Positions 1 through 64,000 of a stretch of DNA of 64,000 nucleotides are shown in pieces. Positions within the stretch are counted from its first letter, which is position 1; the number at the start of each line of letters is the position of its first letter. The stretch is from Sphaerolaimus hirsutus (taxonomy: Eukaryota > Nematoda > Chromadorea > Monhysterida > Sphaerolaimidae). Under the pieces are notes generated by a model. It did not search any database, had not been told where the DNA came from, and saw nothing but the letters and a program-made list of their open reading frames with translations. The translations under genes were made by a program, and so were the position numbers. The DNA lies in contig OZ038458.1 of NCBI GenBank assembly GCA_964036195.1, forward strand, positions 13,033,832-13,097,831. The letters run 5' to 3'.

Positions 1-1110
1 CGGAAGAGGAATTTTAAAGCTGAAAATTGGCAAAATTGAGTACCAAAAGTTTGGAGCAGCCCACCCAATTGGAGACCCCAGGGGCCAAGGCGAGCCGAAG
101 TGCACAGCGCCCGACTACATTGGCTGGCTGCAAATAAATATTTACCCACGGCCGGGCGACCGACGGCGCTGACCGCGGGCAAGCGAATGGGGCGCAGCGC
201 TGCGCAAACACGTGCTCGCTGCAGAGCACATCGATGGGCTACTCGCGGGGTCGCGCCGCCCCGAGCGCACCTCCGCGAATACTACGATAGTACGACCGGC
301 CGGCTGGCGGCCCGCCGCAGTAGCACTGAAAGTAAATAGGCGTCCTGGCAGCTGCATACTTCTTGCCTGTCCCACAGTAGAGCAGCGCGGCCGCGGCCTG
401 CCGCCCCGCACGCACGGCCGGTGTCGCGCGCAACTGCTTTCCCGCGCAAGGGCAGCGGCACTCTGGCACCGGGCCAGCGAAGACGCGCAGAGACGCGGCA
501 CACACGTGCGCCCGACACCGGCCGCAGGCGGGTAGTCCCACGCGGGCACGTAGTACCTACGCACTACCCCCAGCGACGTACACAAACACGCGCATACGCG
601 TACATGCGCGCGACCCGCGTACGCGGCGTGTTGTCGCCGCACAACAGCGGGCACGGGCGACAGCCTGCCGCCGTATCAATTCTAGCATCACTTCAGCCGC
701 CGTAGTCGAACCGAAGGCACGCCACGCAAGTTCCCTCGTTGCCTCATCGATCGAACGTCGACCATTTCCGCCCGTGATCGACACGCCACCCCCAGGCTCC
801 GGACTAGCAGCGCCATAACGCGAAATGGCGCTGGCGCCAGGCCAGAGGATTGAAACTTCCACGCTCATGAGAGTGTACAGCAGAGTAGACTTTTGCGAAG
901 AACAAACATCCAAATCACGCGCCCCATTTTCGAAACTCTATCTGGCGCGGACCACGTGACAGATACACTGCGCGCTGTGTACAAAATGTATACGCAGTTG
1001 GCGCTGCGCCAACTCGAGGCTAACAGTAGCGGCTATAGCGATAAACAGGCGGCGCGCGGCCGGCCCCTCGTCCGAAACATCACTTATAATTCATTGGGCT
1101 CGGGCGGCCA
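1..1110. other. CpG-dense GC-rich block, no supported gene
   Basis: This block is much richer in G+C and in CG dinucleotides than the AT-rich DNA that follows it. Several overlapping reading frames stay open on both strands, which is expected from GC-rich composition. None shows a recognisable domain or a consistent splice pattern. It could be a CpG-island-like promoter or first-exon region of a gene lying to the left of the window. That is inference from composition only. Confidence 0.4.
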
Positions 1111-2365
1111 GTAGTGCAGCGCTGCGGGTGGAAGCGTCCGTGTCGTCACTGGCGCCGAGCCGTTCACGAGAACAGATGAGCGAAACGCGCGGCAACATAA
1201 TCGGGTTACCGTGCAGTTTGACAGCGAGGGCCGCCACAATGGCCGAGTGTACAAATGAATCGTGGAGAAGAGACATCGCAGAGTAGGTACCGAACCTGAC
1301 CCGACCAGACCCGAACCGCCGTTCGGAAAAAGGGTGTGCCAAAAAGTGAAACCGACCCGAAATTTTTTGAAATTCGGACCGGAACCGGAGCTTTTCAAAT
1401 TTCGAGTCGTGAGTTCTGACTAGTAGTTAGACTAGGGTTACTACACAACAAATGCATATTTACGTGCATGGGAGAAGAAAGTTCGATCGCATGGGCGATG
1501 GCAAGCAGAGCTGTTGAAAGTACCAAAGTTTTTTCAAAGTATGCGTATGCGCAAAGTATTTTGTTTTTATTCACCCCAGAGTACAGAAAGCGTAAAGTAA
1601 ACTTGTTTTACTTTTACTTGTGAGTAAATGATATTGAAATACTTTTTGCCCCAGAAAGCATAGATGTGAGTATTTTTCTCATGAAAGCATACAAGAGAGT
1701 AAAATTACCTTTTATTTCTGGAAAATGTAGAAGGAGGCATTATGAATGTTTACCATGAACAACAAAAATGTGTTTTCTTTCTATTAATTATTCTTTATGA
1801 AAAGCAGTGGTCACAAATGGCAAAAATACTCTTTCTGTACTCATTAAAACTACTCTACTGTACTCGAGTAATCTCAAAAAGTAAGCGTAGTACTCACAAG
1901 CGAGTACACATACTTCTTGCAAAGTATGCATATGCGTATTTACTCGGTACTCGCGTATGCATACTTTTTGAGTAAAAGTAAATACGCGTTAACAACGGTG
2001 ATGGCAAGCGGCCGCGCGTGTTCGTTCAACGCGACGCACGCGCGACACCCCGCGCGCTGGGGCGGTCGACAGTCGATCGGAGTGGCCATCAAAACATTCT
2101 CACATTCGACTGACCCACGCGCACACTTCGTTTGAGTGCGTACATTTCACATCCAGTCAATGCGACGCACAATCAGCGTTCCCTCATCAAGTGTCCATGA
2201 CTCACTGAAACGGCGATTTTGTGGAATGCATTTTCGAAGTGTTGTCAGATTAATACGAATTTTATATGATAAATAATTGCGATCATCAAAAAATTGAGAC
2301 CAACGTCATGTGAGAGTCAAAGAGGAAGCGCATGCATAGAAAACACGGAAAAATTTACCTATACG
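1110..2365. other. Intergenic repeats; no gene seen
   Basis: About 1270-1400 carries GGTTCGG/CCGAACC-type inverted motifs resembling the arms of the 46.5-47.9 kb element. About 1500-1990 is a foldback-like region rich in AGTA, GTATGCGTATGC and its complement. No coding potential was recognised. Confidence 0.35.
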
Positions 2366-2890
2366 TAGGGTGTCAAAATAATTTTTTTACGGAAAACGGA
2401 AACGGCAAAAAAATACAGCGGCCGGAGAACGTAACGGCAAAAATTTGCACTTGCCGGAAAACGGAAACGGAAAAATGAAATTTGCATAGAAACAGGAAAA
2501 GTTGCTGAAATTTTACCGGAAAGCAGAAAAAATGCTGAAATTTGCTGGAAATTTTGAAAATTGCTGAAATTTTGGTGGGAAATGGAAAAAAATAACATAA
2601 TTGTAAACCTGCATACATGTTTACCAGTTTGGCTGAAACAGAAAACAACAGCTGAGCCGGAAAAAGTTAATATGAGGTGGAAAAACAGAAAATTGAGCCG
2701 GAAAATGGAAAAAAGGTGGAAAAACAGAAAATTTAGTCGGACACAGAAAAAAAGCTTAAAAAAAACTGAAAATTTAGCTGGAAAACGGAAAATGAGCCGG
2801 AAAACGGAAAAATTTTCTGTGGCCGGAAAACGAAACGGAAAACGGAAAAAATTTGCCTTCACAAAATAAAAACGCAAATTTGACACCCTA
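2366..2890. mobile_element. hAT-like foldback MITE, GGAAAACGG arms
   Basis: The element begins TAGGGTGTCAAA and ends with the inverted TTTGACACCCTA. It is flanked on both sides by the 8-bp duplication CCTATACG (2358-2365 and 2891-2898). The interior is a degenerate tandem of CCGGAAAACGGAAA units, inverted between the two arms. No transposase frame is present. The 8-bp target-site duplication and TAGGG tip are typical of hAT-derived non-autonomous elements. The long open frames across it are low-complexity artefacts. Confidence 0.85.
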
Positions 2891-3175
2891 CCTATACGAT
2901 GATCACCAGTAATATTTAGGTTGGTAAATGGAAAGACTGCGAAGGAAATAGCCTATCAGCGATCAATAAAAAGATACATTATGACTTCGGATAACTCCCA
3001 CCCTGAGTACTTCCCCCCAGCAACAAACGGTCGCATGTGAGCAACAAAAATATTCTCCTAGTTCTATATTGTCAGACACAAAGAACAATAGGTAGATTAA
3101 AAGCAAAACCCACTTAAAAACTTCTAAGCCACTTAGTTATTATTAGTTATTTATTATTTGTCACTTAGGAGTTGC
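2891..3175. promoter_or_regulatory. 3' flank of FUT gene with poly(A) signal
   Basis: Read on the minus strand, an AATAAA hexamer (complement of 3150-3155) lies about 20 nt past the fucosyltransferase stop codon, a suitable place for a polyadenylation signal. The rest of this AT-rich stretch shows nothing else I can support. Confidence 0.45.
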
Positions 3176-6100
3176 TTAATTGGTACCAATTTTCGTCCAC
3201 AAAATCGCCCCATTGGGCTGCACTCTAACACTTTCACACTGAGCCTTTCCCACCCACCAATCATAGATGTTCTCGATTGATTTCGCGCGTAGTGCGCCGT
3301 TATGCAGCGCGGCGCACAGATTGCAGAACGCAGACGGGGAATTCTGTGCCTCCAGCGATTCGTATTGAGTGCGCCAATCGAAGTAACTGCAATACATAGG
3401 TATGTTGACTATTCCGTTCGTTCGCGACGAACCCTGACAACATATTCAACTTTTTTGGAGTTCTGCCAATTCCCCTATTTTTATGTGGAGACGGGTGTAA
3501 AAGTCACCCGACGGGTAAAATATGTCTACAGTGCGCGCAGAAATTTCTGTTTTTTATTTCTTTTTCGGCCATCTAAACAACCAGACGAAGAGACCCCGTA
3601 CGGGAACTCGGCAGCCAGCCAAAAACAGCCGGCCGAAACTTGTTTCGAAATCGATTAAATAAAATAGGCTAAAAATAGGTATATAACCATCTATATAGAC
3701 GAAAATAGCGAAAATACCTCTCTGCATCTCAGAATATATGCGTTACCAGCGAAATGTAAGATATATAGCAATTAAACTTCATTGTTGAGCCACACACAAA
3801 AGTGACATGCCTGACCGAAAATGCGTGCTTAGCGCTCGCGGGCATTCACACCAAAGTGGGCGGAGCTTATGCGGACCGGCGCATGCAAAGCAAAATATCT
3901 GCGCGCACTGTAGAAGTTGGTTGAAAATTATGTTCCAAACGCGATGACGGCAAAAAATCGACCGCACCCACCTTGAAATACCCCCACCCAATCTGAGTGT
4001 AAAGCGAACGTATTTACATGACAAACACCTCAGTCTGCGATCTGCATAATGCAGAACACATGTTGAAAACAATGACTTCGTTGAATTAGAACAGGGCTCC
4101 TATAGTCAGTGGTCCCACCTAAAATCAACGCTTTTACCTACTATGACAGGCTTACCGCAAATATGCTTCAGTGTCCTTGTCCAGGTGGATCAGATGGTTT
4201 GCGAAGTCGCGCATGTTGGTGAAGTCATCTACCGCAATGAAGGCAGAGTCGGGTAGCAGCCCCGACACTATCGATCTGAGAAAATCATACTTTCAATGCC
4301 ATAAAAGACAGTGTATAGTAATCAGCCTGCAACGCAAAACTTATGTGGTGAACGTGAAGTTTTTGATAGTAATTTTGACGGTCTACAAACGTGCTGTTTG
4401 GTTGACCAGACATCACATGGATGTAGGCTTGCACCTGATCTGAGCCCGGCCCTCATCTAGACCCAGCACTGATATCTACTGTTACCCGCTCCCCATCCAG
4501 ACCCGGCGCTCATCTATACAACCCCACCCCCGACTCCAGCAGCTGCAGTTGTCACGCAGTGTGCTGTGAATGTACTTTAACAATCTTCCAACACAGATCT
4601 AAGACTAATTACATCCCACCAGTCATGTAGAACCGCTAGTAATGTCTGGGGGCATACATGCCTCTAGCAGGCAGATACCGTATTACCTCGAAATACCCCC
4701 ATGGGGGTTAATTTTTTCGCCAGCAAAATTTGAGGGGGGGGGGGTTAATTCGAGGGGGGTTTATTATTTCGCCAGAAATTTTCGTGAAATTCATACTAAA
4801 GAATACGCCTTTTCTTACACAAAAACGGTAATAAATGTGAGAAAAAAGGTCATATTGGGGCTATAAATGTACATTTGTACACAAATGAGCGTATAAGTGT
4901 AGCTGCGATGCAAATAAGTAGTATACTCGGCGTACGTGATACTCTGCCCTCGCACTGATTTATGTCTCGTGTTGGAAGCGTGCCAATGATTATTAAATCA
5001 TGCGATTTCCGTAAAAATATGGAAAAAATTCATCGATGTGGATGTGTTAATGAAAAACATTATAAAAACAATCAATGTTGTCATCTTTTTATGAAACTCG
5101 GATGCGTTAACCATCGTTGGCACACTTCCAGCGGGAACCACGCGTGCAGGGTGTAAAGTAACCGGAGTATAATAAATACATCATGTACATTGCATACATG
5201 ATGTACATCATTCCAGAGGGGGGGGGGTATTTCGAGGGGGGGGGTTATTATTTCCCCAGCCCATTTTGAGGGGGGGGGGGGGTAATTCGAGGGGGCGGGG
5301 TTAATCCAAGGGGGGGGGGGATAATTCGAGGTAATACGGTAGTGACATGTAGCCATATTACATTATACCCCCGCAGCCATTGCATTTTGCCCGCTAGTCA
5401 TGTACATGACTGGCGGGTAAATTACATGATGACCGGCTCTTCATGACGAGTTGGTTTACATGACTAGCAAGCCTAAAAAGTAGAAACTGCAGTATTATAC
5501 ATACCTTCTAAGCACAACCAGGACCATGTCAAAGCGCCATCGGTGCCAGACCTTCTCAGTGACGTAGTCCATGCACGCGTTGTTCTCGAACGCGAGCAGG
5601 AACTTGTGGGTGCGGTTGGCCAACTGTACGCATGGGTCCTGGCCCTGGGCATCGAGTCCCCAGTCGTACGTCTTGCACACGTCCGTGCGACCGCAATAGC
5701 CCCACACGTCCACGCGGCCGCCCGTAAAGCGAGAGAGGGCCTGCGTCATGAATCAGTCACTTAGTTTAGAAAGTGACCATTGCGGAAGTAACGTTTCAGG
5801 CTGTGACGACTCGTGCACAAACCGGTCGACCGGCGCCACAACAGCATACCTGGATCACAAGCTTCCTGCCGGACGGCGGATCGCAGTTGCTGGAGATGGA
5901 CACTGCCAGGCTTCGTTTCGCCTCAGTTGCAAGCCGCAGCCGGCGGCGCTCATCATCCACATCGGCTGCGGGGGGCATTTTCCACGACGGCAGCCGATAC
6001 ACGCCGCCGTAAGGGCGAGGAAAGTCCGAGTCGCGACGATACGTGATGGTGGCGTTGAATAAGTACGGCGGCAACTGCCTGCACGCGGAGATTTTTCAGT

Positions 6101-7894
6101 GACGAATCATGACCGATCGTTCAGCATGTACCCAAGCAAGGTGAGGGTGTGAACGGGATACCGATCATGGGCCAAGCAAAATATTGAAATTTTCGAGAGC
6201 CAGGAGCCAGAAGCGCCAGAACTTTTTTTTCGCAAGCGGTAGCGTCAGAGACCAACGTCATGGCGCTTTTATATCACTAATGTGGTGCCTATTTTGACGA
6301 ACGCCATGGCGCCATTGGCGTTTGTCGCCATTTTTATTTATGAATGGTGCCACGCCACGCTTTACCCTTACGAGCCCTGATTTCGATGCCAGCAAATAGA
6401 CCCGATCCCGGTACCGACACCGAAAGCCCAGTACCGGTTGAACCCTAAAATGTGGTAAGCGCCGCACCTGATTGTAGGCCCATTTGCTTGCGGGGCTTCA
6501 GTTTCAAAAAACACGTAAAACTGCTCCGGCACGCGCCACTGTGGAAGACTGCCGAGTGCCTGCGCACGCGGATGCGATATTTCATCGTGTACTCATCATT
6601 TGAATGTTAGAATTCGAATGCGTCGGCATTGTTTTTAGACACGAATTACAAGCACGGAAACACGATGTCCACGGAAGAGACGCTTGTTTAGGGAAAGAGG
6701 TTTAGGCCAAATACCGTATTTCTTCTAATAGTACAGCGCCGTTTTATTTTTTCGCCAACTTTTTTACCTGCCGTTCTATTGGAGGCTGCCGTTCTATTTT
6801 TTTCGTCAAACTTTTTCACACGATTTTCATTAAAACACAATATTATTAGTTAGACACGCGCGACATTTTAATACCAGAGCATCAATTTAAACAAAACCAA
6901 AGGTGAAAACAACCCCTGAATCACAGTTCTAAACACCCTGGATGTATTGACCACCAACTTTTCAAATATTTATGTGTTTTGGCAATGTACAACGTAATTT
7001 CTACCTGCCGTTCTATGTGAGGTGCCGTTCTATTGGAGGCTGCCGTTCTATTCTTTTCGTGGGTGTAAAAAAGTGCCAAAACCTGCCGTTCTATTGGAGG
7101 TATGCCGTTCTATTAGAAGAAATACGGTATCCGAGTTTCACAAAAAATACTCAACACATTCCTTCAAAATTCTTGCAATGCGCATGTATTTTTAGCCAAA
7201 AAAAACAATGTTAACATGGGGCTTAAATGTTTCAGCGAACGGGGAACGTCGTATTTACACAACGGAGCGACGCACAGTAAGTTTCCCCTAGCCTTAACAA
7301 CACCCAAAAATCAAAACTAGCATTGGGTGTGTGCATCGAATACCCATGAAAAACGACGGCATCAGCAGCAGAAAGATGCTGTCTGTCGTCTGTAAAATTG
7401 CACTGCAATTCCGGACATGGGGACGGCTGTATTGCGGGAAAAAGCGACTCGCCCATAAAGGGAGTCCACGCCAGGATAACCGGGAGGCGGTCGAGCACCG
7501 AACTGGGAAATCAAACGAGTTGACATGTGGGCATTGAGACGACGATATTGGCGGCCCACACACTGGTCAGCTGGTCAATGTCAACTCATATTTCGGCTTC
7601 AAGTGTCGTAGAGCGATCTTCCAGTGCACTTGCCTTAATATTTATTTTCAACATTTATTATGGAGATCGCGCTGCAATACGTGAAGCCGAAATCCGAGTT
7701 GACACAGATTAGTTGACACGTGTGTCAACTAGAGTCCGGGCCACCATTGCAAACGCTCACCCATTCCTCGCGTATAAACGGCGCACAGCGACACCAAACA
7801 GTACAATAGCAATGATAATCACAGCCAAAAATGTTAGTTTGTGTCGACGGAGAGCCCTCATCACGTCTCGCCCAGCGATCCAGCGATTCGGCAT
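3176..7894 (-). CDS. GT10 alpha-(1,3)-fucosyltransferase, 7 exons, 399 aa
   Basis: This is predicted to transfer fucose from GDP-fucose to N-acetylglucosamine-containing glycans in the Golgi. Exons in transcription order: 7761-7894, 7304-7502, 6468-6538, 5850-6078, 5505-5740, 4156-4275, 3176-3386. Phases sum to exactly 400 codons including the stop. Exon 1 encodes a short cytoplasmic tail and a single hydrophobic anchor (about residues 21-37), the type II topology of Golgi fucosyltransferases. The catalytic part shows ADAVVFHG, YRRDSDF, SSNCDPPSGR, VDVWGYCG and the donor-binding signature FENNACMDYVTEKVW in family order. The last exon has the YFDWR and AFCNLC motifs of the C-terminus. The family is certain. 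Which linkage it makes (alpha-1,3 core or Lewis type) cannot be told from sequence alone. Introns 1, 3 and 5 carry small transposons. Confidence 0.93.
4675..5341. mobile_element. Foldback repeat with TACCGTATTACC ends and G-tracts
   Basis: It starts TACCGTATTACCTCGAAAT and ends with the inverted CGAGGTAATACGGTA. The interior repeats GGGGGGTTATTATTTC-like blocks with long runs of G. It lies in intron 5 of the fucosyltransferase gene. The terminal TA on each side is compatible with a TA target duplication. Confidence 0.65.
6712..7129. mobile_element. Foldback repeat with TACCGTATTTCTTC ends
   Basis: The ends TACCGTATTTCTTCTAATAG and its inverse enclose tandem copies of TGCCGTTCTATTGGAGG on both arms, in opposite orientation. 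It lies in intron 2 of the fucosyltransferase gene. A close relative lies at 23286-23741. The outer ten bases are shared with the G-tract family at 4675-5341, but the arm motif is different. Confidence 0.7.
7552..7745. mobile_element. MITE with GTTGACAC palindromic ends
   Basis: The inverted ends carry GGCCCACACACTGGT and GTTGACACGTGTGTCAAC motifs. The arms contain the inverted pair CATATTTCGGCTTCA / TGAAGCCGAAATCCGAG. It lies in intron 1 of the fucosyltransferase gene. Related copies lie in CPSF1 introns at 12021-12232 and, more degenerate, at 14495-14690. Confidence 0.65.
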
Positions 7895-8534
7895 GATCGC
7901 AGCCAGTGGTCATGGCAAACTGTCTGAACAGGGTATGATGTGGCAGTACTTTATGATGGTTAGGGGGGTGGGGGTTATTAAGCATATTTCCTAGAAATAC
8001 CCCCGGGGGTTTATTTTTTCAAAGTGCAAATATTGAGGAAGTCGTCTCGAGGGAGGATGTATTTGGAGCGGGGTTATTATTTCGCAGAACTTTTTGAAGG
8101 GCTAATAAACAGAGGACTTCTTATCGGCACTGTTCACTGACAAAAAACTGGCATTTGAATGTTTTGACAAAATGATATTCAAGTGAAGCGGCAATTAATG
8201 TGGTGAGCCTCGCGGAAATACTGCCTTCATGCAAAGGCGGACTTTGTATTTTTTTAATGCCGATAAAGGCAGATCCGATATTGGAAAAATAAATACAATG
8301 CGTGAGCCAGTGAAAAGCAAGCTGCTTAGGTAAATAAATAGTCAATCCTATAAAAACGGCTAAAGCCAGCTAATAATGGGACGCTGTAACCAAACATCAC
8401 ACATGTATGCTTTTGAATGCGCGAAAGTTATAGGTATGTACACCTAATAGGTATGTATTTATATTATTTACCAGAGACAACATACTAGAGAATTGCTGCA
8501 TCATCACAGCAGTTCTCGTTATTGCACCGGACGT
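7895..8534. other. FUT upstream region; no gene seen
   Basis: This lies upstream of the fucosyltransferase start codon and should hold its promoter and 5' leader. A G-rich TACCGTATTT-type repeat fragment is visible at about 7960-8100. No TATA box or other motif stands out enough to call. Confidence 0.3.
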
Positions 8535-9227
8535 TCAGCTATTGGCAGTGGGCCAACCAGTGGTGCAAGCTTCAATCAAGCGATAAAAAGCCACGGGAAG
8601 ATCGCGCGATTGTCCATGAAAAAAAGCAAGCAAAATAGAAAGTGGTGAAAACCAGAGAAAGCTGGAAAATGAATAAATAGCAGACTCAAGCAGACCATGC
8701 GCAAAGGACTTCCCACGCAAGTAGGTCGGCACATCAGCTGCACAGCGGTGTTCCTGGCGATTGATAAATAAGTATCTTATTTCACTAGAGCGCGGCAACT
8801 TACCAGCAACGGATACCAAGTGACAAGGAAGGTGATACGTGATTGGTAAGAACAGATACTGAAAAAAGTCTGTAAGATATTTAGTTTCAAGCCTCAGAAA
8901 TGAAATCAATCAAAAGTTTACTTATCACTGAACTGACCAGTCAGATTTTCTTACCACTTTAATCGCATACAAAATGCTGAACTGGGGACTTCGCGTGTTC
9001 CACGTGAAAGGTCTTATGGACAAACATGACAACAAAGGTAAAATCATATTTTCTTCAGTATAGCACACATGCGAATGGAATTGGAAGAATCCCAAATGAG
9101 AACAAAAAAACCTCCACCTAAACCCGCTTTGAACACACAATTCACTCGAAGGAACTTCATTTCCAGCATTAAGCTTTTGAGATCGCTGGCAAACAAATTC
9201 CATCTCCACTATACAAATCGACATGAA
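8535..9227 (-). CDS. Possible 3-exon membrane-protein gene, family unknown
   Basis: Three open segments join in phase 0 through good splice sites: about 8955-9227, 8804-8869 and 8535-8753, the last ending in TGA. The sites are AAAGTG/gtaaga, tcttacag/ACT, TTGCTG/gtaagt and cgccag/GAA. The joined C-terminal part is rich in aromatic and aliphatic residues (FFSICSYQSRITFLVTWYPL, then SAIYSFSSFLWFSPLSILLAFF), suggesting two or three membrane segments. I do not recognise the family. The N-terminus is uncertain: in the first exon two frames are open, and only about 65 bases separate it from the CPSF1 stop, so it could also be a chance pattern in the CPSF1 3' flank. Confidence 0.35.
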
Positions 9228-9292
9228 ATACAATGAAATAATATTTCTACACAATTATGTTCTAACGTTCTAATAATTCACCGCCAGCCGCT

Positions 9293-12200
9293 CTAAAAAC
9301 TAGTGGTGATTCTATCAATCTCTAACAAATCGTCAGTGAGCTGGTGTCTGCTGGTGCCCAACCGCTTAGCCAAGTCCGCGCGCTCGGCTATGCTCAAATC
9401 GAGATAGCGATACAGCAGGTCGCCGTCCAAGACGTTGCGAGCGGAACTGTGCGCGCCCGCGCCCGGCCCGCATTGGGTCGCCCGGTAGCCGCGCGCCCAT
9501 CTGCGAGTGCAGTGCAGTGAACGTGACCAGTTAACGAAGGATGCCAGACCACAGGGACGGAGCGAGAACACAGGGGGCAGACCCAGACTCTGGTAAAGTG
9601 TCGAATGTCATGCTACATGTCAATCAAAACAAAAAATAAAAATATTATTATAGAACTTTGCATGACAAATGACACTTTACTTTACATTTGTCATGACAAT
9701 TGACACTTTGCATTCTATTTTACATGACATTTGACACTTTACTTTACACTTTACAGGATCTGGGATTGGCACCAGGTGACAACAGATCATTGTTAAAAAT
9801 GATGGCTCAGGATTCACGGACGTGGGAAATTGCCGAGTTTCGCACCTGGCAGCTCTGGGATGCAAGCCGGCAGGCTGCTTCAGATGTCCAGCCAATGTCT
9901 GCTGCAACGTGTGCAGCCTTCTGTACTGTTTCTCCGAGATCGGCAGCAGCAAGCCGGTGCCGCCGTCGAGCGTGCCGAACACGTTCACGTGTCGACTGGC
10001 CGCCTGCAGCTTGTTGTCCACGGCCGCGTCGCTCACGTGGCCCTGCACGCGCGCCAGCCACGCCACCCGCTGGCCGATGTAGATGTCGCCGCGTTGGATC
10101 AAACGCGTGCCGCCCAGAGATTCCTTGCTCTCGGGCTGGTGCGTGAAGAAGACCAGGTTGCCTGGGCACGTGCGCGGGTCATGCAATAGGTCAGTTTGGT
10201 TGGAAGTACAGTCAATTTCACCGACCGTCCTCGTCGGTCATGAGGAAGGCGAGCATGCGGTTGTCCACCATGAAGTCGACGGCCATGGTCATCGCTTGGA
10301 TGGGCATGGGCCGCATGTCGCGCGCCGCCACCGACAGGCACTTTTCTTTCTCCTGAATGCGAACCTCACTATTTAAAAGGATGGGTACAAAACACAAGGC
10401 CGACAAAAGCAACCTGATATCTGACGATGGACACCGATCGATAGACATCGGCGACCACGGCCAGCGAACGCACGGAAACCATTTGATGCGCGTACAAGTG
10501 CATGTCGATGAAGCTGATGCCCTGCAGGTCGTTGTCGCGCCACGACCAAATGTAGATTTTCTGGCCCACGCCCATCAGCAGGTAGCCGTTGAGGGCGCAC
10601 AGCGAGGATACGGGCCCTTTTTCCTCGCGACTCATAATCGTTTTGAGTTTGTGCATGGTGGCTGGCTGGCCCGGCTCTGGCACCACCTGAGTTAGGGTAG
10701 GGAGCGATGCATACCATGTAGGTTCCGAAAACAATGTTATAATCAGCTGTGAAGATGAATTTTTTGAAATAATGTCTACTTTCTGAATGAACCACACACA
10801 CACACTACAGAGAACATTACAATTCTTTATAACTTATTTTTAGTATCTAGGCAATAAACTTTCCTTACTGCGGGATTCAGGTATCATTGTATTCTCACAT
10901 CAGTCAATGTTCATCAGAATTGGTAAAGCTGCGTTACACTGCGACTTGTGCCGACAATTCGAAAAGTGAAAAAGTTCCATAATTTTGGAATTAAGTTCCA
11001 TATCTGCGAGAAAATGCAGTGAAGTATACTCACTAGTTAACTGCACTCACATGCCAATTTGCAGATAAATTGTCCATGTCGTTCCAGAGTTATAAGCATT
11101 TTAGAAATATTTCGGTTTTCGATCCAAAAAAGTAAAACGACAAGCGAAATATTTTTGAAATGCTTATAACTCCAGAACGACATGGACGATTTATCTGCAA
11201 ATTGGCATGTGAGTGCACTAAACTAGTGAGCATGCTTCACTACATTTTCTTGCATATATGGAACTTTATTCCAAAATTATGGAACGTTTTCACTTTTTAA
11301 AATTGTCGGCACAAGTTGCAGTGTAAAAGCAGCTTCACAGAACACATATCACCGCATTTATGGTATTTAAATACTAAAATGCATACAAAATCGGCTGGGC
11401 ACAATAGTTCAAATACAACGGTGGGTCAAATCGAAACCAACCTCAATCACTTCGATGATGAATACCCGGCCGCGAATAATAACCTCCTCTCCATAGTTTA
11501 TACCAGTTCCAATGGCCAAATAGCTTTGCAATCCAGTCATTGTGCTTTCCGAAGCCATGGCCACCTGCAGACAAAATAGAATACATAATCAATCATCAAT
11601 ACAATTTGAAAGCTTTTGAACGGATGCATTCAAAACGACCTCTTTCATCACGAGGACAGATTCATACTCCAAGAAATCGATTGCGCCAGCGCCAGCCACC
11701 GGTTCCCACGATTCCGGTGAATACAGCTCCATCTGTAGGCATTTGCGAGTAACATACAAAGCTAAAAAGCGCCTTTTTACTCCATATTTAACAAACACGA
11801 TATTTATCGACCACGGCATCAATAAACGTGGTGTCAGCGGGTCGCTCAATAGTGTCGAATTGCTTCTCGTCGCCCACCATGGCGCCCACCCGTCTGTGAG
11901 TGGCTGGGCTCGCTGTCGCTACCGCGTACGTGTGCGAATCCAGCAGGTAACACACGTGCGTAACCTTTAACGTTAAAAAAACTATCATAACGTATCCTAA
12001 TGACTAACAGTTTTTCCAATGGCGGCCCGCACAAAAGTTGACACATGTGTGTCAACTGGTTTGTGTCAACTCAGATTTCGGTATCACGCGTCGCAGAACG
12101 ATCTCCAAATGCACATGCGGCAATGTTGAAAAACAAATATTATGGCAAGATTGGAAGATCGTTCTGCGACACGTGAAGCCGAAATCTGAGTTGACACGCA

Positions 12201-15200
12201 TGTGTAAACTAGTGTGTGGGTCGCCAATAACGGGAATGTCACCAACAGTCTTTCCAATTTTCGTTCTCCATACGGGCAGCGGGGCATCGTAGCAAACTCT
12301 ATCAGGCAATGTGCACACGCGCATGGTGCCAGCGGACCTGGCGCCATGCACTGACCCAACGGCCGGCTCGCCCGTCAAATACAGGAAACCCTTTGTGCAG
12401 TTCGGGTTGTTGAATGGACTGCGAGTAGGGCAATTGGCTATAGTCGGCGGACATCACAATCAGTATAGAAACCTACCATAACCCATCGGAATAATGAATT
12501 CAAAACTTATACAGCTTTTTTCATCGTAATATTTCGTTTTTACTATGAAATAATTAATAACGAAATTTATCACAATATTTAATTCATTAAATTATGATAG
12601 GATTCTGCGTAAGGTATGTGCTCCATTCGGAATATGAATTTTTGGATCAAAATCTCTTTTTATTATAGACGGATGTTATTCACCTGAAGCTGGTGACAGG
12701 TCCATCAAAATTCATGGGGTGCACGCGCATCTGCCCGGCGCCAGCAAAAATCCAATATGGATACGGCCCGGCCACGAAGATGCCGCCCTGCTCGTAAGGC
12801 CCCAAGGCGTCCCAGAGGTGCAGCAGGCGGGTGAAGCGCACCAACTCGTCGCTGGCTGCCAGTGCCGCGCCGCCTGCACTCGCCGCCGCGGCGCCCGACA
12901 GGCCACCCTCGTCTGAACATTGAACGAAATGTTGCTGCGTGTAGTGATGTGCTAGCGCCAAGTAAAAGGCGTCATGGCGCCAATGACATCATCATCGATG
13001 TGCACAAACTACCACAGTATTTTTTATATAAATATTGAGCAATGGACTCACCACCCAATTGTCGCTTTCTCGTTTTTGCAGCCACGGCGGCGGCGACCTT
13101 ATTGTTTCGCAGCACTAATACTCCACCATCTGCCCGGCTTAGCCGAGAAAAGCGTACGCCCAGTCTGCAAATTGATGACCCAAGTACCTAGTGAGTATTC
13201 TACCCTGTGCCTAGGGTTCAAACGGGATTGACCTTTCGGGATCGGGATCGGGATTGGTTTTTTGAGATTTCGGAATCGGGATCGGGATCGGGATTTGCCG
13301 GGATTGGGGTCACGGGATCGGGATTGGCATTTTTTCGGGATCGGGATTGGGGTCTTGGGATAGAGAGTTTGGCCAATGTTTTGGCATCCACAGTTGTTCA
13401 TAAAGGTCTAAAATCACTGTTGGATGCCAGAAACCTGGCATAAAATGAACGCTGGGGGTTTGCGTTCACATTTTTGCATGCAAAAACATCGTTTTTTCAC
13501 TTTTGATAATTTCCACTCATTTTTCCGGGATCGGGATTTGAAAAGTTTCGGGATCGGGATCGGGACTGCTAAATCCCGGAATTTCACGGGATCCGGGATC
13601 GGGATCGGGATCCCGTTTGAACCCTACCTGTGCCTTCCACAAGTTTACCTAGTTAACAACAAAACTTACCACAACTGATTTACCTACTTAAAACACATTT
13701 GAGTTAACTATAACGAATCACTTTTGATTTCCGTCAACAGTAGTTAATGGAGTCCCTATTCCAGAAAACTCAAAATGGGTTTGAAACAGATGTATGAAGT
13801 TTGAAATTTCGGTCGTCCACTAGTGTGTGAAGGGAATACATTGCGTATAGACACAAACTAGACGCACCAATTGACGTCAGTTGTCAATGTAATTTTTCAT
13901 TCAGTTGTGTAAAAATGTGACATGTATGAGAATCATTCGATTGAACTTTAAAATTTGAGTAATTAAAACTATTCAATTATTAAAAGGTGATTGTCATACA
14001 CTTCCAAAAATTGAATTGACAATTGACACGTCAATAAGCGCTCTTTAAGACACATCCTGAATTAACATCAAAAAGTGTACACACCTGTTGGGCATGGCCG
14101 AACCGGTACAGGAGAACACTTCATAAATATATAGTTCATCGCCAATGACTGCTAATAAATGTGGTCTGGCTCCATTCGTTCCCAAACCTGCATTTATAGC
14201 CACACAGTTTTTTTTCGAGGGCATAAAACCAGAAAATCCCTTCAAGTCGGCACTTGCGCGCGCCACCATCACAACGCACCCACGCAGGCTATTTCCTTGA
14301 CAGCACTAGCTGCATCCTTATCCGCCTGCGCTACTGGCTCATTGCTGCCAGCGGCGGAGCCGGACGCCATGCCCGCGCCCGACGACATCAGCGACAGCGA
14401 CACCGTGTCGGCGTCGAACAACGTACAGTGCGCCCAGGGGAACTTGCGCACCTGTTAGGAAAACGGAATTGACACAAAAATGCCCCTACACATGCTAGTT
14501 GACATCGCAAATTCGTGCCAACTCAATGTCAACTAAAAAAACAAAAAAAATGTAAAAAGCATCACACTTAACAGAAACAATGAAAATTCGCTGTCATGAT
14601 GTAAAATTAACTTTGCACTATTAGATCGAGAGTTGAAATCACATAATTCACTAAAATTTTTAGTTGACACTAATTCAGTTGACATCCAGCGTGTGCGGCG
14701 CCAAAGGGCCCTTTCTCAACAAACAAACAACAACCAACCGTATACACGCACTGCAAGCCGGGTAGGGAGTAAACTTCGAGCAAGCCGTGCGAGTTCGCCA
14801 CGAACAGCCAGAACGTGGGCATGACCGTGTTGGGGTCGTTCAGCACGCAGCCGCCCAGGGCGAATCTCAATTCATCATCCACGCCGCCATGCAACAGCGG
14901 TTTAGCCTCCTCCCTCTTTTCTGTGATACCAGCAGTCCCTGGGTGGAGGGAGGGACTTGTGAGCCTTTTTTTCAAAACCGTCGGCTGGATGATGAAATGA
15001 AATTTATAAATAAATTAATAAGTTTGCACGAACTTGGTTTGAACGACATGACAACTGAAAGTTTCTGTATTAGCTGATGTCTCAAAATTTTTGATATTGT
15101 TATTTTATAGGCCGTATTTCCTCGGGGGGTGATTGTTTTGCAGAGTGAGAATTTTGAGGGGGGTTAATCGAGGGGGGGGGGGTATTGAGAGGGGGGTTTA

Positions 15201-18200
15201 TTATTTCGCCAGAAATTTTGTTAAGTCCCAGTACTATTTTGTTGTTTGTAACGTACGCAGACGTCGAAAAACGCAACAATAAAAACCATGTATAAGAGTC
15301 TATAGACTTACATAAGTGTGTAAATGGTATAAAACAGGTGTTTTAAAAATTAACACAGTCAGTGTTTTTAACGTCTGTTCTGCATTTCCCGGATCACAAA
15401 CCGTAGCTTTTGTCGTTTACATTCCCTTTACACTCTAAATGGGGGGATATTTCGAGGGGGATATTTTGAGGGGGGGTACTTTGAGGGGGTATTTCGAGGG
15501 GGTATTTCGAGGAAATACGGTACCTGAGAATGCGCTATATTCTATACCGCGCCGTCGTAAACCCTAGAACTAGAAGCTAGCCGCGCTACCTGCATCTCCA
15601 TAGAGAAGTACATCCTCATCATCTATGTCTATCGCACTCTGCGACGTCTCATCGACTGGCATCGACGCGGCCGGCTGCTGCTGCTGCACGGCCGGTTGCC
15701 TCCCTCTATGCATCGCGTGATCACCGGCCAACTCGAACAAGCCGCTGGCGTCGCGGAACACGCAAACCGCGTTCGCCGGCACGCCGTTCACCTCGATAGG
15801 AAACGATGTGTGCAGCTGCGCCTGCGCACGCGGCGAAACACAACCATAAACTGGAACCGGAAAGGTACACTGGACGGACGGAACGCTATACAATGAGTGC
15901 TACCATATTTTGATGAATAAGGTAAGGTGAAGAATTGTGCACTAAATTCAATCAAACTGGGAGCAATGTGATCTGATGAGAATGTCGATCTGATCCTGAT
16001 CGTTTATTCAGGTGGAATATGGTAGATTTCATCGTACCGTCACAACGTACGACCAACCAATTGCCTGCTTCTTTCGTACACAAACTCCAGCAGATGTATG
16101 TGCCCATTCTCGGTGAGCAGGGCCACGTAGGGATCGCAGATGGACGCGTGGCACACAGGGAATGGTATGTCCAGCGGCAAATACTGTACTCGCTGGTCGC
16201 CGTCGCGCACTAGCACCACGGCCATTGGACACACCTGCGACGCGAGAATAGCACATATTTTTTTAGTATATTGATCAGAGGTAGCTAATGGAGGGGGGTT
16301 GGGCGTTACCCCCAAATGCTCCAGTTGAATATTTGGACAGCCACAAATCGCCCAGTTATCTATCCCAGGAGAGAATTGTGACCGATTTTGTACCAACTTT
16401 TAAAATTTAAATTTTTCAGAGCCACCCTTTCTTACTCGCCACCCCCTTGGGGGTCTTCGATTTTCATGTTTGCCCTGACATGAATCCATTTTTATTTTAT
16501 GCAAATGTGGCAAGTGATTACCGATTTAAAAACACACGCTTGCGGGCTGACCACCTAAAATGCTACCCCAAATATGCATCACACGATGGATATTTTCATG
16601 ATTTAAAAATCTACCTGCACCATATACTCTCCACCCGCGAGATCTCCAGCAGCCACAGTCTTCTGTTCGAGGACAAAGCCGTCACTCTCCAGCTCGGCTA
16701 TCTCGTCGCCCAGCTCGAGCACCATGGTGGTGACTTCTTTGGACACGAGCAGGTAGCGCTGCTGCACGCCGCTCTCTCGCGAGTCAGTTGAGCCAGCGGC
16801 CAGTTTTCTGATATGCGGGTAAAAATCGAATCACCACTTGAGAATTGATAAAATATCTAAAATTGAAAAAATTGCCTGATTTTTCTGATGAATATAATTT
16901 CACACCATTCGAGAGGCACTATTTAATGGAGTTTCAGGGAACAGCAGCAATTCAAAACGATGGTATTATTTTCCAACTTTCTTTTACCGTTACTCTTTAA
17001 CCCACACCCCACTCCCCGCCTGGAAATAGCACATCTGTGAGTCAACTGTTAAAAAAATGCCACCTCCCTATAAAACACCTTAGCAAAGTGATGGAAATGT
17101 AACCCCCTTGAAACCACCCCTCCCCCCGTCAACCCAGAATTTCCAAAATTAACAGGCAGAAGAAACCAACCTCGGTCTCCTGCCAACAGTCCACAGTTGG
17201 TTGGCGCGCGCGATCGCACTGCTGGTGACAATGGACGGGCGCACGGACCGTTGCACCACGCTGATTCCCGACGTGTGCCCGTGGCCCGTGGCGAACACCA
17301 GGTCGAACAGCGGGTCGAGTTTGTACTGGCGCAGCGGCTCGGGCACGCTGCCCGGCGCCCCGATGGCCATGTGACGGCACGGGCCCATGTGCAGCATCGA
17401 GTCGACAGTCTGTGACGGTCACTTCGATATACCGAGTGGAGCGCATAGTTTGCGCAGAATTCTACAATAATTGAATGAATAAAATCTCGTGATAAATTTC
17501 GCAATTAATTATTCCACAGAAAAAATAATCATGATGAAAAAACTGTATAATATTCGGTTCATTATTCAGATGGGTTATGGTAGGTTTCAACACAAACTGC
17601 TATGTCCGCCGAGTATGGCAAGTTTGAAGAGACACAGCACTGGCTCAGGAGGGCACTGGGCATCAAATGCGACCCACCTTAAATTCGCAAACAGCAACTG
17701 AGGCAGTGGCAGGGGCGGCCAGAACGACCGGCTCCCCATACAGGTCCACATCGTCCACGGCAGTCGGCTGCCCATTTTCGTCTTGTGAAGATTGCAAACC
17801 GGGGTCGTCCCCATTAGATAAAGAGACGATGCCGCCGTCGAACTGAGTTATTTGAGTTAGAATTTCGCAGTGTACAAGGATACTAGTGCGAGCACATGAA
17901 TATGCATGGGACTGAACGAACATCAACGCGTCGCACTTGTTTCACGCCGCATTGCAAAAGGGCGGAGTCGCCCAGCCGACTTCCCACAAAGACGTAAACA
18001 TCCTGAGAGTCGACATCGGACTTGATTACGCAGAGGCAGCACGGCGCAGATGTGACGAAACTGCTGTCCGATATTTCCATTCCTGAGGTATCAAAAACCT
18101 ATTTGACGTCGACACATAAATTAGTATTTGCAAAACTCAATATTCAAAGATTCAAACTTAAATTTTCAGTTTTTTGTTTATTTTTATATCATTCTTATCA

Positions 18201-21200
18201 TGCACCTAGAGGTGGAAAAATAAGTCTTTTTAACAACCGCTTTTAAACTTTCGGAAAAAACACCGGCCATCCCTTGATACAGACATTTTCTTAAAATCAC
18301 GTGCCTTCCCTAACCGACCCTTGACAATCTTCCTTTCATCCAACAGCAGATCAAGCGCATACACCTTGCCGTGACGCGTGACGATGGTGACTTGTGACGG
18401 TGGGCGACTGACCACGAACTGCGCTGCGTCCAGCGCGATTCGCATCGTCGACCGGTCGCGCAACGGGAACGCAGTCAGGTCGCCATAACACCCGTTTAGT
18501 GAAATGCCTTCAATTTGGTTTAATATTAATACATTTTGAATATAAATAGTGAAAATAGCGACACACATTTCATGACGCTTATTTTTAAACATCATTGTAA
18601 TATTAAAAAACGATTCCGAGACATTAAGATCTGGGTGTAGCGGTTCAATAGGTTCTAACTAGTGAAACGCCCGTACAGGGTTCGGCTATTAATTATCCAA
18701 TAAATTAATCAATTTTTTTCGGACATCGCTTGCGTAAATACACATCACTTTAATTCAAGTAGTCATGAAGTTCGATAAAAAAATTAACCCACGGTTAACC
18801 ACAGCCGAGTACCCAAAATATTTCGTCTATATTTATACATGATCGTAAAATGTAGCAACGCTTGCAAACCTGTGCTCGGCACGCTCTGATTCAGATACAC
18901 GGCCGAGTTGACTGCGAACACAATGACGCCGGCAGTGGGCTTTGGCAGCGGCAGCAGGCGCACGCAGTCGAAGGGCAGCATGGGCACCGACCAGATGGCC
19001 GCGTGCACCCGATCGCTCGCGTTGATCGACACGGCCAGGATTTGGCACGTGTCCGTGCGGATGGCCAGTCGACCGACCTGACACAGGAATTGGACAATCA
19101 GGAATTTAACGAATTGACAATCACGTCCCGTATTTCCTCAAACTACCCCCCTGAAAATTCCCTGGCGAAATAATAAACCCCCTGGGTGTATTTCGAGGAA
19201 ATACGGTATTCAACTTGCACGAATATTGGAGGAAAGTCATATTTGGCCTCAAGAAAGTGGTTAAGGCTTGCATTTACTTTAGCTCATACGACAACGTATC
19301 TAAATATACATCGAATTTATTTGCCTAGGTCGCCCTGGGTAGGGTGGCAGACGGTACGGCCTTGCGGTAAACCGTACGGTACGGTAAATTTTCTCTTTTG
19401 CGGTAAACGGTACGGTACGGTAAATCTTCAATTTTGCGGTAAACGGTACGGTACGGTAAATCTGAAAAGTGTGGTTCGCGGTACGGTACGGTACGGTAAA
19501 TTTTCACTTGTCAGAAATGTACCAATGCCGGACTACAGACAACTTTTACTTCATGAATTGAAAATTGAATTGAAAATCGAAATTGAAAATTGAATTATGC
19601 AATGTGTTAATGGACTTTAGAACACAATAACAGTGTGATAACATAGAATTACATTAACCACAATGCAGTGGCTCAATATATATAGGCTTTTTTAAGGTTT
19701 AGAAGGAAGAAATGGAGAAAAATTGCTAAAAGTGGGTGAAAATGGTAAAAAGTATTTAAGTGCATGCATATGTACCTACAACAAATAAGCTCAAAACATT
19801 GAGGATGATGTAAAACGACTACAGTGCGATTTGATGCACATGGCTTGATTTTAAAAACACATTATACAAATGTAAATGAAGAGTTACAGCAATATTGCAT
19901 GTAGAAATGGAAGGGTTTCAAATCAGTCCAAACAATGTTGTCAAATTTGCGCGCTTGCATGCAAAAAATTTGCAGAACACCACATCTTAAAGTCAATTTT
20001 AAGGTGAATTTTTAAGGTCAATCTGAGTCAAATTTACCGCATTTTCTGCGGTAAATGAGTGCGGTACGCGGTACAGTAAATTTAAAAAAATGCGGTACGC
20101 GGTAAGGTACGGTAAATTTCTAAAAGTGCGGTAAACGGTACGGTACGGTAAATTTTCCCAAAATGCGGTACGGTACGGTACGGTAAATTCTGCCACCCTA
20201 GCCCTGGGGCCAGTTCCGCAAATTGAGAAGTGAGAAGTAAAATGGCAAATGCGAAGTGAAATGGCAAAAGTGAAGTGAATTGAGAAGTAAAATGGCAAAA
20301 ACGAAGAGAAATTATTTTTTTCTTTTTATTACATCGCTTTTGCCAATTTACTTGCCATTTCACTTCACTTTTGCCATTTTATATGGCTTTTGCCATTTTA
20401 CTTCTCAATTCGCGGAACTGGTACCTGATTGACCAAATCAAAATGAAAAAATAGCGCACCGCAGTGGGACTAGGCTCGTAAAGGAAGAGCAACGTGGGTT
20501 CGTGGTAGCCGTGCAGGAAGGCCATGTCGAGCACGTTGCACAAGTGCTCCTCCAGCTCCTTGAACGGCACCAAGTACGAGAACAGCATCGGCTTGCTCCT
20601 GCGCTCACGCAGGACGTATACTATCACAAAGAAGCTTAAAACCAGTTGGTAAAAAGAATACACGAACGATGAATCTGCCAGCGCGGCAGCCGGCGTCTGC
20701 GGCTCGTCCAGAAGGTCGGCCAGCGGCGACTTGCCCAGCGGCAGCACGGCCAGGTGCCGGCCCAGCACGGACATGGCCGCGCAGCGCGACTCGGGGTCGC
20801 ACACGACTTGCGGCGAAGGCGGCGCGTCGCGGCACAGGCCTGCGAGAGGATCAGAGCGCTTCAGACTTTTCTTTGATCCAAAGGGCAAGAACCCCCCCCC
20901 CCCCAACAAAAAAACGACCCTGTGCCGACGGCCATGTAAACCCGCTGGTCATGTAGTGTCAAAAATGTATAATTTTTACGTTTTTTTGTTACTTTTCACT
21001 TATTAAAGTGCTACACACATTTGTGTGAAGTCAACTATGATAAGAGATGTCATTACTTATGATATTTAATTTTATAAAAATGTGTTCAGCACTTTTGAAA
21101 GGAAAAATGGCAAAAACGTCAAAAGATGTCTGTTTTTAATGTTCTTTGTCACTTAATAAAGTGAAGATATTGCTTTAATAATCTCAAAACATGATGAGTA

Positions 21201-22944
21201 AAGATTTCTCATCATATACATGGGTCTACATGGCCGCCGGGTAAAATTAAATGTCCGCCCGGCCTACATGGTCAGGGAGCCCGCACGTCCTACGTCCCCC
21301 AAACCGCTCAGCTATCTATCTCTCCCGGAGGCAACATTTTTAGCTACTATCCTCTGAACCCCCCCCCCCCCCTCCAATCGCAGTCCCCACCTATCCAGAG
21401 CGATTTTTGAGAAAAATAACCCAAGGTGTAGACAAAATTCGAAATCAAGTAACCCCATTTTTCATACCTTTTATAGATTTTCACCTTCAAAATCGCTAGT
21501 TCATCTTCATCATTGCCTATTTTCAGCTCTTTTGTGTACTTCCTATATATGCTTATATCAGGGACGTATCCAGGATTTTCGGGTGGGGGGGGGCTGCTTG
21601 TTTACGGAACCCGGTGAACGGACCCCCACCTCTAAATTTTTACCTATAGAGTGACGCAATGGCGCCTGGCGCTAGCGCCATTAGTGGGCGCCACGCCATG
21701 GCGCCAGCGCCATGAAAAGCTGTATATGTACGTAAATATACATACAAATGCAGCAAAAAACACATTGTTATATGAATTTAAAAGGATTTGGGGCTGCAGG
21801 GAATGATCTGATGATATTCCCGAGATTATGATGATATTGTGGTAGATAAATTTTTTGCAATGCACGTTGCAAACCGGTATCGGAAGTTGCATTTTCGCGT
21901 GTTTTTTCAGGTATCACCCCGGGAACGGGGGGGGGGGGCTCTGCAGCCCCCCCCCCGCCGCCTGGATACGGCCTTGGCTTATATACCTATTTTTCACTTA
22001 CTTTTTACGATTTTTTTCCCTTTTCTTCCCTTTACCTAAACCTCAAAAAGCCTATATATTGAACTCCCGCGAGCCACACAGAAAAATTAACGGCTATCTA
22101 TCCCTCCGAAAGAGCGATCTGCTATCTGTCCAACACCCTGTAGACGGAGAGCCAAAATTCAAGATACTCCCGAATCTCCCACACCGACTAACCACCCCTC
22201 AAAATCTCATCCTCATAAGCGTGCATGGAAATGCAGGCCAACTCGTGAGTCAACGGATCATACTCCAACACTGAAAGTTTAGCATCATCGAAAGCCACCA
22301 AGATCCAGTCCCTGTGACGCGACGGGAGGGCGGCCACGGCCAGCGAACGCACGGGGGAGGGCAGGTGCAGCGACAGGACGCACTCGAGCTTGGTGTTCTG
22401 CTGCAAGCCGGCGCCGCCGTCGCCCGACACCGAGATGCAGTAGGGGTTGAGACGGTAGACCTGCGTGGGTCGCACCGGGTGTCCTTTTTAATTGTGAATT
22501 TGGTTGGTGAAATTGTATAGTGAATTTGGACCCATCCGGTGGTTCATATGGTGAGTAAATCGCTCCCCCTGGATGGCTAAAAAAAAATTATTATTTTTTT
22601 TGAGGGGGGTCAGGAACTTGTTCCCTGGGGTTTTTCAAGGCGTAGAAGGGAAAAAAGGAGAAAAACTGCTAAAAATGACTAAAAACAGGTATTCAAACTC
22701 ACTGAACCAGTGTCTTAACCGCACCGCGGATGTTTTCGCGCATGCAACTTCACCGCAAACACCCACCAGCGTAAACGCACGCCCAACGGGCGGACGAAAA
22801 GCAGGACAAAACACCACAGCAACCAACCCTGATGAGGTTAACGGACACGACGACCAACTGCTGGCTGCCGCGGTCGAGGATGGAGCCCACGGCGCAGTGG
22901 TCCACCGCGGTGGGAGAGCTCGTCTCCAGGTACAGGGCGTACAT
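9293..22944 (-). CDS. CPSF1: CPSF1 (CPSF160), 25 exons, 1514 aa
   Basis: This is the large scaffold subunit of the nuclear cleavage and polyadenylation specificity factor (mPSF module). Exons in transcription order: 22828-22944, 22196-22460, 20662-20839, 20460-20598, 18870-19077, 18319-18507, 17937-18082, 17678-17842, 17171-17409, 16615-16807, 16058-16234, 15590-15821, 14739-14938, 14280-14451, 14085-14187, 13052-13164, 12684-12912, 12247-12418, 11797-11964, 11640-11732, 11442-11564, 10414-10686, 10226-10352, 9846-10161, 9293-9500. All phases agree. Diagnostic stretches along the protein are MYALYLE at the start, [65 protein letters not shown] in the C-terminal CPSF_A domain, [13 protein letters not shown] and [13 protein letters not shown] at the end. 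At 1514 aa it is slightly longer than the vertebrate protein (about 1440). An acidic region with a short Q-run lies in exon 12. The start was chosen because MYA matches the family. Confidence 0.95.
9578..9775. mobile_element. Foldback repeat with TTTACA/TGTCA arms
   Basis: The arms alternate GACACTTTACTTTACA-like units and their inverse around a short centre. The outer ends resemble TCTGGTAAAGTGTC and TTTACAGGATCTGGGA. It sits in the last intron of CPSF1. Related copies lie at 61875-62030 and 62410-62790 beside and inside the 201-aa membrane-protein gene. Confidence 0.6.
10925..11335. mobile_element. Foldback MITE, about 190-bp arms
   Basis: The left arm, reading outward to inward, has ACTTGTGCCGACAATT, TTCCATAATTTTGGAATTAA and CATGCCAATTTGCAGATAAA. 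The right arm has the complement of each in reverse order. It fills most of CPSF1 intron 21. A second copy at about 32556-34325 has been split by a hAT-like insertion. Confidence 0.85.
12021..12232. mobile_element. GTTGACAC-ended MITE inside CPSF1 intron 18
   Basis: The ends carry GGCGGCCC/GGGTCGCC and palindromic GTTGACACATGTGTGTCAAC, with inner inverted copies of TCAGATTTCGG. The element makes up most of the 282-nt intron 18 of CPSF1. A sequence like the exon-18 end plus donor (TTCCAAT preceded by AACAGT, plus-strand reading) occurs on both sides of it. Confidence 0.75.
12440..12632. mobile_element. MITE with TATACTCGGCGGACA-type ends (degenerate)
   Basis: The left end reads TAGTCGGCGGACATCAC and is followed by GAAACCTACCATAACCCATC. 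The right end has ATTATGATAGGATTCTGC. The better preserved copies at 30943-31146 and 59822-60022 show the full structure. It lies in CPSF1 intron 17. Confidence 0.6.
13212..13626. mobile_element. hAT-like foldback MITE, CGGGATC arms
   Basis: The ends are TAGGGTTCAAACGGGAT and its inverse, flanked by the perfect 8-bp duplication CCTGTGCC (13204-13211 and 13627-13634). The arms are tandem (CGGGAT)n and (ATCCCG)n. It lies in CPSF1 intron 15. Relatives lie at 35957-36396 (no clear duplication) and 50650-50825 (partial). Confidence 0.9.
15110..15522. mobile_element. G-tract foldback with CCGTATTTCCTCG ends
   Basis: The left end is GCCGTATTTCCTCGG. The right end is CGAGGAAATACGGTA. Both arms contain GGGGGTATTTCGAGG units. 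It sits in intron 12 of CPSF1. A shortened relative lies at 19127-19208 in intron 4. Confidence 0.65.
17455..17617. mobile_element. Degenerate CGGCGGACA-ended MITE
   Basis: The right end is TATGTCCGCCGAGTATGG, preceded by CAGATGGGTTATGGTAGGTTT, which is the inverse of the family's left end seen at 59822. It lies in CPSF1 intron 8. Confidence 0.5.
19127..19208. mobile_element. Minimal G-tract foldback, CCGTATTTCCTC ends
   Basis: This is a short copy of the TACCGTATTT family, from CCCGTATTTCCTCAAAC to TTTCGAGGAAATACGGTA, in CPSF1 intron 4. Confidence 0.55.
19340..20200. mobile_element. hAT-like foldback MITE, GGTACGGTAAA arms
   Basis: The ends are TAGGGTGGCAGA and TCTGCCACCCTA. The 8-bp duplication GCCCTGGG is perfect on both sides (19332-19339 and 20201-20208). 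Each arm carries tandem GCGGTAAACGGTACGGTAC-like units running inward from both tips in opposite orientation. The AT-rich centre has no coding potential. It lies in CPSF1 intron 4. Confidence 0.92.
21240..21410. repeat. Fragment of GATAGATAG/AGCTATCTATC repeat
   Basis: It carries GCTCAGCTATCTATCTCTCCC followed by a C-tract, matching arms of the element at 23927-24455. The termini are not resolved. It lies in CPSF1 intron 2. Confidence 0.4.
21559..21976. mobile_element. hAT-like foldback MITE, CAGGGACGTATCCAGG ends
   Basis: The ends are CAGGGACGTATCCAGGA and the inverse TCCTGGATACGGCCTTG, with a perfect 8-bp duplication GCTTATAT (21551-21558 and 21977-21984). G/C-tracts lie next to both ends. 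The centre holds palindromic GGCGCC/GGCGCTAGCGCC motifs. It lies in CPSF1 intron 2. A second verified copy is at 34402-34827, and fragments lie at about 31920-32095 and 51490-51690. Confidence 0.92.
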
Positions 22945-23285
22945 GCTGCACTTAAATAGTACCCCAATGAGTGTTATTAGGTACCCTTGACTTCCCTTTA
23001 CTTTGTCCAAGCATTTGATAAAAAATAAGCGGTTGAATGAGCTCCACTTGTGAGAGCGCGCGACTTTTACGAAAATCAGAGATGATCGTTAGAGATTTTT
23101 TTCATAATTATTTAAATGTTGTTTATATTGCGTAGCACTTCATTGCACGCACAGAAATTCAAGCCAACAATATTTACAATCAATGCCAAACATATTAATA
23201 TCTACATAGAAAGCAGATGAAGTAGCTGAGCAAGGTGACGAAAGATTTGTTACACAACCTAAGCAATCAAAGATGCCAAATCGTA
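22945..23285. promoter_or_regulatory. CPSF1 upstream region
   Basis: This lies immediately upstream of the CPSF1 start codon on the minus strand and should contain the 5' leader and promoter. No TATA box or initiator is clear enough to place. Confidence 0.3.
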
Positions 23286-23741
23286 TACCGTATTTCTTCT
23301 AATAGAAGGGCATACCTCCGATAGAACGGCACCTCCAATAGAACGGCAGGTTTTGGCACTTTTTTACACACACGAAATTAATAGAACGGCAGCCTCCAAT
23401 AGAACGGCACCTCCAATAGAACGGCAGGTACAAATTACGTTGGAAGAGTGCCAGAACACACACAATATAAGAAAAATTGGTGGTGAGTACACCCAAGCTG
23501 TTCAGAACTATGATTTAGGGTTATTTTCACATTTGGTTTTGTTTGAATTGATGCTCTGATATTAAAATATTGTTCATTTTTGATTAAAAACACTATGTTC
23601 AAATGAAAAATGTCTGAAAAATATTGGTGAAAAAAAATAGAACGGCAACCTCCAATAGAACGGCACCTCTAATAGAACGGCAGGTAAAAATAGTTGACGA
23701 AAAAAATAGAACGGCGCTCTTCTATTAGAAGATATACGGTA
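23286..23741. mobile_element. Foldback repeat with TACCGTATTTCTTC ends
   Basis: The ends are ATACCGTATTTCTTCTAATA and TTCTATTAGAAGATATACGGT. Tandem AATAGAACGGCACCTCC units run in both arms, with the outer pairs inverted. It is the same family as 6712-7129. Confidence 0.7.
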
Positions 23742-23926
23742 GGTACTAAATATATGCTACCAATGCTCACGGTACTATACAGGCCATACCTGAATGAATT
23801 CATGCAGTTGGTGCGGGACAATTGAAAATAGTGGATAAATCAATGGTAAATTACAAAATAAAATTATTAATTTGTAAACAGCAAACAATTAAATCGTTAT
23901 CCACCCTCTGCAATAATTGTGAGAAG

Positions 23927-24455
23927 CAGGGGTCTCCAAGATTTTGGCCCTCGCGGGGGCTGGATAGATAGCAAATCGCTCCTCCCGAGGGATAGATAGG
24001 TAGCTGGAAAAATTTTCTGGGGGGGTGGGGCTGGGGGGGGGGCTTGGGGGGGAGGCTCGCGGGGGCAAAATATATAGGCTTTTTCAGTGCATAGAAGGCC
24101 GAAAGGGGAAAAAATCGCTAGTAAGGTTAAAAGTGGATAAAAGTAGGTTTAAAATGGCTAAAAACAGACATACAACCACGCATATAGCCGGAGAGCACGA
24201 ATTTGAAGGTGAAATACTATAAAAAGGTGCGAAAATTAGTGATTTTGAGCGAAAATTGGGGCAAAATTTCTCAAAAACCACTCCAGATAGATAGATAGCT
24301 GAGCGATTTGGGGGGGGGGGGGCTTTGGGGGTAGTAGCCAAAATTTTTGCCTCGGGATAGATAGATAGCTGAGCGGCCTCCGGGATAGATAGATAGCTGG
24401 CGGATTTGATGAGGGCAGCGCCCCCAGCCCCCCCCCCCCCCCTAGGAGACCCCTG
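23927..24455. mobile_element. hAT-like foldback MITE, CAGGGGTCTCC ends
   Basis: The ends are CAGGGGTCTCCAAG and CTAGGAGACCCCTG, with a perfect 8-bp duplication GTGAGAAG (23919-23926 and 24456-24463). The arms carry GGGATAGATAGATAGCTG motifs and long G/C-tracts. Related fragments occur at about 49800-50160 and 50965-51065. Confidence 0.9.
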
Positions 24456-25736
24456 GTGAGAAGGAATAGGTCCTCGAAAGGTTTTCATTTTGCACATAAC
24501 AGCCAATGAATGTACGACTGGAACTCTCTCGGCACGTAGTAGCGTCCTGCAAGTAATTATGACCACTCACCTGTCTGCTCACCCTGCAAGTATGCACCCG
24601 GACTAGCACTGGGAAATGGGTGATTTAACGAAAGTTTATTTAATATAACTGCAGGAAATGAAAATAAAATCTATCTAAAGCACAACAGGGTTAGCATTGA
24701 AATTTTATTGGGAAATTTATATTTTACAAAATATCAGAAAACATCAGCAATCTTATATTTACTTGCATTTTCTCCAGGATTTTCCACTACGAGAAGAAAT
24801 TTTATTCCACTTCATCTACTTTCATTTTTATGATTTTTAGTTAATATTCAATTATATTCTTTCAAAATCACCCATTTTTCAATACTAGCTGGGGTGCAAA
24901 CGTGCACGACGAGCGTACTTGCAGAGCGGTCATAATTACTTGCAGAACACACATACTTGCGGAGAGATACAGCGTACCTACTGAACACACATCAACACAG
25001 ATACGTATGTATTTACATGTTCACATAAGCAAAGCCAAAAACACATGACAATAACATATTGTGCGTAAATGTGTACTGTGTCTATCTAATATTTATCTCA
25101 TTCTACGAGCAATACATGAAGGTATACGGGCACTACTAAATGGTTATCTGTCACAAACTGGAACTAGCCCCAGCATGAGCTGGCTGTGGTGTTATTTGGC
25201 TATTTCGCCCGGAAGCACTAAAACAGTTTCAGAAACCACAAAAATGTAAGTATTCGAAAATGGACACACACCCCTTGTATGACAGCAGAATAAAAGTGTG
25301 TTCACATAAAGATAACGATATTCACACAAAATGGACGAGATATAAAGAAATTGGCAAATCCAATTCAAGCATTATTCACAGATCTATATTTGCATTGAAA
25401 ACAAAGGTCAGCAAATTTTGGAATTTTTGATGGCTCAATGAATGATAGCGCATTTTTTTCACTTTTTGTGGCGCCTGGAGCTGACAAAAGTGCTGGCCTT
25501 TATCTCTCATAGTTGCTCAAACAACGAAGTCCCAAAAAACGAGCGACCAATGGACTTAAAGGAAAATCGGGGACAGAGTTCCTGCTCAACACCTCAGATT
25601 CAACACAAAATTTGAGGACTAGCGAATGTTTTTTTCATACAAATTTGATACAAGCTTGGCTCAATGGTAGCCGTTTCAGCATTGATCATCGCAAATACTT
25701 GTGCAGTTGTTTCTGCTGGCAATACTCGTCTCTTGA
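24456..25736. other. Intergenic, AT-rich; no gene seen
   Basis: This is the 3' flank of UBE2W and the 5' flank of CPSF1. I see no spliceable open frame with family resemblance and no clear terminal-inverted-repeat element. Confidence 0.4.
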
Positions 25737-26625
25737 TCAAACGCTGTCATCTGAAAGTATCGCATGTATACTAAACTCAAAACCAAATCGGAGAATATAT
25801 TCATCCTGTGAAAACCAACCGTGAAACCACCACCGTGTTTTCTTTGGATTTTTATCACAGGTTCGAACATAAATCGCATCGTCCACGGGCCGTTTCTGTA
25901 CGCATGTAAATATTCAGTTGCGGAGAAACTGCTAAAATTACTTATGGCCCCCACCAAATCTCCCATCAACAAACCTTGTCCTTGCACGAAGACAACATGG
26001 ATATGATCGAGATGCAGATAGACTGGACGCACATTGCCGGTGACCAATCGTCGTGCAGAATCGACAGGCAAATGTGCCCATTGCTGTAGATGTGCGGGTG
26101 TACCGGAACCGGAGCTTCCGTGCTGAACATCACCTGTAACAAGGGTACTGGTTCTGGTATCAAAATGTTAGGTACAATCAAAAATTGACACTGTCGCAAA
26201 ATAGATTGACATGAGTTTTCCGAACGTTTACGCAGTGGGGGTGAATTTTCACGGTAAAAGTTGATCAATGTTCGAAAGTTTCATAAATAAAAATGATAAA
26301 TATTCACAAATACCGATTTACACAGCCGATGCAATCTACATACCTGAGGAGCCGAGAAAGGATACTGATCCGGGAAGACGAACTGAAGAACAAATCGCTC
26401 GCCCTCGTAGACAGTGTTCTGTGCGCCGTCGAGCGTCACCCGCCATCTGAAAACGAATACCCAGTCGACGCACGAACCACCAATCTAAAACTTCAAATGG
26501 AAAACCCCCACATACGATCTAAAGTTGTTCTCGCAGTCGGATGCGAGCGTGACGCCGGCGGGCGGCTCGTTGACAAGCTGGGCGAGCTCCTTGCGCAGGC
26601 GTCTGTGCAGCGGCGACGAGGCCAT
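25737..26625 (-). CDS. UBE2W: UBE2W ubiquitin-conjugating enzyme, 5 exons, 153 aa
   Basis: This is an E2 enzyme that attaches ubiquitin to the alpha-amino group of substrate N-termini. Exons in transcription order: 26516-26625, 26344-26446, 25975-26133, 25820-25895, 25737-25750, with exact phase closure to 154 codons. The protein starts MASSPLHRRLRKELAQL and contains NTVYEGERFVLQFVFP, the active-site block HPHIYSNGHICLSIL with the catalytic Cys at about residue 93, DDWSPAMCVQSICISIISML, YVRTCDKNPKKTRWW, and ends FHDDSV. It keeps the HPH and the W-W near the C-terminus typical of this atypical E2. Length fits the family (about 151 aa). The last exon is only 14 nt, reached through a 69-nt intron, and supplies the DDSV tail. 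The frame is open upstream of the chosen Met, so a longer N-terminus is possible but not supported by the family. Confidence 0.93.
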
Positions 26626-27630
26626 CGGCGAGCAGGCCGCCTGCGACAGCGCCGAGGACGTCGACGGCAGCAACGAGGACATCACACACAGCGCCGCTGC
26701 TACAACCACGTTCCGCAGATACCCCTTATGGCAACTCGGCAGCCGGCCAACAATTTCGAAATAGCTATAAATAGAAAGAAAATAGACCAAAAATAGCTGA
26801 AAATAGGTTCATAACCACGTATATAGACGAAAATTGCGATTATTAATGTGAATATTGGCAAAATAATAGCCAAAATGGGGGTAAAATCGGTACATGAACA
26901 ATACGCTGCTGGAAAGTTGGACGTGACCCAAGTTGCCTTAGATGACCAGATCCCAACGTTCGCGTCTTGTGCGAAACAGTCGTATGAACTTGGCAGCATA
27001 ATAAAATTGCTTTTCTGTGCATTTGTTTGAATGAACGGCGGTGTCAGTCGTGTACTTTGCGTGAATGCACGACATTTTCATTTGATCGCAAAAATGCAAA
27101 ACACTGCAGATGTTAATTTTCTACCCGGGAAAAAAGCTCCGCAGTAATATTGGCATTCAGCCAATAAACGCCGCTTCAAAAAAGAAAAGTCTACATTCCA
27201 CGCTCGTACAGATAAAATTTGAAAATGTACAAATAATTTTGTTTTTAGTCTGATTCACCTTGAAGTAATGATAAATTTTCTTGAATTTTCTGAAATGTTC
27301 CGTGGCGATTTCATAAGCTCATTATTTTCAAAACTGATATGATATCGTAAAACTGCCCTAAGTGGATCTTTTGAACGTGGGTCAAATGTAATATCTATAG
27401 AATATATCCAATAGAATAACGCAGTGATATCGTGTTTATTGCGAAATCGTTCTCACGGTCGATGCGCGTCAGCGTTTGGCGATTTTTTGGTAGTCTACGG
27501 CCTTGTCTCCCCTTAGCATTCTCCTGCCGCTACAGGTTCCATCCTGACTGTTCACTTTACACAAATTCACGTTGCAACTAACTAACATTTGTCTCCCTTG
27601 AATGACTCACCGTTTTCAGTAGCGAGCGAC
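26626..27630. promoter_or_regulatory. Divergent promoter region of UBE2W and CC2D1
   Basis: UBE2W is transcribed leftward and CC2D1 rightward from this 1-kb interval, so it must hold both promoters, possibly as one bidirectional unit. The part at about 26735-26850 is a repeat fragment shared with 3595-3720 and, inverted, with 42280-42430 (AACTCGGCAGCC followed by AATAGAAAG and AAAATAG units). No canonical core-promoter motif was placed with confidence. Confidence 0.45.
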
Positions 27631-30600
27631 ATGGCGGACATCGACGCGATGATGTACGGCGACGTGGAGCAGGACGAGGAGCTGCTGCGCGAGCTGCAAG
27701 CGCTGCAGGAGGAGGAGGATGGTTATAGCGAGCCGCCGCGGCAGAAACCACCGCAGAAGGCTGCCCCCGCGGCACCACCCGCCAGGCGCGCGCCAGTCCC
27801 TCCCGCAAAACGTGCGGTATGTTTCCATTTGATGAATTGTTATGTTGTTGAATGCATGTTTCGTAAGCTTTGATGAATATAGGAGATGTTTGATTTTTAG
27901 ATAACACTTTTGAAGCTTATTCTATTGCCCCAAAAGATGGACCAAAGAAAAGAAATATTTCTTGAGAGGCATGTCTTTTCGCAGCATGAACTGGCCTTAT
28001 TTGGCTGTTGTGATTGAATAAAATGAAGATCTGACTGAGGTGGGAATCGAACCCACCCACCTGGAATTATCTCTCCAGTCCACTAACCACTATGCTACCC
28101 AGATCACATGACACCAGATTGAATGTCGAAAAATCCTAGTTTACTCTAGTTCTGCGCATAGAACGCGAGGGACGAGTCTGAACCGAGCACCAGCTTGCAC
28201 GAGATCGAGCGTTTGGCTCGCTGCGTCAGCGTGGAGTCGCCAGTTGCCGACGACGATAATGACCCCAGTGTGGAAATGGATGATGATCTCTTGGTTAGTG
28301 TTTACTTAGCAGCAAGTTTCAAGTTGTTTTTCGTTTTGGATCCATGTTTGTTGCGTTATTTTACAATATGCTTTGACTCTATCACCATTTGTAAAAATTG
28401 TTTTAAGTTTAACGTTAAAAATAAAAGCGTTAGATATATACCTACTTATTTATTTGATTAACTGCGTGAAAATGTGTGAAAAGTAGAAATGATAGTCCAC
28501 AAAAAAATCGCCACTCACAAAGCAGCCGAAATATGAATCCCTGGCGTTCATATTGTCAAAGTAAACCCACCCCTCTTGCAGTCAGAACTGAACGATATTA
28601 TCACATCAGAAGGCGGGACTACACTAGTATCAATACCCGAGGCACCTAAACAAGGGCCGGCCGCACCACCGGTCCCATCCAAGCCAAAAGTGAGCGCCCC
28701 ACCTGCTGCGCAATCGATGGCGCCTGGAATAGCTGATGAGCTACAGAAACGAAGGGCAGCGTTTTCTCAGAGGTTGGAGCATGCAAACAGGACCGGTGAT
28801 GATAGAAAAATTAGACAGCTTCAAAGAATTTGCGGCCAGTATGACTCGGCTATGGAGTAAGTGGTTAATTGGGTGGATCCTTCCCGGACATAAAACATGT
28901 TATCATGATGCGCCATTATCGTAATTTATTATGCAGTCGCTTGCGCGCTGGTCAGCCGGTTTCACTGGCAGATCTGCCAGTACCACCTGATGTTGATGTG
29001 CAGCCGCCAGCGCGTGAACCCCCAGCTATGATGCCAATGGTTCAGCCGCCCCGGACACTCGTGCCAAGTGCGTTCATTTCTCAATCGATTCATTCTTAAA
29101 TACACATCTTAAACTCAGAATACACATCAACATCTACATTCCCACTTTTCGTAGCTCCCACGCCACAAAAATCGCCCTTGGGTGTCGCTCAACAAGAGAA
29201 ATCACCGTCTGTATCTTCCCCAGCGGCAAGTGAAAAAGCTCAACTTTTGCGCCAGGCGCTGGCTGCTAAGAAGCAGGGTGACTTGGAGAGAGCTAAGCAG
29301 CTACTGGTCAAAGCGAAACAGTTGGGCAGCGATGCGGCCGTGCCCGACGACCCTCGGCACAGGCGGAGTGTGGAGGCAAAGCAAATGTCACCACAGGTGC
29401 AATCGGCTCAAACGGCCGCTTCACGCCCTCCCCAGGGTCAGGTATGCTGCTGCTTATCAGTGTGATAGGGTATGGTAGTTCCAACTGGGCGTGGGTTGGT
29501 GCCCAAGTAAAACCGGTGCCCAAGTATGCTCGGTGCCCAAGTATAAAGACCAGTGCCCAAGTATAAAGACCGGTGCCCAAGTACGCCCGGTGCCCAAGTA
29601 AAGTGCCCGTGCTTGTGCACTTTACTTGTGCACCGGGCGGCTGTTTACTTGGGCAACACTTGGGCAACCCTTAAATGCTTGCCGTGGCATTTATGTTTTA
29701 ACAAATTTCCTCTGTTGCTTGTGTTGCCTACATTCAATATTCACATTTTACTACCATTGCTAATCCAGTATATTGAATTGGAATTGATTGCCAATTGAGG
29801 CATCTAGTTCCGAATGTCGGTAAAGACCAAAGTGGAAAAAATGAGTGAAGTGCGGATCTGTAATAAGTGCACTTATTTCTTCATGATAGCAAAAGAATTT
29901 TCTCATTATCTAATACCGTTCCCGAGATACAGATATGTCTTTAGAAATTTTTAGAAAAAAAAACAAACAAAAAAATCATCTGAAACAGGGTATCTCCACG
30001 CTACGAAATTTGCTCTCAAGTGGGGCCATGGAGGCATACTGGCGCCACTCCAGCAGAATGGCAGCACCACCTTCCAGTAAATCCCATGTACTAAGTGGAG
30101 ATACCCTGTTTCGAGTGACTTTTTTGAAAAAAATCACTCGAAACAGGGTATCTCCACTGAATCTGCTGACCTGCTATCAATCAAATCACCATAACTCTAG
30201 CTATATACGCCGGCCGCAGGGTTGAAAGTATGGAAATAGTAGACAATTTCATAAGCGTTTCAAAAAGTTTTGGGCAAGACTTGTCACTTTAAAGTTGCCC
30301 CCTCAGACCAACTTTGAATTTTGAACTTTTGCAAAAACCTAAAATGATGGAGATACCGACATTCGGAACTAGATGCCTCAATTGTAATAAATTAACAAAA
30401 TCTAACTGGTCGAAAATCATTCAGTCATTAAATATACATAAAAAGAAATATAATTATCATACATTCAAAAAATACATAATATGTGAAGCTTTGCTTTTAC
30501 CGCGAGTCAAGTGTAGATGTGTGATTAGTCTTTCCATCGGTCCGCCATTTTTCTCCATTGATCTTGCGGATGCTGCAATGCCCATACTTGTGCACCTGGC

Positions 30601-33600
30601 AGGGCGCTTGCACCTGCCCGGTGCCCAAGTAAACATCCGCCCGGTGCACAAGTAAAGAGCCGCCCGGTGCCCAAGTACGGACACTTTACTTGGGCACCGG
30701 GCGTACTTGGGCACCAGAAATTATACTTGGGCACCGGCTTGGGCGCCGTTCCAACCGTCTGTATTCCACAGGGGCTGTCGCTGGTTGACTCGCTGCGCGA
30801 GCGCATGACAGTCTATCAAGAAACCGCCAAGAAGGCGGCAGAAAATGGCGACACGCGTCGCGCGAGGCAGAGCGAGCGCATAGCGAAACAGTTTGCCGAC
30901 GCATTACGCAGTGCACAGGTTTTTCGACTTAGATTTAATTGTATACTCGGCGGACATCAGACTTAGTGTGGAAACCTACCATAACCCATCTGAATAATGT
31001 ACCTAAAATTATACAGTTTTTTTTTCTTCATGATAATATTTCGTTTTTACTGGGGATTGCGAATTACGAAATTTATCACAAGATTTTATTCATTCGATTA
31101 TGGTAGGATTCTGCATATAGGTACATACTTTGCAGTCCGCCGAGTGTACGCGAACACAAATTTGCCGGTGACACCAGCAAGGTTTTCTCGCAGCGCGGCA
31201 AGCCTGTCAATGTGGAGGAGTTGCCGTGTCCCCCGGGATTCGAACCTCTGGCGCCTGTGGCGCCCACACCAACTTTTACGCACGACGTGGATCAATTGCA
31301 GCCCGCTAAAATCCCATCAACCGGTTCGTTTCAAATTCAAAAAGTTTCCTTGTTTTGTAGTGGTCGCGCTGAACGCTGTACAAGGCGTAGTTTACCGCAG
31401 TTTGGTGAGTAAAATCACGTGAACATTTGTAGACCGAGATTAGAGTAATGTTGTGTTATGAAAAAGATACTTTTTGAGTTTCGATTATGTTAAGGATTGT
31501 CTTTTTACAGGTGCAACTACTTTACTTTTATTTATTTTTTGATAGTATTTTATTTTTGAATATTGTGTGAACAGTGAACCTTATTTTTCAATTTTTGTAT
31601 CACTGCAATATAACAATACAGTCGATCTATCTACTATTATCCTAAAATATAATCGTACGTATGTCTTGGAGCGTAAACAAGGATGTAGGTGTCCAGCGGG
31701 GTAAGAGATGAAAAGTTACTGGAAAGGATACTTTGGGTAACAATTTTCGCGGTATTGTGCAAAAAATTTGCGCGCATGCGCGCAATTTTGTGTCACACAT
31801 GAGCTATTCAAAGAACATCAGTTTATGACCACTTAAATCCTCTAAAATGCACTCAATTACGTGCATGTCGCTGTGTATGCATGTATGTGCATTTACATAC
31901 CTATACATGTACAGCGTTTCTTGGCGCTAGCGCCAACGCCAAAAGCGCGATGGTATGGCGCCTATGAACGGCGCCCGCGCCATGGCGCTATTCCGCCATT
32001 TTGTAGGTAAAATTTTTGGAGCGGCTGAACCCCGCCCCCCCTTCGCTTGGCTCCGTAAACAAACAGCCCCCGCTCACAAATCCTGGATACGTCCCCAAGT
32101 GTAAATATTTTTTATCACCGGAAATCTTTTCGAGCTTCTATAATTTTTTTTATTTTTCTTCCCGAACCAATTTGCATCCTGTCCATCCACTTTTCCCAAC
32201 CTGGTATTGTTGTATAGGTGCACTTCCTGCGGCCATCGGAGCGAAGCACGCAACCTGGTAACGTTTAGAAATAAACTTCAAAATATACTTGCTATACTCC
32301 GCGGACAGCACAGTTTACATGCGCACGTACTTATGTCTTACGCGCTAACGTAACACTTATGTACCGTATCAACTTTCACAAAACAGAAGCAAAATACAAT
32401 ATCAAATTTAAAATGTTTTAGAATTTTTTCTTTTTTTGGAACAATTTTTTTTCGTATCGATGACGTCATGCAGGAATGTTTTGTTCGGAAAACTACGGTG
32501 CGTTGACTGCGGACTATTTATAATATAACACTTTGCTCTACATAGCTAGGTATCTTAATCGACGTTTACACTGATTTTTGTGCCGACAAAAAAAGGAGTG
32601 AAAAAGTCCAATAATTCCGGAATTAAGTTCCATGTCTGCAACAAAAAGCAGTGATGTATACTCATCAGTTGAGTGTACACACTAGGGATGGCCGAAAAAG
32701 GTTTTTTTTCAACGCCAGGTTTAAAGAAAATAAAACTTGTTTTTTTTAAACGTTTTTTTATATAAATAAAACCGTTTTTTAAAAAGCTCCCAGATATGGT
32801 CATGAGTCAACATATACAGGTAAATCAGACAGGTGACAGTACTTTGTGATGTTATATATAGCGATAGAATAGCTGTGGAGCCATGGGATATCATTATAAG
32901 TAGTGATTTCTGTCAAAAATATCCGTTTTATGTCGACTTATCACGTGTATCGGCTTTTGTCGAACATTCGTGACTTCAAGTGAAGTAGGCTATTGAATAG
33001 GGATGGCCGAAAAAGGTTTTTGCCAATGTCAAGGTTTTTATATAAAAAAACGTTTTTTTAAAGGGTTTTATTTTAAAATAAAACCGTTTTTTTAAAGATC
33101 CCAGATATGGTCATGAGTCAACATATACAGGTAAATCAGACAAGTGACAGTACTTTGTGATGTTATACATAGCCATAGAATGGCTGTAGAGTCATGGGAT
33201 AGCATTATAAGTGGTGATTTCTGTCAAAAATATCCGTTTTATGTTGACTTATTACATATATCGGCTTTTGTCAAATGTTAATGACTAAGCGAAGTTGGCC
33301 ATGAAATAGTGTTTAAATTAGGTCACAATAGAAGGCTAATTCATTAGCAGTGAGTTTTCACATTGTACAAGTTTATGGTGGCACATTGACTGGATATTAT
33401 ACCACACTAACATATCATGGCTTATTATGACACAATAGCATGAACAAATGAAGTTTTTACACTAAAAATGCCTCAAAACCAATGGGGAAAAAATAGTAAA
33501 GTGCAGGTAAAATTGCGCGCTTGCGCGCAAAAAATTGCAAAATACCTAGTGCTTAGTACTACAAATTTTGGCCAAGTTTTAAAAAAACGGTTTCGATTGT

Positions 33601-36600
33601 CGGGTTTTTTTAATAAATAAAACGTTTTTATTTAAAAAAAACCTCGGCCATCCCTACTATTGAATAGTGTTTAAATAAAGTTACAATAGAAGGCTAATCT
33701 ATTAACAGTGATTTTTCACACTGTACAAGTATATGGAGGCACTTTGACTGGGTATTGTGCACTACACTAATATATCACCGCTTATTACGATACAATAGCA
33801 TGAACAAATGGAAGCTTTCACACTAATAATGATTCAAAACCAATGAAAACAACCACCAAAGGTTATGGGTATGTGAAATTACGCGTTTGCGTGCAAAAAA
33901 AATGCAAAATACCTAGTGCTTAGTACTAAAAATTTCAGCCAAGGTTTTAAAAAAAAACTGTTTCGATGGTTGGGTTTTTTATTAAAATATTTATTTATAA
34001 AAAAACTTTTGAAAAAAACCCTTGGCCATCCCTACTACACACATGCCAATTTGCAGATAATTCGTGCATGTCGTTCAAGTTTTAAAATGAATTTCAGTTG
34101 TCGGCTCGGTTTCAAAACGAAAACCAGTTTTGAAACCGAACGGACAACTGAAATTCATTATCAAACTTCAACGACAATCACTAATTATCTGCAAATTGGC
34201 GTGTGTGTACACTCAACTAATGAGTATACTTCACTGCATTTTTTTGCAGATATGAAACTTAATACCGGGATTGTGGAACTTTCTAACTCATTTTTTTGTC
34301 GGCACATGAAGCCGTGTAAAGAACCCTTTACTGATTTGTGGGGTAGGGGCAATGTGCAGTAGCCTAATCTTCGTCTCGACAAATATGGATAACTGTGGCG
34401 GCAGGGCCGTATCCAGGGGGGGGGGGCGGGGGGGCTGCAGCCCCCCCCCTTCCCGGGGTGAGACCAGAAAGTGACCGGAAAACGTGACTTATTCGGTTTC
34501 AGCGTAAAAAATTGTTTCAAAAAGTTGTCAAAAATGTTTTCACCCCACTACGGTATTATCATCAGATTCGCTCCATGTGGCCGCAAATCATTCTAAATAC
34601 ACTCAATGTTGCGCTTTTTGCTGTTTTTGTATGTATATTTATATACATATACAGCGTTCCATGGCGCTGGCGCTAACGCCAATGGCGCCATCGCGTGGCG
34701 CCCACTAATGGCGTTAGCGCCATGGCGCCATTCCGCCACTATGTAGCTAAAATTTTAGGGGGGGCCCCGTTCGCCGGCCTCCGTAAACAAGCAGCCCCCC
34801 CGCTCAAAAATCCTGGATACGTCCCTGTGTGGCGGGGGTCTAGGACATTTAGATAAAGGTAGCCAAAGACATTTAGGTAGCCGGACGTAGTTCACTTCTC
34901 AGGTCTAGTGGGATGAGCATTTGAGGGGTAACCCCCACTGCCTCCCCCGTTCTAGCTTCATGCATTGAACTAAGACTTTGAACACAGCGGTAACACTGTA
35001 CTGACGAATTGTTTTTTCCTTTTTATAATGTTCCATTGCCCACGGCGGCAAGGTCTCTGTCTGTGGCTCGACAGCCCAGTCGCCCCAGGCTTCCCAGTCT
35101 TTCATGTCTTCCGTTAGTAATACAATGTCTGAATAGAAACGGGGGGGGGGGGGGTAAAGTTTGAGCAAATTTTGATAGACACAGATGGAAACGCATGGTG
35201 CAAAGACGTAGCCAGGGGCGGGGTGAATGTGAAAGTCTTGTCCACGTCTCTGTAAAATACAGACGTATACAGCAATCTTTGGCGCCAATGCTAACGCCAC
35301 TGGCGCCATGGCGAGGCGCCTACGAATGGCGCTGGCGCCATTCCCTTGCTACATGGCTTAAATTTTAGGAGGGGGGGGGGCGCAGCTCCAAAGAGCCTGT
35401 AACAAAGTAGCACCAGGCCCCCAGATGGCTTCACCGCTTTGGCGCCATTCCATAATCAGTAAAATACATGACTAACCGATGAGCGTGATTGAAATCAGTA
35501 GCAACATCAGCATTTTGTAGTTATTCATAACTTTTCCAGCTACCGTTTTGTCTTCAAGTGAGCTTCACGCACTACTTCACTGCAACCACTTTTGCTTAAC
35601 TAAAGCTGGCATCCGGCATTAATACCGATTTCTCTCATTTGCATGACTATAGAACTTATCAATAGGTGAGAAACATGGACTTATCAATGGGGCTTAGCTT
35701 TACTTGTGGATGGCATTGAAAACTAGGGGTCTGCCAAATCCATAAAGAATTTTTTGAAAATTAAAGTAGCTTACATTCATGCTATTCCTTGACTCTGCGA
35801 TGATTATAAATAAATTATGACCACAGTCACGTTAGCCTGGTAGTAAAATGAGCTAAGCTTAATAAGTCTTGAACTTTTATCTAGATGAATTACCCTCTGA
35901 GGTAATTCTGGGAACGAAGCGTGTGAGAGGGCATTGATTGCATTTTCAATAATAACAGGGACGTAGCTAGGGTTCAAACGGGATCCCGATCCCGGATCCC
36001 GTAAAATTCCGGGATTTAGCATTCCCGATCCCGATCCCGAAGATTTGCAAATCCCGATCCCGAGAAACTCCCAAGTCCGGGATCCCGATCCCGGAAAAAT
36101 TAGTGGAAATAATCAAAAGTAAAGAAATCACATTTTTGCATGCAAAAATGTGAACACAAACCCCCAGCGTCCATTTTATGCCAATTTTCTGGCATCCAAC
36201 GGTGTTTTGAGACCTTTATGAACAACTGAATGTCAGAAGATTGGTTAAAATCTCTATCCCAAGACCCCAATCCCGATCCCGAAAAAATGCCAATCCCGAT
36301 CCCGCGACCCCAATCCCGGCCAATCCCGATCCCGATCCCGAAATCTCAAAAAACCAATCCCGATCCCGAAAAGTCAATGCCGTTTGAGCCCTAGCCACAA
36401 TGTTTCAATATATGCAGCCAATAGAATGGCGCTTAGAGAACTAGGTACAGATATAAATTTTTTTGGGGGACACCCGATTCGATTCATCGAGTTAGATATA
36501 CAGTCCGCCCCCCCCCCCGTTGAAAATATTGGATACATGCCTGAAAGTAAGCCATTGCAGGTTCACACACATGTATTTGCATTTCTTTTATGAGGTGCCT

Positions 36601-39600
36601 GTTTATTACGGATAGAGAAAACATAATATAGCCATGAAATGGCTGTGGAGCCATGTGATAGCAATGCAGTGGGGTTTTTTTCTGTGTGTTATGTGTGTCG
36701 ACTTGTTATATAATATCGCCTTTGATCGAATGTTCGGGGTTCGACTACGAAAATTGGACATGGGATACGTGTTTAGGAGGTTACAAGAGAAGGTGAATAC
36801 ACTTAAATTGATACTTCATGCTTCAGACGCATGTGAATGGCTGCATTTTATTTACGGATTTATTGAAAACTTGAAGGTATAAATTTTGGCGTCAGAAACA
36901 AATTATGTACAAATAAATATAAATATGTACATGAAAGTGCTTATCAAAAACAAATCATACTTCTTAGGTGGAAAAAGTGTTGATAAATATTTTAAAAATA
37001 AATCGCCCTTGCAGCATCGGCAGGAGCGTCGCCGGGCGCTAGCAAGTCGCCCCAGAATAGGCCCGCAGCCGCATCAACCAGTCCGCAAGCACCAGCCGCT
37101 GCGTCGGTGCCGCCGCCGCCCTCCGAGTGCAGGCAGACCAAGCAGCTGGACTTCCTGTTGCGACGGCAGGCACAATTCAAGCAGGCCGCCATCGCGTCCA
37201 AACAACGCGGCGATTTGGATGCGGCGAAGCGCTATTTGTTGCAGGCCAAGGGACTGGACGAAATGATAGAAGCATCCAGGTGAGCAGCTTCAATTAAGGT
37301 GGACGTCTGCCAATAGCCCTGCACACCTAGTTGACAACGACACCAAATGTCAACTGGTTCCCATCCCAATTCAAAGCCCGCAACCCTGACAAATAACACT
37401 ACGCATTATTTTATTTATACACAGGTGATTTATACGTCGTGTCGGCCTTGTACATGGTCGGGCTGAAAAGTCCCCGGGCAGTGCGCGCCATTCACGCTAG
37501 GGGTAAGCTACGGTCATAAAATTTTAACACGTTAATATATCAGGTGTTTTGAGTTTTCACCCAAAATTTCGCCCCTCTAGCTCCACCCACTGCGGAACTG
37601 TGGGGGTTACAATTTCGGTCATTTTGTACTGATGTACAAATGGTGCTCTAGCTCAACGCTGCTTTAAGTTGTGATCATGAAACTTTGGCTAGTGTAAGCC
37701 ACCAGTGTTGGCAATGTGCCAGCACTAACCAACATTAGCTATGATATCATAAGCCTAGTCCATATTGCCATTACTGTCACTACTCTCACTACCAAATTCA
37801 TCATTCTGCCTCTACGGTTGGTCAATACAGGTTAATACAGGAGGCGTTTTTCATGCACACTGCTGTTGAACACAGGTAATGTGTCCACTACAGATTAGTA
37901 ATGAAACACAAATGAAATTTAATTGACATAATAATTTACTGCACATTTCAAAACAACATAAGAATCACTGCAATACAACATGATCTCAGATGATCACCAA
38001 AAACATCCATCACAGTTCTTACGTTTCTTGCACATCACCCTGATCTGCATATTAATTTTACCTTCATAGCAATGATGTTGATGAAAGTGTTGAATACTAT
38101 CAGCACATTGCCAACACTGGTGGCTTACACTAGCCAAAGTTTCATGATCACAACTTAAATCAGCGTTGAGATAGAGCACCATTTGTACATCAGTACAAAA
38201 TGACTGAAATTGTAACCCCCACAATTCCGCAGTGGGTGGAGCTAGAGGGGTGAAATTTTGGGTGAAAACTCAAAACACCTGATATATTTACGTGTTAAAA
38301 TTTTATGACCGTAGCTTACCCCTAGCGTGAATGGCGAGCACTGCCCGGGGACTTTTCAGCCCAACCATGTACATTGCACATACCGCAAAAAACACATTTG
38401 AAACACAGCTTCAATTGCTACATGATTCTAAACTGTTGCGTTTGAGCGTCGTTCGTGGGCTCGTCAGAAAGCTAGGAATGGGGATGGGAACTAGTTGACA
38501 TTTGGTGTCGTTTCGTTGTCAACTACTGTATGTAAGACCTAAGTCACCATCGTTTCTAGGTCTGGTCTCCCTGTGGATGTGCGCGCGCTGCCCGTGCCGC
38601 CGCAGGTGCGCACAACTGCAGCTCAGTTGCAACCGCAGTTATCGTTGGAAGCCGGCGGCAGCCCGCTGCAGTCCGCCGACACGCAGCAGCAGATATTTGC
38701 CACTTTGGAGGCGGACCTGATCACGCAGGTGCAGACTTGTGAGAGAAATCAAGAGTATTTTACGAGGCTCGGTAATGTGGCTGAGGTGAGGGTATTTAGT
38801 ATTTGATGCGTATCTGCATGTTTTTTCTCTCAAATATAGTGTTTTGAGTCTTCATTTTTGTCAATTTTTGTAATTTTTACATCCTGCTGCACATCGATTT
38901 CAGGTGACGAAATTCGAAGAGCTAGCGAAGGATGCCAAGCGAGATTTGATATCACTTCGGCAAAGTGCGCAGCGCGGTCGCCCGCCACCCGAGTGCGTTC
39001 CTTTCATCCAATTGAAAACGTGTTTGGCAGCGTGCCAAGTACATGCTGATGCGCAGGTTCCACTACGAGCGGCGCGGCATGCCCGTGCTCGACTGCAACC
39101 CCGACGTGGCCGACGACGACTTGGAGCTGGGCATCGTGCGCTGCGTGGCCGTCCGGCTGCCCGACGGTTACAAGGTGCGCCTGTGGGCGCCGCTGATCTG
39201 CAAAAAGCCCTTGGACGCTAACGCGGTGCGCAAATAGACACTTCTGCCGCGCCAAATCCGTGCTCGCTATATTCACTTCTGCCTTGCTTACCCGCTTCAT
39301 TGGAAAGTGCGCCGGATCTCAAGTACAAGCATTTTGAGTAGCTAGCAGTTGTTCACTAGGCTTATTTTTTATTCCTGATGATAATCAACATTCGCTGTGG
39401 TCATGTTCATTTAATCTACCATCCGTACGAAATCTCGGCTGGCCGCAGGAGGAGCACGGCGACCTCTACGTGCGTTTCGACTTTCCCTGGCCAGCCGAGG
39501 CGCACCAGACGGGCCGGACGCAGCGGGTATACACCAGCGCGTCGCCAGAGTTCAATGAGCGGCACAGGCTCCGGATAAGCAGGGCCACTAGACAGTTTGG

Positions 39601-40936
39601 CACTGTGGTCAAGAGGAGAGCTGTCAAGTTTGAGGTGTGTGTGTCAAGTAAAGTTGACCTCACCAGTGTCAACTGAATGTCAACTAAATAGCACAAAAAT
39701 GCTTAAAGCATCAGACCTAACGGAAACAATGAAAATTAAGTGTGCTCTATCTAGGGTTGGCCGATGCTTTTTTAAAAAAAACGTTTTTTTTTTAATACAT
39801 GACGTCCGAAATGTTTTTTTAAACATCGGCCGAAATTTTTAGTACTAAGCACTAGGTATTTTGCAAAATTTTTGCGCGCAAGCGCGCAATTTCACACACA
39901 AATTGACATTGGTGGTTGTTTTCATTGGTTTTGTTGCATTTTTAGTATCAAAACATCCATTTCTATGTGCTACCATGGGTAAATAAGCCGTCATATGTTG
40001 CTGTAATATATAATAGTGAGGTAATGTGCTTCCATGTACCTCCACGGTGTGTAACTTCACTCCCAAAGTAACAACTTCCTTTTATAACCTTGTTTGATCA
40101 CTTTTCCGTGCCAAACTTCATCTGAAGTCACGAACATTCTACTATAAGGCGATATACGAACATGTCAACAAAAAATGAATATTTTTGACACAAATCACCA
40201 CTTATAAAAAAACCTATCCCATGGCTCCACAGCCATTATATGGTCATATTGACCATCACAGAGTATTGCCACTGTCTGATATACCTATATATGTTGACAC
40301 AAGATCATATCTGGGAGCTTTAAAAAAAAACGTTTTTTTTATTTAAAAACGTTGTTGTTTTTAAAAAAAACATCGAGTTAAAAATAACGTTTTTTTCAAC
40401 CCTAGCTCTATCACATAGGAAAGCTTAAAACACACGATAAACCTAAATGTAAATAGTTGAATTTAGTTGACATGAATTTTGATGTCAACTAGTGTGTGTT
40501 CCCAAAAAAGCTTAGGGCCGGAAATTGCTCTTGCTTTGCCAGGAAGTTGTGTGAATGTATTTCCTAGAAATTCCCGTTTTTGGTATTCATACTACTGATG
40601 TGCGCTATGTAGGTGTGGCAGCGCGGCGGCTTTCTGCGCAGCGACAAGCTGTGCGGCGTGGCCGAACTGAAGCTGGCGCTATTGGAGGGCTCGTCCACCG
40701 TGCACCAATCGCTGCAGCTGCTCGAAGGCCGCAGAGCTATACCCGGCTCCAAGATAGAAGTCAGGCTGAGAATAAAGCAGTCATTCGGTGGCACGGGCGC
40801 CAGTGCCGCGGGCCAGAGCACTATGGTAAAGTGGCTGGTGATTGACCATCCGACTGTTGTCAGGCAGCCGGCTCCCCCGCAGCAGCAGAGGCGGTCACAG
40901 CAGCCAGTCAGGTTGCCTAGAATCCCGGCGCCTTGA
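27631..40936 (+). CDS. CC2D1: CC2D1 / lethal giant discs, 13 exons, 858 aa
   Basis: This protein binds CHMP4/Shrub and regulates ESCRT-III-dependent endosomal sorting, including Notch trafficking. Exons: 27631-27816, 28162-28293, 28582-28856, 28937-29067, 29155-29441, 30772-30918, 31194-31404, 37015-37279, 38560-38785, 38904-38992, 39057-39174, 39449-39634, 40613-40936; phases close at 859 codons. Four DM14 repeats are visible: about residues 157-220, 267-305 (LAAKKQGDLERAKQLLVKAK), 338-400 and 500-570 (SKQRGDLDAAKRYLLQAK). Several are followed by the LPxPP linker. The C2 domain follows (YVRFDFPWP; SASPEFNERHRL; WQRGGFLRSDKLCG). The protein ends soon after WLVIDH with a P/Q-rich tail, shorter than the human protein. 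Exon 7 contains an in-frame segment with a good internal acceptor; it is kept whole because only that version keeps phase into exon 8. Intron 7 is 5.6 kb of nested transposons. Confidence 0.93.
28028..28105 (-). repeat. tRNA-like sequence (SINE head or tRNA pseudogene)
   Basis: On the minus strand this reads as a cloverleaf-like unit. A 7-bp acceptor stem (GATCTGG with TCAGATC), a box A (GGTAGCATAGTGGTTAGTGG), an anticodon-like stem CTGGA/TCCAG and a strong T-arm GGGTTCGATTCCC (box B) are present. The anticodon loop has eight bases instead of seven and the D-stem is weak, so a working tRNA is unlikely. It lies in CC2D1 intron 1, antisense to the gene. A tRNA-derived SINE is the likely source. 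Confidence 0.6.
29485..30750. mobile_element. Large foldback with GGTGCCCAAGTA satellite arms
   Basis: Both sides consist of tandem GGTGCCCAAGTA units, some inverted (TACTTGGGCACC), separated by about 1 kb of unique AT-rich DNA. The outer tips GTTCCAACTGGGCG and GGCGCCGTTCCAACC are not clean inverted repeats, so the exact ends are uncertain. Embedded in it is a near-perfect hairpin at about 30094-30159 built on GGAGATACCCTGTTTCGAGT. It fills CC2D1 intron 5. The region at 49140-49790 carries the related unit GGTGCCCATGTA. Confidence 0.6.
30943..31146. mobile_element. MITE with TATACTCGGCGGACA ends
   Basis: The left end is TATACTCGGCGGACATC and the right end is GTCCGCCGAGTGTA, with inner inverted pairs AACCTACCATAACCCATC and GATTATGGTAGG. 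The flanking TA suggests a TA target duplication (Tc1/mariner-like). It ends less than 50 bp upstream of CC2D1 exon 7. Confidence 0.75.
31405..32555. repeat. Repeat remnants in CC2D1 intron 7, left part
   Basis: A CAGGG-family fragment with GGCGCC palindromes and TCCTGGATACGTCCCC lies at about 31920-32095. The rest is AT-rich with no coding signal. Confidence 0.4.
32683..34034. mobile_element. hAT-like MITE, TAGGGATGGCCGA ends (outer copy)
   Basis: It begins TAGGGATGGCCGAAAAAGG and ends with TTGGCCATCCCTA. Flanks are GTACACAC (32675-32682) and CTACACAC (34035-34042), a 7-of-8 match to a target duplication. The arms are T-rich with AACGTTTTTTTA-like units. It contains a second copy of itself at 32998-33656. 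Confidence 0.85.
32998..33656. mobile_element. hAT-like MITE, TAGGGATGGCCGA ends (inner copy)
   Basis: The ends are TAGGGATGGCCGAAAAAGG and CGGCCATCCCTA, with a perfect 8-bp duplication CTATTGAA (32990-32997 and 33657-33664). It is inserted in a copy of the same family. Relatives: 39752-40404, 52379-53380 and about 57530-58900. Confidence 0.92.
34402..34827. mobile_element. hAT-like MITE, CAGGGCCGTATCCAGG ends
   Basis: The ends are CAGGGCCGTATCCAGG and CCTGGATACGTCCCTG, with a perfect 8-bp duplication TGTGGCGG (34394-34401 and 34828-34835). It has G/C-tracts inside both ends and GGCGCC palindromes in the centre. It is the same family as 21559-21976, in CC2D1 intron 7. Confidence 0.92.
34890..37000. 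repeat. Long interspersed repeat, copy 1
   Basis: Blocks of this stretch recur in the same order at about 51060-57170. Shared blocks include CCGATGAGCGTGATTG with AGTAGCAACATCAGCATTTT, CACCCGATTCGATTC with GATATACAGTC, and GTAAGCCATTGCA. The second copy is broken up by several insertions. The nature of the parent element is unknown. A CGGGATC-arm element (about 35957-36396) is embedded. Confidence 0.6.
35957..36396. mobile_element. CGGGATC-arm foldback, second copy
   Basis: It runs from TAGGGTTCAAACGGGATCCC to CGTTTGAGCCCTA with tandem CCCGATCCCGATCC units in both arms. No 8-bp duplication is visible. It directly abuts a CAGGGACGTAGC sequence, so it may have inserted into the tip of another element. 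Confidence 0.7.
37317..38528. mobile_element. GTTGACAACGACACC-ended MITE with a nested foldback
   Basis: The outer inverted ends are AGTTGACAACGACACCAAAT with AACTGGTTCCCATCCC at the left, and the exact inverse GGGATGGGAACTAGTT with ATTTGGTGTCG and GTTGTCAACTA at the right. The middle is occupied by the long inverted repeat at 37446-38374. It lies in CC2D1 intron 8. Confidence 0.75.
37446..38374. mobile_element. Long inverted repeat, about 270-bp arms
   Basis: The left arm runs from about 37446 to 37715 and its reverse complement from about 38100 to 38374. Outer tips read TGGTCGGGCTGAAAAGTCCC and GGGACTTTTCAGCCCAACCA. The arms are nearly identical by eye, with a 380-bp spacer. The tip resembles mariner-type ends, but that is a weak guess. 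Transcribed within CC2D1, it would form a long RNA hairpin. Confidence 0.85.
39752..40404. mobile_element. hAT-like MITE, TAGGGTTGGCCGA ends
   Basis: The ends are TAGGGTTGGCCGATG and TTTTTTCAACCCTA, with a perfect 8-bp duplication GCTCTATC (39744-39751 and 40405-40412). T-rich arms carry AACGTTTTTTTT units. It is inserted in another GTTGACA-type repeat that spans about 39645-40500 in CC2D1 intron 12. Confidence 0.9.
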
Positions 40937-41120
40937 TCACGACATACATTAAGTCACTTTCCCGGTGGAGTGGTTTCTTTGTGAGAGATAACATTTATTT
41001 ACATAAATACCTACCGTATTTCCTCGAAATATCCCCCCTTTAAATACCCCCCCCCCCCCTTGAATTTACTCCCAGTCGAAATACCCCCCGTCGAAATACC
41101 CCCAGGTGGTACATCGTGTA
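40937..41120. repeat. CC2D1 3' flank with G-tract repeat fragment
   Basis: The CC2D1 3' UTR should begin here. ACCGTATTTCCTCGAAATAT followed by C-tracts at about 41010-41110 is a one-ended copy of the TACCGTATTT family. Confidence 0.45.
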
Positions 41121-41803
41121 TATGAAGGGTGTGCTTCTAAAAGTACCGATCTACAAATTTTTCAAATTTGAGTTAGGACCATTTTTGGGGTCCCCATAAA
41201 AATGCACTTCAAAAAAATATTTAATATGTGGGGGGTGCGAAATTCAATTTTGAGGTATGGGGGGTCGAAAAAGCAAAAAAATCGCAAAATACAGTTTTTG
41301 AAATTTTAAAAGTACCGATCTACGAGCTTTTGTATTTTTTAAAGTACCGATCTACACACATTTTTAAAAATTGTACTTCTAAATGTACCGATCTGCACTT
41401 TATTTTTTGTGCTTCTAAAAGTACCGATGTCAGCTCGGCATCATCAACAGCAAAAACTCAATTTGTGCTTTTTTACAATGGGTAAAAGTACCGATCTACA
41501 TCTATCTAATTTTGTGCTTTAAAATGTACCGATCTACATGCTATTACCTATTTGTTTCTTTAAAATGTACTGTACTACAAAAAATATGATTCACTTAATG
41601 TTATATAGCTAGTGTTATATGTATAAACAATGATTATACCCATGCATGTGGATACCCAATAATATGGCCGAAATACCCATACCCAAAATTCCCATACCCG
41701 ATACCCATGTATGGGTATTGCATACTCCAAACTTTCAATTGCGATTATCTCAAAATCGTTTTTTTGTAGATCGGTACTTTTAGAAGCACACCCTTCATAT
41801 ACT
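41121..41803. mobile_element. Foldback with AAAGTACCGATCTACA arms
   Basis: The ends are TATATGAAGGGTGTGCTTCT and AGAAGCACACCCTTCATATA. Tandem AAAAGTACCGATCTACA units fill both arms. The TA at each end is compatible with a TA target duplication. No coding frame is present. Confidence 0.75.
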
Positions 41804-43587
41804 CGGATGACATTACACAGTACATTTTTCCGGAGGAAACACTCCATTATAATGTCATCACTTTCGTCGCCATCATCATCTCTCGCCATCACGTTGTCTT
41901 CATGACATCATCACTTCGTCGTCATCACGCCTTCCGTAAGTTCTCGGCTGGCCGTATGCCAGCCCAAGACATAACTCCTATCTGTTTGTAGAGTATCGTG
42001 TCTGCCGAGTGTGCAATGTACATGATGTATTTATTGAGGCCTAATCTCATCGCAGCTATACATGGAGTAGTTGGTATAGGTAGCTAAAGTCGGCAGACGT
42101 ATCGCCCTACAAACATTTGCGTTAATCTCTCCAGTGGAGAGTGCATGACGGCATTAGGTATTGTGACGCAATATTTTAACGATTGGAATAGATCGGGTCA
42201 CGTATGAAAACTTGGCCCTTATCCCAGTTACCAGTTGCGTATTATAAAAATAAGTGTGAAAACTGAAAGTTAGCTAAAAATCGTTAAAATTTGCTTCGCT
42301 TTGCCAATTTCCACCTTCATAATCGCTATTTTTGTTTTTATACATGGTTATATAGCCATTGTGAGCCTATTTTATTCATATTAATAGCGGTTTCGAAATT
42401 TTGGCCGGCTGCCAAGTTCTCTTCTGTCGGAACGGAGCCAACGAATAAAAAATAAAATAAAAACAAAAACGGTAGTTTGAACGGTCAAATTCTTTATGAG
42501 CAACGTTGAAAATGTAGATAACTAGGGCGCGGCACGCACGGACGCAGCGAAACGTCCATTTTTCTTTTAATATGATTTTCTTTTTCAATTTCTGGCGTCC
42601 GCGTGGGACACAAGTTTCGTTGTTCGCTCTATTCACGAGCGAATTCTAACTCTCCGATTTTGTAGGGTGAAATGTCCGCCGACTTTATCTACGTTTGAAT
42701 GTTCTAATACGTTCCGTTTGGTGACGTTTATTACCAGTTTTTGTTAAGTGAAAGCCCATTCATTTCTACGATATTTATGAAAATTTCTGGCGGAATAATA
42801 AACCCCCTCGAATAAGCCCCCCTCGAAAACCCCCTAAATTTTCCACTCTGAAAAAATAAAGTACCTGGGGGTATTTCGAGGGAATACGGTACATCTATAA
42901 TGTGGACTGTGGAGGCATTATCGGCTAAGAAGGGCGTGTCCATAAGCAGCCAAGCAGCGGAATCACGTGTTGTCATAGCTTTCATATTTACCAGAGAATG
43001 GTTTATGAAACGTTATGTGTGTCAACGTAAAGATACTTCAGTGAACGGTGTCCACTGTCTCCACATTAATTCTGGATACGTTCTTCTTTGCGACAAAGCC
43101 ACAATTGTCATGTGTTAATGTGCCCGGTCTTATTCCATTCAAACGTACGGTGAACATATTTTTAAGTGACCTTGTTTTCTGACTAATAAATATAAATGCT
43201 AGTGATCGAAGTTAAAATGTTGTTTGTTTGTCAAGTGTCAAAAGTGAAAAACGTGTTTTCAAAAAAAGCGAAGATCATAACGGCTCTCATGTCGGCCCCC
43301 AGTGCTGTTCCAATTGCCATGAAACATTTGATGTATTGATCTGTGATTATCTGTGCCAGAATAATATTTAGAAGCATTTTATTGGGGATGTTTGCACTGA
43401 TTACTCAATGAAAGTTTCCCATACACACCTAAACATTCAGGATTATTTCCACAAAACTTGACTGCGGCTTTGTTTCCTGTGTTGCCCAGTCGCATCACTT
43501 TTCTTTTTGTCATTTTATACTTCGAAGGAGTTGCAAATGGTTCGATACTTTCAGCTAGCTGACTGATTTAGCCGTTCAGAGAAAAAC
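41804..43587. other. CC2D1-FCF1 intergenic region
   Basis: It contains a CGGCAGACG-type MITE remnant at about 41995-42105, an inverted fragment of the AACTTGGCAGCC repeat at about 42280-42430, and half of a TACCGTATTT G-tract element ending at about 42891. The FCF1 promoter must lie near the right end. No gene was recognised. Confidence 0.4.
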
Positions 43588-45851
43588 ATGGTAAGTTTGT
43601 GGGGTGTGTATACTGAGGTCTGCATATTCTCACTGCGACTGTGGTAGTGATGGAAAAGCGCCGTGGCACTTTTGGGGGTTGGCGCTATTTTGCTGTGGCG
43701 CCATTTTGCGCTGGCGCTTGACGCTGGGATTCGGAAAAGCGCCATGGCGCTTGGCGCCAACGCCCTGGCGCTCTTTCCATCACTAGGCGAGGGTAATACA
43801 CCTTTTCTCGACGCAGGGTCGGACGAAAAAGACTCAGAAGTTCCAGAAGAAGTTACTCGGCGTCAAGAAAATGATAAAACCCACCGACAGCAGGCTGTGA
43901 GTATTATTTAATATTAATCAGTGATGTGGTGCGCACTTTTTGGAAGAAATTTTTTTGGTTGTGTCCATCCTCTAACCCCAACATACTCGAGTGGCATCAA
44001 GATGCAAGGTACAAAAAGTGGGAACCAACAAAACTGTAGTGAACACCTAGCCTCTCATTTCACTATGGTGAAAAGTGCCAACTATTCTGCAGTCTAGTGT
44101 ATTTATAAAGGTAAGTATGTCTGTAAACGCTTATGCACCTCTGTTATTGTTTGAGTTTTATGTGTTTGCGTATGTTACAAACCATGCAATTTCATTAGGA
44201 TTTGTGGCGAAATAATAGAAAAACCTAATAAGCCCTCCTTGAATGAACCCCCTCCCTCAAAATTTACCCGAAAAATAATAAACCCTTTTGGGTTTTTACG
44301 AAGAAATACGATGCACTTCATAATACTTACGTGATCCGATTTTCCTATATCACAGAAAGGAAAGTGATCGCGTCGTGTGGAAGAAGAAAGAGGATCCGCA
44401 TGAGCTGAAAGTTAATCGGGTGTAAGTGATTGTTCTCATTAAATTTGAATGTCATTCATTGTTGCAAAGGCTGCATGCGAACTCAGACAACGAGTGTCCA
44501 GCGCCATGTTTCTGCACTACAACACGCAGCTGGGGCCGCCCTTCCACATACTCATCGACACCAATTTCGTCAATTTCTCCATCCAGAACAAAATTGACAT
44601 AATGACTGGCTTCATGGATTGTCTCTATGCGAAATGTTTGTTTAAAACGTGTAAATTGTTGGTGCCATCACTATGATGTAGAATGTTGTTGCTCATCGCA
44701 GGCATCCCGTACATTACCGATTGTGTTTTGGGAGAGTTGGAGAAGTTGGGGCAGAAGTTCAAAGTAGCGCTCAGGTGCGTATCTGTTATACACGTGTTTT
44801 GTTTGTTTTGATGTGTTGTGTTTCACTAGCGGAGACATTCTTTTGAAAAAGCGTTTTTTGAGAAAGATCACATCGTTATCGTATTCAGTATTGAATTCCA
44901 CCACTTTTTGTTTTATTTTCCTATGGTATTGAATTTTCTAGTGACTAGTATCTTTGCAAAGTTGTTCTATGTGACGCAGAATAATCAAGGACCCGCGGTT
45001 CGAACGGCTCACCTGCACGCACAAGGGCATCTACGCCGACGACTGCATTGTGCAAAGAGCTACGCAGGTGCCTCAAGCTTTATTGCCGTTTTTACTTGAA
45101 TAATTCCCCCCTGTTAGGCGAGTGAGGAAAAAATTATCCCCCCTCTAACAATTACCTCTTTGGGTATATGATTGATTTTTTGTGTCCATTATGAGCAAAA
45201 ATGGGAGATTATGTTGTTTATAATGCATATCTCATGAAATGAATGGATAGAAACATGCTTGAAGATTTAGACGAAAAAATAATCCCTCTTGAATAATCCT
45301 CCCTCGAATAGTCTCCCCCTCCCTCAAGAAAAGTCTGACGAAAAAAAACATTTCCTCGGGTGAATTATTCGAGTATATCCTTCTGGATTTTCAAACGTGA
45401 AATTGTCTACTCGCAGCACAAGTGCTACATCGTGGCGACGTGCGACAAGGATCTCAGAAGACGCTTGCGCAAAATTCCTGGCGTACCAATCATGTTCGTC
45501 CGCGCGCACAGGTTTGATCACACATCCGCTTTGAGTTTGCAGGGTTGGCGCTAGCCGAGATATGAGTGTTTTCAGGCTTTCTTGCTTTTGGCTGCCATTT
45601 TATTTATTATGCTGGAACTGCAAACTCGCTTTCACAATCGTAATAATCGTTTTCAAAATTTCTTGTTGGTCATTGTGGCGCCGAAAGAATGTTGGTGCAT
45701 AGGAAATGCTAAGGTTGCCATATCCAGACTGTTTTAACTTAATTAAATGTGTCAATAAGTGCCGTGTAAATTTCTTTTCGACGTTTGTTTTTCTCTGTGC
45801 AGGTACACAATCGAGCGGATGCCTGACGCTTACGGGGCTCCAAATTTCTAG
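43588..45851 (+). CDS. FCF1: FCF1 (UTP24) PIN-domain nuclease, 8 exons, 200 aa
   Basis: This is an endonuclease of the small-subunit processome that cuts pre-rRNA around the 18S 5' end in the nucleolus. Exons: 43588-43590, 43817-43896, 44356-44421, 44487-44635, 44702-44774, 44980-45067, 45417-45511, 45803-45851. Phases close at 201 codons. The protein begins [10 protein letters not shown] and continues with [20 protein letters not shown], carrying the PIN-domain catalytic Asp of the DTN motif at about residue 74. Then come [57 protein letters not shown] and the end [13 protein letters not shown]. Length matches the family (198 aa in human). Exon 1 holds only the initiator ATG, directly followed by the donor gtaagt. 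Intron 1 is mostly a TAGTGATGGAAA foldback. The last three exons are duplicated at 58993-60108. Confidence 0.95.
43645..43785. mobile_element. Foldback with TAGTGATGGAAAAGCGCC ends
   Basis: The ends are TAGTGATGGAAAAGCGCC and GGCGCTCTTTCCATCACTA, with GGCGCCA-type units between them. No 8-bp duplication is visible. It takes up most of FCF1 intron 1. The tip is shared with 57673-58453, which has GGTGCC instead of GGCGCC arms. Confidence 0.7.
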
Positions 45852-46190
45852 CGGGTTGCAGCAAAGCGTTGATCCATGCAAGTTCTGTGCAAGATCCATT
45901 ACATGGCAATTTGTCTTGATCGCGTATGTTATGTGTTCTGTCTAAATGTGTTTAAAAGCATATTCAGTAAGAATGATCATTTTATCTCATTTATTATTGG
46001 CCTTGTTGATTATGCAAGTAAAAAGCTGTTGCGAACTTTCGTTGACGTAATTGATATTTAAGGCATGAAAAAATTACGCGATAGTTATAAGATACAGAAA
46101 TTTCAGTAAGTACTGTGGGTAGACCAGGGAGCTCCTAGTTAGATTGCAAGGTTTAATACGCATCTTCTATTCAATCTTTTCAATCTACAC
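44905..46190 (+). repeat. Segmental duplication, copy 1 (FCF1 exons 6-8)
   Basis: This segment, from FCF1 intron 5 through about 340 bp past the stop codon, recurs in the same orientation at about 58915-60450. Both copies share intron sequence, the 3' flank (CCAGGGAGCTCCTAGTTAGA) and an AT/C-rich foldback in the intron between exons 6 and 7. Confidence 0.9.
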
Positions 46191-46520
46191 ATTACTTTCT
46201 ATGAAATACGGTATCTAGTAATATTCCATAATCTAATCGTAGTTATGCCTTGGAGTGTAAATATCATTCATTACCAGTTTCGAGCCTGTCTGAGATACTC
46301 TCGCCAACCTGGGTCAAGATCGGTATAGGTGCACGCTCTGCGTATCCCATCTTTGCGATACACGCAACCTGGTAATGTTTAGAAATAAGTTCAAGAGATG
46401 CTTGGTACCAACTTTCACATAAAAAAAAGAAAAATATTTATAATATATATTATTATAAAAATTTATCTCGCTTTTAAACTTCTTCTTTTTGGGACAAATC
46501 TTTTTAAAAAAATTAGCGTG
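46190..46520. other. Short intergenic stretch, nothing recognised
   Basis: This is AT-rich DNA between the end of the FCF1 duplication unit and the next transposon. No gene or repeat end was identified. Confidence 0.35.
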
Positions 46521-47859
46521 TAGGGTTGGGAATTTAGAAATTTTTGGTTCCGGTTTTCGGTTCTCGGGTCCTGAAGATTTCGGTTCAGTTATCGGTTCTC
46601 GGTTCCTCAAAATTTTCGGTTCCGGTTCTCAATTTCGGTCCCGGTTCGATTAGTTCGATTCCAAAATGCCCAAAATTCCAGTTCCGTGTAATAAAATAAT
46701 CGGATATCGGGTAATAATTTCATGAATAACACAAAGAACATAACAATGTAGATGTAGTGTAGCAAAGTCAAGCTACGCCCACACTCAAACTATGCCCACA
46801 CTTGAAATATGCCTAGGTCTGAACAAGTTATGAAAAATACACCCCCCTCAAATACCCCCACCCAAAATAAGTGTAAAGATAATGTAATTGCCAAAACCTG
46901 TAATTTGTGATGTGTATAATCAGAATACAAGTTGACTGAGACACACTAAAAAATGACTAAGTTACATCAGGACAGGGCTTATACCATCTACCTACCTACA
47001 GTTATTGTTGCATTTGTATACATCTGCAAATGTTACAATCAACAAATAAGTACTGAGAGTTCAATAAATTCTGCTGAAATAATAACTCCCCATGAAATAC
47101 CACATCCCTTAAATTCCCCCTCAACATTAGCACTCTGAAAAAGTAATCCCCTGGGGGTATTTTGAGGTAAATATAGTCTGACAGAGACAGCCACACCATT
47201 CAATTTTATTTTACATTTTACTTTATCTTTTCATTCTTTTTACAATGAATTGAGAGTAATGAGATTTACAAGGAATTTACATTAATTTACAGGGCACAAT
47301 TTAAAGTAAATAATTAATTTACAAGGAATTGAGACCTTTTCCCAAGCATACATCTGCCTGCATGGTGGAAAAATGCGCGCTTGCGCGCAAAAATTTTTGC
47401 ATCGCACCTCACAAAATGGTACGGAAAGTTGTACTTTTCCGAGTTTCTTTCCCATCTCTGGGTGAAAATACAAACATTTCGGTTGTTTCGGTTACTAAGT
47501 TCGGTCCCGGGTATAAGTGCCGGTTCTCGGTTCCGGTTCGGGTATTTCCTTGTGTTTGTGTTTGTTTATTGGTTTTGTCCAGTGGCAACTACACATAAAT
47601 ACGTGTCCAAGTTTCCTAAGACAATATGCTTTGCTGAGTCGCACCAATGTTTTCAAAATTGCGAAAGTCCTATAAACGTGTAAGTGTGTAGATACATCTG
47701 TTAGATATAAAGTAAAAAAATAAAGTAGATTTGTGTAATGATATCACAGATATATCGGAGATCGAATGTCTAAAAGTTTCTCTCAATCGAATGTCCTTAG
47801 GTTCTGGTTCTCGGTTCCAAAAAATGCTTGGTTCGGTTCGGTTCGGGGTCCCAACCCTA
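46521..47859. mobile_element. hAT-like foldback, GGTTCCGGTT arms
   Basis: The ends are TAGGGTTGGGA and TCCCAACCCTA. Flanks TTAGCGTG (46513-46520) and ATAGCGTG (47860-47867) match at 7 of 8 positions. The arms are tandem GGTTCTCGGTTCCGGTT units, inverted between the sides. A G-tract TACCGTATTT-type element appears inserted at about 46840-47175. Confidence 0.85.
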
Positions 47860-47881
47860 ATAGCGTGTTGTCTGTGAAGTA

Positions 47882-47951
47882 AACAGCGGACAAGCCAGGT
47901 CCGGCACCCACTTTCTGAGTCGCTTGTCTGGACCTGGCTTATCCGCTGTTA
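47882..47951. repeat. Hairpin with 20-bp stem
   Basis: AGCGGACAAGCCAGGTCC is followed, after a loop of about 27 bases, by GGACCTGGCTTATCCGCT. The stem is perfect except for one position. Function is unknown; it may be a minimal deletion derivative of a MITE with CGGACA ends. Confidence 0.6.
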
Positions 47952-48045
47952 GCATTCAAAAAAATCACTGATTTTTTGGAAAATATATATCAATATATCA
48001 CTCCAAGTTTGGAAAAAATATAAATATATACAAATCACTCTAGGC

Positions 48046-48873
48046 CAGAGTTGCGAAAACGTATTTACGTTTACCCGAAATACCCGGTTATTCGGGTATT
48101 TATACTTACGTTTACGTTTACGCTTTCCAAAAATACCGTTACGCTTTGTTACGTTTTCCTGGCACAATTACCCGGGTACCAGAGAAAACGTAAAAATATG
48201 CTACACGGAACCATATTGTTTGACAAATATAGTGTATTATGATGAGTTCAACATGTTCTAATGTTGAGGAGTTCTGATTCCGCAATTGGAGAACTCAAAC
48301 ACCAATTTGCAAGTGAAAAGTAAAAAGTTGAATGAAAGTATTTTTGTGAGGGAGAACTGAAATGCAAAAAAAAGTCAAAAACATTTTTAGTGTTTTCTCA
48401 TGACTGACCATTTGTCTTTTGACTTAACATTTCACTTACAAATTTACTTTACTTTCAATTTTTACTTGCCATTCAACTTGCCATTACTTCTCACTCATAA
48501 TTTTTTAGTTTTCCTCTTACGGAGTTGGCACATTATGGCCCTACACCCAGTAGTTGACAACAACGCAAAATGTCAATTCCAATCCCAATTCAATATCCCG
48601 ATCCCATCATTCTAAATATATATATAAAATACGGGTAAGCAGGAAATGTTGATGGAGATCATATGAACATCCATATTGTTTAAAAAACATTGTGTTTTTG
48701 TATTCTCTGATAGCGGAAGCACTTTATATAGTTTTTACGTTTACATTTTTTTTTACATTTTCCCCGGTATTTTAAAAAATACCTTACGTTTTAGTATTTA
48801 TACTTATGATTTGGAAAAGGTATTTACGTTTACGTTTACGTTTTCCAAAAATACCAGTACTTGTACAACTCTG
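48046..48873. mobile_element. hAT-like foldback, TTTACG arms
   Basis: The ends are CAGAGTTGCGAAAACG and TGTACAACTCTG, with a perfect 8-bp duplication CTCTAGGC (48038-48045 and 48874-48881). The arms repeat TTACGTTTACG and its inverse. A relative lies at about 49270-49590. Confidence 0.9.
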
Positions 48874-49139
48874 CTCTAGGCCCCCAGAAAATATAATTAA
48901 ATCACTGAAAAAATAACTCAAAGCTAAAAAAATCTCAAAAAATCACTCACACTTTTCCCAATTTCAAGCAATATTCTGGGTTTTATTTACCATTTACAAA
49001 CACAAAAATGTACTCTAATATCACTCAATCCATCTATAATCATTTCACAAGCAGTATTTATTTCATACAACATTTGACAAGTGAATACATCAAGCAAATA
49101 TCACACAGAAAAATTCTAAGGGTAGGAAAGGGGGGTCTG

Positions 49140-50160
49140 TGCCAGTGCGCATGTAAACTCAGCACCCATATACGCTCGGTGCCCATGTTATTCAACTGTA
49201 CACTAGTCTACATGGGCACTGGGTTTATATGCATGGGGCCTACATGTGCACCATACCCATATACTGGTATTTGTGGTAAAGCTAAATGTAAATACCTTTT
49301 CCAAATTTCAAGTGTAAATACTAAAATGTGTTAATATTTCAAACATACATAGGTAAATGTAAAATAAAATGTAAACGTAAAAATTTCGAGAGGTGCTCTG
49401 ATATAAGTAATATTTGCCAAGGGTTTTTGTAACATGTTTTTAACATAACCTAGTTTTTACATTTTCTCTGGTACTCTGGTAATTGTGCCAGGCAAACATA
49501 ACAAAACATTTTTGGAAAACATAAATGTAAACATAAGTATAAATACTGTAAATGGTAAACGTAGATTCGTTTTGGCAACACTGGTACAATGTCTTCCACA
49601 ATTCATCCTGCAACCCACCCGCCCCGTGCCATGTAGCGCTACATACGGGTGCGCATGTAAACCCGGTGCGCATGTTACCCGGTGCCCATCTAGGGGGCTC
49701 TACATGTGCACTGAGTCTACATGGACACCGGGTTAGTGCTAGATGGGCACCTGGGCTACATGGGCACCGAGTTTTCATGTGCACGCCGAAAGGGGGGACG
49801 AGTCCTCACCGAAAGGGGGGGGTACCACAAACTGCCCAGCTATCTTTCTATTCTGGAGGCTGCTCAGCTACATATCTATTCTGGAGGCAAAATTTATGGT
49901 TACTATCACCTGAACCCCCCCCCCCCAAATTGCCCAGCTACCTAGCTATCTGGAGTGATTTTTGAGAAATTATACTCCAATTTTCACTTAAAATCACTAA
50001 TTTTCATACATTTTTTTAGTTTTTCACGCTCAAAATCTTGATTCATGTTCTTTATAGGTTTTAAGCTATTTTTCGCTTATCTGTCTCTTCGGAGGAGCTA
50101 TTTGTTTATCTATCCAACCCCCTAAACGGTCAAAATCTAGCCCACACCTGCGGGCCTGCA
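49140..50160. repeat. GGTGCCCATGTA tandem arms and GATAGATAG fragment
   Basis: Units of GGTGCCCATGTA and inverted TACATGGGCACC occur at 49140-49260 and 49640-49785. Between them lies a TTTACG-arm fragment. From about 49790 the sequence becomes a CAGGGGTCTCC-family fragment with C-tracts. No gene is present. Confidence 0.5.
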
Positions 50161-50649
50161 TCAGCCTCCAAATTTTGAGTTTGAGACATTAATGCATTGC
50201 CATGATGCAAATATTGATGGCCAAAGTATTAAACGTTCATAATATTTAGCTGCTTCGAATAAATACTACCTATTTTCAATGAATACCTAATGCTCTACAC
50301 GAGCAGAGGGATTTTCTGGAGAAAATCACTGTGGGAATTACCCTGCACACATTACATGTTTTAGTCATAAAGTGTATTCATTGCGCCATTATGTATCTAG
50401 TATGAGTGATTTTCTCAGTGATTTTTTTTTGAATTTCAAAAATATATATAATATATCACTCAGAATTTGAAAAAAATATAAATATATATAAATCACGGGT
50501 TATTTATATTTATTGTGATTTTCGAAAATATAAATCACGGGTTATTTTTTGAATGCTATCCGCTATTTATAATATAAAACTTAATTATACAAACTCTACA
50601 TAGCTAGGTATCTGGCCGATTAGCGGGGAGGGGGCAAGGCAGGGGTTTC

Positions 50650-51065
50650 CAAATAGAGTTCAAACGGGATTGACTTTTTGGGATCGGGATTGGTTTTTTC
50701 AATTTCCGGGATCGGGATCGGGATTGCAGCTTCGGGATCGGGATTGGTTTTTTCAATTTCTGGGATCGGGATTGGGGTTCCGGGATCGGGATTGGCAAAT
50801 TTCTGGGATCGGGATTGGCAAATTTTGTTGGCGCCATTCTGGCGCTTGGCGCTATTTTGTTTAGCGCCCAGCGCCATTTTCTCTGGCGCCCTTTAACTTT
50901 GATATTTGTGAATGGCGCTATTGGCGCCTTGCGCCATTTTTCCTGGCGCTTTTCCATCACTACTCGGGATAGATAGATAGCTGAGCGGCCTCCGCGATAG
51001 ATAGATAGCTGGGCGGTGTGGGTGTGGGGTTACCAATAACCTCCTCCGATTGGAGACCCCTGATT
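50650..51065. repeat. Partial CGGGATC and GGCGCC foldback fragments
   Basis: It contains GTTCAAACGGGATTG followed by tandem GGGATCGGGATTGG, then GGCGCC units ending TTTTCCATCACTA, then GATAGATAGCTG and GGAGACCCCTG. These are three family fragments joined together. Confidence 0.6.
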
Positions 51066-51340
51066 TACTGCGTAGGTCTAATAGGGGAACATTTTGGGGG
51101 TAACCCCAACCCTCCCCCTACTAGACTCATGCAGTGAGCTAAGACTTTCAGAACAGCAGAAACACTGGACTGACGCAATGTCGGATGTGGCGGATGACGT
51201 GTGGGTGTGACGTGACGTTCCTTGATTTTACCATCTGGTCCAAAAATCTCAAACCCGCGATATGGTAATACAACGTCTGAATAGAAACAGGGAGTAAAGT
51301 TTAAGCAAACTTTGATTAACTTTGATATACGCTTTGACAG

Positions 51341-52315
51341 TAGGGTTCAGTTTATCGACTAATTGTCGAATATCGACTGTTTTTTTCATATTGAAAATTC
51401 GATATCAAAAAATTTGAAAAATCCCCTGTAAATGTACTCAGTTTCGTGCCTGACACACCATATGTATTTATGTCAATTTACATATATTTACAGTGGTTCT
51501 CAATGCCAGCGCCAACGCAAATGGCGCCATGGCGTAGCTCCTATGAATGGCGCTAGCGCTCCTCCGCTTGTGTAGGATAAATTCGGGGGGGGGGGGGGCT
51601 GAGCCCCACCCCCCCTGTTCGCCGGCCCAGTAAACAAGCAGCCCCTCAGGCTCAAAAATCCTGGATATGTCCCTGTCGATATCGAATATCTACCATCTTT
51701 GAATATAAATATAGAATATCGACCATTTTGTCTGATATTTATATCAAACTTGTATTGTGTCCCCCAATTAAGCCATTATTTTCATTTTGAGATATTTCTG
51801 ATTGATGTGATGTGTTAATAATATTTTAGTTGATGAGTAAAGGTAAAGTATTTACAATTTCATGTCTGTTGGAGTGCTTACTCCACATTGATTGTATTTG
51901 GTTTGATCTCCCACCTACCAGAAAATGTGGATTTGCGGCTTTTCTTCCGACATGCCCTTAAGCAATTGTGTTATTAGTAATGAACTGGAATGGCTACCAA
52001 TAATGGTTTTCCTGATACGATTTGATTCATCGGTATGATACGGTTGTTTCCCATTCTAATTTTAACTGTTGTGAACCCACGTTGAAATCACCATTCACCT
52101 AAAGAGCTAATCAAACATGTTTGCATCCACATCAAAATACAATAGGCCACTTGAAATATGCCAAAAGCAAAATATCGGTATTGAATTTTGAGCATTTTGA
52201 ATATAGAATATTGGTATCGAGGTTCCATATCCTATTGATATAGAATTCATAATATTCATAGTTTCAGAAAAAATATCGAGTATTGATATCGAAAAGTCAT
52301 ATCGTCTGAACCCTA
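51341..52315. mobile_element. TAGGGTTCAG-ended foldback, ATCGATATTCG arms
   Basis: It runs from TAGGGTTCAGTTTATCGACT to CGTCTGAACCCTA with GAATATCGA units in the arms. Flanks TTTGACAG and GTGACAGT do not form a clean 8-bp duplication. A CAGGG-family fragment is embedded at about 51490-51690. Confidence 0.7.
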
Positions 52316-52378
52316 GTGACAGTGATGGAAAAGCGCCAAAGCGTCACCATGGTGTCATGTGAAGCAATATCTCCAGGC

Positions 52379-53380
52379 TAAGGATGGCCAAAAAATGTTT
52401 TTTAACGACCCTGTTTTTTAAAATAAAAAACAGGTTTTCTAATAGCTCCCAAATATGGTCATGGGTCAACATATACAGGTATATCAGTACTTTGTGATGT
52501 GTTAAATATAGCCATAGAATAGCTGTGGAGCCATGGGATAGCATTATAAGTGGTGATTTCTGTCAAAAATACCCATTTTTGTTGACTTGTTATGTATATC
52601 GCTTTTTCTCAAATGTATGTGACTTCAAGGCAAACTTTGCATGGAATAGTGCTTAAATGAGGTTATAAGAAAAGGCTAATACATTGGCAGTGATGTTTCA
52701 CACTGTAGAAGTATGCGGGAGCACATTGGCCAGATATTATATACTACACTAACATATCACAACTTATTATTACACATAGCATGAACAAATGGAAGCTTTC
52801 ACACTAAAAATGCGTCAAAACCAATGAAAACAACCACCAATGGTAATGTGTATGTGAAATAGCGCACAAAAAATTGCAAAATACCTAGTGCATAAGGGCG
52901 GTGCACTGATACGCACATCTGCCCGTTACGCACATTTGCCCGTTTTTTTCGCTTGACACTTTTTTAAGTGATTTTTCAGATATGAGTTAAGTGAAAAATG
53001 CTGCGCAATGACATTAGTGAACTTTTTCACTTCACTCATATCTGAAAATCACTTGAAAAACAGTGAAAAATGTTTTTTTCACTGTTTTTTTCACTTTAAA
53101 CATTTTCAAGTGATTTTCAGATATGAGTGAAGTGAAAAAAGTTCACTAATGTCATTGCGGAACTTTTTTTCACTTTACTCATATCTGAAAATCAATTGAA
53201 AAAGTGTCAAGTGAAAAAACGGGCTAATGTGCGTAACGGGCAGATGTGCGTATCAGGCCTGCCCCGTGCATGGCGTAAGTACACAATTTTTTGGCTGATG
53301 TTGTTTTTCTAAACGGTTTCAATGCCTCTGTTTTTAACATTTTTTTAAAAAGACGGTTAAAAAGATACCGGCGATCCCTA
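52379..53380. mobile_element. hAT-like MITE, TAAGGATGGCC ends, with nested foldback
   Basis: The ends are TAAGGATGGCCAAAAAATG and GGCGATCCCTA. Flanks CTCCAGGC (52371-52378) and CTCCAGGG (53381-53388) match at 7 of 8 positions. It is the same family as 32998-33656. A foldback at about 52905-53262 (tips TACGCACATCTGCCCGTTAC) is inserted inside. Confidence 0.82.
52905..53262. mobile_element. Foldback, TGATACGCACATCTGCCCG ends
   Basis: The left tip is CTGATACGCACATCTGCCCG and the right tip is CGGGCAGATGTGCGTATCAG. The arms contain repeated TTTTTCACTTCACTCATATC units that can form a near-continuous hairpin. Confidence 0.85.
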
Positions 53381-53384
53381 CTCC

Positions 53385-54036
53385 AGGGGCCAGATTTAAT
53401 ACTCCCTACAGATTTGTAGGGTAGGGCGTACGCCCGACAGATTTTTTAAAGTTTAGCCGCATCGACGCACATGCACCGAGAGCAAGGCGGTTTGTAAAAT
53501 ATACGAAACCATCCCTTAAGGTTGCCGATATTGCAATACGACGTATATCACTTCGATTTTGGCCCGGAAATCACGATTTCGTCATTTCTTGGCCGTCTGC
53601 CAATTCGTTTTTTATTTTATTTGTCTGGCGGGTTACTCGCATAGGTCACGCTTTTGTGTAGTCAGGTGGTCACTTTTTTAGTGTTCACTGTCTGCAACCG
53701 AAACCATGAGGGCAGCGACAAGGAAGAAATGCATGCACGAGCGTACAAAAGCGCGTAACTATGCGTAAAGACTTATGCGAGTAACCTGCCCGACAAAATA
53801 AAATAAAAAACGAATTGGCAGACGGCCACGAAATGACGAAATCGTGATTTCCGAGCCAAAATCGAAGCGATAACCGTCATATTGCAATATCGGCGACCTT
53901 AAGGGATAGTTTCGTGTATTTTATGAACCGCCTTGCTATCGGTGCATGTGCGCCGATGCGGCTGAACTTTGAAAAATCTATCGGGCGTACGCCCTACCCT
54001 ACAAATCTGTAGGGAGTATTAAATCTGGCCCCAGGC
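53385..54036. mobile_element. Foldback, GGGGCCAGATTTAATACTCC ends, 250-bp arms
   Basis: The arms run from GGCCAGATTTAATACTCCC at the left to its inverse GGGAGTATTAAATCTGGCC at the right. They share TAGGGCGTACGCCC and CGGCTAAACTTTAAA-like inner blocks with few mismatches. No coding frame is present. Confidence 0.85.
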
Positions 54037-54540
54037 ACCAGAGAAGTGCACCAAATGTGCCAATAAACGCGCCATGAGCCAATGCCTTTTGACAAAATGG
54101 CACCTGTGCCGGCAGATGGCACCACCGCCTTGGCGTCATTCCATCATAAGTTACACGACAAACCGATGAGCGTGATTGGAATCAGTAGCAACATCAGCAT
54201 TTTGTAGTTGTTCATGACTTTTCCAGCTACCGTTTTGTCTTAAAGTAAGTTTGATGGCGTCAATTTGATGCACCACAGCTACTGCAATCACTTTCTACAG
54301 CTTCTGCTTAACTATCGCTGGCATCCGGCATTAATACCGATTTCTTAAATTTGCATGACTATAGAAAGTTATCAATAGGTGAGAAGCATAGTCTTATCAA
54401 TGGGGCTTAGCTTTACTTGTGGATGGCATATAAAACTGGGGGTCTGCCAAATTGATAACGAATTCTTTGAAAGTAAAAATAACCTACATTCATGCTATTC
54501 CTTGACTCTGCAGTGATTATAAATAAATTATAACCACGGC

Positions 54541-56130
54541 TAGGGTTCGAATGATATGAGATTGATATCGATATTCAATATATTTTTTTCTGAAACTCGA
54601 TATTTGACATCTATATGATATTGACCCTCGATATCGATATTCGATATTTAAAAATGGTCGATATTCGATATTTTACTTTCGGTATAGGAAGGTATATTTC
54701 AAGCCGCATATTGTATTTTCATGTGGTTGCAAACATGGTTGATTATCTCTTGACTGAAATGTGTATTGTAGAAGTGATTTTTAACAGGGGTTTATAACAG
54801 TCAAAATGTGAAAATGGACAAAAAACATGATGATTCAAATTGTATCAGGTAAACAAAAATTGGTAGACATTACCGTTCATACTTATAACCCAATTGCTTA
54901 AGGGAGGATACTGTAAGGAATCTCCGCGTAGCGTAGCGTATCTGGATCGGGTTGGAACCCTAGTTCAGCCAAAACAAAATTTGTCAGTAGGGCACCCACC
55001 CTGTCCCATAAACTGTAAAAATGAAAATTTCACTTTAAACCATTTTTTGTTTCACACTTAAACGTTGGTTTACAAAGTTCACTAGAGAATGGTCTAAGGT
55101 TCAAAGTTTTGTAAACAACATAACCTCTCAAATGCCTCCATAAGAAAATTTACTTGGGATGAATTCTACGATGTCAAAATGATGTCATTGCAGGAACAAA
55201 ATTTGACAAAATTTTCACGTTTTCATTCACCCCAAAAAAATTTCCTTATGGAAGCATTTTAGAGGTTTTGTTGTTTACATAACATTGAACCTTAGACCCT
55301 TCCCTAGTGAACTTTGTAAACCAACTTTTTAAGTGTGAAACAAAAAATTGGTTTAAATTGAAACATTTAGTTTGCTGTTTATGGGATGGGGTGAGTGCCC
55401 TACTGAAAAAAATTTTAATCAGCAGAACTATAGTTCAAAGTTCAAACCCAATTCAGTTTTATATTAGGTATGTTGTTGCAACATTTTTATAGTGCAGTTG
55501 GGTGGTGAACTTGTTTCGGACACTTGGGCTGTTCTTAACAAGATTATCAACTTTATATGCAGTGACCCATGCTTTAGTTGGCCGCCCCACTGGTGTATTG
55601 TGAGGGGGGTTGTTGGCAAGACATCGCCCAAATTTCAGCTTTCTACCGCCCTCACAGCTGGAAATACAGCCTTCAAAGTGTAGCTAATCAAGTGGGTGGT
55701 GAACTTGTTTGGGACACCAAAAACGCCAAAAAAGATTGTTGCATATAGGGTGACCCACCCTGTAGTGAGTCGCCGCACCTCCCCCCATTGTTGGGGAGTA
55801 AGGGGGTCTTACAACTTTATATATACAAAGTTTCAGCCTTATAACACCCCCATGGACAGAGATATTGCATTCGAAGTGAAATAAAAAAATGGGTGGTGAA
55901 CTTGTCCGGGAAGGTGTTTATGTTCGATATATCGAAAAATGGTTGATATTCGATATTTTTACAAAGTTTTTGATATCGATTTTCGATATTTTTTTCAAAA
56001 TTCGAAAAATGGTTGATATTCGATATTTTTACAAATTTTGTGATATCGATTTTCGATATTTTTTTTAAAATTCGATATTCGATATCAAAAAAATGGTCGA
56101 TATTCGATACGATATATCGTTTGAACCCTA
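54541..56130. mobile_element. hAT-like foldback, ATATCGATATTCG arms
   Basis: The ends are TAGGGTTCGAATGATAT and ATATCGTTTGAACCCTA. Flanks ACCACGGC (54533-54540) and ACCACGGA (56131-56138) match at 7 of 8 positions. The corresponding place in the other copy of the surrounding repeat (near 35820) lacks the element, which supports an insertion. A second foldback is nested at 54990-55405. Confidence 0.88.
54990..55405. mobile_element. Foldback, CAGTAGGGCACCCACC ends
   Basis: The ends are CAGTAGGGCACCCACCCTGT and TGGGGTGAGTGCCCTACTG, with arms of about 190 bp that pair nearly end to end. It is nested in the 54541-56130 element. Confidence 0.85.
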
Positions 56131-56431
56131 ACCACGGAGGACCTGAAGTACAATGGCTAATGCTTAATAAGGCTTGTATTTTTATCTGAAAAATTCCCTC
56201 TGAGGTAATTTTGTCAATCAATCATACGGGACGGCATTGGTTGCCTTTTTAATAATAACGGGGATGTAATGAGGTACACCCGATTCGATTCGTCGAGCTA
56301 GATATACAGTCCCCCCCCCCCCCCATTGAAAATATGGGATACATGCCTGAAGTAAGCTATTGCATGTTCACACACGTATTTGCATTTCTTTTATGAGGCG
56401 TTTGTTTATTACTGACAGAGAAAACACAATA

Positions 56432-56971
56432 TACCGTATTTTCTCGATATACCGTATTTCCTCGAAATACCCCCCCTCTCGTTCAACCCCCCCCCCCCCC
56501 TCTCGGGACCACTATGAAACCATCACCCCCGGGGGGTATTTCGAGGAAATACGGTACCCCATTTCGAAATACCCCCCCCCCCCTCTAAATGGACACTATG
56601 AGTTTATAAACCCTCCTCGAAATACCCCCCCCCAAATTGTGTATTGAGAACGTAAATGACAAAAGCTACGGTTTGTGATCCGGGAAACGTAGAACACACG
56701 TTAAAAACAATGATTGTGTTATGTTAGAACAGGGTTTATACTGTATACATACATAAATATATAAGTCTATAGAGTCTTATACATGGCAATTTTTGTCGCA
56801 TTTTTCGACGTCTGTGTACGTTACAGACAACAATTTAGTACTGCGATTTCAAAAAATTTCTGGCGAAATGATAAACCCCCCCTCGAAATACCCCCCCCCC
56901 GTTTAATCCCCCCTCAAAAATCTCACTCTGAAAAAATAAACCTCCTGGGGGTATTTCGAGGAAATACGGTA
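56432..56971. mobile_element. Compound G-tract foldback, TACCGTATTTCCTCG ends
   Basis: A small complete copy (about 56451-56547) is followed by a further arm ending CGAGGAAATACGGTA at about 56971. Long C-tracts lie next to the ATTTCGAG motifs. It is inserted in the long repeat copy 2. Confidence 0.65.
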
Positions 56972-57189
56972 GCCATAAAATGGCTGTGGAGCGATGAGAT
57001 AACAATGCAGTGGGGTTTTGTTTTCTGTAACAAAGAAGTTATGTTTGTCGACGTGTTATGTAATTATCGCCTTTGACCGAATGTTCGGGACTTCAACTAC
57101 GAAACCAGGACCGTAAATCCGTAAATAAATACAGCCATTCACATGCGTCTGAAGTATCAAGTACCTGACAACAAATTATGAACAAAATG

Positions 57190-58040
57190 GCAAAACAAAA
57201 GTAATATTTATGATTGAAGAAAACAGAATCATGTATTTCCTATTCAGCAGGGTGTGGCACATTTCAAACGAAATTTGATGAGACGTTTTTTCTAAAAATA
57301 GCTAAAAACCGTTGATCCTAGAATATCGATCTTATAAATATGAATAAGCACATGCTGTTGACAAAATTTTACACCCTATTACGACTTGGCCTTTCCCAGT
57401 GCCTTTTACTTTGGCCCTGGTGCTAGCACCTTTGGCACCGGCTGAAAAATGGCACCGCACCGCACCGGTGCTATTCAGAAAAAATGGCATCGGCACCGGC
57501 AGGGCACCCCTGAAAAATGGCACCGCACCGGTTTTTTAAACATGGGGTTTTTAAAAAACCGTTTTTTCAAAAGCTCCCAGATGTGGTCATGAGTCAACAT
57601 ATACAGGTAAATCAGACAGGTGACAGTACTTTGATGTTATATATAGCCATAGAATGGCTGTGGAGTCATGGGTAGTGATGGAAAGGCACCGGGGCACTGC
57701 ACCAGCACCGGTGCCGGTGCGGTGCGGTGCCATTTTTCAGGGGTGCCCTGCCGGTGCCGATGCCATTTTTCAGCCGGTGGCAAAGGTGCTAGCACCAGGG
57801 TCAAAGTAAAAGGCACTGGGAAAGGCCAAGTCGTAATAGGGTGTAAGCTTTTGTCAACAGCATGTGCTTATTCATATTTATAAGATCGATATTCTAGGAT
57901 CAACGGTTTTTAGCTATTTTTAGAAAAAACGTCTCATCAAATTTAGTTTGAAATGTGCCACACCCTTCTGAATGGGAAATACATGATTGTGTTTTCTTCA
58001 ATCATAAATATTACTTTTGTTTTGCCATTTTGTCCATAAT
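57190..58040. repeat. Inverted duplication, about 340-bp arms
   Basis: The block at 57190-57530 recurs inverted at about 57690-58040. Shared markers are GTGCCACACCC/GGGTGTGGCAC, GATCCTAGAATATCGATCTT and CATGCTGTTGAC. The right arm is the interior of the GGTGCC foldback at 57673-58453; the left arm looks like a second copy of that element in opposite orientation. Confidence 0.75.
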
Positions 58041-58453
58041 TTGTTGTCAGTATATGACAAAATATAGTAACATTTCCTGTACAATATCCACCCCAGACAG
58101 TAGACAATAGTGACTACCGGTATGTGTATTGGAGCAGATTAAATATTTGACCTATCATTTGTAATTATTCTAATTGCTTCATAAAGTGATTGCCACATCA
58201 TTCTGATCATTTTGAATGCTCACACATCAAAATTGATAGAGAATTCATGGAAAAATGCTCTTCCGAATGTGTGGCCTCTAAGAAAATACCCTATAAATCC
58301 TTCGGAACTTTCAGCCCTGTGTGGTGCCTTTCGGTGCTAGCACCGGCAACCGGCGGGTGCTTCAGGGTGCCGGTGCCGGAGCTATTTTTTTCAGAATGGC
58401 ACCAGTGCCGGTGCGGTGCGGTGCCATTTTTCCCGGTGCCTTTTCCACCACTA
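57673..58453. mobile_element. hAT-like foldback, GGTGCCGGTGC arms
   Basis: The ends are TAGTGATGGAAAGGCACCGG and CCGGTGCCTTTTCCACCACTA, with a perfect 8-bp duplication GTCATGGG (57665-57672 and 58454-58461). The arms repeat GGTGCCGGTGCGGTGC. It is inserted in a TAGGGATGGCC-family element spanning about 57530-58900. Confidence 0.9.
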
Positions 58454-58992
58454 GTCATGGGATGGCATTATAAGTGGTGATTTCTGTCAAAAAAAATCCG
58501 TTTTATGTCAGCTTATTATGTATATCCCCTTTTGTCAAACGTTCGTGATTTCAAGTGAAGTTGGGCATGGAAAAGTGCTTAAATAGGGTTATAAGAGCAG
58601 GCTAACACATTGGCAGTGGTGTTTCACACTGTACAAGTATGTGGGGGCACATTGGTTGTATATTATATACTAGCATATCATGGCTTATTATGACACAATA
58701 GCACAAACACTAAGCTTTTACACTAAAAATGCCTCAAAACTAATGAAAATAACCACAAATGGTGAAGTGCAGGTGAAATTGCGCGCTTGCGCGCGAAAAA
58801 AATTGCAAAATACCTAGTGCTTAGTAAAAAAATTTTTTGCCAAGGTTTAAAAAAAACGGTTTCGATAGTCAGGTTTTAAAAAAACCCGGCTATCTCTAGT
58901 AGAAAGTATTGCTCGACTTTTAGTTTTGTTATTGTATGGTATTGAATTTCCCAGTGACTAGTATCTTTTCAAAGTTGTTCTATGTGACGCAG

Positions 58993-60108
58993 AATAATCA
59001 AGGACCCGCGGTTCGAACGGCTCACCTGCACGCACAAGGGCATCTACGCCGACGACTGCATTGTGCAAAGAGCTACGCAGGTGCCGCATGTGCTTAATAA
59101 CCGTATTTACTCGAATAAGTTTCCCCGTATTAAATAATTCGTCCTTGAATAATTCTCCCCTGTTAGACGAGTGAGGAAAAAATAATCCCCCCTCGAATAA
59201 ATCTCGCCTTTAATTAAATTATTGATTTTTTTGTTTCCTTTGTGAACAAAGATGTGATATTGTGCTGTTTATAATGCATATTTCATCAAATGAGTTGATA
59301 GAAACATGCTTGAGAATTTTAGCGAAAAATTTATTCCCGCCTTGAATAATCCCCTCTCGTGCAGTCCCCCTCAACAGAGTCTGACGAAAAAAATTTCCCG
59401 GGGAATTATTAGAGTAAATACAGTATATCGTTCTGGATTTTCAAACGTAAAATTGTCTACTCGCAGCACAAGTGCTACATCGTGGCGACGTGCGACAAGG
59501 ATCTCAGAAGACGCTTGCGCAAAATTCCTGGCGTACCAATCATGTTCGTCCGCGCGCACAGGTTTGATCACACATCCGCTTTGAGTTTGCAGGGTTGGCG
59601 CTGCTCGAGATTTGAGTGCTTTCTGGCTTCTGGCTACCATTTTATTTATGATGCAATCTATGTACAGTTTTGGCTGCATAATAATTGATAATCTGATCGA
59701 TAATTGATAATCTCAATTGATTGGCTACCGTTGATAATCTAACTCGCTATGAAAAGTCGCTTTTAAAACCTTTTGAAGGTCTTCTTGTAGCGCTTAAATA
59801 ATGTTAGTGCCAATAAAGGCGTGTATACTCGGCGGACATCACACTCAGTATGAAAACCTACCATAACCCATCTGAATAAAGAACCAAAAATTATTCAGTT
59901 TTTTCAGCATAAAATTTTGTTTTTACTATGGAATAATTACCTAGTTATGAACTTTATCACAATATTTTATTCATTAAATTATGGTAGGTTTTCATATTAG
60001 GTGTGCTGTCCGCCGAGTATACCTAAATTTCTTTTCGACGTTTGGTGTTCGCTGTGCAGGTACACAATCGTACGGATGCCTGACGCTTACGGGGCTCCAA
60101 AGTTCTAG
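58993..60108 (+). pseudogene. FCF1: Duplicated FCF1 exons 6-8 (partial gene or alternative 3' exons)
   Basis: It consists of 58993-59080, 59467-59561 and 60060-60108, with every splice site and reading phase kept. The first two pieces (183 bp) are identical to FCF1 exons 6 and 7. The third differs: [13 protein letters not shown] instead of [13 protein letters not shown]. Exons 1-5, including the catalytic DTN part of the PIN domain, are absent from this copy, and no start codon context is seen. It is either an unprocessed partial duplicate or a set of alternative terminal exons spliced from FCF1 exon 5 over a 14-kb intron. The exonic identity argues against simple decay. Confidence 0.8.
59822..60022. 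mobile_element. MITE with TATACTCGGCGGACA ends, best copy
   Basis: The left end is TATACTCGGCGGACATCAC and the right end is GTCCGCCGAGTATA. Inner inverted blocks are AACCTACCATAACCCATCTG and TTATGGTAGGTTTTC. TA flanks suggest Tc1/mariner-type insertion. It is absent from the matching intron of FCF1 (45512-45802), so it arrived after the duplication or was lost from the other copy. Confidence 0.85.
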
Positions 60109-60450
60109 CGGGTTGCAGCAAAGCGTTGATCCATGCAAGTGTTTTGTGTGCTCGTTGTTTACATGGCAATTTGTCTCGATCGCGTTAAATGTTATGATGT
60201 GTAAATGTGTTGAAAAGCATATCCAGCAAGAATGATAATTTCATCTCATTTATTTTTGGCCTTGTTGATTATGCAAGTAAAAGCTGTTGCGAACTTTCGT
60301 GAGACGTAAGTTAAACTGAAATTAAAGGCATGAAAAATTACGCGATAGTTATAAGATACAGAAATTTAAGTAAATACCGTGAGTATACCAGGGAGCTCCT
60401 AGTTAGATCGCAAGGTGTCATACACGTTATTTTCCATTCAATCTTTTCTA

Positions 60451-61479
60451 GTAAGGTCCTTGAGACTACTCATTTTTAGACAGTTTTTAATTTAAAATAT
60501 GTTTTAAAAGCGTGCCTAGCAAGCTGACACAAGCTGTCTACACAACAATGGCAGATATTAGCTAAAGCAAACCAACTACACGAATAACAAGTGATCGATT
60601 TACGAATACAATCGAATAAGGATACACACCATCTCGGGTGTCTTTAAAAACGGAATGTGATGACAGTTCGCAAAAAGCAGTTTACATTTAAGAAATATAA
60701 TATTTCCATATGCCAGTTGATACAGTGTGTTGTAGTTGATTGAACTTCCTAAAAATACTGATCGAAGTTCAAGCAGCTACTTAAGGCACATACCGTATTA
60801 CCTCGAATTATCCCCCTTGAATTACCCCCCCCCCCTCGAATTAACCCTCCCTCAAAATGGGCTGGGGAAATAATAAACCCCCATGAGGGTATTTCGAGGT
60901 AATACGGTTAATCGGTGCCCTAAGCTTTAAAAAAAATTAACCCATGTTAAGCGACGATTATCGTTTTCAATAACAGGACATCAGTTAAAAACATTTCACA
61001 GTACATTGCATTAGCACCAGAACTTAACGTTTTGATGGTGGGGGGTATACACGTTCTCCGTGGGTTTACTGTGTTTTGTGCTTATTGTTCATGCAAGTGG
61101 TGTATTTAAGTGACTGTGCTCCACGAATGTTCATTGTTCAACAATTTACAATCTCCGCTGTATAAAAAAAATGAAAAGGGAAGTGAAGGCTAGAAATCAT
61201 AAGGCAGTTCACCAATATTGACGCGGTACACTGAGCTTCTGAATTTTTGCGCGCATTCTTGTTAATCATTATTTTCACAGCAAACGAATTAAATGAATTC
61301 AGGCACTCAATGTAAAACGCACGCGACCATTGCAAACTGAATGGCGGGAAAAATTTTTTAAAAAAAGATCATGCATGCAATCAAATCAGGAGGGCAATCC
61401 TAGCAGGGGAACAGTAGGGGTAGGGCGAGTGTACGGACACAGAGCCGGGTGAGCGGCGTGTGAGGCTGGGCTGCCCGCT
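60451..61479. other. Intergenic; one small foldback
   Basis: A short TACCGTATTACCTCGAATTA foldback lies at 60791-60909 with C-tracts and the inverse end CGAGGTAATACGGT. The rest, up to the stop codon of the 201-aa gene, shows no gene. Confidence 0.45.
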
Positions 61480-63249
61480 TCACATGCGGCCGGCTGTATA
61501 GTATTGAGGCCAGTAGGCATATGGGTTGTAGGGCACTGCCGCTTGTTTGCTAGTGGAAACTTCGATCTCACCGTTGGCCGGCGCCTGGTGCTTTCTCCGC
61601 TTCTTGTCCTGCGTGCGCAAGTACGGTGTTAGGCTTGATTTGTTTTCAATTAGAAACTCATGGGGCCAGTGCACAGATCGGATGTCATTGTATCCAAAAT
61701 ATATAGGTACGCTGCCCGATTCAATGTGATCCTGTTCCACATGGAATCTAGCGGCTGATATTTCCTATACAATAAATGGCTCTATCCTAGAACAAAGACG
61801 TCCTGTTAATCGACCCCGTCCGGGTGCTATTGATAAAAAAATTCGAGCCAACAACACTGGCTTCCAGGTGCCAATCTCAGACCCTGTAAAATGCCATGCA
61901 AAGTGTCCAAAGTCATGTAAAATGGCAAACGTACGTTTTACACGACGCAAACGCATTTTACATGACTTTTGACACTTCAAGACGTTTGACATTTTACAGG
62001 GCATTTTAAGGGTCTGGGACTGCTCCCTGCATTTCTGGCGCTAGGGCTGATCATGCGCAAAACAGCTCTCAACCAAAATTTAAAAACTGGCAGCCTAGTG
62101 TGTCCACTAGACAGTGCTGTCTAATGTTGCCAATGGAAAAATTTTGAGCACTGACCTTCTTTTGCATGACGCACGATGCGCAGCTGGTGATGCACAGGGG
62201 CAGCATCATGATGAGTATGACCACGGCGGCGGCCATTATCACGAAGATAAACACAATGGTCCATACTCTGAATGAGTAGCGGCATGTGTATGAGCAATCG
62301 CCCAAACCTTCGATACTGTCTGTAAGCGGGGGCAGTACATTTCCATTGGCTGAGTGATGTCAGAAATGTCAATATTTATCATGCGACATGGTATTTATAA
62401 TAGTATCAACCAGGGGGCAGTCCCGAGCACCGTAAGGTATAAAGTCAAGCGTCGAAAGGCATGTAAAATGTCAATCAAAACAAAAATACGTTATTACTGA
62501 ACTTTTAACATTTTGTAAAATTGCCAATTGCCAAATTGGTATGATATTTTACATGATATTTGTCATTTGATTTGACACTTTACAGGGCTTAGGACTGGCG
62601 CCAGGCGGCAATCCCAAGCCCTGTAAAGTGTCAGATGTAAAGTCAAATGCAAAGTAAACTGTCAATTGTCATGCAAAGTTCAGTAATAAATTTTTTTCTT
62701 TTTTGTTTTGATTGACACTTTACTTTGCATTTTACCTTACATTTGACACTTTACTTTACACTTTACAGGGCTTGGGACTGCACCAGATCGGATAATAACT
62801 TGACAATTATGTAGGATATACTTGAATAAAAAACAGCCTTTATCTGAAAAGCTTCTTTGTGGTGCTTTCACTCGGACTGAATTCTTTTATAATGAATTAA
62901 TGTTTCTGCAGTTCTTAAATAAAATCCAAAACGAAACATCCAATAATTATTACGTGGGTTATGAAGTTATGAATTATCAGAATTATGAAGTTCACCTGAG
63001 CAGGCGCCGTAAGAGAACAAGGTGCGGTGCACTGCTTCACAGGTATTCTCGCATTGGCTGCCCTCGCCATCAGCCTCGAAAAAGCTGCGCGTATTTATAA
63101 TCAGGTTCCATTAATTGAGCACCACCAGCAAAGTGTAGTAGTGGTTGACAAGTCCAATCCACTAAAGTGAATAAAACTGACAAAGCGGGGCAATCTGCCG
63201 CCATGGCGGCGCCGGCCAGCGCCAAAACGATTGTCAAAGTCCTCAGCAT
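61480..63249 (-). CDS. Uncharacterised single-pass membrane protein, 4 exons, 201 aa
   Basis: Exons in transcription order: 63182-63249, 62996-63084, 62156-62319, 61480-61764, with splice phases closing at 202 codons. The protein starts with a clear signal peptide (MLRTLTIVLALAGAAMA). A short extracellular part follows with about six Cys (CENTC and CSYTC pairs), then one strong membrane span at about residues 72-94 (WTIVFIFVIMAAAVVILIMM), a Cys-rich juxtamembrane stretch (CITSCASC) and a cytoplasmic tail of about 95 residues. The tail has a basic patch (KKRRKH) and a Pro/Tyr-rich end (PYNPYAYWPQYY). The layout recalls small PY-tail type I proteins such as shisa, CYYR1 or WBP1/VOPP1, but the Cys pattern does not let me assign any of them. 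A TTTACA/TGTCA foldback sits in intron 3 (61875-62030) and another in intron 2 (62410-62790). Confidence 0.8.
62410..62790. mobile_element. Paired TTTACA/TGTCA foldbacks
   Basis: Two inverted-arm units sit side by side. They share CAGTCCC-like outer tips and CCCTGTAAAGTGTCA / TGACACTTTACAGGG motifs, plus an inner block ATGTCAATCAAAACAAAAA. It is the same family as 9578-9775. Confidence 0.65.
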
Positions 63250-64000
63250 ATTGGCGTTAAAGAATGGCGAAAGTCGAACACGGTAGAAATACTTGTGATA
63301 TTTCGAATAAAATCTGCGAGGAAATTCGTTGATGATTGCAAATTTTATAATTGGATCTAACACGATTGCAAGATCTACGCATTCCGATTGAATTATACTT
63401 TTTGTGTCAAAATAAAGATCGAGTAAATGCGGCGCGCATATCGTGAAGACAGTGTTGCAGTGCTGTTGCCAGCGAATTTGGGAAGGGGAATTAACGACAG
63501 CACATTCCAATTTCACAGTCGACTGGCGGATATTTTTGTACTGGCGACACAACACAAAAATCGCGCGTTCCGCGATCAGGCGGCGACACTGACCATGTCA
63601 TTCCGGCGAGCTATCAAGCCGTGACTGTTAAAACGATGCTGGCTAAAACAGTAACAACTTTATGACCGACGGTGGAACGGATGCGGGCCTACAAATAAAG
63701 GTATACGTATATATCATACCGAAGTGCCTAACCCTGCTGCACCCTACTTCCACATTTGCACACAAATTTTTACTATTACAACGCCAGCTACGGTTCGGCA
63801 ATGATCCCACCGCAAAAACAACGCGCCAACATCGGTGTGCCGTCGTAAAAACGTGAAGTATGCACAGCAAACTGCAAAGTTCGCGTGTAAAATATCTTGC
63901 AGGGAGCGATAGTTTTGCCGTTGACGCATGGATTACAGTTTAGGCGACGAGCACACCGCGCCCATGCATTTATCAAAATTGGATGGAGCGGGTTGGGTTC
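63250..64000. promoter_or_regulatory. Upstream region of the 201-aa membrane protein gene
   Basis: This should hold the promoter and 5' leader of the minus-strand gene that starts at 63249. Short open frames on both strands show no family resemblance. No core-promoter motif could be placed. Confidence 0.3.

Follow-up and report, generated by a model that had tools for sequence, protein, structure and literature searches.

Small elements with 8-bp target duplications

The window analysed here, a 64-kb stretch of DNA, contains ten elements flanked by perfect 8-bp target site duplications (TSDs; elements starting at 2366, 13212, 19340, 21559, 23927, 32998, 34402, 39752, 48046 and 57673) and four whose duplications match at seven of eight positions (32683-34034, 46521-47859, 54541-56130 and 47950-50558), bearing out the counts given in the first-pass annotation. 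A strict scan, which presupposed no tip motif and required an exact 8-bp duplication with at least 10 of 12 tip positions matching, returned 14 sites in the window; 20 dinucleotide shuffles gave 0.1 site on average and never more than one. Eight of these sites have TAGGG, CAGGG or TAGTG tips, all of them among the ten elements with perfect duplications, and the remaining six fall within hairpins or arrays. The shuffle control covers these eight elements; outside it are 39752 (tips 8/12), 48046 (9/12) and the four with 7/8 duplications. One further stretch with a 7/8 duplication (52886-58725) was discarded as a chance match because its arms share no similarity.

At least four tip types are present (TAGGG, CAGGG, CAGAG and TAGTG). 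A (C/T)AGNG start is the rule for hAT terminal inverted repeats (TIRs), and such tips, together with the 8-bp duplications, support the hAT-type mobilisation proposed earlier for this DNA.

Eight families (F1-F7 and F9) carry subterminal arrays at both ends, each made of its own tandem unit, and all eight have inverted tips with exact runs of 5-17 bp. F1 (2366-2890, + strand; tips TAGGGTGTCAAA; TSD CCTATACG, 8/8) has arms of CGGAAAA units, which contain AAACGG, at ~2380-2490 and 2655-2850, and is array-like across much of its own length. F2 (13212-13626, +; tips TAGGGTTCAAACGGGAT; TSD CCTGTGCC, 8/8) has CGGGATC arrays at ~13223-13345 and 13526-13612. A second full copy, F2b, lies reversed at 35968-36393 (-) between flanks without an 8-bp duplication, and the left end and array of another copy, F2c, lie at 50654-50830 (+); a TAGTGATGG/GGCGC right end comes after them at 50837-50962, and a CAGGGGTCTCC-ended stretch (50640-51062) encloses F2c with this end. 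F3 (19340-20200, +; tips TAGGGTGGCAGA; TSD GCCCTGGG, 8/8) has CGGTAC/CGGTAAA arrays at ~19352-19500 and 20049-20188, and F4 (46521-47859, +; tips TAGGGTTGGGA; TSD 7/8) has CGGTTC arrays at 46545-46650, 47515-47560 and 47805-47848, with other repeats in its interior.

F5 (48046-48873, +; tips CAGAGTTG; TSD CTCTAGGC, 8/8) has CGTTTA arrays at ~48058-48170 and 48735-48850. It shares a host, the candidate element F13 (47950-50558, +; 14-bp tips TAGCATTCAAAAAA; TSD 7/8), with F5b (49246-49583, -), a decayed, shortened and reversed copy whose left end is whole and whose right end is cut off. F6 (54541-56130, +; tips TAGGGTTC(G/A)A; TSD 7/8) has CGATATT arrays at ~54560-54680 and 55930-56118, and its decayed, reversed copy F6b (51341-52315, -) carries a CAGGGACGTATCC-type insertion (51469-51675). 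F7 (57673-58453, +; tips TAGTGATGGAAA / TAGTGGTGGAAA; TSD GTCATGGG, 8/8), nested within an F10 copy, has CGGTGC arrays at ~57683-57790 and 58330-58445. F9 (23927-24455, +; tips CAGGGGTCTCC; TSD GTGAGAAG, 8/8) has two GATAGATAG units on the left and six on the right, together with poly-G; its unit lacks CG.

Subterminal arrays are not clear in F10 and F11. F10 (32683-34034, +; tips TAGGGATGGCC; TSD 7/8) has T-run arms, a copy nested inside it (32998-33656; TSD CTATTGAA, 8/8) and a reversed copy at 39752-40404 (-; TSD GCTCTATC, 8/8; tips 8/12). F11 (21559-21976, +; tips CAGGGACGTATC / CAAGGCCGTATC; TSD GCTTATAT, 8/8) has poly-G arms and a copy at 34402-34827 (-; TSD TGTGGCGG, 8/8). An interior module, a GCGCGCTTGC-type quasi-palindrome, lies in the F3 right array (19947-19966, +) and recurs in F10 (33513 and 39872) and F4 (47373), with half of it in F2 (13471 and 36133). 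The module also occurs outside array elements, with one instance near 31770 in DNA not assigned to any element. Fragments of CPSF1 and CC2D1 are also present in the window DNA and suggest an animal source.

Direction and composition of the arms

Family-specific tandem units near the tips, described in the first-pass annotation, proved real in the eight families. T-runs, listed there as one more such unit, did not hold up, as T-run arms contain no clear tandem unit. The arms were also said to begin right behind the tip; this fails as a general rule, since the distance from tip to first unit is 12 and 33 bp in F1 and 14 bp at the left end of F4.

The arrays of an element have the same polarity in F1, F2, F3, F4 and F6, and mainly so in F5 and F7. 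We compared k-mer sharing between arms with 500 dinucleotide shuffles: left and right arrays run in the same direction in all seven families with CG-bearing units (each P ≤ 0.002), and direct sharing is also seen in the copies F2b (P = 0.002) and F5b (P = 0.004), while no significant polarity remains in F6b by this test. Inverted sharing exceeds the shuffles too in F5 (0.006), F7 (0.002), F9 (0.008), F5b (0.038) and F3 (0.046). In F1-F7 the arm sequence past the tips is directly repeated, with inverted sharing weaker or absent; in F9 the GATAGATAG units lie on a single strand, but poly-G contributes inverted similarity. For F10 (T-run) and F11 (G-run), neither direct nor inverted sharing is significant by k-mers, and local alignment gave a mixed result for F10, the copy at 32683 leaning inverted (21.0 vs 15.5). 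The label "foldback" that had been given to these families does not fit F1-F7, whose arms are direct past the tips and in which mainly the tips are inverted.

CG is present in seven of the eight units, where it would be expected in 26% of random 6-bp units. Across the eight elements there are 160 CpGs in 1,957 bp of arms and 85 in the remaining 4,911 bp, a density about five times higher in the arms, and the observed/expected ratio is 1.79 in the arms and 0.51 in the interiors. Methylation decay was considered and rejected: across eight copy pairs, CG changed to TG or CA in 44 of 216 cases, against 94/764 for C-to-T plus 100/1,033 for G-to-A, so CG changes are no commoner than the summed ordinary rates and there is no pooled deamination signal. 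Taken singly, two short pairs show high CG-to-TG/CA change (F5 left, 5/12; F6 left, 10/18).

In five of the eight families (F2, F3, F5, F6 and F7), opposed units form a palindrome near the tip at one end only; such a palindrome is absent from F1, F4 and F9. Within 968 bp there are 5 CG palindromes with arms of at least 6 bp and at most 60 bp from a tip; outside elements the frequency is 0.84 per kb. F6 units, nearly palindromic by themselves, inflate palindrome counts. The F2 palindrome occupies bp 12-27 of the right end (7-bp arms, 2-bp gap) and is kept in F2b; that of F5 has the same position and dimensions at the left end and is lost in F5b. Both are centred at bp 19.5, inside the bp 11-27 site of Hermes, and with the F6 right-end palindrome (ACGATATATCGT, bp 11-22) they bring to three of five the families whose palindrome lies within bp 11-27. 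Those of F3 (left end, bp 32-46) and F7 (left end, bp 33-48) are about 20 bp deeper.

Copies, coding capacity and relatives

F2 and F2b are 81% identical over 446 aligned columns. Four indels, of 6, 6, 31 and 6 bp, separate their arms, where the unit is 6 bp long, and a single 2-bp indel separates their interiors; unit number, which had been put forward as a quantity to compare between copies, thus changes by whole units in the two full F2 copies. The arrays are 96.0% and 93.8% identical against 85.8% for the interior, a figure that repeat alignment can flatter, and this conservation, if anything stronger in the arrays, suggests constraint rather than free growth. Across comparisons, arms are more conserved than interiors in F2 and F11, about equally in F5, and less in F6 and five of six F10 comparisons; in this respect F10 and F6 left arms run opposite to F2. 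CGGGATC arms in F2 and CGATATT arms at the F6 right end share the tip TAGGGTTCAAACG, and a CGGTAC-like end at 6447 has the nearly identical TAGGGTTCAACCG. Similar tips carrying different units suggest that the unit may turn over behind them.

No transposase, BED or hATC domain was found in 183 scanned ORFs of the window. The set took in 63 of the 91 ORFs of 50 aa or longer inside elements, leaving out 28 of low complexity, and 120 others hand-picked from 161 of at least 80 aa that passed a complexity filter; a decayed transposase surviving as shorter fragments could have escaped such a scan. The in-element ORFs gave only two weak, unrelated matches at E ≤ 0.05 (Peptidase_C48, 0.02; DUF3823, 0.039). 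Neither a tRNA nor an Rfam family at gathering score turned up in the window. In IMG/VR, the exact F2 tip pattern had 13 matches, 12 in one sequence context and one in another, none with an array beside the tip, and the (CGGTTC) repeat had 12, all in one other repeat region of viral contigs; the remaining exact-pattern scans of IMG/VR gave no match. The GTDB exact-pattern scan returned one match, without an array, in a record titled as a bacterial MAG. We found no description of same-direction tandem arms in the titles and abstract openings of the papers screened.

Subterminal arrays as candidate transposase-binding sites

At a probability of roughly two in three, we read these families as small non-autonomous hAT elements (MITE- or Ds-like) whose arms are enlarged subterminal repeats (STRs) with predicted BED-finger sites and whose ends are unequal. 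A hAT transposase would cut and join at the short inverted tips, and the tandem arms would be arrays of sites for its N-terminal BED zinc finger. Because the units lie mainly on a single strand, they point away from the tip at one end and toward it at the other. A unit in opposed orientation near a tip would pair with an array unit to form the palindrome at that end only, which makes the two ends unequal, as in Hermes. Whole units would be gained and lost by local duplication and deletion, and families would diverge as unit and finger specificity change together. BED-finger binding, unequal end roles and the joint change of unit and finger are predicted, binding being so classed because the scanned ORFs hold no such domain; the movers are probably several related candidate transposases rather than one.

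The first-pass annotation had instead put forward foldback elements in which tandem duplication beside an inverted tip lengthens the arms, the new families being moved by one transposase. The whole-unit length changes between F2 copies agree with this, as do the similar tips with different units (F2, F6 and the end at 6447) and the interior module common to F3, F4 and F10. Arms grown beside an inverted tip should, however, be mutually inverted, and the direct arrays of all seven CG-unit families count against such growth: change in unit number survives from the proposal, inverted outgrowth from the tips is not the rule, and an identical unit at both ends would require a common seed or selection. 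As a whole we consider it very improbable. The polarity could also be a matter of history only, a tandem array having gained hAT tips on both sides, or an array-filled element having had its middle replaced, with arms that have no binding role. This would account together for the same unit and the same strand at both ends, and F1, array-like over much of its length, and the other repeats in the middles of F4, F6b and F3 fit it; it is nevertheless unlikely, as it leaves unexplained the CG in seven of eight units, the CpG-rich arms, the near-tip palindromes and the F2 arms that are more conserved than the interior.

A further reading, partly compatible with the binding-array reading, has the tips alone set mobility through one promiscuous hAT transposase, with arms that are tolerated or serve as host-factor or bendable DNA. 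Several families do share similar tips (TAGGGTT...), some Ds1 elements without AAACGG hexamers are described as still mobile (PMC3260210), and a cellular DNA-bending factor has been hypothesised for the inner end sequence of Hermes (PMC10368747). The window holds at least four tip types, however; Tol2 and Tag1 are stated to require ~100-200 bp per end (PMC10368747), and Ac-tipped Ds-like elements, though hexamer-bearing too, are reported as immobile with Ac (PMC3260210). We give this reading a low probability.

The binding-array reading draws on known systems; repeated short motifs inside the tips are given as a defining hAT feature (PMC4890040; also PMC10368747, PMC3143072). Hermes (hAT, Musca) and Tol2, whose STRs are bound by the BED zinc finger, resemble the elements here in 8-bp duplications, short tips, a motif at both ends, unequal ends and, for five of the eight families, a palindromic pair near one tip: bp 11-27 of the Hermes left end is a quasi-palindromic STR1-STR2, and in Tol2 the palindromic pair AAGTACTT immediately follows the left TIR (PMC10368747). 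The left end of Hermes carries STR2-7 in antisense orientation and its right end STR1-5 in sense (PMC10368747), a same-strand arrangement that presumes each end to be described tip-inward. Binding is proposed to start at the left-end pair, and pairing of two left ends is unproductive (PMC10368747). The same account limits the analogy: in the Hermes structure BED did not contact the right end, transposition did not fall dramatically when inner putative BED sites of the left end were mutated, and a left/left element was not rescued when asymmetric sites were put back (PMC10368747). Hermes STRs are moreover described as irregularly placed 4-mers (AAGT/AAGC), not head-to-tail arrays, whereas the units here are ~5-9 bp, mostly CG-bearing and family-specific. 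Herves (hAT, Anopheles) carries repeats of its binding motif C(G/A)ATTCAT at each end, and four copies in direct orientation are enough for binding (PMC3143072), but by that account the motif and its variants occur only several times per end and the element is autonomous, with a known transposase. In maize Ac/Ds, elements such as Ds1 and Ds-l4 are non-autonomous and share little with Ac past the tips, many bearing AAACGG hexamers (PMC3260210). This motif has four copies in each F1 arm; in Ac/Ds, as described, it is a single hexamer family-wide, and the elements here show no sign of Ac kinship.

Sea urchin TU elements are of foldback type, with inverted arms that contain internal tandem repeats. 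Galileo and Tetris, of the P superfamily and assigned to Mutator by its authors, respectively, also have long arms with internal tandem repeats, some of which in Galileo contain transposase-binding sites (PMC3688188, PMC4079207); their long arms are inverted, those here direct. Coral CMITEs combine differing ends with a common internal region, comparable to the F3/F4/F10 module, but are piggyBac-type, and tandem arms are not mentioned in the portion of their description drawn on here (PMC2872659). The earlier statement that no named group is like this was therefore too strong, given hAT subterminal motifs and the tandem-repeat arms of Galileo and Tetris.

More tentatively, and with the odds against it, the pattern may reflect a hAT design rule: arrays of CG-bearing finger sites on one strand at both ends and, close to one of the tips, an opposed pair. 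The unit would be replaceable, tips and interior module being kept while the array is rewritten repeatedly as the BED finger changes with it, and families would be born by a change of lock, not door; Hermes and Tol2 would be faint examples. With CpG sites on the same strand, the two ends could after replication both read one hemimethylated strand, as has been proposed for Ac (PMC5371812); the pooled copy comparisons gave no CpG-decay signal in support of this idea.

Annotating such elements as "foldback" would misplace them among repeats. Subterminal repeats are known in only a few hAT elements. They have been called haphazardly placed (PMC4890040); in this one window, eight families have them laid out as arrays, and in seven the rule is visible by eye, mainly one strand, both ends and a CG unit, with an opposed pair close to one tip in five. 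These arrays and their rule would make two questions testable by sequence: how a transposase tells left from right ends, and how a recognition site changes without loss of mobility.

hAT-like elements and their arms

The window holds a real, well-observed set of hAT elements. A strict scan for exact 8-bp duplications around inverted tips (at least 10 of 12 places matching, no motif assumed) returned 14 places, where 20 shuffles averaged 0.1 and never gave more than 1; eight of the 14 have hAT-type tips and six lie inside hairpins or arrays. Adding a motif-based tip scan with relaxed tip matching, whose further elements stand outside this shuffle control, brings the tally to ten elements with 8/8 duplications and four with 7/8, bearing out the count of the first-pass annotation. 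One additional 7/8 row from the looser scan was discarded as chance. By our annotation, hAT-like elements and their nested content occupy 15,248 of the 64,000 bases.

The families are distinguished by their tips and by the short tandem motif (unit) of their arms, the subterminal arrays: F1 (TAGGGTGTCAAA; CGGAAAA), F2 (TAGGGTTCAAACG; CGGGATC), F3 (TAGGGTGGCAGA; CGGTAC and CGGTAAA), F4 (TAGGGTTGGGA; CGGTTC), F5 (CAGAGTTG; CGTTTA), F6 (TAGGGTTC(A/G)A; CGATATT), F7 (TAGTGATGGAAA; CGGTGC) and F9 (CAGGGGTCTCC; GATAGATAG). F10 (TAGGGATGGCC) carries T-runs and F11 (CAGGGACGTATCC) G-runs. Fragments of F8 (tip TAGTGATGGAAAAGCGCC, unit GGCGC) lie at 43645-43785 and 50837-50962, a lone end with CGGTAC-like units at 6447, and a candidate older element, F13 (47950-50558; 14-bp tips TAGCATTCAAAAAA, 7/8 duplication), is host to the F5 copies. 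More than one copy or part-copy was found for F2, F5, F6, F7, F9, F10 and F11. Next to F7 is a reversed, tipless part-copy of it (57165-57530); together with 57673-58050 this makes up a large inverted repeat whose arms agree at 97% over 293 nt, an inverted duplication or rearrangement.

CG is present in 7 of 8 units, compared with 26% for random 6-bp units of the window. The arms of eight elements contain 160 CpG in 1,957 bp (observed/expected 1.79), the non-arm remainder of the same elements 85 in 4,911 bp (0.51), and window DNA outside hAT elements has a ratio of 1.06. By this ratio the arms of F7 (0.81) and F9 (0.64) show no enrichment, though by density those of F7 do (8.0 versus 1.3 per 100 bp).

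Other repeats and gene fragments

Tandem 17-bp units (AATAGAACGGCAGCCTCC) lie in opposite orientation at 6769-7103 and 23301-23682 and are possibly another repeat family. Partly inverted GGTGCCCAAGTAAA-type tandem units occur near CC2D1 fragments (29498-29602, 30616-30737, 49648-49689), and dispersed repeats of the GGGGGTAATTCGA/GGGGGTATTTCGA type, along with complementary copies, at 5272, 15443, 56880 and 60812, as well as within F4. CPSF1-like and CC2D1 gene fragments were found at 9677-10833, 20379-20948 and 30562-30966; the former has a CPSF_A match on the minus strand and a propeller match under the curated cut-off, the latter DM14 on the plus strand. The CPSF1 and CC2D1 fragments point to a eukaryotic and probably animal origin of the window. 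Scanned open reading frames also matched glycosyltransferase 10 and ubiquitin-conjugating enzyme. Twelve IMG/VR contigs matching the CGGTTC-repeat pattern (L015-L026) share a conserved region in which ACCGAAACTT and CGGTTC repeats abound, with no sign of connection to the window elements.

Orientation and variation of the arms

Left and right arms, with tips removed, were scored against each other in direct and in inverted orientation. In local alignments the direct score was higher than the inverted one, and higher than the top score among 60 shuffles, in each of the eight clear-unit elements; in F3, F7 and F9 the inverted score, too, beat the best shuffle while staying below the direct one. 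Shared 6-mers, assessed with 500 dinucleotide shuffles, were significantly direct in F1-F7, all seven CG-unit families (P ≤ 0.002). Inverted sharing lacked significance in F1, F2, F4 and F6 and was marginal in F3 (0.046); F5 (0.006) and F7 (0.002) did show it, at a lower level than direct sharing. Among second copies, F2b gave P ≤ 0.002 direct and 0.68 inverted, the decayed and shortened F5b 0.004 and 0.038, and the decayed F6b no significant sharing (0.30 and 0.24). F9 shares 6-mers of both kinds (direct 0.004, inverted 0.008) because of poly-G; its GATAGATAG units are on a single strand throughout. F10 and F11 showed neither kind of sharing by 6-mers against shuffles; by local alignment F10 is mixed, its copy at 32683 leaning inverted (21.0 versus 15.5, best shuffle 15.0).

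The first-pass annotation had called these families foldback and suggested arm growth beside the tips. With direct arms in 7/7 CG-unit families, foldback is the wrong label for the array families. Inward growth from a seed in each inverted tip would yield inverted arrays, which excludes it as their general origin. The window's real foldback-like elements are three long-armed hairpins at 37449-38373, 53383-54035 and 10962-11297 (arms of 286, 240 and 160 nt; 95, 93 and 90% complementary). Within the second, 53417-54001 has TAGGGTAGGG tips and flanks matching at 6/8.

Between the two full F2 copies the arms, with a 6-bp unit, show indels of 6, 6, 31 and 6 bp, and the interior a single 2-bp indel. 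Identity at aligned sites is 96.0% and 93.8% for the arms and 85.8% for the interior, figures that repeat alignment can flatter. Arms are better conserved than the interior in F11, about equally in F5, and less in F6 and in 5/6 F10 comparisons. Thus the number of units drifts, while some families conserve the sequence of the unit. Units also vary despite similar tips, as in F2, F6 and the end at 6447, and interiors are partly shared. A short module just inside the right arm is common to F3, F4 and F10 (blastn E 0.01 to 9e-8); this quasi-palindromic GCGCGCTTGCGCGCAAAAAATTTGCA, in variants, occurs at 19947, 33513, 39872, 47373 and about 31770, the last outside annotated families, with a half copy in F2. 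F3 and F9 have another 88-bp interior stretch in common, found elsewhere in the window too. Such similar tips with differing units and shared interiors are compatible with, and no proof of, unit replacement in related elements.

One-sided palindromes and a putative binding role

Palindromes containing CG, with arms of at least 6 bp and at most 60 bp from a tip, were found at a single end of five families (the right in F2 and F6, the left in F3, F5 and F7), and within 60 bp of neither tip in F1, F4 and F9. F2 right and F5 left are built alike, each at bp 12-27 with 7-bp arms around a 2-bp gap; F6 right spans bp 11-22, and those of F3 (bp 32-46) and F7 (bp 33-48) lie about two helical turns deeper. 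The F2 palindrome is retained in F2b and the F5 palindrome lost from F5b. Near tips there are 5 in 968 bp. At 60-230 bp the count is 6 in 2,674 bp, of which four belong to F6; deeper it is 1 in 3,226 bp, and outside elements 41 in 48,752 bp. Per-end values for the five are 0.003-0.017 (300 mononucleotide shuffles), uncorrected for ends tried; F6 adds little because its units are themselves near-palindromic, and the occurrence of five palindromes in five different elements is alone not beyond chance (~0.4, simple counting).

Known hAT ends offer a parallel. In Hermes, PMC10368747 describes AAG(T/C) subterminal repeats (STRs) bound by the BED finger, the transposase's N-terminal zinc finger; at the left end an STR1-STR2 quasi-palindrome within bp 11-27 is bound cooperatively by two BED domains, and in Tol2 a perfect palindrome lies immediately behind the left TIR. 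In the same paper STR2-7 run antisense at the left end of Hermes, and STR1-5 run sense at its right end; a tip-inward description of both ends would put these STRs on a single element strand, like the window arrays. Two Hermes left ends pair in antiparallel fashion, and an element that has a left end on both sides is inactive. Other reports describe C(G/A)ATTCAT, bound by Herves transposase and present repeatedly at both ends, four direct repeats being enough (PMC3143072), AAACGG as the motif bound by Ac (PMC3260210), and Kat1 motifs of unequal polarity between the two ends (PMC4763223). The window arms are compatible with this pattern in position, repetition and polarity, with an opposed pair in five families.

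Other Hermes results in PMC10368747 run counter to the analogy: the right end is without BED contacts, mutation of inner left-end sites causes no dramatic loss, and the element with two left ends does not regain activity when asymmetric sites are put back. Because of these right-end, inner-site and asymmetric-site results our confidence is moderated, and we infer by analogy, at roughly two chances in three, that the arms function as putative transposase-binding arrays. A search of the research literature by title and start of abstract, as distinct from repeat databases, turned up no description of same-direction, family-specific, CG-bearing arrays. The hAT subterminal-repeat pattern is already known, and these arrays are a new variant of it.
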